NCBI GenBank assembly: GCA_947488345.1 | Contig: CANKZQ010000002.1 | Span: 186,001-250,000 of the forward strand | Length of the DNA: 64,000 bases | Source of the DNA: an uncultured Flavobacteriaceae bacterium | GTDB lineage: Bacteria; Bacteroidota; Bacteroidia; Flavobacteriales; Flavobacteriaceae | Direction: 5' to 3' | Shown here: positions 1 through 64,000 of the stretch, piece after piece | Layout: every line of letters starts with the position of its first letter | How positions within the stretch are numbered: the first letter of the stretch is position 1 | Position numbers and translations under genes: made by a program | The notes under the pieces: generated by a model | Database searches by the model: none | Seen by the model: only the letters and a program-made list of their open reading frames with translations | What the model was told of the DNA's origin: nothing

Positions 1-1
1 T

Positions 2-1255
2 TCACGAGATGTTTCTGGAAAAGATACCTATCTCGGTGCAAAAAAATGGTTTTCAACGGATGTTGACTATGTGCTAACAGATCCTCCAGAAAGTATTTCA
101 CTTTCCTCTAGTAGTAGCGGTGAGCGAAGAGACGGGCTAATTGCCTATAGCAACGTTGATCCGGGAAATATACTATCCGTTACAGAAAATATGGAGGAAG
201 CACAAAAAATGATTACATCTCATGTCACTTGGGATCTTTCTGAAAGCAAGAACTTATTAAAATGGATGGATCAGTTATATCGAGTTGAAAATGGTCTAAG
301 TATTATCAAAGAACGTTTAAAACGAAACGAAAACGAAGTATATAGTTTAAGGGCATTACAAAACCAAGCAGACTCTATTCAACGTGTTGAAATTTGTACT
401 GAAGCGAAACAAAGAGCGTCTGCAAAACCTGAAAATGCAGATATGTATTATCTCGCCTGTCGATGTATTGAAGATGAAAACATGAAAAATGATGCCTTTA
501 TAAAAGGTCATATGCAATGGAAAGATAACAGATGGTTAGCTTTTGCTGCCGCTTATACCTATGCAGAAAGAGGCGATTGGAGTAAATCTTATGAAGCTTT
601 CACTATTTTGGCGCAACAAGAGGATGCTTTGTCAGAACGGTTAAGTTTAGATGCAGAAAGGGTTCGACGTTTCTACGCATCTAAAGCGAAAGATGCATCA
701 AAATATTCAGATTATTTAATTCCAAGTCAGGAAGTAACTTTTTATAATGATCTAGAAAAAGGAAGTCTCCCTAATTTGAAAAATGACCCGAATAACGCTT
801 ATTATTTATTATCGCAAGGGAAATTTGATGAATCGAAGGTATTTGCTAGTAATTATGAAGTCTATGAACCTTATGTTTTGCGTTTATTAGCAGCGTCGAA
901 AGGCGTTAAAAAAGAGCTTATTGAACAAGCCCTACAATTGCCCGACGATGTTGGTATTAATTATAATACTGTTTGGTCGGCACTTGGGCTCGCAATTCGT
1001 GAGAACAAAGATACCACGTCATATTTTAAAACACTTGATGAGATAGGTATCCCAAACTCTATAGTAGCACAATTTTGTGAATTGGTGAAAACATCACAAT
1101 TCGAAAAAGCAGCAAACATAATTTCTGGACAAGGTTTTGAAGTACGGGCTAATTTTTATGTTTTGGCAAACACGATATTAAACCAAAAAATACCTCCAAA
1201 ATGGAAAAACTATATCAAAACAATCTTGTTTATAGATCAACGGCCATTTTTGTAG
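2..1255 (+). CDS. 3' part of a large protein with helical (TPR-like) repeats, truncated by window edge
   Basis: The reading frame is open from the first bases of the window through the TAG at 1253-1255, so this is the C-terminal part of a longer gene. A GTG at 71 is the first possible start inside the window, but 23 good codons precede it in frame, so it is probably not the real start. The visible part has a short Ser run (about residues 10-15 from that GTG) and then an alpha-helical region with alternating A/Y/L and charged residues, which looks like TPR-type repeats (for example AAAYTYAERGDWSKSYEAF). I see no catalytic motif or signal peptide in this fragment. It converges on the LCAT-like lipase 11 bp downstream. 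Function unknown; the N-terminal domain lies outside the window. Confidence 0.75.
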   Translation, partial: SRDVSGKDTYLGAKKWFSTDVDYVLTDPPESISLSSSSSGERRDGLIAYSNVDPGNILSVTENMEEAQKMITSHVTWDLSESKNLLKWMDQLYRVENGLSIIKERLKRNENEVYSLRALQNQADSIQRVEICTEAKQRASAKPENADMYYLACRCIEDENMKNDAFIKGHMQWKDNRWLAFAAAYTYAERGDWSKSYEAFTILAQQEDALSERLSLDAERVRRFYASKAKDASKYSDYLIPSQEVTFYNDLEKGSLPNLKNDPNNAYYLLSQGKFDESKVFASNYEVYEPYVLRLLAASKGVKKELIEQALQLPDDVGINYNTVWSALGLAIRENKDTTSYFKTLDEIGIPNSIVAQFCELVKTSQFEKAANIISGQGFEVRANFYVLANTILNQKIPPKWKNYIKTILFIDQRPFL

Positions 1256-1266
1256 AAGGATACTTG

Positions 1267-2430
1267 TTACACCACTTTTTCGATTTTTCCACCGGCAGAA
1301 TCATACCATTTTTTTCGTTCGGTCTCGTCGTTTAAAAATCGTTTGATAATATTTTGAACACGTCCGTTATTTAAGAAGAATGCATGCCAATCGGCCCCAA
1401 TAAATCTAGAATCGACCCAAGTCTCAATACCTCGCTGGTTTACTTTTAATGTAAGAATTGAACTTTTAAAGGCAGTTGCACTTTGATCTGGCACGGTTCC
1501 ATCAGCATTTTTTAGTGGGTCGTGTGTTTCATAGTTAAAGAAGTTTTTCAAATGCTCTTCTTTTTTCTGGATGTGTATTTTGTGTTTCGTTTCAGAATTT
1601 CCGCCACATAACACAATTAGTTTTTTCCTGAAGTTAAGACTACATGTGCTAAAATCAAAAATAAAATTATTCTGATCACGAACTTCTCCTAACTTTTCTA
1701 AGCGATGTGCTATTAATTGATGCTTCGCAATGGTATCTGTCCGTTTCGGATCTACTTTTTGTACCTGTTGCCAAAATGTAGCAAAGTCATATGGATCGAA
1801 ATTTTTCTCTGTATTGGAATCTTCAAAACTATAGGCATCTTTATATACAGGGAGTAACTCATAAACTGCAGGAAAGGTCCGAGCAATTTTCCTAAAATCA
1901 TCACTTGAATTGAACAATCTAGATTTCCCTACCACGAGATTAAAACTAGCTTCTATTGAACCTAGAAAGGGAGGAACGGTAAAAATTACGCGATTGACAA
2001 CTTTATCTCTTTCGGGTTCTGAGAGTAGTTTAAAATAGGAAGAAAGTACCAAGGCTCCCATACTATGGGTAAGAAAATTAAAGGAACTAATATTTAGTTT
2101 ATCTCGAAGTTTATGGATGTAGACCTCTAAATCTTTCGCAGATTCCATATTTGATTTTCGCCAATCATATCCAAAAATAAAAACGCGATAGCCTTTAGAT
2201 TTCAAGTAATTGATCATTTCAGAATAGGCTAAATTCTCTACATCTGCACGCTCAATAATAGTTTCTGCTCCAATATCACTAATTCCATTTTTTTGAAGTC
2301 TTAACATATGAATATTAGAGAAGAATTTTTTCACACCAGACCATACCGTTGTAAAATCTTTTTCGTTCACATTAAAAAGTTTGGTTCCTTGAATTCCAGG
2401 GATTAAGATAATTGGTTTTTTGCGTGCCAT
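1267..2430 (-). CDS. LCAT-like alpha/beta-hydrolase (lipase/acyltransferase family)
   Basis: 387 residues. The protein opens with PIILIPGIQGTKLF, the conserved start of the lecithin:cholesterol acyltransferase (LCAT, PF02450) fold. It carries the GYDWR motif (residues 87-91) typical of that family, a nucleophile elbow THSMG with Ser123, an acid motif DGTVP (Asp of the triad) and a late His in ADWHAFFLNNGRV. No signal peptide or membrane segment is seen, so it is probably cytoplasmic or exported by another route. Known family members cleave or transfer acyl groups of phospholipids and sterol esters; the substrate here cannot be read from sequence. It lies tail to tail with the helical-repeat gene. 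The fold and catalytic residues are clear; the specific activity is inference. Confidence 0.85.
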   Translation of the reverse strand: MARKKPIILIPGIQGTKLFNVNEKDFTTVWSGVKKFFSNIHMLRLQKNGISDIGAETIIERADVENLAYSEMINYLKSKGYRVFIFGYDWRKSNMESAKDLEVYIHKLRDKLNISSFNFLTHSMGALVLSSYFKLLSEPERDKVVNRVIFTVPPFLGSIEASFNLVVGKSRLFNSSDDFRKIARTFPAVYELLPVYKDAYSFEDSNTEKNFDPYDFATFWQQVQKVDPKRTDTIAKHQLIAHRLEKLGEVRDQNNFIFDFSTCSLNFRKKLIVLCGGNSETKHKIHIQKKEEHLKNFFNYETHDPLKNADGTVPDQSATAFKSSILTLKVNQRGIETWVDSRFIGADWHAFFLNNGRVQNIIKRFLNDETERKKWYDSAGGKIEKVV

Positions 2431-2501
2431 ATTAGAAATTTTTTATTGCTTCTTAAAATTATAGGTTTCTTAAATCAAAACCAATTTCAGAAGTAAAAAA
2501 C

Positions 2502-2589
2502 AGGAATAACCCTGTAAAACACAAGGGAAAATTCTTTGAAAATAGAGGTATTTTCCTCTTGATTCACTTCCGTATGACATGTACATTTG
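2502..2589 (+). promoter_or_regulatory. Promoter with three 22-bp-spaced AGG-N6-CCT operator units (copy 1)
   Basis: AGG occurs at 2502, 2524 and 2546, exactly 22 bp apart. Each is followed by a CCT-like half (2511-2513 CCT, 2533-2535 TCT, 2555-2557 CCT), giving three inverted-repeat units. One base after the last CCT comes TTG (2559-2561) as -33, and 20 bp further TACATTTG (2582-2589) matches the Bacteroidota -7 box TAnnTTTG. The same layout recurs near 23.7, 35.3 and 41.8 kb. Transcription should start near 2596, downstream of the ATG at 2559, which argues for a translation start at 2694 or 2700. Confidence 0.75.
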
Positions 2590-2693
2590 TGGTGCTCTAC
2601 AATATTGCTAGTCAATATACAATAGTGTATAAAGCTGCCACTTTTGCTATGCCATCCCTTTCACCCCAATTGCAGCTTATCATTAAAAATTTT

Positions 2694-3995
2694 ATGACTA
2701 TGAAAAATGAGAAAAAGAGTGCTTGCTGTCCAGAGTTAACGGATGGGAAGAAATGTGATTACTTAGATTTTGTCTATCGTTTAACGCATCATACTGATGT
2801 GAGACTCGACAATCAAGTACGAAGAGTACCAGTTGAAGTAGCGTTGCATGTACGAGTAGAAAGATGTACAGGGCCACTTCAATTGGGTAATCTTGTGTAC
2901 AGCACAACCTTGTTGCCTGGAGAAAAAGTTCGTTTGTATACCCAAGATCGTCGATCGCGGTTTTCCTTTGATAGTGAAACACAACTATCGTACAGGCATG
3001 AGCAGACGGCTGAAGAGCAATTTTATTTAGATTCGTATGAGAAACTCATGTCTGATTTAGATAGCCGTGAAGATATTAACTCAAGCTCTTCAAGCAGCGG
3101 AAGTGCTAGTAGTGACGCTTCAACAAGTGGCATACTTGGTACTGCAATATTCGGTCCTTCTGCTTCAATTTCGGGAAGCTTTGATGCTTCCTCTACTAGA
3201 GATTTTATGAGAGAACTTAGCATCCATGCTGAAGCCAGTCATAATAAATCAATACAAATGACTCGTGAAACAAACGCCACACAAATAGGTGAGGTGTCAA
3301 CGCGTACGCATGCAGAAGGTGAAAGTGAAAGTCATGTAGAAAGCAGCAGCAGAACCTTCAACAATGAGAATAGATGTCATTCTGTGAGTTATTTGTTTTA
3401 TCAGGTAGATAAGCAACAAACCACGAAGGTGAGTATCAAGGCAATCAAAACTCGGGTTATTGATTTAGCAGCACCAAGTGAAGTTGTAAACAGACCTATT
3501 TTGACAAATACAAAACTCTCGGTGATACCAACGGCAGTATTGGCGACCTCAGAAAAGTTGCCAAGCAAGATTAAGGAGCTAAATGCCTTAGACAGAAGTG
3601 GCGTTTCTAATTTGAAAGCGGCATCATTTGCTGGAAATACCCGATTTAGTACGATACAACCAATGAGTGAAGCAGTTCGGTTGAAGGCTCTTGAGAATGT
3701 TCAAAATGAATTAGTCAAGGCCAAGATCATGACAAAAGATGGTAAAGCAACAAAGGAAACGATTGCTGACTTTTCATTTGAATTTCAAACGACAATTCCT
3801 ACTGCCGGCGTGGTGGTTAAAGGATGTTTAGATGACTGTAATGTATGTGAAGATAGCTTGATAGAAGAAATACAAGTAGATTTGGAGCATAAGAAATTGC
3901 AGAACAAATTGCTTGCAAAACAAATAGAACTGCTCGAAAAATCACAAGAATATAGATGTTGTCCTGTTGAAGAAACAGCCGAAGAAGATGCTTAA
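2694..3995 (+). CDS. Unrecognised Ser-rich, Cys-containing protein under a 22-bp-repeat promoter
   Basis: About 433 residues from ATG 2694 (ATG 2700 is equally possible). Longer in-frame starts exist (2559, 2649), but the promoter at 2559-2589 rules out the first. I do not recognise the family. Visible parts are: an N-terminal Cys cluster (ACCPE, KKCDY); a hydrophobic beta-rich section with LLPGEKVRLYTQDRRSRF; a Ser/Gly-rich stretch (about residues 129-146) followed by a flexible Ala/Ser/Gly segment; a polar helical region; a Cys cluster GCLDDCNVCED; and a C-terminal coiled-coil-like helix ending in RCCPVEE. No signal peptide or membrane span is seen. It stands alone with its own promoter and a strong terminator downstream. 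Paired Cys could bind metal or form disulfides. Function unknown. Confidence 0.8.
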   Translation: MTMKNEKKSACCPELTDGKKCDYLDFVYRLTHHTDVRLDNQVRRVPVEVALHVRVERCTGPLQLGNLVYSTTLLPGEKVRLYTQDRRSRFSFDSETQLSYRHEQTAEEQFYLDSYEKLMSDLDSREDINSSSSSSGSASSDASTSGILGTAIFGPSASISGSFDASSTRDFMRELSIHAEASHNKSIQMTRETNATQIGEVSTRTHAEGESESHVESSSRTFNNENRCHSVSYLFYQVDKQQTTKVSIKAIKTRVIDLAAPSEVVNRPILTNTKLSVIPTAVLATSEKLPSKIKELNALDRSGVSNLKAASFAGNTRFSTIQPMSEAVRLKALENVQNELVKAKIMTKDGKATKETIADFSFEFQTTIPTAGVVVKGCLDDCNVCEDSLIEEIQVDLEHKKLQNKLLAKQIELLEKSQEYRCCPVEETAEEDA

Positions 3996-4020
3996 ATCAA
4001 CAGTATCTATATCCTATGTT

Positions 4021-4051
4021 AAAACGGAAATTTTAACGATTTCCGTTTTTT
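4021..4051 (+). terminator. Rho-independent terminator after the Ser-rich gene
   Basis: AAAACGGAAA (4021-4030) pairs with TTTCCGTTTT (4040-4049) across a 9-nt loop and is followed by more T residues. The stem is perfect, and the T run suits termination of the plus-strand gene ending at 3995. Confidence 0.85.
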
Positions 4052-4142
4052 ACATTCATACCATGTGCCAGCCTCATATAATACGAAAACATTAAAGATG
4101 TGAAACACACTTTGAAAGAATTATTATATTTACTTCATATTT

Positions 4143-5258
4143 ATGAGATTAGTTATTGACTTCATTTTGGTTTCAAGCATAGTACTTGTGTTACTCATAT
4201 TACTCGTTTTGGTGAAATATAAAAAGAAGAATGCACCGCAACGATTTTTGACAATTATATTCAGTGTACTTTTTTTCTTGCAATTTTCATCATATGGAAT
4301 CTTTCATCAAATACGTTGGCTTCAGTATGTTTCCCTTTTTTTTGAAGGAGTCTTACTTTTATTTGGCCCTTTAATATTTTTATATGTTAAGTCATTAGAA
4401 ACTACTAAAAAGGTAACGTTTAAAAACACTCTACCGCATTTCTTACCCTATTTAATATATGTATTTGTCCTGACAATTCCTGTATTGGTGAGCGCGTTTA
4501 AGAAGAAATATATCTTTGACTATTTACTTTTTGTGAATGAGTATTATTACATACGTGATTACGGAGAATTACTTTTTGTAGGAATCTATTTGTGTTTTTC
4601 ATTAACATACATATACAAGACCACATCGAATCTTAAGAATTTATTTTCCATTATGGAGTATAAAAATATCAAATGGCTGGGTATTTTCATTATTGGATTG
4701 TTGACATTAGTAGTAATGAATATGATTATTCTTTCACTTGAAATTTATCAAGGGACAAATTTAAGTCTTGATTTTATTACAGTGCTTTCTTTTCTACTAT
4801 TCATAAGTTATCTAGGTTATTTTGGAGTGAATCAGTCACAAATTTTTATTCCCGATTATTTAATCAAATCTGAGTTCAGAAAAGATTCTCAACTAAAACG
4901 CGTCTATATATCGCAAGAAGAGATTTTAGAAATGGATAAAAAAATAAGTTCAATCTTCGAAATACAAAAGCTATTTCTTGACGATGCTCTTACGCTACAC
5001 AAACTAGCTAATTCACTTCAAACGTCCGACAAAAAATTATCCTTCTACTTGAATCATCATTTGAAGACAAATTTTTATGATTTTATTAATAAATATCGCG
5101 TAAAAGAATTCAAATTGATTCTTCAAAATCAAACAATGACCAATTTCTCTCTCTTAGGAATCGCTTTTGAATGCGGCTTTAAGTCTAAAAGTAGCTTCAA
5201 TAGAATTTTTAAAAAAGAAACGGGCCTTTCGCCTTCACAATACAAAGCTTCTATTTGA
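4143..5258 (+). CDS. Membrane-bound AraC-family transcriptional regulator
   Basis: 371 residues. The N-terminal ~240 residues form about seven or eight hydrophobic segments, including the motif LLFGPLIFLYVKSL found in the 7TM-AraC regulators common in Bacteroidota. The last ~100 residues are an AraC-type double helix-turn-helix: LTLHKLANSLQTSDKKLSFY for the first, and IAFECGFKSKSSFNRIFKKETGLSPSQYK for the second, which matches the family signature. It should be an inner-membrane sensor that binds DNA directly. It sits upstream of, and in the same direction as, a serine hydrolase 85 bp away, so it may control the 5.3-9.2 kb cluster (inference). No strong promoter match was found in its 150-bp upstream gap. 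Confidence 0.88.
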   Translation: MRLVIDFILVSSIVLVLLILLVLVKYKKKNAPQRFLTIIFSVLFFLQFSSYGIFHQIRWLQYVSLFFEGVLLLFGPLIFLYVKSLETTKKVTFKNTLPHFLPYLIYVFVLTIPVLVSAFKKKYIFDYLLFVNEYYYIRDYGELLFVGIYLCFSLTYIYKTTSNLKNLFSIMEYKNIKWLGIFIIGLLTLVVMNMIILSLEIYQGTNLSLDFITVLSFLLFISYLGYFGVNQSQIFIPDYLIKSEFRKDSQLKRVYISQEEILEMDKKISSIFEIQKLFLDDALTLHKLANSLQTSDKKLSFYLNHHLKTNFYDFINKYRVKEFKLILQNQTMTNFSLLGIAFECGFKSKSSFNRIFKKETGLSPSQYKASI

Positions 5259-5343
5259 CATGACAAAATAGGTCTCATGACTTCGCATAGGTCGATTAAT
5301 AACTTTTGAATCTATTTCTTCGCAGAGTCAAAAAAAAATAGAT

Positions 5344-6588
5344 ATGCCAAATCACGTTAAGCTCAATAAATTTTTCTGTATCACCTGTATTGCTTTACTA
5401 ACCTTTACTTGTCAAGAATCCAAAAAAGAAATCTTAACAAAACGGCTTGAAGAAATTGCTACTCAAAAGTATTTACCTGGCTTTGCCGTTTCTGTTGTAA
5501 ATGATACCGAAATTATTTATCAAAATGCATTTGGTTTTGCAAACTTGGAAAGCAAAAAGCGATACAAGACATCCACAATTCAGTCTATAGCCTCAATATC
5601 AAAAACTACTATAGGGATCGCTTTAATGAAATTGGTTGAACAAGGTCAATTGAAATTGAGCACTCCAATTAATGATATAGTACCCTTCAAAATTTTTAAT
5701 CCAAATTTTAGAAGCGACCCAATTAGAATAATACATCTAGCAACGCATACTTCCGGTATAGTTGATACTGAGAATAATTATGATGATCGGAATAAATATT
5801 TCATCTCTGAAACCCTGATTGATAAAAAGAAAACACCGACCGACTGGTTATCATATTTTGATACTTGGAAAAGTAACAAGGCCTTAACTCTATCAGAGTA
5901 TTGTAATAAAACATTGAAGGAAGATGGAGAATGGTATCGAGTCGATTCCTATTCTAAGTATAAACCCGGCGAACACTACCAATACTCAAATATCGGAGCA
6001 AATTTAGCGGCTTATATTATCGAGTTGGTTTCGGATAAGACGTTTAAGGATTTTACTAAAGATTTCATTTTCCATCCACTTTCTATGCATGATGTAGCTT
6101 GGAATATCGATGAAATAGATAAAAATGAACTAGCGACTTCCTATGTTACCGAAGATCTTTTAGCAACTCCTTTCTTTGGAAATAGTACTTATGCTGATGG
6201 TGGACTTTATGCGTCGTGCCAAGATCTAAGTAAATATCTCTTGGAAGTAATTAAAGGGTATAATGGTCAAGGGACTTTGTTAGATATAAAGAGTTTCGAA
6301 GAAATGTTTGAAAAGCATTTGCCTGATGGGCTCACAAAACAAAGTAATCAAAAGAAAATTATGAATAGTGGTGTGTTTTGGATGCATTCTGTGAATGGCT
6401 CCATTTATCATAACGGAGGTAATCCTCTAGGTGGAACAATTTACATGTGGTTCAATCCAACGAATAATACTGGTCGAATCTTAATGACGAATTATTTAGT
6501 AGAAGAGAAGGAGTCCTATGTTCAGTTTATGGATATCTGGAAAGCTTTAGAAGAGTATTCTTTAAAGTCAACCGAATCTTCTCTCTAA
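5344..6588 (+). CDS. Serine hydrolase, class C beta-lactamase/PBP family, probable lipoprotein
   Basis: 414 residues. A hydrophobic N terminus ends at TFTC, a plausible though imperfect lipobox, so the protein is probably exported and lipidated. The beta-lactamase (PF00144) landmarks are all present: SISK as the SxxK nucleophile/Lys motif in IASISKTTIG, YSN in HYQYSNIGANLA as the YxN motif, and HNGG in place of KTG. Family members include D-aminopeptidases, esterases and PBP-like hydrolases, and sequence alone does not separate them. It is the first of three consecutive plus-strand hydrolase genes (5.3-9.2 kb) behind a membrane AraC regulator. True beta-lactamase activity is possible but not the default expectation for this family. 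Confidence 0.85.
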   Translation: MPNHVKLNKFFCITCIALLTFTCQESKKEILTKRLEEIATQKYLPGFAVSVVNDTEIIYQNAFGFANLESKKRYKTSTIQSIASISKTTIGIALMKLVEQGQLKLSTPINDIVPFKIFNPNFRSDPIRIIHLATHTSGIVDTENNYDDRNKYFISETLIDKKKTPTDWLSYFDTWKSNKALTLSEYCNKTLKEDGEWYRVDSYSKYKPGEHYQYSNIGANLAAYIIELVSDKTFKDFTKDFIFHPLSMHDVAWNIDEIDKNELATSYVTEDLLATPFFGNSTYADGGLYASCQDLSKYLLEVIKGYNGQGTLLDIKSFEEMFEKHLPDGLTKQSNQKKIMNSGVFWMHSVNGSIYHNGGNPLGGTIYMWFNPTNNTGRILMTNYLVEEKESYVQFMDIWKALEEYSLKSTESSL

Positions 6589-6657
6589 ATTAATTGAAAA
6601 TGTATTATTAAAACAAAAGAATTAAGAATACTAACCTTTATATTGACTCTTTGCATT

Positions 6658-7938
6658 ATGAAAAACAACAACATTATTTTTTTAGTCATAATTGTATTTT
6701 TTTTATCGGCTCACAAGCTTCATGCCTGTAGTATTTTTTGCGCAGTAAAAAAAGGAGAGGTATTAGCCGCTGGTAATGAAGATTGGTCAGATCCATTTTC
6801 CAAAATATGGATTCGGCCTGCTTCCGCAGGAAATTATGGGAGCATCAATCTAGGACATTCGGATTATCAAATTCAGGCGGCAATTAATGAACATGGATTA
6901 TTTTTCGATTTCGCATACATTCCAAAAGTAGAAGGTAAAAATAACATCAATAAGACACGTTTTGATGGAAATTTGTTTTCTGAGATATTAGACCATTGTA
7001 AAACGGTAAATGAGGCATTGGCATACTTGAAGAAACATCAATATGAATCATCAACAAATCAAATACTTTTAGCCGATGCAACAGGAAATTCTGTTATTGT
7101 AAATCAAGATATAATTCTAGGTAGAGATGGATCAAATTATCAAATCATTACCAATTTCAATGCATGTGAAATAAATACAGGAAATTACGATTGCAAACGG
7201 TTTCAGATAATTGATGAAGGACTATCAAATACTGATAGTATATCAATTCCTCTTTTTCGACAGTTATTGAGCAGGACGCATCAAGAAGGAACTCACCCGA
7301 CACAATATTCTTATATTTTTGACTTGAAAAGAGGTAATATTAAGTTGTATTCATTTCATAATTATGAAGATGCAATTTCACTGAATGTACAGAAAGAGCT
7401 TTCAAAGGGATATTACATACAAAACTTGAAAGACTTATTTCCCATCACTTTCGAAGAAGAATATTTCAGGCTACATCATAAAGATTCATTAAAGCAAAGT
7501 GTTCTCAAGGAAATTAGATCAAAAGGCGTGGAAAAAGGTCTTGCATATTATTCAACTTATAAAAAAAAATACCCGAAAGCTGGATCATATCCTTTTGTTT
7601 TATGGGATATTGGAGCAGATTTAGTCATGAATACTTGGTCTAAAGAAACGAGTGGCAAACCCTTTGATTATTGGTGGCACCCTCAAAAGTACTTACACTG
7701 GGAAACTAAAGATATTTCTGTGAATAATGCTCTGGCTGTATTCAACCAACTTGAAGAAGATATTAAAGGAGACGATCTAAGACAGTACATCGGCGTATAT
7801 GAAATGAAAGCCTTCATTTATAGATTACTTGATAATCGAGATAAGTCAAAACAATATCTCAAAAAAACCTTAAACGTGGCCACAGAAGAAACAGGAAATT
7901 ATCATCGTGCGAAGTATATACTTGACAATTTTGAATAA
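6658..7938 (+). CDS. Secreted Ntn-hydrolase, choloylglycine/penicillin V acylase-like (linear amide C-N hydrolase)
   Basis: 426 residues from ATG 6658; an upstream ATG at 6643 would add five residues before the signal peptide and is less likely. The signal peptide ends at HA|CS. Cleavage would expose Cys as the N-terminal nucleophile, as in choloylglycine hydrolases and penicillin V acylases. The following GNEDW carries the conserved Asp region of that fold, and IQAAINEHGLFF matches the family's inner strand. The C-terminal ~130 residues are helical and TPR-like (DKSKQYLKKTLNVA), longer than a minimal acylase. The substrate is an amide of unknown type (bile acid analogue, N-acyl homoserine lactone, penicillin or N-acyl amino acid). 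It lies between two beta-lactamase-fold hydrolases, probably in one transcription unit. Confidence 0.8.
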   Translation: MKNNNIIFLVIIVFFLSAHKLHACSIFCAVKKGEVLAAGNEDWSDPFSKIWIRPASAGNYGSINLGHSDYQIQAAINEHGLFFDFAYIPKVEGKNNINKTRFDGNLFSEILDHCKTVNEALAYLKKHQYESSTNQILLADATGNSVIVNQDIILGRDGSNYQIITNFNACEINTGNYDCKRFQIIDEGLSNTDSISIPLFRQLLSRTHQEGTHPTQYSYIFDLKRGNIKLYSFHNYEDAISLNVQKELSKGYYIQNLKDLFPITFEEEYFRLHHKDSLKQSVLKEIRSKGVEKGLAYYSTYKKKYPKAGSYPFVLWDIGADLVMNTWSKETSGKPFDYWWHPQKYLHWETKDISVNNALAVFNQLEEDIKGDDLRQYIGVYEMKAFIYRLLDNRDKSKQYLKKTLNVATEETGNYHRAKYILDNFE

Positions 7939-7984
7939 GACAAGTTTAAAAGTTTGCCTGAAGACAATACATACTAAATTTAGT

Positions 7985-9193
7985 ATGGCATGTCGATCAA
8001 ATTTAGGCTGGATATGTCTTACTTCAATACTGTTTCTTAGTTGCAATGAAGGACAAAAAGAATATTCAGAACCAGTAAAAAGTTTATTAGGCTTTACCAT
8101 TCCTGAAGAACGAATTAATTCTTTTATTGAGTATGAGATGGAATCTAAAGGAATTAATGGAGCCTCTATTGCGATTGTCAATAATGGCGCCATAGCTTAC
8201 AAAAAAGTATTTGGTTATAGTAACAAAGAAAATGAACAAAAAGTAACAGTAGAAACAATTTTTGAAGGAGCATCTTTGTCAAAGCCATTATTTGCATACT
8301 TCGTCATGATGTTGGTGCAAGATGGTATTTTAACTCTCGATAAGCCGCTTTACAAATACCTCGAAAATTCTGAGTTATCGGAGGATAATAGATATAAAAG
8401 AATCACAGCTCGTATGGTTCTTTCTCATACTTCGGGCCTTCCAAATTGGAGAGAATTTGAAAGCGATAAAAAACTAAAGATTTTAGATGAACCTGGCACT
8501 GTATATAGATATTCAGGAGAAGGTTATCAATATTTGACAAAGGTTTTGAAGCATCTATTACGAACTGACTCGCAAGGGTTAGACCAGATATTTCAAGAAA
8601 AAGTAATAATACCGCTCAATTTGAAAAACATATGGTTCGTCCAAAATGATTTTACTAGAAAACACAAAGCTCAGCCTTATGATAAAAAAGGAAATAAGAT
8701 TGATTGGAATCAAAGTTATTGGTATCAAAAGGATAATAATGTTTTTGTTGGGGCGTCTTCAATGCACACGGAAGCTGTAGCATATGCGGATTGGTTGGTC
8801 GCACTTATGAATAATAGAGGTTTAAACCAAGGTGGGTATGAAGAATTGTTCAAAGATCATTCAATCACACCGCATAGACAATTTGGAGCAGTAAAATATG
8901 CATTAGGATTTTTTAAATCTGAATTGCCTTTCGGGACTATCTATTCGCATGAAGGAGGACAAGAAGGTTTTTCTTCTTGGTTTAGTATGGAGAAAAATAA
9001 AAAATGGGCTATAATTTTATTCACTAACTCTGAATCTGGTGGTGAAATGGGGTTGGACTTAACTTTATTCTTATTATTCGGAAGACCCATAAATCACGTC
9101 TATATTATAGCGTCATTAATAATTATTCCTTTGCTATTTGCGTTCATATTTGGTATAAAAAAAACACTAAAGAAAATTCATAAAAATAAATGA
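7985..9193 (+). CDS. Serine hydrolase lipoprotein (class C beta-lactamase family) with a C-terminal membrane anchor
   Basis: 402 residues from ATG 7985. An earlier start at 7907 would overlap the preceding gene and add a non-signal extension, whereas 7985 gives a clean signal peptide with the lipobox LFLSC. SLSK (in GASLSKPLF) is the SxxK motif; the YxN position reads YSG (VYRYSGEGYQYL), a common variant; SHEGG supplies the third motif. A hydrophobic helix near the C terminus (YIIASLIIIPLLFAFIFG) followed by Lys residues looks like a transmembrane anchor, so the enzyme may be fixed at both ends. It lies 46 bp after the Ntn-hydrolase gene, probably co-transcribed. Substrate unknown. Confidence 0.85.
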   Translation: MACRSNLGWICLTSILFLSCNEGQKEYSEPVKSLLGFTIPEERINSFIEYEMESKGINGASIAIVNNGAIAYKKVFGYSNKENEQKVTVETIFEGASLSKPLFAYFVMMLVQDGILTLDKPLYKYLENSELSEDNRYKRITARMVLSHTSGLPNWREFESDKKLKILDEPGTVYRYSGEGYQYLTKVLKHLLRTDSQGLDQIFQEKVIIPLNLKNIWFVQNDFTRKHKAQPYDKKGNKIDWNQSYWYQKDNNVFVGASSMHTEAVAYADWLVALMNNRGLNQGGYEELFKDHSITPHRQFGAVKYALGFFKSELPFGTIYSHEGGQEGFSSWFSMEKNKKWAIILFTNSESGGEMGLDLTLFLLFGRPINHVYIIASLIIIPLLFAFIFGIKKTLKKIHKNK

Positions 9194-9218
9194 ATGAAAG
9201 ATTAAATCAGTTTCAAAT

Positions 9219-10118
9219 TTACAACCCTAATTTATCCATCTTACCCTTTTCATATTTACTATCTTCTGCAGGATAGCGTAACAACTTTTTATAATCTTTG
9301 TGATCTCTTGCTAATGCATAGATGAGGCTTTCGCCTGCATATGAAGTTTTGATCTTATAAATAGGATCTTTATATGCTTCAGATACGGGAACAATTTCCC
9401 ATCCCTTAGACTTGAACATTGCAATTAAGTCATCGATAAAAAGGGCTGCCGTAAGATTATGATGTAATAAAAGGGTATGACTAACTGGTCTTCCATTAAT
9501 CGCCAATGATAGCTTCTCATAATACTGAGCTTTCTCCCAAATATGATTTAAATAGAATTCTCTGTACTTGCTAAGATCTGCCTTTGGATCTTTTCTAAGT
9601 CTTTTTAATAGTCTACTATCAATGTACCAATCAGAAGCATCGATGGTGACATGACCATTTCGATAATTCTGCTCTCTTAAAAATGCTCTCGCCGAATCAA
9701 TCTTTTGTGGGGTATTACCTTCTTTTAAATACGGAAATCTAAAAAATTTACAATAATTGGCATATCCCTTAATAAAAACATCGTTTCTAATAAAATCGTC
9801 TTTAAAATCCTCAAAAGAGAAGTCGTCAGTACTATAGTTTAAATGGTTAAAGGTGTGATTGCCAATTTTATGTCCCTTTTCATCCCAACTTTTTAAGAGG
9901 TATTTTCCCTTCGAGCCAGGGATGTTTTTACCCGTTACAAAAAACATGGCTTCGACCTGAGCATTCTCTAATTTTTTCAAGAGCATTTCATTCCATGTTT
10001 CAAATGTGTAATTAGGTCGATTTCCAATGGAGCCATCATCAAACGTAAAGCTAATTTTTGATTGACAAAATGTTGGCGTTAAGATCAAAAAAATTAAAAT
10101 CGTTGCAATTTGTTTCAT
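9219..10118 (-). CDS. Polysaccharide deacetylase family protein (NodB homology domain)
   Basis: 299 residues with a signal peptide (ending near FCQS). The NodB signature is clear: FTFDDGSIGNRP carries the TFDDG motif with the catalytic-base and metal Asp, and NHTFNHLN gives the H-(S/T)-x-x-H metal motif. Later motifs, RFPYLKEG (motif 3) and LLLHHN (motif 5), also fit. Family enzymes remove acetyl or formyl groups from chitin, peptidoglycan or related glycans outside the cytoplasm. It lies 14 bp downstream of the M23-LysM gene on the same strand, which favours a cell-wall role. The substrate is inferred from the family only. Confidence 0.88.
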   Translation of the reverse strand: MKQIATILIFLILTPTFCQSKISFTFDDGSIGNRPNYTFETWNEMLLKKLENAQVEAMFFVTGKNIPGSKGKYLLKSWDEKGHKIGNHTFNHLNYSTDDFSFEDFKDDFIRNDVFIKGYANYCKFFRFPYLKEGNTPQKIDSARAFLREQNYRNGHVTIDASDWYIDSRLLKRLRKDPKADLSKYREFYLNHIWEKAQYYEKLSLAINGRPVSHTLLLHHNLTAALFIDDLIAMFKSKGWEIVPVSEAYKDPIYKIKTSYAGESLIYALARDHKDYKKLLRYPAEDSKYEKGKMDKLGL

Positions 10119-10132
10119 GTTTCTATTTTTGA

Positions 10133-11077
10133 TTAATGTATGATTAGTTTTTTGCCTATTTTTAATATACTATTCATTGAAATAGCGTTTAATTTACATA
10201 ATTTCATCATCGACACGTGATATTTAGTTGAGATTTGAGAAAGCGTATCTCCTCGTCTAATAATGTGAACTCGTCTTTTAGATTGCTTTTTGTGATTAGC
10301 AAGTGCTTCTTCATATGAATTATAATATACTAAATTGCTCTGTCTTTTAGAGGTGTGAAAATGAGCGCTTGTCCAATGTTTGGTAATCCAAATATCTTGT
10401 TTCCTTAGTTTATTTTCTTTTCCAAAATCAAATAAATACTCTGGATTTATATAGTTCCCTTTATAGCTAATTACTAGATGTAAATGACTGCCTCTTGCAT
10501 TTCCCGTGGTTCCGCCAACTCCAATAATTTGTCCCTTTGTTATCGTATCATTGGCTTTTACTTTGTACTTAGATAAGTGCGCGTAGGCCGTTTCCAAACC
10601 ATTAAAGTGACGAATTACAATTGTTTTGCCATGCCCAGAACTATATCTAGCAAATCTTACTACACCATCAAACATTGCCATAATATGATCTCCAGTTACT
10701 AAATCAATATCAATTCCTTGATGTGGGCGTCCTCTTCGCCATCCGTAACGCGACGTAATCACTTTTTTTCCGCTTATCGGAGCGGCATAAGTGCTGTCAC
10801 TAAATTTTATCTGAAAGGGAAATTCTTTTAATTGATTTTTATAGGGATTGAATCTTGTGTTATCCCATTTTTCGAATGGATATATAGATATACTGTCTTT
10901 TATAAGAAGTGTGTCTTTGGTTATTTTCATAAGAGAATCACTCTTTACAACTTTTGATTCGACATGTGTATTGTCATTGATAGAATCTAATGCTTGCGAA
11001 AACACAGTTGTTGATGAAAGGAATAATATGATGATTATTTTATAAATAGGGGTGCGGAGGAGAAAGGACAATTTCAT
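10133..11077 (-). CDS. Secreted M23 (LytM-type) peptidase with C-terminal LysM domain
   Basis: 314 residues with an N-terminal signal/anchor helix. The M23 core is intact: HQGIDIDL gives HxxxD and SHLHLVI gives the HxH zinc motif, with GYxxGxG-like glycines between. The last ~45 residues (VHIIRRGDTLSQISTKYH... to the C terminus) form a LysM peptidoglycan-binding repeat. It should act in the periplasm or at the cell surface on peptidoglycan cross-links. It is followed by the deacetylase on the same strand and preceded, across a 110-bp gap, by the BlaR1-M23 gene, so three wall-related genes lie in a row. Whether it is a hydrolase or an activator of amidases cannot be said, but the metal ligands are present. 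Confidence 0.92.
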   Translation of the reverse strand: MKLSFLLRTPIYKIIIILFLSSTTVFSQALDSINDNTHVESKVVKSDSLMKITKDTLLIKDSISIYPFEKWDNTRFNPYKNQLKEFPFQIKFSDSTYAAPISGKKVITSRYGWRRGRPHQGIDIDLVTGDHIMAMFDGVVRFARYSSGHGKTIVIRHFNGLETAYAHLSKYKVKANDTITKGQIIGVGGTTGNARGSHLHLVISYKGNYINPEYLFDFGKENKLRKQDIWITKHWTSAHFHTSKRQSNLVYYNSYEEALANHKKQSKRRVHIIRRGDTLSQISTKYHVSMMKLCKLNAISMNSILKIGKKLIIH

Positions 11078-11187
11078 TTTTTCACTAAGTTAAAATTGAA
11101 TGCATATGTCTAGATTTAGCCGAAGTAGCACTAATCTGGTTTGAAGAGGTGGACAAGAAATGCATTGTGTTTTTCGTCAAAAAACAA

Positions 11188-12519
11188 CTATTTTAAATAA
11201 TTTAAAGGATTCAAATGTTTACCATGTTGCTTTACTTCATAATGTAAATGCGGGCCCGTAGAACGTCCGGTATTACCAACATAACCAATAATATCCCCTT
11301 TTTTAACTTCTTGTTTTTCTTTAACATTAAACCCTTGTAAATGTGCGTACCAAGTTTCGTATCCGTTGCTATGTGTAACAATAATTAAATTTCCCCAATT
11401 ACCTTTGGTGACAGCTTTGATAATAGTACCATTGGCAGTGGCAAGAACTGGAGTTCCTTTGGTGGCTCTTATGTCAATACCCGAATGAATCACTCCTTTA
11501 TTCACTCTAGATTGTTTTCCTTTTTCACCAAAATAAGCGGTAATATCTCCTTTTGTGCCATTCTGTACTGGAAATAATGAAGGAGGCAAATCTGTCGTAG
11601 CATAAAAATTGAAATTTCCATTTAATGGAATTTCCTCATACATCGGTTGAGCAAAAGCCGAAATTAAAAACGCACATATCGGTAGGAGTAGAAAATAACC
11701 TAATTGAGTAAACTTATTTGATGTTTTTTTGGTAATCATATCGATTCTTTGTTTAAGTATAGGATGATTAAAATAGCTATATATACTATTTGGTTTCTCC
11801 AGGTTAATAGTTTTTAATAGTAATTCGAGGTATTGAGTTGGCGACATTTTGTTATTTATCACACTTCGATCAGCTTGAAATTCATGAATAGATTTTAAAG
11901 ATTTTCTGTAAAAATAGAGCAGGGGATTGCACCAGAAAAAAGCAATATAAATTTCAGATAAAATAACATCTAACGAATGTTTAAAACGAATATGTGCCGT
12001 TTCATGTGTCAAAATTTGTTGCGTGTCGCTATGATTCAACTGTTCTCTGGGGATAAAAATCCAGTTGAAATAAGTAAAGATTTCTGATACATCAGAAAGT
12101 ATTAATTGATAACCATTTCTTTGTAGAATTGTCGCATTCTTTCGCAATGAAAACAACTGTTTAATTGATGCTAAAATTCTGATGAAATATATAAGTGCCA
12201 CAAACCCATAAACAAACAAACATATGTCGAGAAAACTAAAAGAAGAAATGGCCGTAGGCAGTTCTTTTACCTGTATTTTGTCTTCAAAAATAGCAGTCAA
12301 ATTTGCTTCAGCAAATAATGGAATTTCTACGAATGTCGTGCTTAAAGTAGGAAACCAATTTGCTGACAATGGAATAAGCATAGACAAAGGAAGTAAGGAC
12401 ACTAATACAATTCTATTCGTGGTATGAAAGGTTAGTTTTCGAAAAAAAAATAGATATAATAAATAACATACGGTAAATACAACCGATACTTGTAAGATGT
12501 ATAAGAGTGGGTTAGTCAT
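11188..12519 (-). CDS. BlaR1-like M56 membrane metallopeptidase fused to a periplasmic M23 domain
   Basis: 443 residues. The N-terminal half is a BlaR1/MecR1-type M56 peptidase: several membrane helices, the zinc motif HETAH (172-176) and the downstream acidic site HEFQAD (212-217). A further membrane helix (about 276-292) leads to an extracytoplasmic M23 (LytM) domain with H345, D349, H424 and H426, all ligands intact. Classical BlaR1 has a penicillin-binding sensor in this position. Here a peptidoglycan peptidase fold replaces it, so the sensed signal may be wall material instead of drug (inference). It overlaps the BlaI-type gene by 8 bp, the usual blaI-blaR order. By analogy, the M56 domain would remove the BlaI repressor after the signal. 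Confidence 0.88.
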   Translation of the reverse strand: MTNPLLYILQVSVVFTVCYLLYLFFFRKLTFHTTNRIVLVSLLPLSMLIPLSANWFPTLSTTFVEIPLFAEANLTAIFEDKIQVKELPTAISSFSFLDICLFVYGFVALIYFIRILASIKQLFSLRKNATILQRNGYQLILSDVSEIFTYFNWIFIPREQLNHSDTQQILTHETAHIRFKHSLDVILSEIYIAFFWCNPLLYFYRKSLKSIHEFQADRSVINNKMSPTQYLELLLKTINLEKPNSIYSYFNHPILKQRIDMITKKTSNKFTQLGYFLLLPICAFLISAFAQPMYEEIPLNGNFNFYATTDLPPSLFPVQNGTKGDITAYFGEKGKQSRVNKGVIHSGIDIRATKGTPVLATANGTIIKAVTKGNWGNLIIVTHSNGYETWYAHLQGFNVKEKQEVKKGDIIGYVGNTGRSTGPHLHYEVKQHGKHLNPLNYLK

Positions 12520-12895
12520 GTTGCTCTTTTAATTGTTCGATTTTACGTTCGATTAAGCCCTTCATTTTTTCGAGTTCTGTAAGATCTAAATCTTCATTAT
12601 TCGTAAAGAATAGTGCAAATTTGCTTGGTGAACCACTAAAAAAATTACCGATAACCTCTTTCATATGCCTCTTGAAGTAATTCTCTTTTGATATAGTAGC
12701 ATAATACTGACGAATTTTACCGTAGGTGTCAAATTTCAGGAATTCTTTTTTTACCAAAACACGCACTACTGTTGAGATAGTTGTATATGCAGGTTTGGGT
12801 TCAGGAAATTGTTCAACGATATCTTTTAGGAAAGCTTTATCGAGTTTCCAGATATATTTCATAACCTGTTCTTCGGCTTTTGTGAGTTCATTCAT
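12512..12895 (-). CDS. BlaI/MecI/CopY-family transcriptional repressor
   Basis: 127 residues from ATG at 12895 (MNELTKAEEQVMKYIW). This is the canonical N terminus of the BlaI winged helix; an upstream start at 12973 would add 26 residues encoded within the operator region and is rejected. The recognition segment AYTTISTVVRVLVKKEFL and the following wing match the family, and the C-terminal helices (LEKMKGLIERKIEQL) fit the dimerisation region. It should repress its own operon and be inactivated by the membrane M56 partner encoded directly downstream with overlapping ends. Two inverted repeats just upstream are likely operators. Confidence 0.92.
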   Translation of the reverse strand: MNELTKAEEQVMKYIWKLDKAFLKDIVEQFPEPKPAYTTISTVVRVLVKKEFLKFDTYGKIRQYYATISKENYFKRHMKEVIGNFFSGSPSKFALFFTNNEDLDLTELEKMKGLIERKIEQLKEQHD

Positions 12896-12923
12896 GCAGC
12901 AAATATATAATAATATTTTAATT

Positions 12924-12963
12924 ATGACTATATTTATAGTCATAAAACTATAAACATAGTCAT
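12924..12963 (-). promoter_or_regulatory. Probable BlaI operator: two inverted repeats
   Basis: A 20-bp near-perfect palindrome, ATGACTATATTTATAGTCAT (12924-12943), is followed by a second inverted repeat, ACTATAAACATAGT (12947-12960), which shares the half-site ACTAT and extends to ATAGTCAT on one side. They lie 29-65 bp upstream of the BlaI-type start codon. This is the place and the AT-rich form expected for BlaI/MecI operators (typically TACA/TGTA-type dyads, so the exact half-site here differs). Confidence 0.75.
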
Positions 12964-13094
12964 GCAGATACAATTATCCCCTAAATAGCACCACTTTTAC
13001 AGCGGTTGACTAAAGACATAATTTCTTACTTGAACTAAAAGTTGAATGATTTAATATTAAAATTACAGTGAATGCAACACTTAGATATAGTGTG

Positions 13095-15140
13095 TTAATT
13101 GTGTTCTGCGATTTTCAAGGTAAACATAATTTTTGTTCCGCTACCTTCTTCAGATTCTAACCAAATTTTTCCGTGATTTTCAGATATAATTTTCTTCACT
13201 ATAGATAAACCTATGCCAATACTTTCTGTATCACTGTCGGTATGTAGCCTTGTAAACATATCAAAAATTTTCCTATGATACTTCATATGAATTCCTGGAC
13301 CGTTATCTTCGAGTTCGAAATAATACATTTGCGCATCTTCCGAAAAGGAAATAGTAATGGTAGTTTTCTTATTGCTATTATGTTTAATGGCATTTTCAAT
13401 AAGATTTCGAAACACATGTTCCATCTCGACTTTATTGGCGAATATCTCAGGATCACCTTCGGGGAGCAGTATGGTATGTTTTTGATCACGGTTCACCACA
13501 CCTACGATTTCATGGAGAAGATGATTCAAACTGAACACTTCTTTCTGCTTATTTCCTTTCGCAATTTTAGAATACTCTAATAGTGCGTCGACCAAAGATC
13601 CTATCTTCAGAACACGTTCTTTGAGTAATTTAAAATGGCTTCTTGTAGTTTCATCTAAATCTGTTTGAATGTCTTCTTCAATAAAATGAACTAGGGCATT
13701 TACCGAAACAAGTGGAGATTTTAGGTCATGAGAAACGATATGTGCGAAATCATCTAATTCTGCATTATGCGTTTTTAAAAGTCTTAAATTATCTTGTAAT
13801 TTTAAGTTTACGTTCGAAAGTTGGTTTGATTGTAACGAAATTTCTTTCTTCTGCTCTACGGCTATTTTTTTTGAAATCTCTAATTCTTTAAAAGAAGTAG
13901 AAAAACGCATCATTAATAACATAGACGCTAAAAGAAATACAACAACATATCCAAGATTGATATACAAGAGTTCTCTTCCATTACCATCGAAAAACACTAA
14001 AATATGTAGACAAAAAACAATCAAACCCAATACAATGGTTGCTAATGCCAAAATCGATTGTTGTCTGTTAATAATGATCGATTTAACAACGACGCCAATC
14101 ATATATCCTACACATAGAATCATATAGAAAACAAAGGGCTCTAATAACAATGTGAAATAGTGTGAAGGGAGAACAACAACAAGTACGGAAAATACTAAAA
14201 AACTATACTTGATGATTTTTGTATACAAGCCATGAACGTATTTTGTGAAAATATTAGCGACAAAAAGACAGCCTGCAGATCCTCCCAAAAACAATGTAAT
14301 ATATTCAATTCTAGTTAATAAAGTCCAATCAACTGAAGACGAAATTAAAGCAAATGGGGCATAAGAATCATTCAACGCCCTATACGACCAACAAATACAG
14401 AGTAGTGCAAAATATAAAACTGCTTGATCCTTATTCCAATAAAGTAAATAGAATAACAAAAAGAAAACTCCAATAAAACTAATACTTCCAATATAAATCA
14501 TATCCGAAATAACACGTGTGTTTTTTTCGGTTTGTAGATGCGTACTAGGTGCTAATATAGGTGAAGTCACAAACCCTCCCTTAGCGTGATAAAAGTTTGC
14601 GACCTGTATTACAATTTGAAAATCGTTGCGATCAGTAGGCAAGGGGATAATTTTTGTAAATCGTCTATGAATAGTGGTTTCTTTTGTCATACCTACTTTA
14701 CCAACTTCTAAAATCAACTCACCATTAATCCATATTTTACTGGAAGCATATGCCGAAGGTAATTTTAATGAAAGGTGTGGTCTTTTCTTTGGAAGTACGA
14801 AATCCAATCGATAAGTAGCATAGCCAAATGATGGATATGTATTGTTATTTTTATCGGCTAAACTGGTCCAATCTTTAATTTTGATGTTTTGATTGGGTAC
14901 GTTTGTACTGAAATTAGCGGGGTCTATAAGTTGATTCCAATAAAATGCCCAGCCAGCATCCAATTTAACTTCGGTGTCACTCTCAAAGACTATATCTTGA
15001 AAAATTTGAGAAGGAAAGTCTTCTTGTTCATATCCGTGAGCAGCTACTTGCTTTATTGAAATACATAGCAAGAACAAACAAAGTATTGATTGTATACTTA
15101 GTTTAAACGAACATACGCTGTCTTTCAATGGAAGTTTCAT
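13095..15140 (-). CDS. 7TM-DISM sensor histidine kinase
   Basis: 681 residues. A signal/anchor helix is followed by an extracytoplasmic jelly-roll sensor (about 35-205; IWINGELILEVGKVG, ending FVTSPIL). Seven membrane helices span about 212-412, the 7TM-DISM architecture. A coiled linker leads to the HisKA segment AHIVSHDLKSPL with phospho-acceptor His471, and then the HATPase domain with the N box NLIENAIKHN, G1 DNGPGI and G2 GIGLSIVKK. It should be an inner-membrane kinase sensing a periplasmic, perhaps carbohydrate-like ligand (known for some 7TM-DISM proteins). No response regulator lies next to it, so its partner is unknown. It appears monocistronic. Confidence 0.93.
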   Translation of the reverse strand: MKLPLKDSVCSFKLSIQSILCLFLLCISIKQVAAHGYEQEDFPSQIFQDIVFESDTEVKLDAGWAFYWNQLIDPANFSTNVPNQNIKIKDWTSLADKNNNTYPSFGYATYRLDFVLPKKRPHLSLKLPSAYASSKIWINGELILEVGKVGMTKETTIHRRFTKIIPLPTDRNDFQIVIQVANFYHAKGGFVTSPILAPSTHLQTEKNTRVISDMIYIGSISFIGVFFLLFYLLYWNKDQAVLYFALLCICWSYRALNDSYAPFALISSSVDWTLLTRIEYITLFLGGSAGCLFVANIFTKYVHGLYTKIIKYSFLVFSVLVVVLPSHYFTLLLEPFVFYMILCVGYMIGVVVKSIIINRQQSILALATIVLGLIVFCLHILVFFDGNGRELLYINLGYVVVFLLASMLLMMRFSTSFKELEISKKIAVEQKKEISLQSNQLSNVNLKLQDNLRLLKTHNAELDDFAHIVSHDLKSPLVSVNALVHFIEEDIQTDLDETTRSHFKLLKERVLKIGSLVDALLEYSKIAKGNKQKEVFSLNHLLHEIVGVVNRDQKHTILLPEGDPEIFANKVEMEHVFRNLIENAIKHNSNKKTTITISFSEDAQMYYFELEDNGPGIHMKYHRKIFDMFTRLHTDSDTESIGIGLSIVKKIISENHGKIWLESEEGSGTKIMFTLKIAEHN

Positions 15141-15387
15141 TTGCTTTGGTTACATGGCAACTGTCTAACGCCAGCGCAGTAGAAATAGTATATCAATTTC
15201 TCAACAATTGTGATGATATTTCTAACAATCCTTTTGTTATCAGAACTATATGAATTCAGTTATATCGAATGATCTAAATTTTAAAGAATCTACTCAATGT
15301 AACGTATGGAGTACTTTTTTCTAGATAATTAATGCTATAACAAGCATTATTTCAATAAAAATATGACTTTTTAGCTGCTAAATATCT

Positions 15388-15395
15388 TAAATTTG
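15388..15395 (+). promoter_or_regulatory. Candidate -7 box for the 15.4-kb small secreted protein
   Basis: TAAATTTG matches the Bacteroidota -7 consensus TAnnTTTG and lies 30 bp before the ATG at 15425. No clear TTG is found 20 bp upstream, so support is moderate. Confidence 0.45.
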
Positions 15396-15424
15396 TTCAT
15401 GTATAACTGTTAAAACTATCAGAT

Positions 15425-15784
15425 ATGAAAAAGTATATCTTTTTGGTTGTTGTGACTTTTGGTATGTTATCACAGGCTCAAACGACCATGACGAATATTG
15501 AAATAGGTAGTGTTTTTAAAATTGGGAAACCAACGAAAACTGGCTATGCGCACCTACAATTACCGAGAGCAAATATGATTATCAAGGGTGGAGGTATCGT
15601 CGATTATAAATCCCTTGTCGGAAACGTTGTAGTTGTTGCAGCAATGGATAAAGAAGAAAATGGAGATACTACCGTGAAATTGAAGCTTAAAAATGGTAAA
15701 CGTTTTTTCGGAAGTCATACTATTGTGTCGGCCAACGCTACGAAAGCTATTGAAACAGGAGAGTTACGATTAATTACAGAATAA
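15425..15784 (+). CDS. Small secreted protein of unknown function
   Basis: 119 residues with a clean signal peptide (MKKYIFLVVVTFGMLSQAQ). The mature part is beta-rich with alternating Lys and hydrophobic residues (IEIGSVFKIGKP, TVKLKLKNGKRFF) and has no Cys. This resembles small periplasmic or outer-membrane-associated beta proteins that Flavobacteriia keep as conserved hypotheticals. No catalytic motif is visible. The next gene, a lipoprotein, follows 43 bp downstream on the same strand and may be co-transcribed. I do not recognise a named family. Confidence 0.75.
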   Translation: MKKYIFLVVVTFGMLSQAQTTMTNIEIGSVFKIGKPTKTGYAHLQLPRANMIIKGGGIVDYKSLVGNVVVVAAMDKEENGDTTVKLKLKNGKRFFGSHTIVSANATKAIETGELRLITE

Positions 15785-15827
15785 ATTTTGATCGGCTCTA
15801 GGATACTAATTATTTTAAATACTACTT

Positions 15828-16493
15828 ATGAAACATTTCTTACTAACAATTGCTTTAACAGGAATTTTTGTTTCCTGTAATTCGGCAGATAAGAAGCAAC
15901 CTATCGCAACGGAATCTGTGAAAAATGACACTACAGTTAAGGAGATCAAGGAGCTAAAGAATATTGATTCAGATGAAGCTTTAATCGCGACGGCGTTAAT
16001 GGCAGCTCCCGAAGAAAGTCGTGATGACTGTACGGTGATTGGCTATAATATGGCAGGAGAATTTGTTACTCTAAAAGAAGGAAATAATGAATACATCTGT
16101 TTAGCAGATAATTCAAAAAAAGACGGCTTCAATGCAGCTTGTTATCATAAAGATTTAGAGCCTTTTATGGCTAGAGGAAGAGCCTTGAAGGCAGAAGGAA
16201 AAAGCATGCAAGAAATATTTGATATTCGTGAAAAAGAAGTGAAATCTGGTGAACTCCCTCTAAAATCAGGATTGACCTTACATATTTATTATGGTGCCAA
16301 AACACAATATGATCCAGAAACATCAAAAGTGGATGGAGCACAATATCGATATGTGGTTTACATGCCTTGGGCTACCTCTGAATCTACAGGTCTACCGGAA
16401 GCGCCATTAGCCGCCAATCATCCTTGGATTATGAACCCAGGTACACATAGAGCGCATATTATGATTAATCCGTTGCATACAACCAAAGATTGA
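15828..16493 (+). CDS. Lipoprotein of unknown function
   Basis: 221 residues with a classic lipoprotein signal (lipobox IFVSC at residues 13-17) and a Ser/Lys/Thr-rich tether. The mature domain has three further Cys (DDCTV, YICLAD, AACYH) and conserved-looking motifs such as LTLHIYYGAK and a C-terminal NPGTHRAHIMINPL. It looks like a compact folded domain and I do not recognise it. It would be anchored in the inner or outer membrane. A small GIY-YIG gene starts 20 bp downstream, but the functional link is unclear. Confidence 0.75.
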   Translation: MKHFLLTIALTGIFVSCNSADKKQPIATESVKNDTTVKEIKELKNIDSDEALIATALMAAPEESRDDCTVIGYNMAGEFVTLKEGNNEYICLADNSKKDGFNAACYHKDLEPFMARGRALKAEGKSMQEIFDIREKEVKSGELPLKSGLTLHIYYGAKTQYDPETSKVDGAQYRYVVYMPWATSESTGLPEAPLAANHPWIMNPGTHRAHIMINPLHTTKD

Positions 16494-16513
16494 ATTAGCT
16501 GATTTCCACTATA

Positions 16514-16852
16514 TTGTATCGAGTATACGTCATAGAATTATCTAAAAAAGTATATACAGAAAATACTAAATTTCGGGTTGCGAATCCGCAATTTAATGGG
16601 GTGCTCCAATGTCTATACGTAGGAATGACTAGTAAGACACCTAAAGAACGCTTTCTGCAACACAAAAAGGGGCACCGCACGAAGAAAGGCTATAAAATTT
16701 CATCAAGCATTGTCGAGAAATATGGGATGTATCTCAGGCCAAGTTTGTATAACCATATAGATCCGATGCAAACGAGAGCAGAGGCCTTGCAAATGGAAAA
16801 AACACTCGCCTTAGAATTACGAAGAAAACGATATGCTGTATGGTTTAATTAA
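16514..16852 (+). CDS. Small GIY-YIG-fold protein with a probable TTG start
   Basis: 112 residues if TTG at 16514 is used; no ATG lies at a sensible place, and the first internal Met (MTSKT) falls inside the domain. The GIY-YIG signature appears as VYVIEL (strand 1) and CLYVGMTSKTPKERFLQHKKG (the second strand with the conserved Arg helix), followed by a helix with Glu (ALQMEKTLALELRRK). GIY-YIG proteins are single-domain endonucleases or structural homologues. At this size it resembles the stand-alone family members of unknown role. It immediately precedes a second GIY-YIG gene, fused to an exonuclease. Confidence 0.7.
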   Translation: MYRVYVIELSKKVYTENTKFRVANPQFNGVLQCLYVGMTSKTPKERFLQHKKGHRTKKGYKISSSIVEKYGMYLRPSLYNHIDPMQTRAEALQMEKTLALELRRKRYAVWFN

Positions 16853-16954
16853 TAGACTCATCAGACACCTTTTTGTAGCGAGCCTTTAATTCCAAAATGC
16901 TACAAGATGTAGCAAGAAGCGTCTGCCGTTTTTCATACATTTACAATAATTGTG

Positions 16955-18289
16955 ATGACCTATACTATAATTGACGTCGAAACTACTGGAAGAGGGAATC
17001 GAATCACCGAAATTTCTATTTTTAAATTTAATGGAGATCAAGTCATCGATGAATTCACCACTTTGGTGAACCCCGAAACTACCATTCCAATGCATATCAC
17101 AGCCTTGACAGGTATTGATAATGTAATGGTTGCGGATGCGCCAAAATTTCATGAAATTGCCCAACAAATAATCGATATTACCGCCCAAACTATTTTTGTC
17201 GCTCATAGTGTGAATTTCGATTATAATGTGATACGAAATGAATTTAAATTGTTGGGTGTTGATTTTCAAAGAAAAAAACTATGTACGGTGCGATTGTCTC
17301 GAAAACTAATACCAGGTAAAAAATCGTATAGCCTAGGAAAACTTTGTAAATCATTGAATATCCCCTTAACAGATAGACATCGCGCCAGAGGAGATGCTGC
17401 GGCTACAGTGCTGTTATTCGAATTATTATTGAAACAAGAAAATGCCGACGCGACAATTACCTCTTTTTTCAAAAAGAGTTCTAAAGAAGCGACGCTACCT
17501 CCGAACTTATCGAGTGATATATTTAACAACCTTCCAAATGCTCCGGGTATTTATTATTTTATAAATAAAAAAGGGAAAGTAATCTATGTTGGTAAAGCAA
17601 AAGATATTAAAAAGCGCGTCTTGAGTCATTTCTATACAAAAACAGAAAAAGAATTGAATCTGTGTCGAGAAACTGCCAATATTGATTTCGAATTGTCGGG
17701 TAGTGAATTGATCGCTTTATTAATGGAAGATGCCGCAATTAAACACCATTTTCCGATTTATAATCAAGCTTCCAAAAGAAGAACTAAAGCATATGCATTA
17801 TTTAGTTATGAAGATAGAAAAGGAATTCAGCATTTAGCTACGAATGTATTAAAAGGAATTCCAAATCCCATATTGATTTTTTATACGCAACGTGATTGCC
17901 GCGCCTATCTTGAAAAACTCTGTGCACAGTTTAATTTATGCCCGAAATTTTGTCATTTGCAAGAAGGCGTCTCCACATGTTCTCATTATTCAATTTCTTG
18001 CAATGGTGTATGTAAGGGAACTGAAAGTATCGAAATCTACAATGAACGTGTTGAAAATGCTCTAAGTTTTGCTAAGGAAAGTTCGCGAAATATGCTGCTA
18101 AAAGAAATTGGGAGAAATGTAGACGAAGAAGCCTTTGTACTTGTAAAAAATGGAAGTTACTTGGGCTATGGTTTTATTGATAAATCGACATCTATAAACC
18201 ATCACGACGAATTAGAAACTTTTTTGATTCCGCAAAATGACAATAGCGATATTCAAAAAATTTTGAGGAGTAAATTGGTGCAAAGATGA
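16955..18289 (+). CDS. DnaQ-like 3'-5' exonuclease fused to a UvrC-type GIY-YIG nuclease
   Basis: 444 residues from ATG 16955 (a GTG one codon earlier is less likely). The N-terminal ~165 residues are a DEDD exonuclease: DVETTG (ExoI, D7/E9), HSVNFDYNV (ExoII) and HRARGDA (ExoIII, DEDDh type). A UvrC/Cho-like GIY-YIG domain follows (APGIYYFINKKGKVIYVGKAKDIKKRV), with a later Cys-rich region (CPKFCHLQEG, SCNGVCKG). This fusion resembles the DNA polymerase III epsilon / Cho-type proteins known in several bacterial phyla, thought to act in DNA repair. It is probably cytosolic. It lies downstream of the small GIY-YIG gene and converges on the LysR regulator. Confidence 0.92.
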   Translation: MTYTIIDVETTGRGNRITEISIFKFNGDQVIDEFTTLVNPETTIPMHITALTGIDNVMVADAPKFHEIAQQIIDITAQTIFVAHSVNFDYNVIRNEFKLLGVDFQRKKLCTVRLSRKLIPGKKSYSLGKLCKSLNIPLTDRHRARGDAAATVLLFELLLKQENADATITSFFKKSSKEATLPPNLSSDIFNNLPNAPGIYYFINKKGKVIYVGKAKDIKKRVLSHFYTKTEKELNLCRETANIDFELSGSELIALLMEDAAIKHHFPIYNQASKRRTKAYALFSYEDRKGIQHLATNVLKGIPNPILIFYTQRDCRAYLEKLCAQFNLCPKFCHLQEGVSTCSHYSISCNGVCKGTESIEIYNERVENALSFAKESSRNMLLKEIGRNVDEEAFVLVKNGSYLGYGFIDKSTSINHHDELETFLIPQNDNSDIQKILRSKLVQR

Positions 18290-18329
18290 TCGGATATTCA
18301 ATATATGCAATTCATTACAAGATAAAAAT

Positions 18330-19217
18330 TTAAGATAAAAAGTCTTCTTCAAAGCTAGAGATGAAGTCGTGTATGTATTTTTTATTTCTGTGTTCCTTCT
18401 TTACAACTAAATAATGCATTCTCTTTAGTCCATTTTTACTGATTCTTTTAAACACAATATCTTCCGAAAGTTTGAAAGATTTTAATTGCCATTTCGGAGC
18501 ACACATAATCCCCATATTTGCCTCAATCATTGATAGAGTAATTTCTGTAAATGGAATAGCAGAAATCTTAATTGGGTTTATTTTATTTGGTTTTAGGAAA
18601 TGTTCATAGACAGCGACTCCCTCTAAAGGAAAAGAATTAATCAATAAATGGTTATTTGAAAAATGACTTGCATCTAAATATGCCAAAGAATTTAATTGAT
18701 TTTCTTTATGTATAACAGCAAAAATCTCATCCTCAAATACTTTTATACTTTCTAATTCTTTAGCACCAGGTATAGAGGTTACAATAGCAATATCTATTTC
18801 ATCAGATAATACTTGAGAGATGGTTTGATGTGTGGCGCCGAGTGAAATATCAATTTCAATTTCTGGATACAGCATTCCCATTTTTTGAATAAACGATGGT
18901 ATGGTGTGAAAAAATGATTGACATTCTGCACTTAATTTGATGGAGCCTTTAGAACCTTCTTTGATACTTTTAATAGTGCTGAAACTTTCATCAATAGAGT
19001 TGAAGAGTCTATTTGCCAATTTATAAAGTTCGGTACCTTCATCGGTAAGCACCCACTTATTTCTACTTCTATGAAAGACTTTAAAACCTAAACGTTCTTC
19101 TAAATCTTTTAATTGATGACTTAAAGCTGATTGTGTTAAAAATAGACGCTCTGATGAATTCACCAAATTACCTTCTTCTGTAATAGTTTTTATAAGTCTA
19201 AAGTATTTTAATTCCAT
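18330..19217 (-). CDS. LysR-family regulator, MetR-like
   Basis: 295 residues. The N-terminal winged helix-turn-helix (SSERLFLTQSALSHQLKDLEERLGFKVFHR) is a textbook LysR domain, followed by an effector-binding region of the usual length. It is transcribed divergently from the DUF5916/racemase/LamG cluster. The 131-bp gap contains TGAA-N5-TTCA, the site described for MetR, so it probably controls both itself and the divergent genes. No methionine-synthesis gene lies adjacent, so the physiological effector is open. It ends tail to tail with the DnaQ/GIY-YIG gene. Confidence 0.9.
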   Translation of the reverse strand: MELKYFRLIKTITEEGNLVNSSERLFLTQSALSHQLKDLEERLGFKVFHRSRNKWVLTDEGTELYKLANRLFNSIDESFSTIKSIKEGSKGSIKLSAECQSFFHTIPSFIQKMGMLYPEIEIDISLGATHQTISQVLSDEIDIAIVTSIPGAKELESIKVFEDEIFAVIHKENQLNSLAYLDASHFSNNHLLINSFPLEGVAVYEHFLKPNKINPIKISAIPFTEITLSMIEANMGIMCAPKWQLKSFKLSEDIVFKRISKNGLKRMHYLVVKKEHRNKKYIHDFISSFEEDFLS

Positions 19218-19232
19218 AGCTCAAAGATACAA

Positions 19233-19267
19233 TACATTAATTATCAATGTAGTTGAAATTATTTCAA
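19233..19267. promoter_or_regulatory. Divergent LysR/MetR-type operator
   Basis: TTGAAATTATTTCAA (19253-19267) is a 15-bp palindrome containing TGAA-N5-TTCA, the published MetR consensus. Just beside it ACATT-N7-AATGT (19233-19249) forms a second dyad. Both lie 15-50 bp upstream of the LysR start, within the shared divergent gap. Confidence 0.65.
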
Positions 19268-19321
19268 TTAGTATCAAGTAAGCATTCAACTAACTTATTA
19301 GCATAACCACTAAAACAAGAA

Positions 19322-19329
19322 TAATTTTG
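19322..19329 (+). promoter_or_regulatory. Candidate -7 box for the DUF5916 gene
   Basis: TAATTTTG matches TAnnTTTG and sits 20 bp before the ATG at 19349. No TTG is present at the -33 spacing, which could fit an activator-dependent promoter behind the LysR site 55 bp upstream. Confidence 0.45.
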
Positions 19330-19348
19330 ACAAAAACAAAGTCAAACA

Positions 19349-22000
19349 ATGCAAAAAAGCACGATTTTTATATTTTTAGTACTATTCGGTATTTCATTCG
19401 TTTCATACGCTCAAGAAACACCATTAGTACTTAAAAAATCTTATAAAACACAAAGAATTTTAGCTACTGAAATTCCTACAATAGACGGAATATTAGACGA
19501 TACAATTTGGAATAACAAGAGCGAATGGGAATCTAATTTTATTCAAAGAGAACCTATAGAAAATACAGCGCCAAGTGAAATCACTTCGTTTAAAGTATAC
19601 TATGATTCAAAGTATATATATGTTGGTATTAAAAGTTTTGATAAACAACCAGATCAAATAACTGATTGGATGTCGAGGCGAGATGGTTTTGAAGGAGATT
19701 GGATAGAAATTATTTTTGATAGTTTTCACGATTTACGCTCTGCATTTTCATTTACGGTAACAGCAGCAGGCGTTAAAGGCGATAAATTTATTACTGAAAA
19801 TGGCAAGAATGAAGATATAAGTTGGAACCCAATATGGTATGCAAATAGCTCAATTACAAAAGAAGGCTGGACTGCAGAGATGAAAATTCCATTAAGTCAG
19901 CTACGTTTTAGTAAAGAAGAAAATCAAGTTTGGGGATTTCAGGTAATTAGAAAATATTTCAAAAATGACGAAATCTCTGTTTGGCAAAGAATACCTTTAG
20001 ATGCTTCAGGTTGGATTAGTGAATTTGGCGAATTAAGTGGACTTAAAAATATAAAACCACAGAAACAATTTGAAATTCAACCGTTTATAGTTTCTTCTTT
20101 AGAGACTTTTAAAAAAGATCGTAATAACCCTTATAAAAATAAAAATAGTACAACATTAAATGCTGGTTTAGATGGTAAGATTGGAATCACAAATGACTTG
20201 ACATTAGATTTCACCATAAATCCAGATTTTGGCCAGGTAGAGGCAGATCCTGCTGCAATAGCATTAGATGGATTTCAATTATTTTTTAGAGAGCAACGAC
20301 CATTTTTTGTAGAGAATAAGAATATTTTTAATTATCAGTTTTCTAATCCTATAGTCGGTGGGTCTTTTAGTAGTGATAATTTATTCTATTCAAGACGAAT
20401 TGGTAGAAATCCACAAGGTTCAGCGCAAACAACAGCTGAAGAATTCGTTGATACCCCTGATCAAACTACGATACTAGGTGCGGTAAAATTTAGTGGTAAA
20501 ACTAAAAATGGTTGGTCTATTGGTGTTATGCAAAGTATTACTTCTAAAGAATATGCAAAAATAAATAATAATGGAAACGAAAGAGAACAGCTTATAGAAC
20601 CATTTACTAATTATTTTGTGGGTCGCGTTCAAAAAGATTTTAATAATCGCAATACTTTTTTAGGAGGAATCGTAACATCAACAATTAGAAATTTAGATGA
20701 TAATACAGATTTTTTACATAAATCGGCCACGACTGCAGGACTGGATTTTATGCACCAGTGGAAAAATAGGAGTTGGTATTTTGGCGCAAATGTAGTTATG
20801 AGTCATGTTGAAGGAAGTGAAGAAGCAATTTTAAGAACGCAACTTTCTATACCACATTTGTTTCAAAGAACAGATGCAGATCATATTTCTGTAGACCCAA
20901 CAAAAACTTCACTTACAGGAACTGGAGGAGATATAAAATTTGGCAAAGCTGGTCAAGGTCATTTTAGGTTTGAGACCGGAATTACTTGGCGTTCACCAGA
21001 ATTAGAATTGAACGATCTTGGGTTTATGCGAGAGGCAGATGATATTCAAAATTATGCAGGAGTCACATACAGTTCATTAAAACCTTTTGGAATATTTAGA
21101 AGAGGAGCATTAACCTATCAACATTGGTTCAAATGGGACTTTGAAGGCAATTTAAACTATGTAGATTGGGACGTACAAGCTGCTGGTACATTTCAAAATA
21201 ACTGGAATGCTACATTAGGCTTTTATCACCAACCACATACGTATTCAAAATCATTATTACAAGGTGGTCCAAGAATATTCTTGCCAGATCAATATGGTTT
21301 TTGGTGGGCTTTAGGATCAGATTCTAGAAAAAAATTGTCAGTTAGTTTAAATGGATGGAATAAAACAGGAAATGAGGACAGTTTGTTTTTATTGCAAAAT
21401 GGCCTTAATATTACCTACCAACCTTTAAATCAAATGAGTATATCACTTGCTCCAAGATATACTATGATTAGGCATCGATTACAATTTAATCAAACGGTTG
21501 ATTTTAATGGAACGTCACGATATATAATGTCTAAATTAGATCAGGATACTTTTAGTTTAGCCTTTAGATTTAACTATACTATCAATCCAAATCTATCTAT
21601 TCAATATTATGCAGAACCCTATATTTCTAAAGGCCTATACACTAATTTTGGTTTTATGAATAATCCATTGGCAACATCAGAAGCAGAACAATTAATAAGG
21701 TATTCTGAAAATCAAATTTCATACGATGAGACGTCAAATTCTTTTATCGTAGATGAATCGTTAGATGCTTCAGAAGATTATCGCTTTAATGTTCCAGATT
21801 TTTCATTTGCACAATTTAGATCAAATCTCGTGGTGCGATATGAATACAAACCAGGTTCTGAAATCTTTTTAGTTTGGGCTCAAGGAATAAATGACTTTGG
21901 ATTCCCCACAGGAAGTTTATCACGAAGCTTTGATAATCAAATTTTTAGTAAACAACCAAACAATACTTTTTTAATAAAAGCAACCTATCGTTTCTTTTAA
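19349..22000 (+). CDS. Outer-membrane DUF5916 protein with CBM9-like domain
   Basis: 883 residues with a signal peptide ending near SYAQ. The first ~230 residues are a carbohydrate-binding family 9-like beta sandwich (IPTIDGILDDTIW, YDSKYIYVGIKS, WTAEMKIPLSQLRF). The rest has the aromatic-terminated alternating strands of a beta barrel, including INPDFGQVEADPA and FFREQRPFFVENK, which are hallmarks of DUF5916. The C terminus ends in YRFF, as outer-membrane proteins do. It probably sits in the outer membrane; the substrate is unknown. It starts the divergent cluster behind the LysR regulator and is followed 11 bp later by the racemase. Confidence 0.88.
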   Translation: MQKSTIFIFLVLFGISFVSYAQETPLVLKKSYKTQRILATEIPTIDGILDDTIWNNKSEWESNFIQREPIENTAPSEITSFKVYYDSKYIYVGIKSFDKQPDQITDWMSRRDGFEGDWIEIIFDSFHDLRSAFSFTVTAAGVKGDKFITENGKNEDISWNPIWYANSSITKEGWTAEMKIPLSQLRFSKEENQVWGFQVIRKYFKNDEISVWQRIPLDASGWISEFGELSGLKNIKPQKQFEIQPFIVSSLETFKKDRNNPYKNKNSTTLNAGLDGKIGITNDLTLDFTINPDFGQVEADPAAIALDGFQLFFREQRPFFVENKNIFNYQFSNPIVGGSFSSDNLFYSRRIGRNPQGSAQTTAEEFVDTPDQTTILGAVKFSGKTKNGWSIGVMQSITSKEYAKINNNGNEREQLIEPFTNYFVGRVQKDFNNRNTFLGGIVTSTIRNLDDNTDFLHKSATTAGLDFMHQWKNRSWYFGANVVMSHVEGSEEAILRTQLSIPHLFQRTDADHISVDPTKTSLTGTGGDIKFGKAGQGHFRFETGITWRSPELELNDLGFMREADDIQNYAGVTYSSLKPFGIFRRGALTYQHWFKWDFEGNLNYVDWDVQAAGTFQNNWNATLGFYHQPHTYSKSLLQGGPRIFLPDQYGFWWALGSDSRKKLSVSLNGWNKTGNEDSLFLLQNGLNITYQPLNQMSISLAPRYTMIRHRLQFNQTVDFNGTSRYIMSKLDQDTFSLAFRFNYTINPNLSIQYYAEPYISKGLYTNFGFMNNPLATSEAEQLIRYSENQISYDETSNSFIVDESLDASEDYRFNVPDFSFAQFRSNLVVRYEYKPGSEIFLVWAQGINDFGFPTGSLSRSFDNQIFSKQPNNTFLIKATYRFF

Positions 22001-22011
22001 ACTAAATAATT

Positions 22012-22722
22012 ATGAAAAAACAAATAAAAACAATCGGACTAATAGGAGGTATGAGCTGGGAATCCTCAAAATTGTATTATGAATTCTTAAACACTAAGGT
22101 AAAAGAGATGTTAGGAGGATCGCATTCGGCCAAATGCATCATGGTTTCTGTTGATTTTGCAGCAATAGAGCGCCTAACATTTAATGGAGATTGGCCTGCA
22201 ATAGGCAAACACATGAAAGAAGCAGCGCAACAATTAGAAAGGGCAGGAGCAGATGTTATTTTACTATGCACCAACACCATACATTTAGTAAGTCATTATA
22301 TTACCGAAAATGTAGATATCCCGTTTATACATATTGCAAGAGCTACGGGACAAGCTATCAGAAAAAGAAGCATACAAAAAGTGGCCTTACTCGGAACCAA
22401 GTTTACAATGGAAAAAGATTTTTACACCAAAACACTCACCAATGATTTCGGACTAGAAGTTGTGATTCCCGATGTAAAGAGTCGACAAGTTGTTCATGAT
22501 ATCATTTACAACGAATTGGTAAAAGGACAATTCACGAAGGCTTCAAAAGAAAAAATAGTCGGACTTATCAAAGAATTCGAAAGTCAACATGTAGAGGGAG
22601 TAATCATGGGCTGTACAGAATTGCCGATACTAATATCAGCATCAGATATAGCTATCCCATTATTTGACACAGGAAAAATTCATGCATATCAAGCTGTTGA
22701 ATGGAGTTTGAGTAATGCATAA
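22012..22722 (+). CDS. Aspartate/glutamate racemase family protein
   Basis: 236 residues, cytoplasmic. The start TIGLIGGMSWESSKLYY, the first catalytic Cys in LLCTNTIH and the second in GCTELPIL identify the YgeA/RacX-type Asp/Glu racemase family (PF01177), which interconverts L and D amino acids without PLP through two Cys. The exact substrate (Asp, Glu, homoserine or others) cannot be told. It lies 11 bp after the DUF5916 gene and 33 bp before a LamG protein, so it is probably co-transcribed with them under the LysR regulator. D-amino acids could feed peptidoglycan or be released, but this is inference. Confidence 0.9.
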   Translation: MKKQIKTIGLIGGMSWESSKLYYEFLNTKVKEMLGGSHSAKCIMVSVDFAAIERLTFNGDWPAIGKHMKEAAQQLERAGADVILLCTNTIHLVSHYITENVDIPFIHIARATGQAIRKRSIQKVALLGTKFTMEKDFYTKTLTNDFGLEVVIPDVKSRQVVHDIIYNELVKGQFTKASKEKIVGLIKEFESQHVEGVIMGCTELPILISASDIAIPLFDTGKIHAYQAVEWSLSNA

Positions 22723-22755
22723 AAAAACAAACATAACATATCTAAATTATAAATT

Positions 22756-23610
22756 ATGAAAGCAACAAAACAGTTATCTCTATTAAGTATCTTAATCATG
22801 CTAATATCAATACATGCCTTTTCACAACAAAAGCAGTTAAAAGATCACATATTATTTTACAGTTCTTTTGATGGAAAAACGACCGCAGATCTCGCTTTTG
22901 GGGACGCACATATATATACAGCTAAGAACTATAAGGAAGCAGCAAATGCCAAAAAAGGTTTACATGATGCCAATGTAGTTTTAGCTAAAGACAAGGGCCT
23001 TAAGGGAGATGCTATTCACTTCAAAGAGTCTAAAACATCAGCAGTTTTTTATAAAGCTTATAAAAATGTTGGATATAGCAATACATCATGGAGTGGCACA
23101 GTCTCTTTTTGGTTGCGACTAGACCCAAACAAAGAACTGCCACCTCACTATTGTGATCCCATAGTTGTCACAGATTCTCAATGGAATGACGCTGCCTTAT
23201 GGATTGATTTTACAGATCATAAACCAAGACAATTTAGATATGGAGCAATGGGAGATAAAGCTGCCTGGAATGCAAATGATGATGCATCAGATGCAGATTG
23301 GATCAAGCGCACAGTTGTTGTAAATCCTGCTCCATTTAAGTCTGACAGTTGGACACATGTTGCGATGGTGTTTTCAGAAGTAAATTCAAAACCTACATTT
23401 AAATTATACTTAAATGGAGTATTACAAGGCACTATAGACGATGTAAAAAATAATCCATTTACATGGGAAGCCCAAAAAGGTAAAATCATGCTTGGTTTAG
23501 GCTATATTGGCTTTATGGATGAACTCGTTATTTTTGACAAACCTTTAACTTCTAAAGAAGTGAGTACGTTGTTTACATTAAAAAATGGTTTAAAAACGTT
23601 GTTAAATTAA
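22756..23610 (+). CDS. Secreted LamG/concanavalin-fold protein
   Basis: 284 residues with a signal peptide (ending HAFSQ). The mature part is one LamG-like jelly roll: LFYSSFDGKTTADLA at the start, WSGTVSFWLRLDP, WTHVAMVFSE, FKLYLNGVLQGTID and IGFMDELVIFDKPLTSKEV at the end, in the order usual for this fold. Such domains bind glycans or act as structural parts of secreted proteins. No catalytic motif or sorting tail is seen. It is the last gene of the cluster that begins at 19349. Confidence 0.85.
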   Translation: MKATKQLSLLSILIMLISIHAFSQQKQLKDHILFYSSFDGKTTADLAFGDAHIYTAKNYKEAANAKKGLHDANVVLAKDKGLKGDAIHFKESKTSAVFYKAYKNVGYSNTSWSGTVSFWLRLDPNKELPPHYCDPIVVTDSQWNDAALWIDFTDHKPRQFRYGAMGDKAAWNANDDASDADWIKRTVVVNPAPFKSDSWTHVAMVFSEVNSKPTFKLYLNGVLQGTIDDVKNNPFTWEAQKGKIMLGLGYIGFMDELVIFDKPLTSKEVSTLFTLKNGLKTLLN

Positions 23611-23699
23611 AGCAAGAGTATAGTTAGTAATTGCTTTTAAATAAAATAATTTACATCTATTCTTCTTTACTATCCAAACTATCTATTGGATTAAAAAAC

Positions 23700-23789
23700 A
23701 GGAAAATTCCTTTATAAAAAACAGGTAAAATCCTGATAATAAAGGGGGAAAACCCTGTTGACATATACTCAATTTGATGCTTATTTTAG
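23700..23789 (+). promoter_or_regulatory. Promoter with three 22/23-bp-spaced AGG-N6-CCT units (copy 2)
   Basis: AGGAAAATTCCT (23700-23711), AGGTAAAATCCT (23723-23734) and GGGGAAAACCCT (23745-23756) repeat with periods of 23 and 22 bp. One base after the last CCT comes TTGACA (TTG 23758-23760) as -33, and TATTTTAG (23782-23789) is a near match to TAnnTTTG at the same spacing as in copy 1. The HNH/AAA operon starts at 23830. Confidence 0.78.
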
Positions 23790-23829
23790 GGGCTACGCAA
23801 ATTCCTAAACTAAAAAATAAATCTGGGGC

Positions 23830-26067
23830 ATGATCTATATTGATAGAAATAGAGTACCGATACCATCGTTACTTAAGAATGGAGAAAATCCATTAGAAGA
23901 AGAAATACTATTCAGGTTAAAAAATCGATCAAAATTTAAACAAGCACGTTTTAAAAGTGACGATAACTTTCTTAACGAAATATATGAAAACCTTATCAAA
24001 TTATTTGATAACAAATGTGCCTATTGTGAATCTGAAATCCTCAATAATGGCATAATCGATCGTTTTCGACCTTCTGATAGTGTTATAGATACAGAAGGTG
24101 ATTCCTATGAAGGGTATTACTATTTAAGCACGAGTTGGTTTAATTTGTATTTGAGTTGCCATGAATGTCATCGATATAAATCGAACTATTTTCCTGTGAT
24201 TGGAGCTCGTATTGACCCTCCTGATAGTCAAACGTATATTGATTATGGAAAGCTCAAGAATTATGTAAGTAAGGAGCAGGCATTATTGGTGGATCCTTGT
24301 GATATAGATGCTCATAACGAAATTCAGTTTAGATATCATCGGGATGGTCATGTCACAGCCCATACCAAAAAAGCAAATTACACAATAGAACTGCTCCAAT
24401 TAAACCGGTCTAATTTGATTCGTGAACGTGCCGAGCGCATCATTTTTTTAACCGAATTTCTAAATAACAACTCGTTTTCAGAGGATCTAAATGAAAAAGG
24501 AGAAGGGGTATTGTATCACCTGAAGGATATGCACGCTCATTTAGGGCTAAATCAGCAAATGATCGCAGAATGGTACTTGGCAAATGAAAAGCTTCTTGAA
24601 AAAGAATACTCATCATTGAACTACTTATTACTTAATGCCTTAGATAAAATAGTTCCAAATTGGAAATATTTAGGAAAAACTTCAAAAATATTATCAGATT
24701 TAAAATTCGAAGAAAACTATTTTAATGAAGTTTATGAGATAAAAAATAATGATGACAACCCCACATTCAAGGATAGTGAATCAAAGCCGAATCAAAGTTT
24801 TTCAAAATTTATGGAATGGGTTGAAATTACTGACTATAAGTGTATAAAGCATTTGAAGCTTGATATTCCCCAAATTGTAGAGGGAGCCGGTGAACAAAGT
24901 ATTTTACTTATTGGAGAGAATGGTGTTGGTAAAAGTACTGTGCTCCAAGCCATTTCATTAGCAATGCTTAGTAATAAACAGCTAAACCAACTGAAATTAG
25001 GGAACTATAATGATCTTATTCGATATGGGTCTAAATCTGAAAGGGCTACTATTCAGGTAAAGTTTCTAAATGAAGAAGAACCAATACGAGTAGAAATTAC
25101 ACCCACTAGTATCTCTTCAAATCGAGAAAATTTAGTAAAGCCAACAATAGGAATAGGTTCAGTAAGACGCATGCCAGAAGATGGAGAGAATGTAACATTC
25201 AACGATGATCCTTCACGTATTTTAGCTTTATTTAGACATGATGTAGTATTTCCAGATGTTGTTCCTTGGTTATCTGATGTCGATTCGGTCTCTCCACATC
25301 AATTCAATGAGGCCGCTAAGACAATTATTGATATGTTGATGATTCCCGATGAAATGATTTCTGAAGACCGTATGGTAAATCGGCGATTAGGTAAAGTAAC
25401 TGTCAATGTTGGTAATGGCCCAGAGTCTATTAAAAGCATGTGCGATGGTTACCGTTCGGTCATAGGTTATGCGCTGTATATTATGCGTTCGTTAAATCTA
25501 TATTGGGAAAGTGCTTATGATGCAGAAGGGCTGATAATTATAGATGAAATTGGTAATCATTTACACCCTACTTGGAAGATTAAAATTATATCATTATTAC
25601 GTTCTGTTTTTCCAAGGTGCACGCTCATAGTAAGTACACATGATCCGTTATGCTTACGCGCTGCACGAAAAGGAGAAGTTTGGGTGATGAATCTGGATAA
25701 AGAAATGCAAGTTCAACTAACACAGAAAGACATTCCGATGGGTATGTCTATTGAAAACCTTCTAATTGGTGACTGGTTCTATATGGATCATACAACTGAT
25801 GAACAAACAAGTCGACTTATTGAAGAACATAGCAAAGAATTGTTTAAAAAGAAGCCTGATCAAGAAAAAGTAAAGTTCATGGAGGCTCAATTAGAGCAGA
25901 CTGTTATGCAGACTTCTACAGGATTAAGTAAACTTGACACTTATTTGGATCTGGTGCGTGACGTAAAATCTGAAGAACAAAATGAATTTTCGAAAACACG
26001 TTTAGACCAGAATCCAGAATTAAGAAAGAGATTGGCAGATCAGATTAGACGTAAAATAAAGAAATAA
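23830..26067 (+). CDS. HNH-like/AAA-ATPase fusion protein (Septu PtuA-like ATPase with N-terminal TIGR02646-type domain)
   Basis: 745 residues. The N-terminal ~130 residues are an HNH-type fold with both zinc pairs (C63-x2-C66, C110-x2-C113) and the WFN and YKSNYFP motifs of the TIGR02646/PtuB family. The catalytic His position reads Arg, though (IDRFRP, against the usual E/D-H-x-R-P), so this copy may be inactive. After a helical middle comes an ABC/SMC-like ATPase: Walker A GENGVGKST (362-370), Walker B LIIIDE (568-573) and the H motif STHDP (602-606), as in AAA_15/AAA_21 nucleases' partners. The protein is cytosolic. The stop overlaps the next gene's ATG (TAATG), showing translational coupling to an intact HNH nuclease. 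An ATPase-plus-HNH pair is the core of the Septu anti-phage system; this arrangement differs by the fused degenerate HNH and a third gene. Confidence 0.85.
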   Translation: MIYIDRNRVPIPSLLKNGENPLEEEILFRLKNRSKFKQARFKSDDNFLNEIYENLIKLFDNKCAYCESEILNNGIIDRFRPSDSVIDTEGDSYEGYYYLSTSWFNLYLSCHECHRYKSNYFPVIGARIDPPDSQTYIDYGKLKNYVSKEQALLVDPCDIDAHNEIQFRYHRDGHVTAHTKKANYTIELLQLNRSNLIRERAERIIFLTEFLNNNSFSEDLNEKGEGVLYHLKDMHAHLGLNQQMIAEWYLANEKLLEKEYSSLNYLLLNALDKIVPNWKYLGKTSKILSDLKFEENYFNEVYEIKNNDDNPTFKDSESKPNQSFSKFMEWVEITDYKCIKHLKLDIPQIVEGAGEQSILLIGENGVGKSTVLQAISLAMLSNKQLNQLKLGNYNDLIRYGSKSERATIQVKFLNEEEPIRVEITPTSISSNRENLVKPTIGIGSVRRMPEDGENVTFNDDPSRILALFRHDVVFPDVVPWLSDVDSVSPHQFNEAAKTIIDMLMIPDEMISEDRMVNRRLGKVTVNVGNGPESIKSMCDGYRSVIGYALYIMRSLNLYWESAYDAEGLIIIDEIGNHLHPTWKIKIISLLRSVFPRCTLIVSTHDPLCLRAARKGEVWVMNLDKEMQVQLTQKDIPMGMSIENLLIGDWFYMDHTTDEQTSRLIEEHSKELFKKKPDQEKVKFMEAQLEQTVMQTSTGLSKLDTYLDLVRDVKSEEQNEFSKTRLDQNPELRKRLADQIRRKIKK

Positions 26068-26963
26068 TGTTACAATTTAAGCGCCCAAGAAGACCCAGAG
26101 GTTTTAAACAAAAAAGTACCGATCAGCTCGCAGTATTGGGTGAACCAGGAACAAATGGTTGGCCTAAATTCAATGATAAGTTTTGGCAGAATCTAAAACC
26201 AAAATTTATGAAAGCTCAGCATCAGAAATGTGGGTATTGTGAAATTCAGATTTCTGCAAATGGAGATGTAGAGCATTATCGACCTAAAAGTCAAGTTCAG
26301 AAATTAGTGGCAGAAGGTACTGAGTTGGCAAATAGTAGACGTTTAAAAGGGAGAAAAAGACCAGCGATCACCGAAAAAGGATATTGGTGGTTAGCTTATG
26401 ATTGGGATAACTATCTTCTTGCTTGTGCCATTTGCAATCAGAAATATAAGAGCGCTCTTTTTCCGATTGCTCCAGACCGTGAACCGAGAGATCATGTAAA
26501 ATTTAAAGCTGTCGATCCCAAAAAACAAGATTTTAAAAAGGAAAAACCATTATTAATTAATCCCTTTGAAAAAGAACTTAATCCGTTTGATCACTTTGAA
26601 TTTTTAAAAACAGGAATTATCAAAGCAAGAAATGATGACCAACGAGGAAAAGAAACGATACGCGTTTGCGGGCTGCGTCGTATTAGCCTATCGAGACAAC
26701 GAGCTCCAAAAGCTGTTGAAATTTGGGATGATGCCTTAGGTTTTTTAGATCCGAATAATTCAGCTAGGGAATTTAAAAGGCTCGCCGTTCGAATTTTCTT
26801 TGCTGGTCATGAAGTTAATTTATACGCAGGTATGGCTCGTATTATTTTTAAACAGATCACTTTTATGGACTGGAATGAATTGGAGGAATTAATTCAACAG
26901 GAAGGTTGGATGTCAGAAGTTGAAGAAAAGATAGAAATTGCTAGTACCTTACAAACATCATAA
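26067..26963 (+). CDS. HNH endonuclease (TIGR02646/PtuB-like)
   Basis: 298 residues. The zinc and active-site pattern is complete: C55-GY-C58, VEHYRPK with catalytic His70, YWWLAYDWDNYLLAC, C120-x2-C123-N and YKSALFP. This is the TIGR02646/PtuB type, which cuts DNA (or, in retron/Septu contexts, RNA) under control of a partner ATPase. A positively charged N terminus (FKRPRRPRGFKQK) may contact nucleic acid. It overlaps the ATPase gene by one base and is followed 10 bp later by the amidohydrolase, so all three form one operon. The nuclease fold is certain; a defence role is inference from the ATPase-HNH pairing. Confidence 0.88.
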   Translation: MLQFKRPRRPRGFKQKSTDQLAVLGEPGTNGWPKFNDKFWQNLKPKFMKAQHQKCGYCEIQISANGDVEHYRPKSQVQKLVAEGTELANSRRLKGRKRPAITEKGYWWLAYDWDNYLLACAICNQKYKSALFPIAPDREPRDHVKFKAVDPKKQDFKKEKPLLINPFEKELNPFDHFEFLKTGIIKARNDDQRGKETIRVCGLRRISLSRQRAPKAVEIWDDALGFLDPNNSAREFKRLAVRIFFAGHEVNLYAGMARIIFKQITFMDWNELEELIQQEGWMSEVEEKIEIASTLQTS

Positions 26964-26973
26964 ACAACTGCAT

Positions 26974-28734
26974 ATGTCAAACAAACAATCGAATACAGAA
27001 AACTCATTTATTAATGCACATACACATATTTTTCATGCAAAAGACACGCCAGCTCATTTGGCAAAAAAAATAGTAGTCTGGCCATTTTATTATTTCATAA
27101 ATACACATTGGTTTGTATCCTTGGCACAAAAGCTCCGTGCAAACAAATCAAAAGAGTATTCTTATAGGTCAAGAAATAAAGCTTGGCAAAAGTATTTAAC
27201 TTCTAGGTATTCTTTGTACGGATTTATAAAACGTTGCGTGCTATTTATTGCCAATATCGTATTCTTCTTTTATCTAGTGTATATTCTGCAGCCAATGATG
27301 GCATTTTGGCCCCTTGAAGGTTGGCTAAAACAATTTTATGAAAGTGAAGCGATTGACCAATTTTTATTCTTAGATAGAAGATTCGAATACCTCGTAATTC
27401 TACTCCCGTTATTTCTGTTATTTGTAAACCTACGTAGATCCTTATTCAAACTATTGGTCACTTATATCAAAACAAAATTTGGCAAAGAAAATATAGAATT
27501 CTATATACGATATAAAAACCTACTCTCTTTTGCGCGCTATGAAAAAAGCGCTAATATTTTTAGTAAGTTAAAAAGTCAATATCCTCCAGGAAGCAAATTT
27601 GTAACCTTACCTATGGATATGGAATTTATGAAGGCCGGTGCTATAAAAAGGTCGTATCGAGACCAAATGAAAGAGCTATTGACGCTAAAAAATAATAATA
27701 AGGAGATCATCTATCCCTTTTTATTTGCACATCCTAAACGCCTCAAAGAAGAAATCAACGGATATCCTTATTTTGCTGGGGCTCTTGATCAAGATGGTAA
27801 TTATCAACTACAGGAGTGTGATGTTAAATACTATTTTGAAAAGGGATGCGCTGGAGTTAAAATTTATCCGGCAATGGGTTACTATCCGTTTGATGAGGCT
27901 TTGCTACCATTGTGGCTCTATTGTTCTCAAAATGGAATCCCTATAACAACACATTGCTCGGTTGGTCCTATTTTTTATCGAGGAAATTTAAAAGACCTAC
28001 GACAGCCTATAGACCAGCATCCTGTTTTTAATCAAATAATTGAGAAAGATGAAAATGATAATGAGATTATTAAGGACTTACGACTACCCTTACATAAAAA
28101 CAGTGTGTTTCAGCGAAATTTTACCCATCCACTAAACTACTTATGCTTGTTGGATGAGAATTTTTTAAAGGATGTATTAGACTATTACAATAATGTTGAT
28201 CTTGACGACCTTTTTGGTTATGATCGTAAAGATAAAGCGAAAAAGCTTGATAGAAACTTATCGAATTTAAAAATCAATCTCGCTCATTATGGTGGAGCCG
28301 AAAATTGGGAGGAATTTTTATCTAAGGATCGTTATAACGAAGCTAATTATATAATTAATCGACCTACTGAAGGCCTCAGACTTCATAAAAGATTAAATAA
28401 TGACAAACCAACAATACTTTACAACGCTTGGCATTTTATAGACTGGTTTTCCATTATTTCGTCGATGATTTTAAATTATGAAAATGTGTATACAGATATT
28501 AGCTATACTACGCATGATCTTAAATATTTGAATCTGTTGTCTGAGATATTAGATAATGAGAAAATATCGAAACGCGTTTTGTACGGCACTGATTTTTATG
28601 TGGTGAGTAATCATAAAACGGAAAAGCAATATTGGATAGATATGCAGAATTCTCTGGGGTATAAAAAATGGAATAAAATTGCGAATATAAATCCGACCGA
28701 ATTCTTAACGAGCAATTCGAAGGGGTCAATATAA
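26974..28734 (+). CDS. Membrane-anchored amidohydrolase (Amidohydro_2-like), third gene of the HNH/AAA operon
   Basis: 586 residues from ATG 26974, 10 bp after the HNH gene; an upstream TTG would overlap it. The metal-ligand set of the amidohydrolase TIM barrel is visible: NAHTHIF (H16, H18), GVKIYPAMGYYP (K296), TTHCSVG (H327), LAHYGGA (H438) and YGTDFYV (D540). Between the HxH strand and the rest of the barrel sits an insertion with two membrane helices (about 84-105 and 138-154) and basic flanks, so the barrel is tethered to the membrane. Such an insertion is unusual for this superfamily. Known members hydrolyse or decarboxylate small cyclic or amide substrates; none is recognisable here. 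The operon context suggests a defence effector or nucleotide-processing role (inference). Confidence 0.8.
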   Translation: MSNKQSNTENSFINAHTHIFHAKDTPAHLAKKIVVWPFYYFINTHWFVSLAQKLRANKSKEYSYRSRNKAWQKYLTSRYSLYGFIKRCVLFIANIVFFFYLVYILQPMMAFWPLEGWLKQFYESEAIDQFLFLDRRFEYLVILLPLFLLFVNLRRSLFKLLVTYIKTKFGKENIEFYIRYKNLLSFARYEKSANIFSKLKSQYPPGSKFVTLPMDMEFMKAGAIKRSYRDQMKELLTLKNNNKEIIYPFLFAHPKRLKEEINGYPYFAGALDQDGNYQLQECDVKYYFEKGCAGVKIYPAMGYYPFDEALLPLWLYCSQNGIPITTHCSVGPIFYRGNLKDLRQPIDQHPVFNQIIEKDENDNEIIKDLRLPLHKNSVFQRNFTHPLNYLCLLDENFLKDVLDYYNNVDLDDLFGYDRKDKAKKLDRNLSNLKINLAHYGGAENWEEFLSKDRYNEANYIINRPTEGLRLHKRLNNDKPTILYNAWHFIDWFSIISSMILNYENVYTDISYTTHDLKYLNLLSEILDNEKISKRVLYGTDFYVVSNHKTEKQYWIDMQNSLGYKKWNKIANINPTEFLTSNSKGSI

Positions 28735-29154
28735 GTACGTTTAATGAAGCGTACCTCTATCCATTGGTTTTATGGTAAGTACTCACATAGTATTTATTTT
28801 GAAATGTTGAGTTTATGAATCTCTATTTATTATACTAAAAAAGGCCTGTCAATCAATTACCTAGAACTTCTAAAGCACACTCAATACCGCTATCTTTTTC
28901 TTCTTCAAAATCTGAAGTTGATAAAAATGGCACTCGATCCTATTGAGTTTCAGGGCCAATTCCAATAACTTCAAAAATGGCACCTCGGGCATCGCTATAG
29001 ATCTCATTCGATAGACCAATTGTTGCTCCATTCGGCAATACATGCGTGAGAATCTTAGAAAAAGCACCATTTGTGTCATATGGTAAATCTTTCAAGCACA
29101 GCAGAAGAGACAGAGGAGGGAAGCATCATAGGTGAGAAATGGGAATTGACTATA
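28735..29154. other. 420-bp gap with a gene remnant and one dispersed repeat copy
   Basis: No intact gene. The minus strand holds a decayed open frame (28853-29095, listed separately). A copy of a short dispersed motif, GAGGGAAGCATCATAGGTG (29118-29136), resembles sequence at 36.0, 39.9 and 44.3 kb. No clear terminator is seen. Confidence 0.6.
28853..29095 (-). pseudogene. Remnant of an unrecognised gene
   Basis: Read on the minus strand from 29095, the frame gives a protein-like sequence containing NGAFSKILTHVLPNGATIGL and ARGAIFEVIGIGPETQ. It then meets an in-frame TAG (28940-28942) and continues with DRVPFLSTSDFEEEKD to a TGA at 28853-28855. There is no start codon in a good position, and upstream sequence loses the pattern, so it is probably a degraded 3' end. 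The alternative 69-residue frame in this stretch looks like a shadow of it. Family not identified. Confidence 0.4.
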
Positions 29155-29850
29155 TTATAATTTTGCCAACACTTCCAATTTTTCAAAAACTACAATCTTA
29201 TACATAGCACTCACGGGCACTTTAGTATGTTCAATATACAACTGTGTTCTAGTTGCTTTTGTAACTCTATTTAAATTGGCAATATATGATTTATGTGTAC
29301 GCTGAAAATGCTCGGGTAAAGAACTGGTAATATGAATTAGTGTTTCAGAAATTAGATACATTCTTGAATCGGTAAAAATCTTCAAATAATTTCCAAAACT
29401 TTGAATATATTGAATAGATCCAAAAGCAATATTTACCGGCATACCATCATGTTTTATTTGAAGTTCTTCCTTGCCAATGTGCTTCTTGCCTTGTGTTATT
29501 TTTGAAGCTACCACTTTGTTAATTGCTTTCAAAAAGCGTTCAATTTTAATAGGTTTTAATAAATAATCAACGACACCATAATTATAACTTTCTAAGGCAT
29601 ACTGAGAATAGGCCGTTGTTAAAATAACTTTTGGGGGTTTGAGCATAGAACGCAAAACTTCCATGCCATTAAGTTCGGGCATTTCTATATCTAAAAAAAT
29701 CAAACCTAGGTCGTTTGATTGTACGAAATTGACAAGTTCAAGCGGATTACCAGTACTTAACACCAATGTAAAGTTGTCAATTTTAGCACAATACTCTTCC
29801 AACACTTTGCGCGCTAGAATCTCATCATCTATAATCCCTATTTTTATCAT
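29155..29850 (-). CDS. LytTR-type response regulator
   Basis: 231 residues. The receiver domain has acidic pocket residues IIDDE, phospho-acceptor D54 in IFLDIEMPELNG, and the conserved Lys in YLLKPIK. The C-terminal ~100 residues are a LytTR DNA-binding domain (IQYIQSFGNYLKIFT, FQRTHKSYIANL). LytTR proteins bind pairs of direct repeats about 21-22 bp apart. This gives a weak reason to consider it for the 22-bp arrays in this window, but no array lies next to it. It is 11 bp downstream of its LytS-type kinase. The pair lies divergent to the 31-34 kb hydrolases. Confidence 0.93.
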   Translation of the reverse strand: MIKIGIIDDEILARKVLEEYCAKIDNFTLVLSTGNPLELVNFVQSNDLGLIFLDIEMPELNGMEVLRSMLKPPKVILTTAYSQYALESYNYGVVDYLLKPIKIERFLKAINKVVASKITQGKKHIGKEELQIKHDGMPVNIAFGSIQYIQSFGNYLKIFTDSRMYLISETLIHITSSLPEHFQRTHKSYIANLNRVTKATRTQLYIEHTKVPVSAMYKIVVFEKLEVLAKL

Positions 29851-29861
29851 TAACTCTTTAT

Positions 29862-30854
29862 TTACTCTGTTAAATCGATGGATAAATTTACTCGATATTC
29901 TTTTTCTCTATCATCTATTTTTAATTCATGAGAATTAGGATACAATAGTTTTAAACGTCTTCTTACGTTTTCAAGACCTAGCCCTTCTCTATGTGATATA
30001 GAAACCTGAGAAGGCTTCGAATTTACTACGCAAAATTGAAGTGTGCTATTTTTAATAGACGTAGAAATATCAATTGAACTTTGATTATTAGTACTTTGAG
30101 CACCATGTTTGACTGCATTTTCAATAAATGGTATGAGCAACATTGGAGCAATTCTTAAGTCTAAAAAGTCTCCATCGATTAAAAATTCAATAGCACAACG
30201 TTTACTGAGTCTTTTTTCTTCAAGTAACAAATAATTTTCTATAAATTCAAGTTCTTCTTTTAATAATACGGTATCGTTTTTAGAGCTCTCCAATTGATAG
30301 CGCATGAGTTCCGACAACTGCATAACAAGATCTGGAGTTTCTGGCGATTGCTCCCTAGAAAGGGAGTAAATACTATTTAGCGAATTGAATAAAAAATGCG
30401 GATTTACTTGCTCTTTTAAATAAGTAAGCTCCATCTCTTTTTGTAATTTCTCTTTCTCAGTATTCTCTCGTTGGATGATCATATTTCTCCTTAAAAAAAA
30501 AGCAGCCATCCCAGTACCTGTTGTATAAAAATGAAATAAAAAAGTTTTAGTAACACCCGACCAGTTGTTTTTAGTATACGCTTCTAAATATGCCACAAGA
30601 AATATGCTCGCAATAAGTAAGAGCCCGTAGATAACATATCTTTTCTTATCAAAAAAGTATGGAATAAGAATAAAATGATTTATCCATATTGCTGCCATAA
30701 TATTAAAGGCATATTTAAGTCCCCACAAAAAAAAAGAAAAAGGGGTATCATATCGATCAACGATCATCCATCCACTTAATAGTTCAAGAATAAGCACCAA
30801 TAGAAAAGCCCCAATGTTAAGGAGTATGGTATTCTGTAAAGACTTTTTAAGCAT
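29862..30854 (-). CDS. LytS-type sensor histidine kinase
   Basis: 330 residues. Four hydrophobic segments in the first ~140 residues make a membrane input module without a recognisable ligand domain. The kinase part carries the His_kinase signature LKEQVNPHFLFNSLNSI, with the phospho-accepting His before FLFN. An ATPase domain follows with the N box PFIENAVKHG and the late glycine motif REGLGLENVRRRL. It pairs with the LytTR regulator encoded 11 bp downstream, and the two genes form one unit. Its signal is unknown. The divergent serine hydrolases at 31-34 kb are possible targets (inference). Confidence 0.93.
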   Translation of the reverse strand: MLKKSLQNTILLNIGAFLLVLILELLSGWMIVDRYDTPFSFFLWGLKYAFNIMAAIWINHFILIPYFFDKKRYVIYGLLLIASIFLVAYLEAYTKNNWSGVTKTFLFHFYTTGTGMAAFFLRRNMIIQRENTEKEKLQKEMELTYLKEQVNPHFLFNSLNSIYSLSREQSPETPDLVMQLSELMRYQLESSKNDTVLLKEELEFIENYLLLEEKRLSKRCAIEFLIDGDFLDLRIAPMLLIPFIENAVKHGAQSTNNQSSIDISTSIKNSTLQFCVVNSKPSQVSISHREGLGLENVRRRLKLLYPNSHELKIDDREKEYRVNLSIDLTE

Positions 30855-31057
30855 ACAATTATTTTAACAGCTACTAAAGATACTATCTAGAAATAAAAAT
30901 TCTCTTAATTTCTTACAAAAGCCATAGATCAATGATGAAATAGTTTTGTCATTTATTTTTGAAGCTTATCCTGTTTAAAGAATTAGACAAGAAGTATTCT
31001 CTAATTTCATTCACTAATTAACAAGTTATTTCTAACAATACACAAATACAAGCGATT

Positions 31058-32302
31058 ATGAGACTTATAACAGGACTATTACTTTTCATTGTTCTATTTC
31101 TTGCCTGCAAAAGCGAGCCACAAAAAGAGGCTAATATTAGTCTTGCAACGGGCCCAAAGTATGAAACGTATAACTATACCGGATTTACAAAAGAAGAAAT
31201 TTACGGATTTCACAAACGGATATATGAAGGAGGTAATTGGACGGAATATGGCGATTTAGAACGGTACTTTTATCTCAATTTTTCTCAAATTCAAAAGCAT
31301 TCACGCATACTACGATCCGATACACCAAAAATTCTGAAAGAAACACCAAGAGATGATGTGAAAAATTTTATAACGTCATCAGATTTAAAAAAAGGAGGCG
31401 GACTCTCATTAAACGATTATGTACAACAAGTAGAAGTTAACGGATTAATCATAATTCATAAAGGCAACATCGTCTTTGAAGGCTATCCGAGAATGTTTCC
31501 AAGCGATTTGCATATTAATATGGTCATAACTCAAGTCTTTGTGAGTACCTCTATTGCTATTTTGGAGGATAGAGGTTTAATCGATACAAACAAACCCATT
31601 GATTACTACTTTGATGCTCTTAAAAATTCAGGTTGGGAAGGTGTGCCAATAAGAGATATTCTCTCTATGAGTTCAGGAATTGAACACGTTCTATTGAAGA
31701 ACTATGAGGTGAGTTTTGACCCAATTAAGGATTTAGCAACGGCAAAGTCTGCGCAGCGATCAGGTGTAGAGTACCAATGGTCGAATGCCGATCCTATGTT
31801 ATTAACACTACTCGTCGAAAAAATAAGTGGTCTTACCTTTCGCGATTTTGTAGAACAGGAAATATGGAGAAAGATAGGTTCAGAATATAGTGCCCTTATA
31901 GGAGTCAATAAAAACGGAAGCACTATTTCATATGCCGATGGCATGTCAACAACACTTCGAGATCTAGCCAGATTCGGTTTGGCATTTACACCTAGTGGCA
32001 GAAAGAGCGTCGACCCAATAATTTCTGACGCTCACTTATCAAAAATTGGCAATGTAAATAAGAACCTCAAGAAGACGTCACGAAATTTTAAAGAAACGAT
32101 CTATAGTAATTATCAATGGGGTGCAGTATTCGAAGATGGCGATTTTTACAAAGGGGCACATGGAGGACAAGGACTATATATCTCTCCATCTAAAGATTTG
32201 GTTATTGCATTTTTTGGAACGTCGAATATTGATCGTGAACGGAATCAACTTGATGTCATTGCTCGACAGCTCTCTACATCTGGACTATTTGATCTGGAAT
32301 AA
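31058..32302 (+). CDS. Class C beta-lactamase-fold lipoprotein lacking the catalytic Ser-Lys pair (pseudoenzyme)
   Basis: 414 residues with a lipoprotein signal (lipobox LFLAC, Cys17). The fold of PF00144 is evident: LSMSSGIEHV, YQWSNADPMLLTLL at the YxN position and HGGQGLYISPSKDLV at the end. At the nucleophile site, where relatives read about MSVSKS, this protein has MVITQV, so Ser is replaced by Val156 and Lys by Gln159. It is therefore predicted to lack hydrolase activity and to act as a binding or regulatory partner. The next gene, 62 bp downstream, encodes a family member with an intact SxxK, making an active/inactive pair. It is divergent to the LytS/LytTR genes. Confidence 0.8.
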   Translation: MRLITGLLLFIVLFLACKSEPQKEANISLATGPKYETYNYTGFTKEEIYGFHKRIYEGGNWTEYGDLERYFYLNFSQIQKHSRILRSDTPKILKETPRDDVKNFITSSDLKKGGGLSLNDYVQQVEVNGLIIIHKGNIVFEGYPRMFPSDLHINMVITQVFVSTSIAILEDRGLIDTNKPIDYYFDALKNSGWEGVPIRDILSMSSGIEHVLLKNYEVSFDPIKDLATAKSAQRSGVEYQWSNADPMLLTLLVEKISGLTFRDFVEQEIWRKIGSEYSALIGVNKNGSTISYADGMSTTLRDLARFGLAFTPSGRKSVDPIISDAHLSKIGNVNKNLKKTSRNFKETIYSNYQWGAVFEDGDFYKGAHGGQGLYISPSKDLVIAFFGTSNIDRERNQLDVIARQLSTSGLFDLE

Positions 32303-32364
32303 AAACCCAATACTATAAAAATTAACGACATACGAATATCTATAACTATTTAAACAAGATAAAA

Positions 32365-34362
32365 ATGAACATACTTAAATTCATATTACTGTCTGTTATT
32401 ATATGTGCAACGACCGCCAATGCGCAACAAAATGATAAAAAAAAAACATTCTCAAGTGCGAAAGGAGCTTCTGCTTTAGTATCTCCACAAATTCAAGTAG
32501 TGCCAATCAAAGATTCTAAAACAGCAAGAAATTATGAATTGTATATAGAATTGCCAGAAGATTATGCTAAGAACGAAAACAAAGCGTATCCTGTCATTTA
32601 TTATACAGATGCAATGTGGCATCTTGAAATGCTATCTGCCTGCCAAGAGTTCATCCTAGAGGATGTAATTCTAGTTGGCATTTCCTGGCAATTAGATATG
32701 AATGAAGACTTAAAAAAGGAAGTGGGAGCGCATGTAAGTAGGTTTCGAGATTACTCTATGAGTGCACATACGAATCCAAAAATTCAAGCAAAATACCAAT
32801 TAGGTCAAGCCCGAACACATTTAGACTTTATTAGAAACGATGTAATGACCTATGTTGACGCTACCTATCGAACCGACCCCAACAGTCGCACCTATTTTGG
32901 ATATTCATTGAGTGGTGAATTTGGTGCATATATTCTAATGGCTCAACCCGATAGTTTTAATAATTACATTATTGGCAGCCCGACAATTAAAGATGAAATT
33001 GATCATTTATCAAAACTCAATACAAAGTTTGGACCTTTTAAAAGCTCAGATCGAAGCACGAGTATGAATGCCAATGTTTTTATTGCTCATGGCTCTTTAG
33101 AAAAAGAGACAGTGGTAGCACCTATAGATGCGTTTGTTAGCTTATTAAAAGATAGACGAGACGATGGATTATCTGTATTAAAAGAAGTGATAGACGGAAA
33201 CCATAGTACTGCATTTCCATCGACCGTGATTCGCAGTATTTATTGGTTGTCATCGCTAATGAACCATACTGCAAGCGACGGTTATGACGTTTCATTTTGG
33301 GATGTTCCACTTCTCAACAACCCGTTTGTTACGACTACCCCAGCGAACAGAAATGATGGTATAGCGGTAGACACCTTATCGGTAGCTAACAATGATCAAA
33401 ATGCGATTCTTAACTTGTCTCAAGAGATTTTTGAGGGTACACATGGAGGTTATGATGCCTTACTCATTTCACATAAAAATAAATTGGTTTTTGAATCTTA
33501 TTATAATAAAGGCCGTATCAACCTAGCTCATGGGCAAGCATCAGCAGTAAAAGCGTATACCAGTTTGGTTTTGGGTAGAGCTATTCAAATGGGGTATCTC
33601 TCTACAGAAGATCTTAATAAACCGTTGATTCGCTTTTTAAAAGACGTCGATCCTAAAAAAATGGTCAAAGGCGCCGAAAAAATAACATTGCACAAGGCCT
33701 TGACCATGCATGGAGGATTGACTATAGATAGGGATCAATGGAAAGAAATTGAAAAAGATACCCTTCGATTAAAAGGCCAGGGGCTGGTTCAAACACTTCT
33801 CGAAGAAAGTGCACCTATTACAAAAGCGTCTCAAACGTATTTGTATGGTAATTTTAATCCGATGTTGGTGATGAGCGTCATTGATGCTGTTGTTCCTGGA
33901 ACGGCCAAGGACTTTATTAAACGAGAACTCCTCGATAAACTTGATATTTCTGATTATACATGGTCAAATCACATTAGTGGTTTGCCAGAGGCGGGGTGGC
34001 GCGTACGCATTAGATCTCGTGATATGCTTAAATTGGGTAGTTTGGTGCTCAATAAGGGCAAATTAAACGGCGAACAGCTAATTTCTGAAGCATATCTAGC
34101 CAAAGCCACGAGCGCAATTGTGAAACCTACAGAAGATTGGATGCCTAAAGACTATCGCTATGGTTATTTTTGGTATCAAACACTTATAAAAGTAGGTCGA
34201 AAAAGTTATGATACCACATTTGCTTGGGGTGGTGGCGGACAGCGTGTCATAGTAATAGAAGAACTTGACTTGATTGTTGTGATTTCTGGTCATGATGGAG
34301 AAGATGATAAGATAATGAATCAAATCTCTAAAATAATTATACCTGCATTTGTAAAAGAGTAA
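32365..34362 (+). CDS. Secreted esterase/beta-lactamase-fold fusion
   Basis: 665 residues with a signal peptide (ending ANAQQ). Residues ~45-300 are an alpha/beta hydrolase of the esterase D/IroE type (PF00756), with nucleophile Ser181 in GYSLSG and a late His in DGNHSTAFP. Residues ~330-665 are a class C beta-lactamase/PBP-like domain with SAVK (S393, K396), YGN in LYGNFNPML and a GGGG motif at the KTG position. Two serine-hydrolase folds in one periplasmic protein are unusual. It follows the catalytically dead homologue and probably shares its operon. Substrate unknown; ester or D-amino-acid bonds are plausible. Confidence 0.87.
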   Translation: MNILKFILLSVIICATTANAQQNDKKKTFSSAKGASALVSPQIQVVPIKDSKTARNYELYIELPEDYAKNENKAYPVIYYTDAMWHLEMLSACQEFILEDVILVGISWQLDMNEDLKKEVGAHVSRFRDYSMSAHTNPKIQAKYQLGQARTHLDFIRNDVMTYVDATYRTDPNSRTYFGYSLSGEFGAYILMAQPDSFNNYIIGSPTIKDEIDHLSKLNTKFGPFKSSDRSTSMNANVFIAHGSLEKETVVAPIDAFVSLLKDRRDDGLSVLKEVIDGNHSTAFPSTVIRSIYWLSSLMNHTASDGYDVSFWDVPLLNNPFVTTTPANRNDGIAVDTLSVANNDQNAILNLSQEIFEGTHGGYDALLISHKNKLVFESYYNKGRINLAHGQASAVKAYTSLVLGRAIQMGYLSTEDLNKPLIRFLKDVDPKKMVKGAEKITLHKALTMHGGLTIDRDQWKEIEKDTLRLKGQGLVQTLLEESAPITKASQTYLYGNFNPMLVMSVIDAVVPGTAKDFIKRELLDKLDISDYTWSNHISGLPEAGWRVRIRSRDMLKLGSLVLNKGKLNGEQLISEAYLAKATSAIVKPTEDWMPKDYRYGYFWYQTLIKVGRKSYDTTFAWGGGGQRVIVIEELDLIVVISGHDGEDDKIMNQISKIIIPAFVKE

Positions 34363-34420
34363 TTGTCTTCCTTTGGTGCCTTATGTTAATAAAATTTGGT
34401 TAGAACAAGAATAGGTTAAT

Positions 34421-34455
34421 CTTTTGTTTCTTTTTTATCAAGAAAAAAAGAAAAG
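34421..34455. terminator. A/T-rich hairpin, possible terminator
   Basis: CTTTTGTTTCTTTTTT (34421-34436) can pair with AGAAAAAAAGAAAAG (34441-34455) over an ATCA loop. Similar CTTTTT/AAAAAG hairpins recur in this window (49.27 kb), so it may be a dispersed hairpin as well as a terminator for the gene ending at 34362. Confidence 0.5.
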
Positions 34456-34479
34456 CTACTTTAGCTCTAAATTGACCCC

Positions 34480-35118
34480 ATGAAGCAACGACTATCTTTT
34501 ACACTACTACTAATTTCTTTTTGGTCTTACGCACAAATCTTTGTCGACGACGTCGATAGAGTAGCAGTTGTCGTAATCGATTACTGTGTAGATGAAAAAG
34601 GTAAACGTTATAATATCGTAATAAACCAAGAAAAGAGCACCTATAAACATGAAGGTTGGCAACAAGGTTGTTTAGAGAATTTCAAAAAAGCAAAGTTAAT
34701 TTATCCAATGAAAATGACTGATGAATGCTGGCAATCGGTTTATTATTTTGTGAATTCAAAATATAAGACTTATGAATTACCAGAAGAAGATCGAATAAAA
34801 TGTAGCGCTTTTCATCGAGGGAAATTTAAGTATGAAAATCCGGCATATAGTGAGACCATAATGCATCGACGCAAAAAGCGTCAAATAGAAAAAGGAGGCT
34901 TAGGAGGTCGACAAGTGTATGCTATTAAGTGGATTGATGATCATAAGTATATTTTAGAAACCGTAAAGCTACCATTAGAGAAAGACAAACATAAAGAGGA
35001 TAATATTATAGAAGTTGAAATTATTGAACTATTAAATGATATCACCTACTTATACAAAGCTGAAATCACAAACAAAGAGGATACCGATATAATTTTTGGA
35101 CTAATTACCAAAATCTAA
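34480..35118 (+). CDS. Secreted protein of unknown function
   Basis: 212 residues with a signal peptide ending FWSYAQ. The mature part has four Cys (DYCVDEK, QGCLENF, DECWQS, IKCSAF), spaced as if for two disulfides, and a beta-rich C-terminal half with many Lys/Glu (EVEIIELLNDITYLYKAEI). A basic, flexible segment (HRRKKRQIEKGGLGGRQ) lies in the middle. I do not recognise the family. It appears monocistronic and separate from the 22-bp-array gene downstream. Confidence 0.75.
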   Translation: MKQRLSFTLLLISFWSYAQIFVDDVDRVAVVVIDYCVDEKGKRYNIVINQEKSTYKHEGWQQGCLENFKKAKLIYPMKMTDECWQSVYYFVNSKYKTYELPEEDRIKCSAFHRGKFKYENPAYSETIMHRRKKRQIEKGGLGGRQVYAIKWIDDHKYILETVKLPLEKDKHKEDNIIEVEIIELLNDITYLYKAEITNKEDTDIIFGLITKI

Positions 35119-35424
35119 TTGTATCATCATATCGCACAATCATAGAACTTGAGGCTGTAGTGTCAAAAATGTATCGATGTCATTGCCATAACTGAAGGCA
35201 TAATATCACTTAATGATTATATCGTACAAGAGCCGAGAGAGCTATTTAGAATAGCATAATTAACATCGATTGAATTAGTCAGGAATTCAAGTAAAACCCC
35301 TACATCTTTCAGGAAAAACATCCCTAAAAAAAAGGAGGCAAACCCTGTAAATAAAGGGGAGAAAGCCTCTTGACACTACCACTATTTGCAGCTAACTTTG
35401 GAGTCTAATTCTAAATCTATACAT
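35119..35424. other. 306-bp gap with a 22-bp-repeat promoter and no gene
   Basis: The 3' half holds the third copy of the repeat promoter (separate entry). The 5' half has a short protein-like frame (about 35172-35260, containing IISLNDYIVQEPREL) bounded by stops; it is too short to call. Confidence 0.5.
35289..35400 (+). promoter_or_regulatory. Promoter with 22-bp-spaced AGG/CCCT units (copy 3)
   Basis: AGG at 35311, 35333 and 35355 repeats at exactly 22 bp, with CCCT-like halves at 35322-35325, 35343-35346 and CCT at 35366-35368. A weaker fourth unit (35289-35301) precedes them. One base after the last CCT is TTGACA (TTG 35370-35372) and, 20 bp on, a perfect -7 box TAACTTTG (35393-35400). 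Geometry equals copies 1 and 2. The ATG at 35425 follows the predicted start of transcription by about 18 nt. Confidence 0.8.
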
Positions 35425-35949
35425 ATGAAAGTTATTCAGCTTGCTACTAAGATTTTTGGACTTCTAATTTTTATAACTAGCGTCAATAGTACGTTTGCAC
35501 AACAGAAACTACAAGTGGTTACAAACACTTCATTTAGCTGTTCATCAAATGCAGAATGTAAAAGAAAGTGTGAAGCGCTTGGCAGCGACCATACATGGAA
35601 ACCGAATCCAGGAGGATCTACCTTTGGTACCTGTACAAAGAGAAGACAATTCTTACCGAATGGTATTGAGATGGACTCATTCCCTCAACATCATGGAATT
35701 TTCGTTGAAACTACCGCTAATGACAGCTCTTTTCATAAATCAAAATCAAAGTTTATACTTGGATTAATGAAAAATAAGAAGTGGCATAAAGATACGGTGG
35801 CACCACCTTCGGTACCATTAACAATCTTAGAATGTGAATCATTGGGTGGTACGGTACAATATCATCCTGGTTGTAGTACAACATTACTAAAATGTTCTAA
35901 TAGAGGATATGCAGCATGCATCACGAAAACAGTGTTGACTACGAAATAA
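35425..35949 (+). CDS. Small secreted Cys-rich protein under the 22-bp-repeat promoter
   Basis: 174 residues from ATG 35425. The in-frame ATG at 35386 lies inside the promoter and is rejected. A signal peptide ends at STFAQQ. The mature N-terminal part has the spacing C-x5-C-x3-C followed by a Gly-rich loop and FGTCTKR, loosely like defensin-type Cys frameworks. A central Lys/Ser-rich linker leads to a second block with four Cys (LECESLGG, PGCSTT, LKCSN, AACITK). It could be a disulfide-bonded exported peptide or small structural protein. No family recognised; any toxin or antimicrobial role is speculation from the Cys pattern. Monocistronic. Confidence 0.75.
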   Translation: MKVIQLATKIFGLLIFITSVNSTFAQQKLQVVTNTSFSCSSNAECKRKCEALGSDHTWKPNPGGSTFGTCTKRRQFLPNGIEMDSFPQHHGIFVETTANDSSFHKSKSKFILGLMKNKKWHKDTVAPPSVPLTILECESLGGTVQYHPGCSTTLLKCSNRGYAACITKTVLTTK

Positions 35950-35993
35950 GTGGTGACATTAACATATGCTAAAAAAATCAAGACACTCAATAT

Positions 35994-36043
35994 GTAGAAA
36001 TACAAACATAGGAGGGAAGCATACTATGTATAGAATCGGTTGA
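35994..36043 (+). repeat. Dispersed intergenic repeat, copy at 36.0 kb
   Basis: ACAAACATAGGAGGGAAGCA (36002-36021) and the following TATGTATAGAATCGG resemble 39.9 kb (AACATAGGAGGTAAGCG..TTTAGAATC) and 44.3 kb (GACGTAGGTGGGAAGC..GTGTGGAAT). It lies just upstream of the AraC gene at 36065. Confidence 0.5.
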
Positions 36044-36064
36044 AAAATATTTCCTTAATTTTGA

Positions 36065-36811
36065 ATGAATACTTTCTTAATTATGGAATGTGCAACTATA
36101 TATTATGATAGGCCTCATTACTTTCCGATGCATTTACATCCGGACAGATATACCTTTTCCTATATAATAGATGGTGGCGCTTACCTGTTGAACAATAGAT
36201 CAGTATATACCTTAGAACAAGGTGATTTAGTAATTATACCTCCGTATGTGTCGCATCAAACCCTCATAGAAAGCTTTTTTCATTATAAGGTCATACGAGT
36301 TCCTAAATTACATTCATTTGTTGGTTTTGATCAAAAGAAAGGTGGATTAACAATAATAAGAAACAACCCTTTATACAAAGACCAATACGATCAATGGTTT
36401 GAAGCAGTTAGAAATAACACCACTGAAAACCGCGACGTTTCTAAAGTATTCGAACAATTTTTAGTAAGCGAAGACGGATCGTTATCGACTTCTAAAATTA
36501 TTTTAAAGAAGGCTTTAATTCATATCGAAAATAACTTTCATAGAAAAATATCAATAGAAGAGCTTTCAGATATCACACACTTAAGTGAAAGCCATTTTCA
36601 GCGTATTTTTAAGTCAAACATAGGAATTTCGCCCACGCGTTATCTGCAAAATCTACGCATAGAAAAAGCCAAGGAGCTTATCAAAATTAGAAATTCATTT
36701 ACAGACATTGCTTATGACACGGGTTTCTTTGATCAAAGTCATTTCAATAAATATTTCAAAATTAATGTTGGCATGATCCCAAAACGATATGCAGATATCG
36801 TTAAAAGATGA
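36065..36811 (+). CDS. AraC-family regulator with N-terminal cupin, next to dialkylglycine decarboxylase
   Basis: 248 residues. The N-terminal half is the AraC cupin (FPMHLHPDRYTFSYIIDGG, LEQGDLVIIPPYVSHQ). The C-terminal ~95 residues hold two HTH motifs (ISIEELSDITHLSESHFQRIF; IAYDTGFFDQSHFNKYFK) with the expected spacing. It is soluble, unlike the membrane AraC proteins elsewhere in this window. A TAATTTTG box (36056-36063) directly abuts the start; if it is the -7 element, translation may begin at the ATG 36083 instead. The dgdA-like gene starts 58 bp downstream, so this is a likely local regulator of amine or dialkylglycine use. Confidence 0.9.
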   Translation: MNTFLIMECATIYYDRPHYFPMHLHPDRYTFSYIIDGGAYLLNNRSVYTLEQGDLVIIPPYVSHQTLIESFFHYKVIRVPKLHSFVGFDQKKGGLTIIRNNPLYKDQYDQWFEAVRNNTTENRDVSKVFEQFLVSEDGSLSTSKIILKKALIHIENNFHRKISIEELSDITHLSESHFQRIFKSNIGISPTRYLQNLRIEKAKELIKIRNSFTDIAYDTGFFDQSHFNKYFKINVGMIPKRYADIVKR

Positions 36812-36869
36812 TAGAATTTTACAATTTTAAGAGGTAGTAATACCTGAACTTGCATAGAAAATTAAGATT

Positions 36870-38168
36870 ATGCAAGAATTAAATCCTCAAGAAGTCGAAG
36901 AAGCCCAAAACACGTTAATACGTTATTGTGGAGAGTTTTCACCAACTGTAATTGAAAAAGCTTTCGGAAGCTATATTTATGATAAAAATGGGAAGGCTAT
37001 TCTTGACTTCACATCGGGACAAATGTGTTCGGTTTTTGGGCATAACCATCCAAAATTTGTCGAAATAGCAGAGAATGCCGGGCAAGGAGCGATTCATTTG
37101 CTGAGTTCTATGTTATCACCACCGGTAATAAACCTTTCTAAACGCTTATCGAGTGAACTCCCAGAAAGCTTGTCTAAATGTATTTTTTTGAATACCGGCT
37201 CAGAGTCTAATGAAGTAGCCATTAGAATGGCTAAACTTGTTACAGGAGGCTTTGAAATTCTTGGATTGTCTGGTTCATGGCACGGTATGACAGCTGGTGC
37301 CCAATCGTATACCTATTCTAAAACAAGAAAAGGCTATGGACCACAGATACCTGGTAGTTTAATGATACCGGCTCCATACGAATATAGATGTCCGATTGCT
37401 CATTGTAAAGGAACTTGTGACAATACTTGCTTAGAAGTTGGAATGCAAATGGTAGATCAGCAATCTGTAGGTGCATACGCTGCATTCATAGCCGAACCCT
37501 TATTGAGTGCTGCTGGTATGATTGAGTTAAAACCAGATTATGTTAAACGACTCAAAGAATTGTGTGATGAGAGAGGTTTACTACTCATATTTGATGAAGC
37601 CCAAACTGCCTTGGGTCGTCTTGGAAGAACTTTTGCATTTGAAGATTATGATGTTGTACCAGATTTTTTAACACTCTCCAAAACACTAGGTGGGGGCATG
37701 CCTTTAGCGGCAATGGTTACAAGCAAAGAGATCGAAGCAGTATGTCATAACAAGGGTTTCGTATTTATTACTTCTCATGTTTCCGATCCCTTTTGTGCCT
37801 CCTTCGGTATGGCCGCTTTCGAAATACTTTATGAGCAAGAATTGGCGAAGGCAGCGATAGAAAAAGGGGCTTATTTAAAAGATCAATTAGTAGCATTACA
37901 AGAAAAACACGAGTGTATTGGAGATGTTCGAGGTAAAGGGTTGCTACTAGGTGTAGAAATAGTTAAAGACAGAGAAACGAAAGAACCAGACGATCACTTC
38001 GGGCATCAAATCTGTAGTCGTTGCTTAGAATTGGGTCTAAACATGAACATTGTGAGAATGAAAGGATATGGCAGTGTATTTAGAATTGCACCACCTTTAA
38101 CCATAAGTAAAGACGAAATAGATATTGGTATAGCTATAATCGATGAGGCCATACGTGATTGTTCTTAA
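36870..38168 (+). CDS. dgdA: 2,2-dialkylglycine decarboxylase (PLP class III aminotransferase fold)
   Basis: 432 residues. It closely follows the Burkholderia cepacia enzyme as I recall it: ILDFTSGQM (Gln51), SWHGMT (Trp137, Met140), FDEAQT for the PLP pyridine contact, and LSKTLGGGMPLAA with Lys271 as the Schiff-base Lys, each one position before the published Gln52, Trp138, Met141 and Lys272. The C-terminal GDVRGKGLLLGVEIVKDR and FRIAPPLT also match. The enzyme decarboxylates 2-aminoisobutyrate-type amino acids and transaminates pyruvate in the cytosol. It has a four-Cys insert (C174, C179, C183, C187), and the residue equal to Ser215 appears to be Ala214; specificity may therefore differ. 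Preceded by its probable AraC regulator. Confidence 0.85.
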   Translation: MQELNPQEVEEAQNTLIRYCGEFSPTVIEKAFGSYIYDKNGKAILDFTSGQMCSVFGHNHPKFVEIAENAGQGAIHLLSSMLSPPVINLSKRLSSELPESLSKCIFLNTGSESNEVAIRMAKLVTGGFEILGLSGSWHGMTAGAQSYTYSKTRKGYGPQIPGSLMIPAPYEYRCPIAHCKGTCDNTCLEVGMQMVDQQSVGAYAAFIAEPLLSAAGMIELKPDYVKRLKELCDERGLLLIFDEAQTALGRLGRTFAFEDYDVVPDFLTLSKTLGGGMPLAAMVTSKEIEAVCHNKGFVFITSHVSDPFCASFGMAAFEILYEQELAKAAIEKGAYLKDQLVALQEKHECIGDVRGKGLLLGVEIVKDRETKEPDDHFGHQICSRCLELGLNMNIVRMKGYGSVFRIAPPLTISKDEIDIGIAIIDEAIRDCS

Positions 38169-38409
38169 CAGAATTAATTTGTGGTAAAATAGTTTATTCA
38201 GTGACTGAAATGGATATACAAAACTTTGATTCAAACAATAATTCATGAACTCCTATTAAAAAATAGGGGTGATGCGATTAAATACTCTTTCTGCTAAATC
38301 GAGTTTACCAGATTTATAAACTCCATTAAAAAAAAGTGAAAATCACATGAATAAATGTGTGTGGAATGGGATTTATAACTAAAAAAGCTTGTATAGGTTT
38401 TGTATAGGC

Positions 38410-38447
38410 TACTAAACTATAACCTGAAGTTAAGTTTAGTATTTTTG
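38410..38447 (+). promoter_or_regulatory. Inverted repeat overlapping a -7 box upstream of the GH16 gene
   Basis: TACTAAACT (38410-38418) and AGTTTAGTA (38433-38441) form a perfect 9-bp inverted repeat whose right arm runs into TATTTTTG (38440-38447), a TAnnTTTG match 17 bp before the ATG. A short direct repeat TTGTATAGG/TTGTATAGG (about 38389-38408) lies just upstream. This is likely an operator/promoter for the glucanase. Confidence 0.55.
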
Positions 38448-38463
38448 AAAAAAACTAAATTAC

Positions 38464-39546
38464 ATGAAAACCAAGTATAAATTCACAATTATCATTTTTC
38501 TAATTACATTTCAAGTTTCTAGTCAAGAGTTAGATGTAATTTATACAGAATTAGTATGGTCTGATGAATTTAATGGCGACGGCAATATTGACGCAACGAA
38601 ATGGCACCATCAAACAAAAGGGCCAAATGGAGGTAGATGGTTTAATGGTGAACTACAGCATTATACCAATCGTACTAACAACTCCTATGTTATTAATGGT
38701 AACCTAAATATTGTTGCTAAAAAAGAGACCTTCACGCAAGATGGAATCACTTTAGATTATACTTCTGCAAGGCTTAATTCAAAATTTGCTTTCACCTATG
38801 GTAGAGTTGACGTACGAGCGAAACTTCCTTTCGGGAATGGCACTTGGCCTGCAATTTGGACTTTAGGCAAAAACATTACTGAACAAGGAGCTTATTGGCA
38901 AGAACAAGGTTTTGGAACTACTGGATGGCCTGCTTGTGGCGAAATAGATATAATGGAACACGGGTTACATGCAACTAATGATGTTTCGTGCGCTTTACAT
39001 ACACCCTCTAGCTCAGGAAACACGATGAATACATCGACCAAAACACTTTCTAATGTTGCAGAAAATTTTCATGTGTATTCTATGAATTGGTCCCCAAATC
39101 AAATCACTTTTTTGATTGATGATGTTGCTTATTATACCTACAACCCTTCTATTAAAAACAGCAGTACATGGCCGTTTGATTTAGATCAATTCTTATTACT
39201 TAATATTGCTATGGGCGGTTTTTCTGGCACAATAGATGCTGATTTTTCAGAAAGTAAGATGGTGATAGATTACGTTAGAATTTATCAAAATAGCACCTTA
39301 AGTGTAGATGATGTATTTGCTGAGAAGTTTTCTATTTATTCTAATCCTACATCAGGTTTTATAACCATTTATACAAATGAGAACATTGATAAAGTAGCAC
39401 TATACTCCACTTTAGGGCAATTAATACTAAATAGAAATAATACTACAAAACAAATTAATACAAAACACCTAAAATCTGGAATATATATATTAAAAATTTA
39501 TTCTGGAAATAAGACAGTAACTAAGAAAATTATAATAAGTCAATAA
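38464..39546 (+). CDS. GH16 family glycoside hydrolase with T9SS C-terminal sorting domain
   Basis: 360 residues. A signal peptide ends near VSSQE. The GH16 domain (about 28-275) opens with LVWSDEFNG and has the catalytic signature GEIDIME (nucleophile E160, D162, acid/base E165), flanked by WPACGE and HG, typical of laminarinase/licheninase-type enzymes. The last ~75 residues (YSNPTSGFITIYT, LKSGIYILKI, KTVTKKIIIS) are a type A sorting domain recognised by the type IX secretion system, so the enzyme is surface-bound or released. It should cut beta-1,3- or beta-1,3/1,4-glucan; the exact polysaccharide is not determined. No SusC/D neighbours are present, so it is not part of an obvious PUL. 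Confidence 0.92.
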   Translation: MKTKYKFTIIIFLITFQVSSQELDVIYTELVWSDEFNGDGNIDATKWHHQTKGPNGGRWFNGELQHYTNRTNNSYVINGNLNIVAKKETFTQDGITLDYTSARLNSKFAFTYGRVDVRAKLPFGNGTWPAIWTLGKNITEQGAYWQEQGFGTTGWPACGEIDIMEHGLHATNDVSCALHTPSSSGNTMNTSTKTLSNVAENFHVYSMNWSPNQITFLIDDVAYYTYNPSIKNSSTWPFDLDQFLLLNIAMGGFSGTIDADFSESKMVIDYVRIYQNSTLSVDDVFAEKFSIYSNPTSGFITIYTNENIDKVALYSTLGQLILNRNNTTKQINTKHLKSGIYILKIYSGNKTVTKKIIISQ

Positions 39547-39579
39547 GTCGATTTTCTTGTTGATATAAAGCTAAAGTAC

Positions 39580-39600
39580 TATATCTATAATTATGTGTAA
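39580..39600 (+). repeat. 21-bp direct repeat, left copy (possible island boundary)
   Basis: This sequence, beginning TATATCTATAATTATG and ending TGTAA, is identical to 49840-49860, and both are preceded by CTAAAG about 10 bp upstream. The two copies lie 10.26 kb apart in the same orientation and bracket the Shedu, toxin-antitoxin and ubiquitin-like genes. No integrase is seen between them. Confidence 0.6.
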
Positions 39601-39862
39601 GTTGCGCACGGCAATTATATGTTTTATTTGAGTTCGTAAATAGTAGTATTAGTATAGTTATATGTTGTTTTGCTTTGTTCACTTCCTTTTGACTTTATAT
39701 TGAATGAGCTCATGAATCTTTATATGATATTTGGCTTTCGTCGAATCTTATTCTTCGATTTATTCACTAGATTTCTATTGTTTTAGAGGATCTCATGAAT
39801 ATTAAAATAGTTCCCTATTTTAATATTTGGTAAAAGCAATTATATCTACAATTCTTTATAAA

Positions 39863-39950
39863 GTTTTCCTTTGGGAGTTTATCTACAAAAGTTAATGAAA
39901 CATTCATTAAGCAAACCAACATAGGAGGTAAGCGAATTGTTTAGAATCAA
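39863..39950 (+). repeat. ~90-bp intergenic repeat, copy 1
   Basis: Aligns with 44281-44368 over about 88 bp, sharing AAGTTTAT/GAGTTTAT, AATG.AACA, TTA.GCAAACC.AC.TAGG.GG.AAGC and GAAT blocks. Shorter relatives occur at 35994 and 29118. Function unknown. Confidence 0.5.
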
Positions 39951-39975
39951 CTTAGAAATTATAATAACATCAAAT

Positions 39976-40701
39976 TTACTCTTTGTTTTTTTCTTTATTC
40001 TCAGCAACGGACCTCTCAAGGTTTTTAAACGATTCACTAAGACTAGCTATATATGAAATCAAAACATTATTCATGTTTTTGGCATTTGTTTTTATTGCAA
40101 TAACGCTCGAATATACTTCTTTTAAGTTTTCAACATATAATTTTGCATCATCTATTTTCATTGTCTTTTTAGCAACATTTACATCACCTAAAGTAGAACT
40201 AATATTTATCAAGTGCTCATCTATATTTTCACTAAAAGTGAATATTTGTTTGCCTACAGTATTAGCTGCTGATCCTTTTGTTGCGGCAAGAATTGCTTTC
40301 TTTTTATCATTTAGTTGATTCCACCTTTTCTTGAATTCTATTGCAATCCTTATATTGGATTTTTGTCTATCTGCCTTTAAGATATCTTCAAGAAAAAAGT
40401 TATTACTTAGAGATTCCATAGCACCAATATCATCAAACAAATTACTAGAAACCGCGAACACTTTATTAACCCTTTCTAAATTTGAAATATCTTTATTTAA
40501 ATCTTGAATTGAGGTTCTAACTATTGCAGGTAGCTCTTCCTTTGCTGCCCTCTTCTGTCGATTGGAAGCTTTATCACCAAATATTTTTTCCACTAATGGT
40601 ATAACTAATTTACCAATGGTCTCTATAGTTTCAATTTGAGCATTAACTGAAGTACTTATTGTAAAAAATAATACAATTAATAAAGTTCTAAATTTTTTCA
40701 T
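39976..40701 (-). CDS. Exported, mostly helical protein of unknown function (second gene of the 22-bp-array operon)
   Basis: 241 residues with a signal peptide ending SVNAQ. The mature part is nearly all amphipathic helix with long heptad-like stretches (TSIQDLNKDISNLERVNKVF, LYVENLKEVYSSVIAIKTN) and no Cys. An N-terminal segment IGKLVIPLVEKIFGDK is moderately hydrophobic. The overall look is a helical-bundle exported protein. Pore-forming helical toxins can look like this, but so do many other proteins, so no function is assigned. It lies 25 bp downstream of the lipoprotein gene at 40727-41716 and very probably shares its promoter at 41.77 kb. Confidence 0.78.
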   Translation of the reverse strand: MKKFRTLLIVLFFTISTSVNAQIETIETIGKLVIPLVEKIFGDKASNRQKRAAKEELPAIVRTSIQDLNKDISNLERVNKVFAVSSNLFDDIGAMESLSNNFFLEDILKADRQKSNIRIAIEFKKRWNQLNDKKKAILAATKGSAANTVGKQIFTFSENIDEHLINISSTLGDVNVAKKTMKIDDAKLYVENLKEVYSSVIAIKTNAKNMNNVLISYIASLSESFKNLERSVAENKEKNKE

Positions 40702-40726
40702 GACTTGTAAGGTTTGATGATTAATG

Positions 40727-41716
40727 TTATTTATTTTTAAAAATTATAGTCTCGTTTAATTTAAGTTTATCATAATGAGCATCTCTATATTTTAAAATAC
40801 CTTTTTGTTGTAATAAATATGGATTATCATTATTAGCAATAGCATCTTTTAACAATTTTTTTGCCATCTCATTGAAGTCTCTAATGCTATTTTCAAGGAG
40901 GCTTTCATAATGTTTTTTAAAATTATCAATGTCAGAATTTTCGCTCAAAGATTTAAGATGGGTAATAGCCTTCTCATCATGATCGAATGCATCTTTAGGA
41001 GGTCCATTTTTGTAACAACAATTATTTATTTTATTTAAAAAAGAAAAGTAGTCAGATGTTAATGATTTTAAAAACTTGTACCTTTTTGGTTCATCTTTAC
41101 ATTTTTTATTTGCCTCATCTTTTAAACTCATTAATTTTAACCAGTCAATATAAATTTGTTTAATCGTTTTTTTTAAATTTTCAGACCCGGTACCTTCATT
41201 AATAACTTCAATATTTCTTAAATTGAAAATTATTGCTCCTGTACTAACAATTATATCTTTTAGTAAATAATTTGCCATTGAATAATCAACAATATTGGCC
41301 TTATATTCTATCCCTTTCATACTAAGTTCTGAATTCGAAAATAATGTACTATCGAGTGGTTTAAAAAAATACAATTTTTGTTCAATCAAATTATTAATGG
41401 ACTCTAAAGAATGTTGATTCAACAGCACTTTGGAGTTCTTAGATAAGGAAAAAGCGCTATCTACTGCTTCGTTTAAAGATTTTATCTCATTTTCAAAAAC
41501 CCCATCAATCAATTGAGCATTTTCTTTAAATATTGGTTTGTAATGTATTTGGTAATCATCTCTTTCGTCTCTTGCATTGCTTTCAGCTTCAATATCTTGT
41601 CCATTGACATGCTCTATCCCGTCGAAGGCACTATCGGCTCCTTCTTTTACTTCTTTACATGAATGAATGATAAGTATTAAAATGATCTTAAATAATAGAA
41701 TTTGTTTATTTTTCAT
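40727..41716 (-). CDS. Helical lipoprotein of unknown function (first gene of the 22-bp-array operon)
   Basis: 329 residues with a lipoprotein signal (IIHSC at residues 16-20). The mature part is rich in Lys, Asn, Glu and Asp, mainly helical, with a short Cys cluster (KCKDEP, NNCCYKNG). No domain is recognised. Promoter copy 4 of the 22-bp repeat family lies directly upstream, reading toward this gene. The next gene encodes another helical exported protein, so the two may work together (inference). Its strong A/T bias matches the neighbouring island genes more than the flanking 50-60 kb genes. Confidence 0.78.
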   Translation of the reverse strand: MKNKQILLFKIILILIIHSCKEVKEGADSAFDGIEHVNGQDIEAESNARDERDDYQIHYKPIFKENAQLIDGVFENEIKSLNEAVDSAFSLSKNSKVLLNQHSLESINNLIEQKLYFFKPLDSTLFSNSELSMKGIEYKANIVDYSMANYLLKDIIVSTGAIIFNLRNIEVINEGTGSENLKKTIKQIYIDWLKLMSLKDEANKKCKDEPKRYKFLKSLTSDYFSFLNKINNCCYKNGPPKDAFDHDEKAITHLKSLSENSDIDNFKKHYESLLENSIRDFNEMAKKLLKDAIANNDNPYLLQQKGILKYRDAHYDKLKLNETIIFKNK

Positions 41717-41739
41717 GGAATTTAATGGCTAGGCAGGTA

Positions 41740-41826
41740 AAATTGTATTTTTTTTTAATATGAGTCAACAGGATTTTCCCCTTTTTTTAACAGGATTTTT
41801 CTCTTGTCATTTAGGGTGTTTTTCCT
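41740..41826 (-). promoter_or_regulatory. Promoter with three 22-bp-spaced units (copy 4, minus strand)
   Basis: Read on the minus strand, CCT-type halves lie opposite AGG at 41770-41772, AGG at 41792-41794 and GGG at 41814-41816 (22-bp period). The AGG-like halves lie opposite CCT at 41780-41782, CTC at 41801-41803 and CCT at 41824-41826. One base beyond the last CCT is TTGAC (TTG 41766-41768), and TACAATTT (41747-41740) is a weak -7 box. This mirrors copies 1-3 and drives the lipoprotein at 41716. Confidence 0.72.
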
Positions 41827-42001
41827 CTTTAAAAGGTCTTGTTAAAATATTAATTTAGTAGGTTATTCTAATAGTAAGGTAATTCCTTTAATTTAGAGTA
41901 ATAAGTAGAATATCTATAAATTAATTGAGAAAGAAATGTTTATGATCACAAAGAAAAGCACGTTATTTATAACTAATTCTAAATAGTTTGAGTTTATTAC
42001 T

Positions 42002-43474
42002 ATGGCAAAAATATTGGTAATAGAAGATGAAAGTGCAATTAGGAGAGTGTTAGTTAAAATTCTAACAGAAGAAAGCGACACCTATCAAGTTGTTGAAGCA
42101 GAAAACGGGGAAATCGGAATTGAAATTTTTGAAAAACAAGATTTTGATTTGGTGCTTTGTGATATTAAAATGCCTAAAATGGGTGGTGTAGAAGTCCTTG
42201 AAAGGGCGAAAAGAAGTAAACCCCTTATTCCATTTATTATGTTATCTGGACATGGCAATTTAGATACAGCTGTGAAAACTATGCGGCTTGGTGCATATGA
42301 TTACATTAGTAAACCTCCAGATCTAAATCGCTTCCTTTCTTCAATTACGGAGGCGCTAGAAGATAAATTTACGTTTAAAGAGCAACAAAATACAGTTCAT
42401 CAAACAGAAAATTCAAAAGTAAAAGTATTATTAATTGAAGATGAAGTAGCAACGAGAAGAGTTTTAGTAAACCTATTAAGAAAAGAAAACGATATCTATG
42501 AAGTTTCTGAAGCTGAAGATGGATTAAAAGGAATAGAAATTTTTGAAAGACAAGATTTTGATTTGGTACTTTGTGATATTAAAATGCCTAAAATGAATGG
42601 TCTAGAGGTTCTAGAAAGAGCAAAAAAAATCAAGCCTCAAGTCCCTTTTATTATGGTGTCGGGGCATGGTGATCTCGATGTTGCTGTAAATACCATGAGA
42701 CTTGGAGCATATGATTATATTAGTAAACCTCCAGATTTAAATCGTCTATTTAATACTATTAAGAATGCTGTTGGAGATAGAAATCAAGAGAATAACGAAA
42801 TCGGTCAAGAACAGAGTTTAATAGCAGTAGCATATATTGATGGCAAACTAAGATGTATTCGGATTAGTCGAGATGGTGATTATGCTTTGGTGGATAAAAA
42901 AAATTACTACCATAATATTTTATACCCTAATTTTTTACATGTAATACAATTAAAACAGGCCGTTGAAGAATTTGAATATTTAATTAATAATCCAAAGACA
43001 AGAGAGCAAGATTTACAAGTTTTTTTTGAGAAAAACCCTGAATTCATCTTGAATGATGATTATCGTGTGGCACACTCGAAAATTATTCTAAGCAATAAAA
43101 ATAACGTTAACTTAATTCCAGATTTTATCCTAGAACCATATGATAATAAACATATGTCAGACTTACTCGAATTAAAACTTCCAAAAACAAAAGTTTATAC
43201 GTTAAAAAAGAATAGATATAGATACTCTAGTGCAGTTTTTGAAGCCTGTGCCCAACTAAGAGAGTATTCCACTTACTTTGAAGAAGAGTTTAACAGGAAG
43301 AGAATATTAGGTAGACATGGATTACATCTTTATAAACCAAATATGTTGGTTATTATAGGTAGACAAAGCAATCTAGATCCGGTGCAAATAAAAAAGATTC
43401 ATAACGACTTGTCAAATCTGAAGTTAATTAGTTATGATGAAGTATTAAATAAGATGAAACGAAAGCTAAAATAG
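42002..43474 (+). CDS. Double CheY-type receiver fused to a Shedu-like (DUF4263) nuclease domain
   Basis: 490 residues, cytosolic. Residues ~2-118 and ~140-256 are two response-regulator receivers, each with IEDE pockets, the DLVLCDIKMPKM phospho-Asp motif (D54 in the first) and YDYISKPP with the conserved Lys. A linker follows, then a C-terminal domain (about 330-485) with the Shedu/DUF4263 layout: EQDLQVFFEKNPEFIL, IPDFIL, DLLELKLP (the D...ExK core of a PD-(D/E)xK nuclease) and ACAQLREYS. Shedu proteins are anti-phage nucleases. Coupling one to phospho-receivers suggests control by a histidine kinase not encoded in this window. The gene stands alone between the 41.8-kb array and a lipoprotein gene. 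Confidence 0.83.
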   Translation: MAKILVIEDESAIRRVLVKILTEESDTYQVVEAENGEIGIEIFEKQDFDLVLCDIKMPKMGGVEVLERAKRSKPLIPFIMLSGHGNLDTAVKTMRLGAYDYISKPPDLNRFLSSITEALEDKFTFKEQQNTVHQTENSKVKVLLIEDEVATRRVLVNLLRKENDIYEVSEAEDGLKGIEIFERQDFDLVLCDIKMPKMNGLEVLERAKKIKPQVPFIMVSGHGDLDVAVNTMRLGAYDYISKPPDLNRLFNTIKNAVGDRNQENNEIGQEQSLIAVAYIDGKLRCIRISRDGDYALVDKKNYYHNILYPNFLHVIQLKQAVEEFEYLINNPKTREQDLQVFFEKNPEFILNDDYRVAHSKIILSNKNNVNLIPDFILEPYDNKHMSDLLELKLPKTKVYTLKKNRYRYSSAVFEACAQLREYSTYFEEEFNRKRILGRHGLHLYKPNMLVIIGRQSNLDPVQIKKIHNDLSNLKLISYDEVLNKMKRKLK

Positions 43475-43575
43475 TATTTTACCTGTATCTTTAATCGCTT
43501 AGCAACTAGTCACGCAAATAATCGAATAAAAGTTAACCTTGATTTTTAATATACAATCATAAAACATTATTACAT

Positions 43576-44085
43576 ATGAAAAAGAGTATTCAATTGTTAA
43601 TGCTAATAATTCTTCTTTCATGTAGTAGCGAAGACGCGCCTGAGATTCTAACAACAACAATTGTGCACAGCGTTACTGTTAGGCTTCCAGAAACTTCAGG
43701 GTCTCGTACAATATATTCAGATTTCGACTTCGAAGATTTAGATTCCTTCATTACTAATTCGAGTAAAATAACAGATGTTAAAGTGAATTCTCTTAGTTAT
43801 AAGTTCAAAAATCTTACAGGTAATTCAGAGGTTGATATGTATTCTTATAGAATATATGTGAATGGTCGGATGATTGAGGAAGTTTCTGACCCCATTAGTT
43901 TAATTCAGGCTGTCAGACAAGGGACTGTTTTTAAAATTGAAAGCGATTCATTATTTGATGATGTGGCAACACATATATTAATTAATCCCGTAGTCGTTGT
44001 TCGTTCAAGTGGATGGGTTCAGTCTGATGAAAGCCCTGCTAATTTTGATATTGAAGTTACTATTGGTGTAACCGCGACTTTTTGA
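43576..44085 (+). CDS. Lipoprotein of unknown function
   Basis: 169 residues with a lipoprotein signal (IILLSC, Cys16, followed by SSED). The mature domain is beta-rich (TTIVHSVTVRLPE, YRIYVNGRMIEEV, FDIEVTIGVTATF) and acidic at its start, with no further Cys. It looks like a small beta-sandwich surface or periplasmic lipoprotein. No family recognised. It follows the receiver-Shedu gene by 101 bp and may or may not share its transcript. Confidence 0.72.
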   Translation: MKKSIQLLMLIILLSCSSEDAPEILTTTIVHSVTVRLPETSGSRTIYSDFDFEDLDSFITNSSKITDVKVNSLSYKFKNLTGNSEVDMYSYRIYVNGRMIEEVSDPISLIQAVRQGTVFKIESDSLFDDVATHILINPVVVVRSSGWVQSDESPANFDIEVTIGVTATF

Positions 44086-44234
44086 CTTAATTTTATTACA
44101 ATCAAACGTGAACGTCATCTTTACTTTATCATTTTTGTAAAAAGATAGTATTAAATAAAGTATAATGCAGAAGAGTGCAGCTACGCACGAATTTACTGCC
44201 ATTCAAGAAAGTGCACTATAACTTACTACATTAT

Positions 44235-44265
44235 GTTACTTTGCTTTGGAAAAGCAAAATGTAAC
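44235..44265. repeat. Stem-loop GTTACTTTGCTTT / AAAGCAAAATGTAAC
   Basis: GTTACTTTGCTTT (44235-44247) pairs with AAAGCAAAATGTAAC (44251-44265) apart from one bulge. GTTAC...GTAAC hairpins of this type are dispersed in many Flavobacteriia intergenic regions. It could serve as a terminator of either strand. Confidence 0.5.
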
Positions 44266-44280
44266 GCTACTTCTCTGAAA

Positions 44281-44368
44281 GTTTTTCTTCAAAAGTTTAT
44301 TTAACGAATGTAATGGAACACTTATTAGGCAAACCGACGTAGGTGGGAAGCTAATGTGTGTGGAATGG
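44281..44368 (+). repeat. ~90-bp intergenic repeat, copy 2
   Basis: Homologous to 39863-39950 with roughly three quarters of positions identical by eye. It sits immediately upstream of the metalloprotease gene, so it might carry its promoter or leader. Confidence 0.5.
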
Positions 44369-44397
44369 ATGTTTACCTATTTCATTAATTTAGCAAT

Positions 44398-45411
44398 ATG
44401 ACTATTTCTGAATATAATCTAAAAATATTAGAGATTGAGAAAGAGCTAGAATTACCGAAAAATGAATTTTTCGATATTGAATTTTGTCCTGAGAGACCTG
44501 AAATTCTAGACTTATTCAATTTTTATATTACCACATTAGAGCAGCAATCTTATTATGGAATATCGCCATGTTTTATTTATATTAATAATTACAGAATAAT
44601 AAACGCAAGAGCAGGAGTTATTTATGGTAAGGGAGTAATTACAATAAACTGTGGTTTGTTATTTTGGCTATTTAGTGAATTCAAGAACAAATTAGAAATA
44701 GACACATACAAAGGAATAAAACTTTTCGAACTTTTAAAGCCAAGACTCGATTTACCAATTAGCAAATTAATGTATCAAACTGGCTTACATTTCACTTTTT
44801 ATCACGAGATGGCTCATTTAGTACAAAAGTCTGAACAATTGACTCCCTTTCTAGATGAAAAGCCTCAAAACAATGAAGAATATTCAAAAGAAAGACATTT
44901 GCTAGAACTGGATGCTGATGAATTCAGCTCTCTTTGCATAGGTACACATACAATGCAATATGCTGAAAAATTATTTAACAAGAGTTTAAATGCATCAGTT
45001 TTTGAGGGTATAATTTGTTTAATATTAATACCTATAATACTTTATCTAATTTCTTTTTCAAAGTATGAAGATGATATTTATTTTGAAACAAATACTCACC
45101 CACATCCATCAATTAGATTAATTAATATTGCTTTAACTATAACGCATTATTGCAACCAGAGTCTTAAGGCTAAGAAGTATGATTTTCAAATTGATCAATT
45201 CAGGGTAATCACATATGCCCTTGAAATTGCACATGAATTAGATGTAGAGTTTTATCAACTAAATCGAGTTGAACATTTTAGAAAAATATTATCTGAAAAT
45301 AGACGTAAGATTTCTAAATATATTCACTCTTTCGTTGAACTTAAGAAAAATAATGATAGCTTATCTGTTAGTAAATGGAATTTCCACAAAGCTTCACTCA
45401 ACAATAATTAA
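44398..45411 (+). CDS. Putative membrane-associated zinc metalloprotease (HExxH gluzincin type)
   Basis: 337 residues. YHEMAHLVQ supplies the HExxH zinc motif, with LELDADEF about 50 residues later as the third-ligand/acidic motif. One hydrophobic stretch (FEGIICLILIPIILYLISF) and a following HPHPSIRL, like the HP-x-x-x-R motif of M48 peptidases, suggest a membrane-associated peptidase. The N-terminal ~140 residues are not recognised. Phage-exclusion peptidases such as Lit also carry HExxH in a similar size range, but I cannot assign it to that family. It precedes the toxin-antitoxin pair by 105 bp and has no signal peptide. Confidence 0.7.
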   Translation: MTISEYNLKILEIEKELELPKNEFFDIEFCPERPEILDLFNFYITTLEQQSYYGISPCFIYINNYRIINARAGVIYGKGVITINCGLLFWLFSEFKNKLEIDTYKGIKLFELLKPRLDLPISKLMYQTGLHFTFYHEMAHLVQKSEQLTPFLDEKPQNNEEYSKERHLLELDADEFSSLCIGTHTMQYAEKLFNKSLNASVFEGIICLILIPIILYLISFSKYEDDIYFETNTHPHPSIRLINIALTITHYCNQSLKAKKYDFQIDQFRVITYALEIAHELDVEFYQLNRVEHFRKILSENRRKISKYIHSFVELKKNNDSLSVSKWNFHKASLNNN

Positions 45412-45419
45412 AATATTAC

Positions 45420-45498
45420 ACTTTAAAGTTATAAACATTATTGTTAATAAGTATATTTTACACTTTAAAGTTGTTTGTTGTTTTTTTTACTATATTTG
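45420..45498 (+). promoter_or_regulatory. Toxin-antitoxin promoter with two ACTTTAAAGT palindromes
   Basis: The perfect 10-bp palindrome ACTTTAAAGT occurs at 45420-45429 and 45462-45471 (42 bp, about four helical turns apart), each inside ACACTTTAAAGTT. The second ends at a TTG/TTTG -33 region (45471-45477), and a perfect -7 box TATATTTG lies at 45491-45498, 18 bp before the toxin ATG at 45516. This fits autorepression by the HTH antitoxin. Confidence 0.75.
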
Positions 45499-45515
45499 CA
45501 TTGTGAATTTATATC

Positions 45516-45863
45516 ATGGCATCAAAAGAACAAGTAAAGAACTACTTAAAGGAGTTCAAAGTAAAGATGGACATTTGGAATGTTGTTTTCCTCGACGATA
45601 GAGGGAAAAATTCCCAGACTCTTGCTGACTTGGAACTAATGCCTATGGAAAGAAAAAAAATTCTCGAAAAATTAGTAATTGATGATTACTGCGAAGGCCC
45701 TCTTAAAGAAACTCAATATGGAGGTTCAGAAATGTGGGTGTTTGGCAGGACGTTGAGAGGAAAAGAAGTTTATATCAAGATTACACTTGGAGTTGAAAAT
45801 ACAGGTGTGATATGTATTTCTTTTCATATAGCAGAGTATCCTATGGAATATCAATTTAAGTAA
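45516..45863 (+). CDS. MqsR-like type II toxin (putative mRNA interferase)
   Basis: 115 residues. The C-terminal half GKEVYIKITLGVENTGVICISFH matches the strand pair of MqsR toxins (YLKIT...IVSFKE in the E. coli protein), and the N-terminal helices (VKNYLKEFK, MERKKILEKLVIDDY) fit the same RelE-like fold. MqsR cleaves mRNA at GCU-type sites; whether this divergent copy does is inferred. The stop lies 2 bp before the ATG of an HTH/Panacea antitoxin, in the toxin-first order of mqsRA. A double-palindrome promoter precedes it. Confidence 0.7.
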   Translation: MASKEQVKNYLKEFKVKMDIWNVVFLDDRGKNSQTLADLELMPMERKKILEKLVIDDYCEGPLKETQYGGSEMWVFGRTLRGKEVYIKITLGVENTGVICISFHIAEYPMEYQFK

Positions 45864-45865
45864 TT

Positions 45866-46888
45866 ATGAAGAGCCCATTTACAGGTAAAGAGATGTCTAT
45901 TAAAATTAAAAAAGAGGATTTAACTTTTAGAAAGGAACTTTTTAATGTTACCTATCCTAGTTTTTATTGTACTGATAGTAAACAATACTTTACTACAACG
46001 GAGTTTGATACTGTTAAAATGAGACAGGTTTACAATCAGTATCGTGACAAGTACAATTTGCCTTTCCCTGAAGAGATTAAGGAAATAAGGGCAAAATATG
46101 GTCTTTCTGCAACTAAAATGTCCGAAATATTAGGGTTTGGGGTTAATAGTTACAGAAATTATGAAAATGGTGAGGTGCCGAATCAATCTAATGCAAATTT
46201 GATCCAATTAGCAAACGATCCAATTCAATTTAAATCTTTGGTTAGGTTAAGTAATGCTTTCAAGGAAAGTTCGGATGATAAAAATGACTTTACAATTGAA
46301 GGCCATAGACTTCTTGATAAAATAGATAGATTGATTGAAAAAAAGAAGAAAATCAGATTCTCATTAAGATTTGAAAATTATTTATTAGGAAATAAGCTAC
46401 CTGATAATTATTCAGGTTATGTCAAACCCAATATTGAAAAACTAACTGAAATGGTTGTTTACTTTGCTCAAAATATGCAACCATATGTAACTCAATTGAA
46501 TAAATTATTGTTTTACTGTGATTTTCTTCATTATAAAAGTGAAGCTGTCTCGATTAGTGGTACTCGATATAGGGCTATAAATATGGGACCAGTTCCAAAT
46601 AATTATGATAGTATATTTGATTATATTAAAAATACAGAGGCTATCAAAATAATTAAAACAGAGTTCGATAGAGGTTATAGTCAAGAGTTTATTGGTAATA
46701 AAGATTTTGATTCAGAAAAATTCACCGATAAAGAACTTGAAATTTTAGATAGAGTATATCAAGAATTTAAATCTAAAAGCACAACTGAAATTATTGAAAA
46801 AAGTCATTTAGAAGATGCTTGGAAAGATAATTTTGAAAATGGAAAAAGTTTAATTGATTATAAATATGCGTTTAATTTAAATATATAG
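45866..46888 (+). CDS. Antitoxin: MqsA-like HTH domain fused to a Panacea (DUF4065/SocA-like) domain
   Basis: 340 residues. An N-terminal part resembling MqsA but without its zinc Cys pairs (MKSPFTGKEM, one Cys only) leads to an Xre-type HTH (EIRAKYGLSATKMSEILGFGVNSYRNYENG). The C-terminal ~160 residues are a Panacea/DUF4065 domain (LTEMVVYFAQNM, TQLNKLLFYCDFLHYK, YRAINMGPVPNNYDSIF). Panacea is a broadly used antitoxin domain that neutralises many toxin folds. It should bind the upstream MqsR-like toxin and repress the shared promoter. Translational coupling (2-bp gap) supports the pair. Confidence 0.85.
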   Translation: MKSPFTGKEMSIKIKKEDLTFRKELFNVTYPSFYCTDSKQYFTTTEFDTVKMRQVYNQYRDKYNLPFPEEIKEIRAKYGLSATKMSEILGFGVNSYRNYENGEVPNQSNANLIQLANDPIQFKSLVRLSNAFKESSDDKNDFTIEGHRLLDKIDRLIEKKKKIRFSLRFENYLLGNKLPDNYSGYVKPNIEKLTEMVVYFAQNMQPYVTQLNKLLFYCDFLHYKSEAVSISGTRYRAINMGPVPNNYDSIFDYIKNTEAIKIIKTEFDRGYSQEFIGNKDFDSEKFTDKELEILDRVYQEFKSKSTTEIIEKSHLEDAWKDNFENGKSLIDYKYAFNLNI

Positions 46889-46905
46889 GCTGATAAAAAA
46901 ACAAA

Positions 46906-46938
46906 ATCCAATCTATTGCTGGTAACAATAAATTGGAT
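46906..46938 (+). terminator. Stem-loop after the antitoxin gene
   Basis: TCCAATCTATTG (46907-46918) pairs with CAATAAATTGGA (46926-46937) with a few mismatches over a 7-nt loop, 18 bp after the stop. No long T run follows, so it is a weak terminator or a processing hairpin. Confidence 0.45.
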
Positions 46939-47009
46939 ACATATGGGACTTAAAGTTTTCGAGGACTTCAAAAATTAAGACTTATCATCTTAATACTTCC
47001 CGTTTTTTG

Positions 47010-47105
47010 TTGTACAAAGGTACAAATTTATATTAACTCACAATTTGCCCTTTTTCAACACTTACCTGAGTAGTAAGCTCAAGCTACTTTTAACAAGTGA
47101 GTTAA
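47010..47105 (+). promoter_or_regulatory. Leader region of the ubiquitin-like operon with two inverted repeats
   Basis: TTGTACAAAGGTACAA (47010-47025) is a perfect 6-bp inverted repeat with a 4-nt spacer. TTAACTCAC (47033-47041) and GTGAGTTAA (47097-47105) form a second perfect 9-bp dyad 55 bp apart, ending 18 bp before the ATG at 47124. The dyads could be operators or fold the leader RNA. Confidence 0.5.
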
Positions 47106-47123
47106 TCCATTAAAAAAAGAAAA

Positions 47124-47390
47124 ATGGAGAATAAAGACGATAAGGGTCAAGGTAATTCTAACGACCACGCGAACAATTTTGTTGAGATTATAGTAAATGA
47201 TGAAACTTTTAAAATTCACAGAGGAAGAAGATCTGTTGCAGAAATAAAAGCTGCAGGAGAAGTTCCACAGGTTGATAAATTAGAACAGGTAATTGATGGA
47301 GTTTTAAAACCTCTTGATGATAACGGTTCCGTTGTGATCAAAGGAGGCGAAGAATTTAAAAGCCATGTTCCAAGTGGAGGAGCGTCATAA
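47124..47390 (+). CDS. Ubiquitin-like protein (multi-ubiquitin/Ubl family) with near-C-terminal Gly-Gly
   Basis: 88 residues. After a polar N-terminal tail comes one beta-grasp domain: VEIIVNDETFKIHRGRRSVAEIKAAGEV, LEQVIDGVLKPLDD and VVIKGGEEFKSHVPS, the strand order of PF14452 (Multi_ubiq) proteins. It ends SGGAS, so cutting after Gly-Gly would release two residues and give a mature conjugatable tail. The JAMM peptidase encoded two genes downstream can do such processing in related systems. First gene of a three-gene operon with E2 and JAMM-E1. This family was described by comparative genomics as a bacterial ubiquitin-like conjugation module; its target is not known from sequence. Confidence 0.85.
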   Translation: MENKDDKGQGNSNDHANNFVEIIVNDETFKIHRGRRSVAEIKAAGEVPQVDKLEQVIDGVLKPLDDNGSVVIKGGEEFKSHVPSGGAS

Positions 47391-47399
47391 TAGTCAGCA

Positions 47400-47744
47400 A
47401 TGAAATCTTTTGAAGAACAATTTGAGGAATTAAAGAAGTTTTATCCTCATGCTCAAAGGGCTTTGGAAGGTGGAATCGAGTTCATTTTATTACCTGAACT
47501 CGATCTTCCTCCCAATTGTAAGCCCAATAAGGTTGATGCACTATTATGTCCAGTTTTAAGAGATGGTTATCACACTAGGTTATTCTACAGTGAATTAATT
47601 ATTGGAATACCACAAAAAAATTGGAATGGAAAAAAACATATATGCGGCCGCAATTGGGTTTCATATTCTTGGAAATCTAAAGTTGGTATGGAACTATTGC
47701 AAATGATTAGATACCACTTATACACACTAAACTGTACAAAATGA
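47400..47744 (+). CDS. E2-like ubiquitin-conjugating-fold protein (Prok-E2 family E)
   Basis: 114 residues. The pattern LPELDLPPNCKP, LLCPVLRDGYHTRLFYSE and NWNGKKHICGRNWVSYSW, ending in a helix (GMELLQMIRYHLYTL), fits the prokaryotic E2 family E (PF14462) found next to Ubl genes. Three Cys (C40, C50, C82) are present, and which one carries the Ubl thioester cannot be decided by eye. It starts 9 bp after the Ubl gene and overlaps the JAMM-E1 gene by 4 bp (ATGA), so translation is coupled. Cytosolic. The family call rests on motif pattern plus neighbours. Confidence 0.75.
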   Translation: MKSFEEQFEELKKFYPHAQRALEGGIEFILLPELDLPPNCKPNKVDALLCPVLRDGYHTRLFYSELIIGIPQKNWNGKKHICGRNWVSYSWKSKVGMELLQMIRYHLYTLNCTK

Positions 47745-49066
47745 AAAAAGTTACTATAAGAATTTCGAAATCTTTATGCGACCAAATTAGAAAAGATTTG
47801 TCTAGACCTCATAAGTTCGCTTTTGAAAGAGTTGGATTTGTAATTGGATATAGCACATCTATTTCTGAAAATGAAGATTTGATATGTATTTCTGAATACA
47901 TAAAAATTGATGATGACAATTATATAAAGGATAATACAGTTGGTGCTCGTATTAATTCTGATGCAATTAGAAAAGGAATGCAGATTGCAATGAATAAAAA
48001 ATGTTCTGTTTTCCATGTTCATGTGCATTTAGGTAAAGAAACTCCTGAGTTTAGTTTAACTGATTTAGAAGAGTTGCCAAAAATCGCTGAAGCTATGGTT
48101 AACGCCAATTCTAGAAACGTTCACGGGGTTCTAATATTGAATTCTAATGGTGCAAATGCTATTTTGAAAATAAAAGAAAGTAAGGGGAATGTTTGTTTGA
48201 AAAAAGTTACAATTGTTGGTTATCCAATGTTTTTTAATCAAACTTCTTATGAAAATGCAAATTTTGATGAAAATAGATATGACCGACAATCATTTTTAGG
48301 AATCAATGCTCAAAAAATAATAAGCAAAGTTAAAGTTGGAATTATCGGGCTTGGTGGAGGAGGCTCTCACATAATTCAACAATTAGCGCATTTAGGAGTC
48401 CAAAATTATGTGATTTTTGATGGTGATTATGTGTCAAATTCTAATTTGAATAGACTCATTGGAGCTACATTAGAACATGCGAAGTTTAAACAACAAAAAG
48501 TTGATACTGCAATAGCATTAATTAAAGGATTGCAACCAACTGCAAATATTACTTTTGTAAATGATAAATGGGAAGAGAAGCCAGAATTACTTCAATCTTG
48601 TGATGTAGCTTTAGGAGGAGTGGACACATTTGCTACAAGAAGAGATATTGAAACCATTTGTAGAAGGTATTTAATTCCATACATAGATATAGGGATGGAT
48701 GTTAGAATAGTGGAATATGAAAGCCCTAGGATGTATGGGCAATTAATTTTATCATTAGCGGGTTTTCCTTGTATGAAATGTATGGGTTTTTTGACAGAGG
48801 AAAATTTAGCGTTAGAAGCTGCAAAATATGGTGATGCGGGTCCAAAACCTCAAGTGGTATGGGCAAATGGTGTTTTAGCTTCAAATGCAATAGGTTTATT
48901 TACTGATTTAATAACTGGGTGGTCGGGAAGAAATGACAATATGATTTATCAAGAATATGATGGCAATAAATTAACATTGAATAAATCTTACAGGTTAGAT
49001 TATCTTGATAATGAAAAATGTACTCATTTTCCATTAAAAGAAGTTGGGCCAGTTCGTTGGATGTAG
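47741..49066 (+). CDS. JAMM deubiquitinase-like peptidase fused to E1-like (ThiF) enzyme
   Basis: 441 residues. The N-terminal ~150 residues are a JAB1/MPN domain with the full JAMM set: E29 in FERVGF and HVHVHLGKETPEFSLTD giving H94, H96, S105 and D108. The C-terminal domain is a ThiF/E1 Rossmann fold: GIIGLGGGGSHIIQQLAHLG, FDGDYVSNSNLNRL (adenylation Asp and Arg) and VALGGVDTFATRR. A CMKC pair plus a later CTH could hold zinc. One chain would activate the Ubl with ATP and also trim or remove it. In other bacteria the E1 and JAMM proteins are often separate. Last gene of the Ubl-E2-E1 operon. Confidence 0.88.
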   Translation: MKKVTIRISKSLCDQIRKDLSRPHKFAFERVGFVIGYSTSISENEDLICISEYIKIDDDNYIKDNTVGARINSDAIRKGMQIAMNKKCSVFHVHVHLGKETPEFSLTDLEELPKIAEAMVNANSRNVHGVLILNSNGANAILKIKESKGNVCLKKVTIVGYPMFFNQTSYENANFDENRYDRQSFLGINAQKIISKVKVGIIGLGGGGSHIIQQLAHLGVQNYVIFDGDYVSNSNLNRLIGATLEHAKFKQQKVDTAIALIKGLQPTANITFVNDKWEEKPELLQSCDVALGGVDTFATRRDIETICRRYLIPYIDIGMDVRIVEYESPRMYGQLILSLAGFPCMKCMGFLTEENLALEAAKYGDAGPKPQVVWANGVLASNAIGLFTDLITGWSGRNDNMIYQEYDGNKLTLNKSYRLDYLDNEKCTHFPLKEVGPVRWM

Positions 49067-49267
49067 CTTATTTACGGCCTCATAAAATTTTGGTTAAAAC
49101 AATAGGCGAGTGGCGCGGCAATATTATAAGCACCGGTTCTGGGTTGAAAATCATAATATAATGTATATCATATAGTTATGATATATATTAATAGTTCTGA
49201 CGCTTCTTATAATATAGCAAAACGAGCCATAATTGTTTCCAAAGTTTTGTGCAGCCTTGACTTTTTG

Positions 49268-49293
49268 TTTCTTTTGTGTTAAGACAAAAGAAA
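49268..49293. repeat. Perfect 10-bp-stem hairpin TTTCTTTTGT / ACAAAAGAAA
   Basis: TTTCTTTTGT (49268-49277) and ACAAAAGAAA (49284-49293) pair perfectly over GTTAAG. The flanks CTTGACTTTTTG and GCCTAG suggest an extended, decayed stem of the dispersed Flavobacteriia hairpin type, like the one at 34421. Confidence 0.55.
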
Positions 49294-49839
49294 GCCTAGA
49301 TATTATGTTAAATAGAATATATGAAGTAGCAAGTGTATAGAAATTTATTGTGAGGGAAATGCGGTAGGATAAATTTTATACTGTTGCGGGAATACAACGA
49401 AATGTTCCTGAAACTTTTCTAGTAGAATTATCCAATAAATCAAAATGATAAAATAGAAACTCAAAGCGAAGCTTTTAATGGCGTTGGCAAGGAATGGATT
49501 ATTGTGTGTAAAATAAATTGTGACAACAATTTGATTTTATAAAACAATCGAGTGCTTGGTAGCGGCAATTTTACATAATGCCAAATTATAGATACAAATA
49601 AACGAATTCACTGAAGTCTCTGAGAATCGTATATTTTAAAATTTATGGAGGATTATCTTGAATAACGCAAAGAAAAGCATGGCCGGTGCGAATCTATTTA
49701 GCCGAGCGGCGTTGGCGAGGCCAAGCTTTATAAAATAAAGCGCAGACATAATAACAATTATAGCTATCAAATAAACTATAAAGTTTCTTAGCCGTAATTT
49801 ACTTGATCATAATTATTGACGATATAATTCTAAAGAAGT

Positions 49840-49860
49840 TATATCTATAATTATGTGTAA
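49840..49860 (+). repeat. 21-bp direct repeat, right copy (possible island boundary)
   Basis: Identical to 39580-39600 over all 21 bases, with a shared CTAAAG a few bases upstream. See the left copy. Confidence 0.6.
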
Positions 49861-49913
49861 ATAGCCTGAAATACGGCTATACTTAAATTACTATGTATTT
49901 GTACTATAATTTA

Positions 49914-50222
49914 TATTATGTTAAATAGAATATTTTCTGATACCTACCTCTTTGTTGTGTTGCGTATCTAATTCTCAAGCATCCACTGGATACTTGTTCC
50001 TTAGATAGTATATTAAATAGAAGATTTCAAATACTCACCCATTCACACTGTTTCTAATACAAATTGAATGTTTTCTAATATTTACCTCTCTGTTGTGCTG
50101 CGTATCTAATTCTCAAGCATCCACTGGATCTTTGCCTCTTAGATAGTATGTTAAATAGAGTATTTCGGAATGCACTATCTTTTTCGTTATGTTGCACATC
50201 TTATTTTCGAGCCTTCATCGGA
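49914..50222 (+). repeat. Imperfect tandem repeat (unit about 138 bp, then a diverged copy 93 bp on)
   Basis: A 40-bp core (TTGTGTTGCGTATCTAATTC... to CCACTGGAT) occurs at 49952-49991 and again at 50090-50129 with two or three changes. A diverged form (GTTATGTTGCACATCTTATT... to CATCGGAT) lies at 50184-50222. ATGTTAAATAGA-like sequences flank the units. There are too few units and no uniform spacers, so this is not CRISPR. Confidence 0.7.
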
Positions 50223-50284
50223 TAATTTAAATACCAACTCCTTGTAATACCCTGTATCTAAAAACAATTTCCTAAATTCATAGC

Positions 50285-52549
50285 ATGGAAAAAAAACGCT
50301 ATTCACCGGGTGTCTTACAGTATATTCCCTTTTTTTATGTTATCTGGTCTGATGATTTATTGTCGTATTCTGAGGTCGCCGTTGTAAAAAACGCCATCGA
50401 ACATGATGATACACTTCAAAAAGACGATTATACCTACTTAACAAAGTATTTAAACAGAAATAAACCTCCCACAAATCAAGAGTTGAAACAATGGAAAAGC
50501 ACCATTTCCAACGCTCAAATTAAACTCGTTGAAACCGATACCTATCCCCTTAGCACATTTAGTCAAAAAATGGTCTGTCACCATTATGCCGAATGTCCAT
50601 TCAACACGCATTTAAAAGACATAGAAATAAATCTAGGCATTCAGCCCAATCACTACAATCATTTATTTGAAGTTGCCATCGTAAAAGAAATTACTTCTAC
50701 ATTTTATGACGCCCATGAGATAGACAATCTATTAAAACAAGACCATTCGACCGTCGTTGATAGTTTTAGACACTTATTAAAAGCCCCTATTTTCGACTGG
50801 AGTATCAAAAGAACAAAAGAAACGTTTCGAGCACATGTTTTAAAACAGGTCGAATTTTTGGCGCATAATGGCATGGGTGCAATGGCCTATCCATCGGCCT
50901 ATGGAGGCACCAATAATATGCCTGGCTATGCCGCTATTTTTGAACATCTTATGTATGTTGATGGTAGTTTAGCTGTAAAATTTGGTGTGCAATTCGGCCT
51001 TTTCGGTGGCAGTATCCAAAAATTGGGCACCCAACAACATCATGACACCTATTTAGCAGCCACAGGTACCGCAAAACTGCTGGGCTGCTTTGCCATGACC
51101 GAAACTGGTCACGGCTCTAATGTAAGAGGTATAAAAACGACCGCGACTTATGATAAAACAACCGATAGTATCATTATCCACACGCCCGGTACTAACGACA
51201 ATAAAGAATATATTGGAAACGCCTTAGATGCGACCATGGCTTCTGTGTTTGCCCAATTAATCGTCGCTGGAAAAAATCATGGTGTGCATGCTATTTTAGT
51301 CAACATTCGAGATGAACAACACCGTCTAATGCCGGGTGTTCGTATCGAAGACAATGGCTACAAATTGGGCCTCAATGGCGTAGATAATGGTAAAATATGG
51401 TTTCATCAAGTACGAGTTCCGAGAGAGAATTTGTTAAATAAGTATGGTACGATTCAATCAGATGGCACCTATCATTCTGATATTGAAAACCCAAGTAAAC
51501 GCTTTTTTACTATGTTAGGCACCTTGGTTGGTGGTAGAATTTGTGTGGCACGAGCAGGTCTTGGTGGCGCCAAAAAAGCCTTAACCATTGCCGTAAAACA
51601 TGCACTAAAAAGACGGCAGTTTAACGACAGTATCAAAGTGCAGGAAGATTTACTCATGGACTACCCTACCCACCAACTGCGCTTAACCCCTGCCATTGCC
51701 AGCTGTTATGTCTATGGTATCACCCTCACACATATGATGAAGGAATATAGTGACCCGTCTATTATAGACAAGCGGAAAATAGAAACACAGGCTGCCGGAC
51801 TCAAATCGATCATTACCTGGTTTGCAAATGCTACTATTCAAGAATGTCGAGAAGCCTGTGGCGGAAAAGGTTATCTCATGGAAAATCAAATAACCGACCT
51901 TAAAGGTGATGTTGACATTTTTACAACCTTCGAAGGTGATAATCATGTACTTCTTCAATTGGCTGCCAAAGGCGTCTTGTCGGATTTTAAATCAGAATTC
52001 AACAGTGCAGGCTTTACAGCAGTGCTTAAATTATTAAGCACAAGACTTGCAGATACCTTTAGCACTATCAACCCTGTGTACACCAATAACGTAGACAAAG
52101 AACATTTGTATAGTTCAAAATTTCATAAGCATGCCTTCGATTATCGTACGCGAAAACTCACCTATTCAATTGCCATGCGTATTCGTAATTATATCAAAAA
52201 AGGAATACCGTCATATCAGGCCTTTTTAAAGGTACAAACACACTTGCTGACCTTAGGAAAAGCCTATAGCGTAGGCTTAGCATATGATACGTTCGTCACC
52301 TATACTGATGCGATAAAAGATGAAAAATATAGAGCCCTATTTCATAAATTAGGAGTGTTATATGCGCTACATGAATTGAGAAAAGATGCCTCTTGGTATC
52401 TAGAACAAGGATATATTGGCGGCACCAAATCAAAGGCTATGCGCCAACGCGTTGAGCGTCTCTCTACAGAATTGCGTCCGCATATAGGTGTTTTAGTCGA
52501 CGGGTTTGGAATACCCGACCATTGCATGACGGCGCCTATTGCTAGGTAA
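50285..52549 (+). CDS. Acyl-CoA oxidase/dehydrogenase family protein (ACOX-like)
   Basis: 754 residues, the length of acyl-CoA oxidases and well above the ~380 of dehydrogenases. The flavin-binding core has LLGCFAMTETGHGSNVRGI and the substrate region has KLGLNGVDNGKIWFHQVRVPRENLL. The helical domain carries REACGGKGYL and TTFEGDNHVLLQLAAKGVL, with the catalytic Glu in FEGDN. It should oxidise acyl-CoA to the 2-enoyl-CoA, passing electrons to oxygen (oxidase) or a carrier. It is cytosolic, with no targeting signal. Neighbours are unrelated. The N-terminal ~120 residues look like the ACOX N-terminal helical part. Confidence 0.9.
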   Translation: MEKKRYSPGVLQYIPFFYVIWSDDLLSYSEVAVVKNAIEHDDTLQKDDYTYLTKYLNRNKPPTNQELKQWKSTISNAQIKLVETDTYPLSTFSQKMVCHHYAECPFNTHLKDIEINLGIQPNHYNHLFEVAIVKEITSTFYDAHEIDNLLKQDHSTVVDSFRHLLKAPIFDWSIKRTKETFRAHVLKQVEFLAHNGMGAMAYPSAYGGTNNMPGYAAIFEHLMYVDGSLAVKFGVQFGLFGGSIQKLGTQQHHDTYLAATGTAKLLGCFAMTETGHGSNVRGIKTTATYDKTTDSIIIHTPGTNDNKEYIGNALDATMASVFAQLIVAGKNHGVHAILVNIRDEQHRLMPGVRIEDNGYKLGLNGVDNGKIWFHQVRVPRENLLNKYGTIQSDGTYHSDIENPSKRFFTMLGTLVGGRICVARAGLGGAKKALTIAVKHALKRRQFNDSIKVQEDLLMDYPTHQLRLTPAIASCYVYGITLTHMMKEYSDPSIIDKRKIETQAAGLKSIITWFANATIQECREACGGKGYLMENQITDLKGDVDIFTTFEGDNHVLLQLAAKGVLSDFKSEFNSAGFTAVLKLLSTRLADTFSTINPVYTNNVDKEHLYSSKFHKHAFDYRTRKLTYSIAMRIRNYIKKGIPSYQAFLKVQTHLLTLGKAYSVGLAYDTFVTYTDAIKDEKYRALFHKLGVLYALHELRKDASWYLEQGYIGGTKSKAMRQRVERLSTELRPHIGVLVDGFGIPDHCMTAPIAR

Positions 52550-52596
52550 ATTGAGGCTATCATGAATTCGCCTAGGTAGCAATCAAAAAGCTAACA

Positions 52597-53651
52597 CTAT
52601 GACGATCTATCTTTACGATAAGATGAAGGAGTTGTTTCTTCGAATTTCTTGAATGCGGTATTAAAAGAAGAAAGGCTATTAAAACCACAGTCGAATGCAA
52701 TAGAAGAAATGGTTAAGTTTTGAGTATGCGTATCAACAAGCATTTTTTTTGCATCCTGCACACGATGATAATTAATAAAATCATTGAAATTTCGTTTGGC
52801 ATATTGATTGATCGATTCAGAGATATGCTGAGGGCTCTTACCCACCAACTTACTCAATCGTTTCAATGACAAATCGGGCTCTAAATACAATTTATGATCA
52901 GTAATTAATGATGATAATTTGTGAAATAACATGCTCTGATCTCCCTCTTTAAAAACAGCGCCATCAAGCTCAGTAATTCTTAATTCAAAGGCCTTATAAC
53001 TCAAAAAATAAACCGCTACAGAATACATAATCGGTCCAGTGATATAAGGTACCGCATCATCAACGATATTTAAGAAAAAGGAAATCCATATAACTATAAA
53101 GCCCGCAATAAGTAGCTGCAGCCAAGTGAGAACAGCTTCTTGAGATTTTGTTTGTACTTCTTTCATGTTGGCCTTCTTCTTTTTAATGAATATGCTTCTG
53201 GCCAAAAAAATATAAAAAGCAAAATGTAAATAAATAAAAATGAGAATACTCCCAAATACAATAATAGCTTGTTTATTATTGGTATCAAACCAATTTTTGG
53301 TCACAAAAAAACTAGCAGCAAACAATAAAAAAACGGAATTAATTCGAAAATATAACCCCTTGAGATATTGAAATTCACATGGGTCATGGCTAAAACATAC
53401 CACCGTAATAAAGGTCCTATTAATAGCAAAAATGCCAATCCTGCAAAAATAAATAGGGGTTCTAAGTCATTTCCGAAGTTTAGCAATACTGATTTTCCAA
53501 CCCGAAATGCCATGAAAATAAGAATCAATCCTAATAGTATATTCGCTTTGGTCTTTTTCTTTTTTAAAACACATAGATAAACAGCAAATAACACCCCGTG
53601 TAAAAATCCGGCGCTACTAATTATAATGAGAAATATATCTAAGAAATTCAA
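52597..53651 (-). pseudogene. Membrane AraC-family regulator interrupted by a frameshift in an A7/T7 run
   Basis: Two overlapping minus-strand frames make one normal 7TM-AraC protein. The first (from 53651) gives the N-terminal helices with LLIGPLLRWYVLAM and stops at ELIPFFYCLLLVFL. The second continues with FFVTKNWFDTNNKQ through the remaining helices to a complete AraC HTH (LSLKRLSKLVGKSPQHISES; IAFDCGFNSLSSFNTAFKKFEETTPSSYR). The join lies in seven T residues on the coding strand (plus-strand A7, 53305-53311). One more T restores a continuous frame. This is a true frameshift, a slippage/phase-variable site or a sequence error; the rest is well preserved, so inactivation would be recent. 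Confidence 0.8.
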
Positions 53652-53673
53652 TACATTTTTTTTTCAAATGTAG

Positions 53674-54780
53674 CTATATTTTTTCGTTAGCCTCTTCACA
53701 TTTTTTGGCGAATGAAACCAAAGCGAGCATATCATAAAAATCTCCAATTTTACCTCGCATTGCAGCAATAATACCATGTTTCGCTATCAAGACCCTATTG
53801 AGAGGCTTTTGCTGCTTTATCAATAGCTGTTCTATCATCTCCTTGGCTTTCTTTTTGCCATACGTATGATAGATAGTTATTACTTTTACCGCGTTTTCTT
53901 CATCAGTAATTTTCCTTATTTTGGGGGTAATACCTAATTGCTCAATCATTTTTTCAGCTAACGTCCAGGTAGACCAAGGATTTTGTCCAGTGATTAAATT
54001 TTGGTCATGACTCACTTTATCTAAATACATTTCACCTTCATTAAAATTCGCTCCTTGCGCCATCATCTTATCCTGTAAAAGAAAAGGAAAGATAGATCTG
54101 GCTTCTGATATCAAAAGTAATTCTTCAGCATTGGTAAAACCACTTACCTCCTTGTTTTTTAAAAGCGGAGTGCCATTGGTTAGATGTACTTGCACCAAAG
54201 CCGCTGGCCCATGGCATACAGCACCAACTACCTTATTCGACTCATAATACGTTCGTACGATCGACTGAATTGTTTTATTATTAGGAAAATCAAACATAGC
54301 TCCTTTGCCTCCAGCAAAAAAAACCGCCTGATAATCATCGGCAATAACATCGTCTATTGCAATGGTATTGCTTGTTTTATATTGCGCTAGGGTATCGTTC
54401 AAAAAAGCATAATCGAAAGCTCCCATATCTTCATCATCAATAACGACGGGAGGCTTCCCTCCTAACGGACTTGCAATATCGACTTCATAGCCATTTGCTG
54501 TAAACACATAATAAGCTCGGGCCAATTCTGACAATTCATATCCTGTAGCTTTATCAGTAGCTCCCATTTTGTCTGTGCTCGTTACAACAGCTAAAATTTT
54601 ACCACGTTTGGGTTGGATGTTTTCTGACAAATAAGGTAAATCACTGGCGAATGTATCTTCTAAGTTGGTGTCTTTAGGCGGAATTAAACTCTTGAACCAT
54701 AATCCGAATACTAAAAGAATCACAAAGGTGCTCCCTAAAAAGATGAGTACCCATTTTAAAACACGGTATTTTTTAAACAT
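53674..54780 (-). CDS. Membrane-anchored DJ-1/PfpI (Hsp31-like) family protein
   Basis: 368 residues. An N-terminal helix (WVLIFLGSTFVILLVFGLWF) anchors the protein, with the catalytic domain probably periplasmic. The class I glutamine-amidotransferase-like domain (about 60-290) has the nucleophile elbow AVCHGPA (C189, H190) and an acid Glu82 in GYELSEL, as in Hsp31/YajL-type proteins (chaperone, glyoxalase or protease-like). A C-terminal ~70-residue extension (KVITIYHTYGKKKAKEMIEQ) is not part of that fold. It lies 22 bp upstream of the broken AraC gene on the same strand, so the AraC protein may have regulated it. Exact activity not determined. Confidence 0.85.
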   Translation of the reverse strand: MFKKYRVLKWVLIFLGSTFVILLVFGLWFKSLIPPKDTNLEDTFASDLPYLSENIQPKRGKILAVVTSTDKMGATDKATGYELSELARAYYVFTANGYEVDIASPLGGKPPVVIDDEDMGAFDYAFLNDTLAQYKTSNTIAIDDVIADDYQAVFFAGGKGAMFDFPNNKTIQSIVRTYYESNKVVGAVCHGPAALVQVHLTNGTPLLKNKEVSGFTNAEELLLISEARSIFPFLLQDKMMAQGANFNEGEMYLDKVSHDQNLITGQNPWSTWTLAEKMIEQLGITPKIRKITDEENAVKVITIYHTYGKKKAKEMIEQLLIKQQKPLNRVLIAKHGIIAAMRGKIGDFYDMLALVSFAKKCEEANEKI

Positions 54781-54881
54781 GCTATGTCAATTATAATTTA
54801 TAGCACGAAATAAGATAAAAAAACACCTAAACACTGTTTAAATGATCATTCTGTCAGAGTAAATATTATTGTACTAGCTAA

Positions 54882-55064
54882 TTATTGCGCGATCGGATTG
54901 ATCATAACGCGATGAATCGTATTATAGTTGCAATCGATAATCATTTCTAAAGGATTACAACATTCAATACAATCTTCTATAAACTGCTGTTTTATCTTAT
55001 GTGTTTCAATCCATGTAGAAACTGCATTATAACAATACGGGCAATTAAAGGCATGTTCTTTCAT
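54882..55064 (-). CDS. CPxCG-type small Cys-rich protein
   Basis: 60 residues. The pattern FNCPYC, then ECIECC-like Cys (EDCIECCNPLEM) and a late IDCNY matches the small CPXCG-motif zinc-ribbon proteins widespread in proteobacteria and Bacteroidota. It should bind one zinc in the cytosol. Function unknown. It stands alone between the Hsp31-like and acetylhydrolase-like genes. Confidence 0.85.
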   Translation of the reverse strand: MKEHAFNCPYCYNAVSTWIETHKIKQQFIEDCIECCNPLEMIIDCNYNTIHRVMINPIAQ

Positions 55065-55155
55065 AGGGCTTCGCTTTTATTCGGTTATTTCTAAAGGCTT
55101 AGTTTAGAACGAATTAATATCAACTATAGTGTGTAGCCCATTTACCAATGCTTAA

Positions 55156-56631
55156 TTATGGTATCGCTATCCCTTTCTTAAATACGCTCATTTCTAGAAG
55201 TTTATAAGCGTCTGAAACTGTTGTAGGGTCGGACGTAGGATCCATTTTTAAATGTTTATTAAAAAAGCTAATAACAAGTTCATTTGTAATGCCAATACCT
55301 AATTTAGCATCGATTGTACCAGTTTGTGCTAAACTAGGTACAGGAATCATAAACGGGATATCCATAAAATTTGGATGCCCAGCAGTTAATAATTTGCATT
55401 TATAGAAATAATCAGTGCTCTTATGTTTATAGACATGTGCATTGATATCTGGATGTGCCGCTGGCCAATCTGCAGAAATATACAAGAAGGGTTTTGGATA
55501 AATGGTATCCATCATTTCACCCCATTGAACCCCGTCAATATTGGCAGCAGCTTTGATTCTTTCATCCTTTAGCGCCACTTGACCGGCCGCTCCGCCTCCA
55601 CGCGAATGTCCGAAAACACCTATTTTTTCTAAATCTAATCGATTTTTTAAAAATCCCTGCCGATTCCAAGCCTCAAGCTGATCTATCACATAGCTCATAT
55701 CTTTTGCCCAGCGTTTTACCATATGCGTCACATTATAATCTGTACTCGCTTCTCGAAGAATTTTGTGACGTTCTTCATAAGGTATCTCTGTAGCAAATGC
55801 TTCTTGTATCGGTGTGATATATTGCATGGCATCGGCGCCATCACTCGCTTGAAATTCATAGTCAAAAAGTTTGACACTTCCATCTGGAAAAGTCACACCT
55901 AAACTTTCATAGGTATGATTCATATTTATAATAATATATCCATGACTGGCAATTTCTGTCAACAAAGCATAGTATCCAGAGGCATTCGAGCCATATCCGT
56001 GTGAAAACACTAAAACCGGAAAGGTGCTGTCTGCTATTTCAGCATCTCGATACACATGAGTCTCTACTCTATCTAAATAATCCATGGTAGATGCTGGCAG
56101 TATTCCTCCTCCATATTTGGTTATAAAACTGGTGCGATTGACTTCATCTAAATAAGGTTCTTGTTGAGATGCGTTCGTATTTGAAGTTGGATACCAAACT
56201 TTTACGACGAACTCTCTTTTGTCAGTATCGTCTTTTGTAATGGGTTCATCCATAGCGGTCTTTAGATGAATGATATGTGTCCCCACCCCATAGCTTCCTG
56301 TAGGTGTCGGCAAATTGAAAACGGGCAAGACATTCGGCAACACCCAACTCGGAATGAGCAAAACAACGAGTATGAAGTAGCCTATTCCTCTTTTCAATGT
56401 CAGCTTTATTGATGATTGCTCGTTCGCCATGCTCAGTCTCCAAATGATAAAACCTAATAAACTATATGTCAAAATCATCTGCCATCTCCACCCTTCGAGA
56501 ATCAAATGCAGTACAAAAATGAACAGCACTCCTATAATGAGTGGTTTTTTCTTTATGGTCTTTAAGACAGGACGTTTTACAAAGGGTAATATAGTTACTA
56601 AAAGAAGTAATACAATTTCAAGAATTCTCAT
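55156..56631 (-). CDS. Membrane-anchored alpha/beta hydrolase, PAF-acetylhydrolase-like
   Basis: 491 residues. The first ~110 residues contain three to four membrane helices. The rest is an alpha/beta hydrolase: FPVLVFSHGYGSNASGYY for the oxyanion region, GVFGHSRGGGAAG with the nucleophile Ser in GHSRGG, NIDGVQWG, and a late His in LTAGHPNF. This arrangement resembles the platelet-activating-factor acetylhydrolase II/dienelactone hydrolase group (PF03403). The domain is probably periplasmic and acts on ester bonds of lipids or other acylated compounds. Appears monocistronic. Confidence 0.85.
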   Translation of the reverse strand: MRILEIVLLLLVTILPFVKRPVLKTIKKKPLIIGVLFIFVLHLILEGWRWQMILTYSLLGFIIWRLSMANEQSSIKLTLKRGIGYFILVVLLIPSWVLPNVLPVFNLPTPTGSYGVGTHIIHLKTAMDEPITKDDTDKREFVVKVWYPTSNTNASQQEPYLDEVNRTSFITKYGGGILPASTMDYLDRVETHVYRDAEIADSTFPVLVFSHGYGSNASGYYALLTEIASHGYIIINMNHTYESLGVTFPDGSVKLFDYEFQASDGADAMQYITPIQEAFATEIPYEERHKILREASTDYNVTHMVKRWAKDMSYVIDQLEAWNRQGFLKNRLDLEKIGVFGHSRGGGAAGQVALKDERIKAAANIDGVQWGEMMDTIYPKPFLYISADWPAAHPDINAHVYKHKSTDYFYKCKLLTAGHPNFMDIPFMIPVPSLAQTGTIDAKLGIGITNELVISFFNKHLKMDPTSDPTTVSDAYKLLEMSVFKKGIAIP

Positions 56632-56780
56632 CAGTCAATAATTTAAATGTTTATTACTTCAAATATAGTTTGACTAAAAAGAAATGTCAATGTTAAAACC
56701 CTTCTCAAATCTGTAATATACAGAAGTAAAAAGGGTGGATGTTAAAACCGTAGAGATTTTTATGTCAAACGGTCTATTGT

Positions 56781-58433
56781 TTATTTTTTTAAGTTATCTA
56801 ATTTTCTTTTTGCAATCTTCCCTAAAGAACTGTTCGGGTCTAAATCAATCACCTTTTGAAAACCCGCTTTGGCTTTCTCCGTTTGTTTCATTTGTGCTTG
56901 TAAATTAGCCAGATTATACAAGGCATTGGCAGATTTTGGGTTTAAATCAGCGACCAATTCTAACACAAAATAACCACCTTGTTCATTGCCCATATCTATC
57001 AATCGAAATCCGGCGTTGGTAAATTCTTTTTCAAACTCATAATATTTATACTTCGGATCGTTATTAATCGTTGCAGCATCCCGCTTCAGTTCAGCATATT
57101 TACCTTCCAAAAACAATTCAGTTAAATGCTCTAGAGGTCTGAGAATAAAACCGTCATCAGTATAATTCATGGCTGCTTGTAATACAGGATCTTGATTGGT
57201 CTTGTATTCTTCAAAACTCATATTCACCGCTATATTTGGTAAGGTGGCATCTCTATTTTCCCATTGCGGACGGTCTTGCCACCAAGCAAAAGACAAATAA
57301 GCATTGATCTTACTATTTGGTAAGGTGATTTTTCGATTGTCACCGTAAAAATTCACATTCTCTGCCGTAGGCTCACCAACCAATATAGCTTCTGTATATC
57401 GTTCAATTTCATTAGTTAAATTCTGACAAGCAGAAAAGGTGTCTCTTCCTATAATATAAAATAAATGACCTTTCTTGTTAATCTTGGGTCTCGCCATTAG
57501 GCCTTTGATTAAAAAAAGATTGTTATAATTATTTCCACCACCGTTTAAGCGCACATCATAAATCAATTTATCAACGGCATTCCCATCAATAAAAGCAAAT
57601 AAACGCTTGTAAAAATCCTTCAACGACTCATCTTTATCATTAAAAACAGAACTCTGACGAACATAAACCGTTTTTGAATCTTTCAGGTATTCAAAGAAGT
57701 AAAATTTCTCATTTAAATGCTTTAAATATAATGGTGTTTTGTTAGCATTACGTGTTCCGATCCAATTTTCATTAGGAATGGTGAAATTGATATTTCTTGA
57801 CATTTCTTCTAAAGCAATTGTTGGAAATGTATACTCAAATGTTTTTCCCTCTTTTTCTAAGGTCATTGTTACCGTACTTGTTAATGTCGGAATCACTTTT
57901 TGCGCATGTAATACGGCAGGCACGGTTAAAAATCGTAGGCCATAGGCTTTAAAATAGCTCTCATTCTCTACCGGAACAACAGGGCGTATGTGTTGTAGAG
58001 CCTTGTCGATAGCCACACCTCCAACTTTTATTACCTTCGCTCCTAACGTTTTTTGATGTGATTTTTGTGTGCCTTCTATATACACGCCATCGTTAAAATG
58101 GTATAGATTCACAGGTAAAACTCCACCTGTTGCTACAGTGCCAAATGTAATTTGTGTATGTCCATATTCAAATAACGAGACGATACGCGCCAATGCTACC
58201 TTTACTTCATGGGCTTCCAACGATGGGATTTGGGCATATAACTTTTCAACTTCGGCGTCAAAATCTTTTGCAGTAACCTTTTTAAATAAAAAGGGAAAAT
58301 CAGAATGAACAATATTTTGTAAATATTTTAAATCTTCTTGCCATTGCTTTGCAGACAAGTTTTCTTGTGCAATTAACAGTTGACAACATAAACTGATAAA
58401 AAGGACGATGAGGATCTTTGCGTGTTTCTTCAT
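56781..58433 (-). CDS. Secreted S41-like protease family protein with C-terminal TPR repeats
   Basis: 550 residues with a signal peptide ending LLIAQ. After a helical N-terminal region, a PDZ-like section (LGAKVIKVGGVAIDKAL) leads to an S41 peptidase core (DKLIYDVRLNGGGNNYNN, and GRDTFSACQNLTNEIE with the candidate nucleophile Ser in TFSA). The C-terminal ~100 residues are TPR-like (ALYNLANLQAQMKQTEKAKAGF). Tail-specific proteases cut exported proteins, but many S41-like secreted members in Bacteroidota have unproven activity. Acts in the periplasm or outside. Upstream genes on the same strand start beyond a 126-bp gap. Confidence 0.82.
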   Translation of the reverse strand: MKKHAKILIVLFISLCCQLLIAQENLSAKQWQEDLKYLQNIVHSDFPFLFKKVTAKDFDAEVEKLYAQIPSLEAHEVKVALARIVSLFEYGHTQITFGTVATGGVLPVNLYHFNDGVYIEGTQKSHQKTLGAKVIKVGGVAIDKALQHIRPVVPVENESYFKAYGLRFLTVPAVLHAQKVIPTLTSTVTMTLEKEGKTFEYTFPTIALEEMSRNINFTIPNENWIGTRNANKTPLYLKHLNEKFYFFEYLKDSKTVYVRQSSVFNDKDESLKDFYKRLFAFIDGNAVDKLIYDVRLNGGGNNYNNLFLIKGLMARPKINKKGHLFYIIGRDTFSACQNLTNEIERYTEAILVGEPTAENVNFYGDNRKITLPNSKINAYLSFAWWQDRPQWENRDATLPNIAVNMSFEEYKTNQDPVLQAAMNYTDDGFILRPLEHLTELFLEGKYAELKRDAATINNDPKYKYYEFEKEFTNAGFRLIDMGNEQGGYFVLELVADLNPKSANALYNLANLQAQMKQTEKAKAGFQKVIDLDPNSSLGKIAKRKLDNLKK

Positions 58434-58559
58434 TTTGAATAGATTTTGGTTGATACTATTGTTAGAATCAAAAGTATCTTACATGTTACAACAGTGACAA
58501 TAAAAAGAACTGAATTGTCATTTTTATTGACCGAACTGTAAACAAGTAATTCAAAACTA

Positions 58560-59060
58560 TTATTTCCGTCTTCTCAACACCAAACTGTCAGCAGGATATT
58601 CACGTTTTAACTTCTCCATTTGTTGTTTTGCCCAGTCTGTCAATACAGTACGTTGCTCATTCGAAAGTTTTGCTTCAGGATGTAATCCTAAATACGTATA
58701 CGAAGGTAATGGCATTTCATGTTCTTCAACCATCTCAACAATCTCTTCAAATTTATGGTTTTGAATGCCAATTCTTCGATGCGTAAACTTCGAAAAATTT
58801 AAATCACCCTTCCCATGTTTCACATGGTCATCGAGCCACCAAGCTACCGGTTGTATTTTTGAATACCAAGGATATTCGGTAGTGTTAGAATGACAGTCTA
58901 GACAGGCACCTTTTAATATCACCTGTACCTTTTCTGGAATCTCATATTTGGTCACCATGGCATAAGTCTCATCATTTGAATTGTTCAATTCGGGTCTAAA
59001 AAATTGAATGATGATCAAAGCAATAAGTGCTACTTGTAACAATCTTTTAATTATTTTCAT
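58560..59060 (-). CDS. Exported heme-binding (cytochrome c-like) protein
   Basis: 166 residues with an N-terminal membrane/signal helix. One CxxCH site (CLDCHSNTTEYPWYS) followed by QPVAWWLDDHVKHGK matches the Haem_bd family (PF14376) common in Bacteroidota. The distal Met could be one of the Met in EEHEMPLPSY. It should bind one heme c in the periplasm, perhaps for electron transfer. It starts 20 bp after the BNR-repeat gene and is probably co-transcribed with it. Confidence 0.88.
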   Translation of the reverse strand: MKIIKRLLQVALIALIIIQFFRPELNNSNDETYAMVTKYEIPEKVQVILKGACLDCHSNTTEYPWYSKIQPVAWWLDDHVKHGKGDLNFSKFTHRRIGIQNHKFEEIVEMVEEHEMPLPSYTYLGLHPEAKLSNEQRTVLTDWAKQQMEKLKREYPADSLVLRRRK

Positions 59061-59080
59061 AATGTGTTTTTATAAGCTGA

Positions 59081-62000
59081 TTAATTTTTTAGTAAACCTT
59101 GTCCTTCTATCCATGGTGCACCCGCAGTTTTTAATTCGCGTTCTAGCGTCGGTATCGCAGTAGAAACAACCTGTTCTAATTGAACTTTTATAGCGGTCAA
59201 TTGTGTCTTAGCACTATTGAGTGCCCCTTTGTGGTTTGCCGTTGGGCCATAGGTATTCGACAAGGCTATCCTGCCAATTCTGCTCACACTATTTGGGGTT
59301 GGATTAGACCGCTCGCCTATTTCGCCTTTTACTCGATTCCCGCCTAGTGACTTCTGTATATCTAATAAGGTGTTTCGCACATCATGTATCTTCTTAGAAA
59401 GCCCATCAGATGGTTTGGTGGCTTTATCAGCTGCACGTTGCATAGCATCTATCACTTTCATTTTCTCTGCCAACATCATATTCGTAGCTGTTAAATCTTG
59501 TTGGAAGCTAAATATATCTTCTCTAAACTGATTTATTTCCTCGGTAGATTTACGTGGTAATGCACCCTCATACATAGGTTTTACTTCGAACTTTTTAGGA
59601 CCTTGCAACACGGTTGTTTGTCCGTCGACTCTTTTCACTAAAGTTACACTATAAGTGCCTGGTGTCGCCATTATACCACTACCACCAAAATTGTTTGAGC
59701 GTCGACGTACAGTGAGACGTTCTCCACTTTTAGATGGGTATGACAAGTTCCAATTTACACGATTGAAGCCCTTTTTATTATGTCCCTTTACCGTATTTAC
59801 AACATTGTTATCGGCATCTTTTACAATGAGTAAAATCTCAGGTTTTTGTTGATTTGTTTCCTTTTCTAAAGCGTCCCACCCCGGAAAATTCGTGTTGCCT
59901 TTTTTCTCTCTTGCTGTTCTTGCATCTTTGAGAGATGCAATTTTTCGAGGCATATAATAGGTGAAATTGGCACCAAAGGGTGGATTCTTTGCAATAAATT
60001 CGGCATCACCTTGACTCCCTACTCGATTCGATTGTTTATACCAATGTGCAGGTTTGATGTCGAACAATGTCGCTTCCGCGGAAGCGATGGTACTATTAAA
60101 ACTACGTAACGGACTGATATCATCAAGTATAAAAAAGCCGCGTCCGAAAGAAGCACCCACTAAATCATTCTCCCGTCGTTGAATCGTAATATCTCTAAAG
60201 GCAATCGTTGGCATACCTCCTTTTAGTTGAATCCAACTCGTACCTCCATTGGTGGTAAAATAGATCCCATTTTCGGCAGCAAGAAATAACAAGTCTTTTT
60301 GTATATGATCTTGTACCAATCTCCACGTTAATAATCGCGAAGGCAAATTGCCATTAATCAAGGTCCATGACTTTCCTTTATTCAGACTTTTAATCACATA
60401 GGGCTTAAAATCACCATTTTTGTGATTGTCTAATACAGCATACACTACGTTTGCATCAAACAAATCTGCGCGTACATCATTCACAAAAGGTGTTGAAGGC
60501 ACACCTTTGATAGATGAGAGCGTAACTTTCGTCCATGTATTTCCGCCGTTTTCAGTGACCTGGATTATACCATCATCGGTACCAGCATATAGTAAACCTT
60601 CTTGCTTTGGAGATTCGGCCAAGGAAGTAATAGTATTGTAATTTGACATTGCTCCAATATCCCAGGCATTATCCCAACTTTGCTGTTTGCCATACATGGG
60701 TAAGGTAATTCGATCTTGATTTAAGGTTAGGTCTTTCGATATGGCCGTCCAAGCATCACCCCTATTCTCAGAACGCCATACACGCTGTGAAGCTACATAG
60801 ATTCTTGAGGGTTTGTGCGGGCTTACAAGTATAGGAGCATCCCAGTTAAAACGCTCATAAGGATCACCTGCTGCGGGTTGCGGCTGTATGAACACCGTTT
60901 CTCTGGTGGTTTGATCAATTCTAAACAACACACCTTGTTGATATTCACCATAGGTAATATTCGGATTGCCTGGTTCGGTAGCCGATTGATGTCCGTCGGC
61001 GCCTAAGGTTTTCCACCAATCGGCACTGGCAATTCCATCAGAACTTTTGGTTTGAGAAGGTCCACCATGAGATCCATTATCTTGGGTCCCTCCATAAATA
61101 TTATAAAAAGGAGCGGTATCATCAACTGCCACTTTGTAATACTGCGTAATCGGTAGGTTTCTAATATATTTCCAGCTTTTTGTTAAATCAAAACTTTCAT
61201 ATAAACCTCCATCTGTTCCAAACAAAACATAGTTAGGGTCTGACTTTTTAAAGGCCATCGCATGACTATCTACATGTTTATTTCGCTCGTTCATGGTGAA
61301 GTATGTTTTACCATGATCATTTGAAATAAGCACTCTATTATTCATTAAGTAGAGTTTTCCTTCTTGATGTGGAGACGCATATAGTTCTTGATAGTAATGC
61401 GGTCCTGTACCACCAGAAACGGCATCTGATTGTTTTGTCCAAGATATTCCACGATTGGTAGACATGAAAATCCCTCCTTTTTTTCTATCGAGTTCTATGG
61501 CTGCATAAATTACATCTGAATTGAAAGGAGAAATAGCCAAACCAATCTTTCCTAGGTTTGATTTCGGAATTCCATTAGTCAATTTTGTCCAAGTCTCACC
61601 ACCATCCGTACTTTTATGAAGTCCAGACCCCGGTCCACCACCTAAATAAGCGGCGACAGTACGTTGGCGTTGCCATGTGGCGGCATATAACACATCAGGA
61701 TCTCTTGGATCAATTACAATATCTGTTGCACCTACCCAAGCATTATCTCCTAAGGTTCTCTTCCAGTTTTTACCACCATCAGTAGACTTATAGATTCCAC
61801 GTTCTCCGCCCTTACTCCATAAAGGTCCTTGAGAAGCCACCCAAATCGTATTAGAATCTTCTGGATGCACGATAATGGTCGATAAATGTTCTGAATTTTT
61901 CAGGCCCATATTTTTCCATGTATTCCCATCATCATGACTCACATAAATCCCATCTCCAAAAGCTACATGCCTACCTCCTACATTCTCTCCTGTACCAACC

Positions 62001-62323
62001 CAAATGGTATGACTATTCGATGGGTCCATAGCAATAGAGCCAATAGAATAGGTTGTTTCTTTATCAAAAACAGGCTTCCATGTAGTACCAGCATTCGTTG
62101 TCTTCCAAACACCACCAGAACCTACTGCGACATACCAAATATTTTCGTTCTCTGGATGAATGACTATATCTGCAATTCTACCAGATGTCATAGCAGGACC
62201 AATATTCCTGAATTTTAATCCACTAAAGGTGTCGGCATTAATTTTCTGAGCATGAGTAATTTGCTGAAATCCACTTATAAAAAAGATAATTATAAATGAG
62301 CAAATCAGGGTTCGTTTTTTCAT
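59081..62323 (-). CDS. Large secreted BNR/sortilin-like beta-propeller protein
   Basis: 1080 residues with a signal peptide ending ITHAQ. The first ~700 residues hold many BNR/Asp-box repeats (VWKTTNAGTTWKP, YVSHDDGNTWKN, YKSTDGGKNWKR, HKSTDGGETWTK, FTTNGGTSWIQL), forming one or two beta-propellers as in VPS10/sortilin-type and GH74-like proteins. The C-terminal ~250 residues add a beta-domain (TPGTYSVTLVKRVDG) and helices. Such proteins are common in Bacteroidota and are often annotated as glycosyl hydrolases, but no catalytic residue set is evident. Located outside the cytoplasm. It lies between the cupin and heme-binding genes in a minus-strand run. Confidence 0.88.
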   Translation of the reverse strand: MKKRTLICSFIIIFFISGFQQITHAQKINADTFSGLKFRNIGPAMTSGRIADIVIHPENENIWYVAVGSGGVWKTTNAGTTWKPVFDKETTYSIGSIAMDPSNSHTIWVGTGENVGGRHVAFGDGIYVSHDDGNTWKNMGLKNSEHLSTIIVHPEDSNTIWVASQGPLWSKGGERGIYKSTDGGKNWKRTLGDNAWVGATDIVIDPRDPDVLYAATWQRQRTVAAYLGGGPGSGLHKSTDGGETWTKLTNGIPKSNLGKIGLAISPFNSDVIYAAIELDRKKGGIFMSTNRGISWTKQSDAVSGGTGPHYYQELYASPHQEGKLYLMNNRVLISNDHGKTYFTMNERNKHVDSHAMAFKKSDPNYVLFGTDGGLYESFDLTKSWKYIRNLPITQYYKVAVDDTAPFYNIYGGTQDNGSHGGPSQTKSSDGIASADWWKTLGADGHQSATEPGNPNITYGEYQQGVLFRIDQTTRETVFIQPQPAAGDPYERFNWDAPILVSPHKPSRIYVASQRVWRSENRGDAWTAISKDLTLNQDRITLPMYGKQQSWDNAWDIGAMSNYNTITSLAESPKQEGLLYAGTDDGIIQVTENGGNTWTKVTLSSIKGVPSTPFVNDVRADLFDANVVYAVLDNHKNGDFKPYVIKSLNKGKSWTLINGNLPSRLLTWRLVQDHIQKDLLFLAAENGIYFTTNGGTSWIQLKGGMPTIAFRDITIQRRENDLVGASFGRGFFILDDISPLRSFNSTIASAEATLFDIKPAHWYKQSNRVGSQGDAEFIAKNPPFGANFTYYMPRKIASLKDARTAREKKGNTNFPGWDALEKETNQQKPEILLIVKDADNNVVNTVKGHNKKGFNRVNWNLSYPSKSGERLTVRRRSNNFGGSGIMATPGTYSVTLVKRVDGQTTVLQGPKKFEVKPMYEGALPRKSTEEINQFREDIFSFQQDLTATNMMLAEKMKVIDAMQRAADKATKPSDGLSKKIHDVRNTLLDIQKSLGGNRVKGEIGERSNPTPNSVSRIGRIALSNTYGPTANHKGALNSAKTQLTAIKVQLEQVVSTAIPTLERELKTAGAPWIEGQGLLKN

Positions 62324-62394
62324 GGTAAAAAGTTTAGGTAGTTACTAAATTTTAAAGATACTAAATTTTACATCTTAGAAGTATTAATCAGTTG

Positions 62395-62754
62395 TTATTC
62401 TCTTAAATAGGTGTCAGTGCCGTCTAACCAATCCTCACGAATAGGTGCCCATGTATCTACTTCTTCAACATCACCAATCATCAAGGCTTCATGTGGTACA
62501 TTTGGTGGAATCACGACTACCTCGCCTGCATTTAAATCTACAACTTGCGCCTTATCAGCACCAAACCAAAAGCGTATCGTTCCAGAAATGACTTGTGTAA
62601 TTTGTTCATTGATATGACTGTGTAGCGGCACCAAAAAACCATCTTTGAATTTCATTCTAGCAATCATAACGTTTTCGCCATATACAATTTTACGTTCCAT
62701 TTTTGGAGTTACTTGTTCTGTGGGTACCGTGTCCCAATGTATTTTATTAACCAT
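62395..62754 (-). CDS. Small cupin-domain protein
   Basis: 119 residues. Cupin motif 1 appears as GFLVPLHSHINEQITQVISG with three metal-type residues (H, H, Glu region), and motif 2 as AGEVVVIPPNVPHEALM with its His. Small single cupins can be metal-dependent isomerases, oxygenases or binding proteins, and the substrate cannot be read. It starts 2 bp after the M14 carboxypeptidase gene, so it is co-transcribed and translationally close to it. Cytosolic by lack of a signal. Confidence 0.88.
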   Translation of the reverse strand: MVNKIHWDTVPTEQVTPKMERKIVYGENVMIARMKFKDGFLVPLHSHINEQITQVISGTIRFWFGADKAQVVDLNAGEVVVIPPNVPHEALMIGDVEEVDTWAPIREDWLDGTDTYLRE

Positions 62755-62756
62755 AA

Positions 62757-64000
62757 TTACTGTTTTTTGTCTTTTAATCGTGCTAGCATTGAGCGCATTA
62801 AAATAGTCGCACTCATTTCTCCTTTTTCTTTGATGAATGCTCTTGGTGTATTATCACCAATTTCAAATACCAACGCCTCAGCTCCATGCTTTTTGAAAAA
62901 ATAGTTTCTAGAAACTGCTGTAGGCTCTACCTTGTCACTCGGTCGAATATTTGGATCATATTCAGGAAATGCCTTTTTAAGTTCGTCTAGCCATTCTGGG
63001 ACCAAACCTGGCATATTACCTTTAAATTTTGGGTCTAGCGTATAGTAGATATCATCCCAAGTAGAATGAAAGTCAATTCCGAAGTAAAAAGTACCTTGAG
63101 TCTTTGCTGCACGTTCTTCCATAAAACTAGCTACATTGGTTGTTTCGGGCTGATTAAAATTAGCCCAATCTCGATTCAAATCAATACCCCCTGCATTATG
63201 TCGCCAATGACCATTATCTACCCCGTCTGGATTCATCAACGGAACCACATAAGTGGTAAATTTTTTCCGAAAACGCTTCGCCAATCTACTATTGCCTGCA
63301 ATCGTTTCTACAAAAGATTGCATCGCAAGATAACCAGTAACTTCGGGCGGATGCTGTCTAGAAATTACCATCAACATGCGTTTTGAAGTTGGTTTTCCGA
63401 TGGTAAGAGCTTGCATAGACCTTCCCTCCTTGCTTTTTCCAATAGTGTGCCGAGAAACATATGCATATTGTGCCATCTTTTGAGTCCACTTCGCAACATG
63501 CGATGATGTTTGTAGTTCCTGTCCGGCAATCCATAAAGGTTCTGGTCCAACAGCAACTTTCATACGAATACGAACTGGTAACGATCCTCCACCAAACGCA
63601 GCCGTTCCTTTTTCATAGGCTGTATAATCAAGAGAATCCAACGATGTCCATTGTCTTCCATCGTGACTTAATTTAGGATAATATCGATGTTTTACAGGAT
63701 CTTGGTAAGTCATAGTGATTGAAACACTATCTCTTTGAGTGCTCCATACTTTGAATGCATACCAAGGACTAATATTAATAGGTGTGTTTTCTGAAGTGAT
63801 TAGCGCAGTGTATGTACCATCTTCATTTTGCATAATACCATTGAGTCTTCCTCCGTCAAAATCATTAGAAAAAGTCACGGCACCATCATTAAAAGTAACA
63901 ACCCCTTTCCATTGTTTTTGAATTGGCTTTGACACCGTAGGCACAATCGCAATGGGCGCCTGACCTTTATATTTTTCGGTTTGACCTTCACAAAAGAAGG
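62757..64000 (-). CDS. M14-family zinc carboxypeptidase, 5' end beyond the window
   Basis: The frame is open to the window's last bases, so the N terminus (probably a signal peptide, the visible start being FFCEGQTEKYKG) lies outside. A GTG at 63944 is not the true start. An N-terminal beta domain leads to the M14 core: RQHPPEV (zinc H and E), MNPDGVDNGHWRHN, GIDLNRDW (substrate Arg), FHSTWDD (third zinc His) and ALVFEIGDNTPR with the catalytic Glu. It should cleave C-terminal residues from peptides outside the cytosol; the exact specificity is unknown. First visible gene of the minus-strand run M14-cupin-BNR-heme protein. Confidence 0.92.
   Translation of the reverse strand, partial: FFCEGQTEKYKGQAPIAIVPTVSKPIQKQWKGVVTFNDGAVTFSNDFDGGRLNGIMQNEDGTYTALITSENTPINISPWYAFKVWSTQRDSVSITMTYQDPVKHRYYPKLSHDGRQWTSLDSLDYTAYEKGTAAFGGGSLPVRIRMKVAVGPEPLWIAGQELQTSSHVAKWTQKMAQYAYVSRHTIGKSKEGRSMQALTIGKPTSKRMLMVISRQHPPEVTGYLAMQSFVETIAGNSRLAKRFRKKFTTYVVPLMNPDGVDNGHWRHNAGGIDLNRDWANFNQPETTNVASFMEERAAKTQGTFYFGIDFHSTWDDIYYTLDPKFKGNMPGLVPEWLDELKKAFPEYDPNIRPSDKVEPTAVSRNYFFKKHGAEALVFEIGDNTPRAFIKEKGEMSATILMRSMLARLKDKKQ

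What the first reader, a model, noticed from the sequence alone, without database searches (positions are those of the whole stretch)
2502..41826. One unusual promoter architecture used at four loci: three 22-bp-spaced inverted-repeat units locked to the -33 element
At 2502-2589, 23700-23789, 35289-35400 and 41740-41826 (minus) the same design appears. Three AGG-N6-CCT-like units sit at a 22-bp period, the last CCT lies exactly one base before the -33 TTG, and a TAnnTTTG-type -7 box follows (weak in copy 4). The downstream genes are unrelated (Ser-rich protein, HNH/AAA/amidohydrolase operon, secreted Cys-rich protein, pair of helical exported proteins). The 22-bp spacing is about two helical turns, so one regulator could stack on one DNA face next to RNA polymerase. 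This points to a coordinated regulon. The regulator is unknown; LytTR proteins bind repeats of similar period, but the link to the gene at 29155 is only a guess.
Basis: partly seen in the sequence, partly recalled or inferred. Interest (0 to 1): 0.85.

Follow-up and report, generated by a model that had tools for sequence, protein, structure and literature searches.

The report
BvgA-like promoter arrays and their regulator
Four promoters in this bacterium carry the same stacked docking sites, and comparison with relatives points to one two-component regulator that reads them and probably switches on defence genes, secreted proteins and small RNAs together.

Summary
The four arrays are real and beyond chance. 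They belong to a regulon: nine strong sites in the own genome, and matches in 16 of 17 genomes of the genus and 43 of 299 of the family. The unit is an inverted repeat, AGG-N6-CCT. Units stand 22-23 bp apart and end 1 bp before the -33 TTG; the -7 box is at fixed distance. This is the architecture of BvgA promoters in Bordetella (passages of PMC7250471).

The LytTR guess fails: orthologs of that gene are in 3 of 17 genomes of the genus. The likely reader is a NarL/FixJ response regulator with a HisKA_3 kinase, encoded elsewhere in the genome. An array lies 2.4-3.1 kb from it in 13 of the 14 genus genomes that have it. In the family, 26 of 27 array-positive genomes (E<=1e-4) have it, against 58 of 272 others.

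Targets include a Septu-like operon (array 2), small RNAs without Rfam match and, in other genera, contractile-injection operons. Binding and activation are inferred, not shown.

The parts
2502..2557 (+). array 1: three units at 2502-2513, 2524-2535, 2546-2557
   Evidence: 42.8 bits with relatives' matrix; closely similar array and flank in G002 (L076)
2559..2589 (+). promoter 1: -33 TTG 2559-2561, -7 TACATTTG 2582-2589; predicted start about 2595
   Evidence: start inferred
23700..23756 (+). array 2: units 23700-23711, 23723-23734, 23745-23756
   Evidence: 49.3 bits
23758..23789 (+). promoter 2: -33 TTG 23758-23760, -7 TATTTTAG 23782-23789; predicted start about 23794
   Evidence: start inferred
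23830..26067 (+). PtuA-like AAA ATPase (Septu-like defence), 745 aa
   Evidence: PADLOC PtuA E 5.4e-129; AAA_21
26067..26963 (+). PtuB-like HNH protein, 298 aa
   Evidence: PADLOC PtuB E 1.2e-46
26938..28734 (+). amidohydrolase-like third gene, 598 aa
   Evidence: Amidohydro_2 E 9.4e-7; no PADLOC match
35311..35368 (+). array 3: loose outer unit from 35311, middle unit about 35333-35346, unit 1 35357-35368
   Evidence: 38.8 bits
35370..35400 (+). promoter 3: -33 TTG 35370-35372, -7 TAACTTTG 35393-35400; predicted start about 35406
   Evidence: start inferred
35425..35949 (+). gene under array 3: 174 aa, probably secreted (by eye), no Pfam or PADLOC match
41770..41826 (-). array 4: outer unit 41826-41813 (AGG-N8-CCT), middle 41803-41792, unit 1 41781-41770
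   Evidence: 52.4 bits; similar arrays in relatives L062-L065
41738..41768 (-). promoter 4: -33 TTG 41768-41766, weak -7 CAATTTTA 41745-41738; predicted start about 41732
   Evidence: start inferred
40727..41716 (-). first gene under array 4: 329 aa, probably exported (by eye), no Pfam or PADLOC match
39976..40701 (-). second gene under array 4, 241 aa, no Pfam or PADLOC match

Best explanation
The arrays are activator sites of one NarL/FixJ-type two-component system, used in the manner of Bordetella BvgA. The response regulator (RR; own copy G000:C7:150570-151214, minus strand, 214 aa) follows its HisKA_3 histidine kinase in an operon divergent from an array-driven transcript. Phosphorylated dimers bind each inverted repeat; two to five dimers line up every 22 bp on one face of the DNA; the last abuts the -33 element and helps RNA polymerase with the primary sigma factor (TAnnTTTG -7 box). 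Targets are genome-specific genes (here a Septu-like operon and proteins of unknown family), small RNAs and, in other genera, a contractile-injection operon next to the same two-component system. Shown here: array geometry, recurrence in the genome, genus and family, co-occurrence and linkage with the regulator. Inferred: protein-DNA binding, activation rather than repression, phosphorylation, the signal, and that the small RNAs are transcribed.
For: Geometry: 93 deduplicated sites chosen by unit and TTG criteria in loci that R1 or R2 had fetched (a few are probably false). Unit 1 GG/CC 90-98% and the TTG are partly or wholly selected; unit 2 at 22 bp in 46 and 23 bp in 28; third unit with at least 4 of 6 matches in 37; -7 TTT at TTG+27..29 in 75/92/80% (R2's training included that box). 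Outer half-site positions match their mirror as often as independence predicts (for example 0.92 against 0.92; 126 units), as for a dimer and unlike a hairpin. Regulator: one of eleven GerE matches in the own genome (L181) is about 3 kb from an array; REC+GerE, kinase HisKA_3+HATPase_c; closest solved relatives include NarL 4.6e-31, VraR, DevR, DesR, EvgA, RcsB. Linkage: RR in 14 of 17 genus genomes (11 of 11 at least 90% complete); array 2354-3095 bp away in 13 of 14; in the fourteenth, G005, the RR starts at base 507 of its contig. In other genera array and RR are 1.9-2.4 kb apart in six genomes: G058, G121, G323, G209, G244, G216. Of 20 RR neighbourhoods of other genera (20 of the first 21 by RR score; G232 left out), 9 hold an R2 match below E 1e-3 (102 kb); four of these (G323, G121, G209, G058) were known beforehand, so 5 of the other 16. 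Control: 0 of 9 loci below E 0.1 (110 kb). Co-occurrence: 26/1/58/214 genomes, p 4e-15; by genus 20/1/47/168, p 1.9e-11. Literature: BvgA dimers at 22 bp, last one abutting -35, Pfha primary site of the form A-A-G-N6-C-C-T (passages); GerE domain beside 25.8% of eCIS loci, with a kinase gene upstream in 9% of those (passages of PMC8213781).
Against: No binding or expression data. At E<=1e-3, 10 of 43 array-positive genomes lack the RR (all ten with best array E of 5e-5 or weaker), and 51 of 84 RR-positive genomes have no array match, so either arrays in other genera diverge from the own-genus model or the link is looser. The tests are not corrected for phylogeny beyond counting by genus. 11 of 20 other-genus RR neighbourhoods have no R2 match below E 1e-3. 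The linkage would also be seen if the two-component operon were only a target of another regulator. G003 and G015 have array matches but no RR found (68% and 86% complete assemblies).
Confidence: 0.8

Rival explanations
1. The arrays are read by another, unlinked regulator, and the NarL/FixJ two-component operon is merely one of its conserved targets or neighbours.
For: Binding was not tested; 51 of 84 RR-positive genomes show no array match.
Against: In the genus loci read, the array promoter points away from the two-component operon; palindrome, 22-bp spacing and abutting of -35 are what a NarL/FixJ regulator of BvgA type does; 20 of 21 array-positive genera have the RR.
Confidence: 0.14
2. 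A LytTR response regulator, such as the one at 29155-29850, binds the arrays as 22-bp direct repeats.
For: LytTR sites are direct repeats of similar period (recalled); the gene lies between arrays 2 and 3.
Against: Ortholog in 3 of 17 genus genomes against array matches in 16 of 17; each unit is itself an inverted repeat with both halves conserved. Other LytTR paralogs in these genomes were not tested one by one.
Confidence: 0.03
3. The units are hairpin-forming or mobile palindromes (REP-like elements) that happen to sit before promoters.
For: Units are palindromic and repeated.
Against: The -7 box keeps its distance to the array in the 93 sites; outer half-site positions do not covary and the A-tract core is not palindromic; the units lie upstream of the predicted start.
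Confidence: 0.03

Closest known systems
BvgA-activated promoters of Bordetella (Pfha, Pptx)
   Same: Head-to-head dimers, centres 22 bp apart, most proximal dimer abutting the -35 element; the Pfha primary site has the layout A-A-G-N6-C-C-T (passages of PMC7250471).
   Different: Here the core promoter is the Bacteroidetes -33/-7 type, units are regular along the array, the kinase found is a 260-aa HisKA_3 protein, and targets include small RNAs, a Septu-like operon and, in other genera, eCIS operons.
GerE regulators next to eCIS loci (PMC8213781)
   Same: LuxR-type regulator, sometimes behind a kinase, beside contractile-injection loci, proposed there as a two-component system regulating them (passages). 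The RR beside the eCIS-like operon of G058 is 56% identical to the own one.
   Different: The passages seen name no binding site. Here one is proposed, and arrays and RR are present in genomes of the genus without the tube family PF06841 (found in 2 of 17), with other targets.
GacA/UvrY control of regulatory small RNAs
   Same: NarL/FixJ regulator driving small RNAs through an upstream inverted repeat (site recalled; a BarA-UvrY paper seen as a listing with start of abstract).
   Different: Here several stacked units abut the promoter; the RNAs have no Rfam match at gathering score in the 20 loci searched.

Membership tests
NarL/FixJ response regulators | Receiver domain plus GerE (LuxR-type) helix-turn-helix | tested here: met
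   Response_reg 88 bits and GerE 44.1 bits, both over cut-off; NarL 4.6e-31 in PDB sequences
NarL/FixJ response regulators | HisKA_3-type kinase gene next to it | tested here: met
   HisKA_3 38.4 bits, HATPase_c 38.6 bits; kinase 6211-6993 and RR 5570-6214 of L186 overlap by 4 bases
BvgA-type stacked activation | Inverted half-site units at 22-bp centres | tested here: met
BvgA-type stacked activation | Most proximal dimer site abuts the -35 element | tested here: met
   Unit 1 ends 1 bp before TTG in the four window copies; in the 93 sites this was a selection criterion and is no test
BvgA-type stacked activation | Phosphorylated dimers on one face with alpha-CTD on another | not testable with these tools
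   needs footprinting
LytTR regulator sites | The proposed LytTR gene present where arrays are | tested here: not met
   ortholog of the 29155 gene in 3 of 17 genomes; array matches in 16 of 17
Septu defence system (operon under array 2) | PtuA ATPase and PtuB HNH nuclease adjacent | tested here: met
   PADLOC E 5.4e-129 and 1.2e-46
Septu defence system (operon under array 2) | Protects against phage | not testable with these tools
   needs phage challenge
Bacteroidetes primary-sigma promoters | TAnnTTTG -7 box at fixed distance from the -33 TTG | tested here: met
   Boxes in the four copies, weak in copy 4; TTT at +27..29 in 75/92/80% of 93 sites (R2 training included the box); consensus from passages of PMC9723704

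The most novel reading that the evidence does not exclude
A Flavobacteriaceae-wide 'arms' regulon: one conserved NarL/FixJ two-component system, reading a BvgA-like array code, co-ordinates contractile-injection particles, defence-type genes captured by array promoters (Septu here; patatin-like and LmuA-like genes in relatives) and families of tandem small RNAs, so that unlinked weapon and defence genes can be found by their arrays.
Probability: 0.35. Interest if true: 0.85.

Novelty: new variant of a known kind. Interest (0 to 1): 0.7.

Why it matters
To my knowledge few transcription-factor regulons of Flavobacteriaceae have been mapped. This would link a cis code that can be read from sequence to a named regulator class across many genera, give eCIS-associated GerE regulators a candidate binding site, and put a defence-type operon and small RNAs under the same switch. 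It can be tested directly in culturable relatives.

Tried and rejected
LytTR link: rejected. eCIS as the general target: not general, since the tube family PF06841 is in 2 of 17 genus genomes and not in the own one. Hairpin or REP reading: rejected. Rfam: nothing at gathering score in 20 loci or the window; the ten matches with E up to 1 were all below gathering score and taken as chance. The Septu-like operon in L001-L003 has no array match below E 0.1. The R1/R2 hit at C1:1449476-1449559 lies inside a coding sequence and is a false positive. Other own hits of intermediate score (C1:299673, C1:155249, C2:409895, and C1:109883 for R1) were not counted. The 93-site set uses loose criteria and holds a few sites that look false. 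The alignment of 13 family-A RNAs is poor outside the core (mean column identity 44%), so no covariation is claimed. Two of five family-C stretches folded did not begin at the RNA's 5' end and are not used. The Pfam scan of the truncated sheath-like gene of L254 gave no family; sheath-like genes are named by eye. An iterated matrix drifted to both strands of the palindromes and was discarded. PMC5399024 (another two-component system) held none of five terms. Literature searches aimed at these arrays, RNAs or their regulator; nothing describing them was in the rows shown, which are the top rows of longer lists. PMC9723704 was seen as outline and passages; its small-RNA sequences (Rfp18 and others) and supplements were not seen, so identity of family C with one of them is not excluded.
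Full report
1. The observation. The four arrays are present as described, the last unit ending 1 bp before the TTG and a -7 box 23-24 bp from its first base. Copies 3 and 4 are less regular: the outermost unit is AGG-N8-CC-like. A weight matrix made from relatives' sites alone (39 of 82 sites outside the own genome, those with unit 2 at exactly 22 bp) gives the copies 38.8-52.4 bits; elsewhere in the window the best is 3.5 bits, and 300 Markov-1 sequences of the window's length reach at most 20.9. A loose pattern search is much less telling (20 matches against 11.8 expected).

2. Genome, genus, family. A sequence-only covariance model of the four copies (R1) found five further arrays before a TTG in the own genome, on contigs C7 (two), C5, C1 and C6. 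A model of these nine (R2) scores them at E<=1.7e-8 and has matches at E<=1e-3 in 16 of 17 genomes of the genus. With R1, 14 of 16 other genomes of the genus and 0 of 23 genomes of other genera matched. With R2, 43 of 299 genomes of the family match (35 of 236 genera), and 7 of 296 drawn over the phylum, four of them outside the family.

3. Geometry. From 93 deduplicated sites picked by units and TTG: unit 2 at 22 bp (46) or 23 bp (28), a third unit in 37, -7 TTT at +27..29 in 75/92/80%. With the -7 box at -12 to -5 (passage of PMC9723704), TTG is at about -36 and unit centres at about -43, -65 and -87 (my arithmetic). Outer half-site positions vary independently, which fits a symmetric protein dimer.

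4. The regulator. Unit form and period suggested the NarL/FixJ family (RcsB and GacA sites recalled; BvgA checked in passages). Eleven GerE matches lie in the own genome. One, L181, is about 3 kb from an array. Its gene (214 aa) follows a HisKA_3 kinase, a membrane protein and a lipoprotein-like gene, and the array lies at the divergent end of that operon. The RR is in all eight genus loci fetched around such arrays (gene order read in four). By coordinates an array is 2354-3095 bp from the RR in 13 of 14 RR-positive genus genomes. Over 299 genomes the RR class separates by score (237 bits or more against 209 or less; 84 positive genomes copied by hand). It is present in 26 of 27 array-positive genomes at E<=1e-4 and in 58 of 272 others; at E<=1e-3 in 33 of 43 and 51 of 256. 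In six genomes of other genera the array is again 1.9-2.4 kb from the RR.

5. Targets. Array 2 drives a Septu-like operon (PtuA, PtuB) with an amidohydrolase-like gene; relatives of that operon in L001-L003 show no array, so the array seems acquired here. First genes after arrays in relatives include a patatin-like phospholipase (L275), an esterase with an LmuA match (L279), an ECF sigma factor (L282), a hybrid two-component regulator (L272) and M19-peptidase-like proteins (own L036; L277); many others have no family. In other genera the RR operon is divergent from a contractile-injection-like operon at six of 20 loci (L239, L240, L242, L246, L250, L254; sheath-like genes by eye, tube by Pfam in L246). 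A five-unit array, one unit imperfect, precedes that operon in L254; weaker units lie in the gap in the other five. Geller et al. (PMC8213781 passages) had already proposed GerE proteins as eCIS regulators.

6. Small RNAs (transcription inferred). Several arrays precede no long open reading frame. Family A, next to the two-component operon, has an invariant core GGG...TTGCTAT in 13 of 13 aligned genus loci. Family B, convergent to a gene that looks like an aldehyde dehydrogenase (by eye), ends in a terminator-like hairpin in the four sequences read (L038, L088, L128, L138). Family C, in other genera, comes in tandem modules of about 170-190 bp. One search lists 17 cores, of which one site is listed twice (L160 and L198, both G309), so 16; 15 of 16 lie 37-38 bp after an array TTG (the loci were fetched because of arrays). 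The three complete ones folded show a hairpin with a GGGG loop followed by a terminator hairpin (z -3.5 to -4.9).

7. Limits. No expression or binding data exist here. The co-occurrence is strong but not tree-corrected, and 51 of 84 RR-positive genomes show no array with this own-genus model. The regulator assignment is therefore an inference with about 0.8 confidence; the existence of the regulon is firmer.

Noticed in passing
L149, L153, L154, L159, L160, L166, L167, L171, L173, L174 (other genera): Small-RNA modules (family C, core AGCTTAATTAATTGGGGAGTTAATAAAAGC plus a terminator), in several loci in tandem and often beside a creD-like operon (named by eye); no Rfam match at gathering score in those searched.
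   Followed up: partly
L040, L136, L074, L126, L131, L133, L141, L144, L265-L269: Family-A RNA next to the two-component operon, with GCTATGAA motifs, repeated in several of them.
   Followed up: partly
window 23830-28734: Septu-like operon with an extra amidohydrolase-like gene.
   Followed up: partly
window 29155-30854: LytTR response regulator with LytS-type kinase; ortholog of the regulator in 3 of 17 genomes of the genus.
   Followed up: yes
L065: Array-like units before TTG on both strands of one intergenic region, perhaps a bidirectional promoter.
   Followed up: no
L282 (G016), L146 (G011): ECF-sigma-factor gene as first gene after an array (Pfam for L282; L146 by similarity of its N-terminus), a possible second regulatory layer.
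   Followed up: no
window 36065-36811: AraC-type regulator just downstream of the array-3 gene.
   Followed up: no
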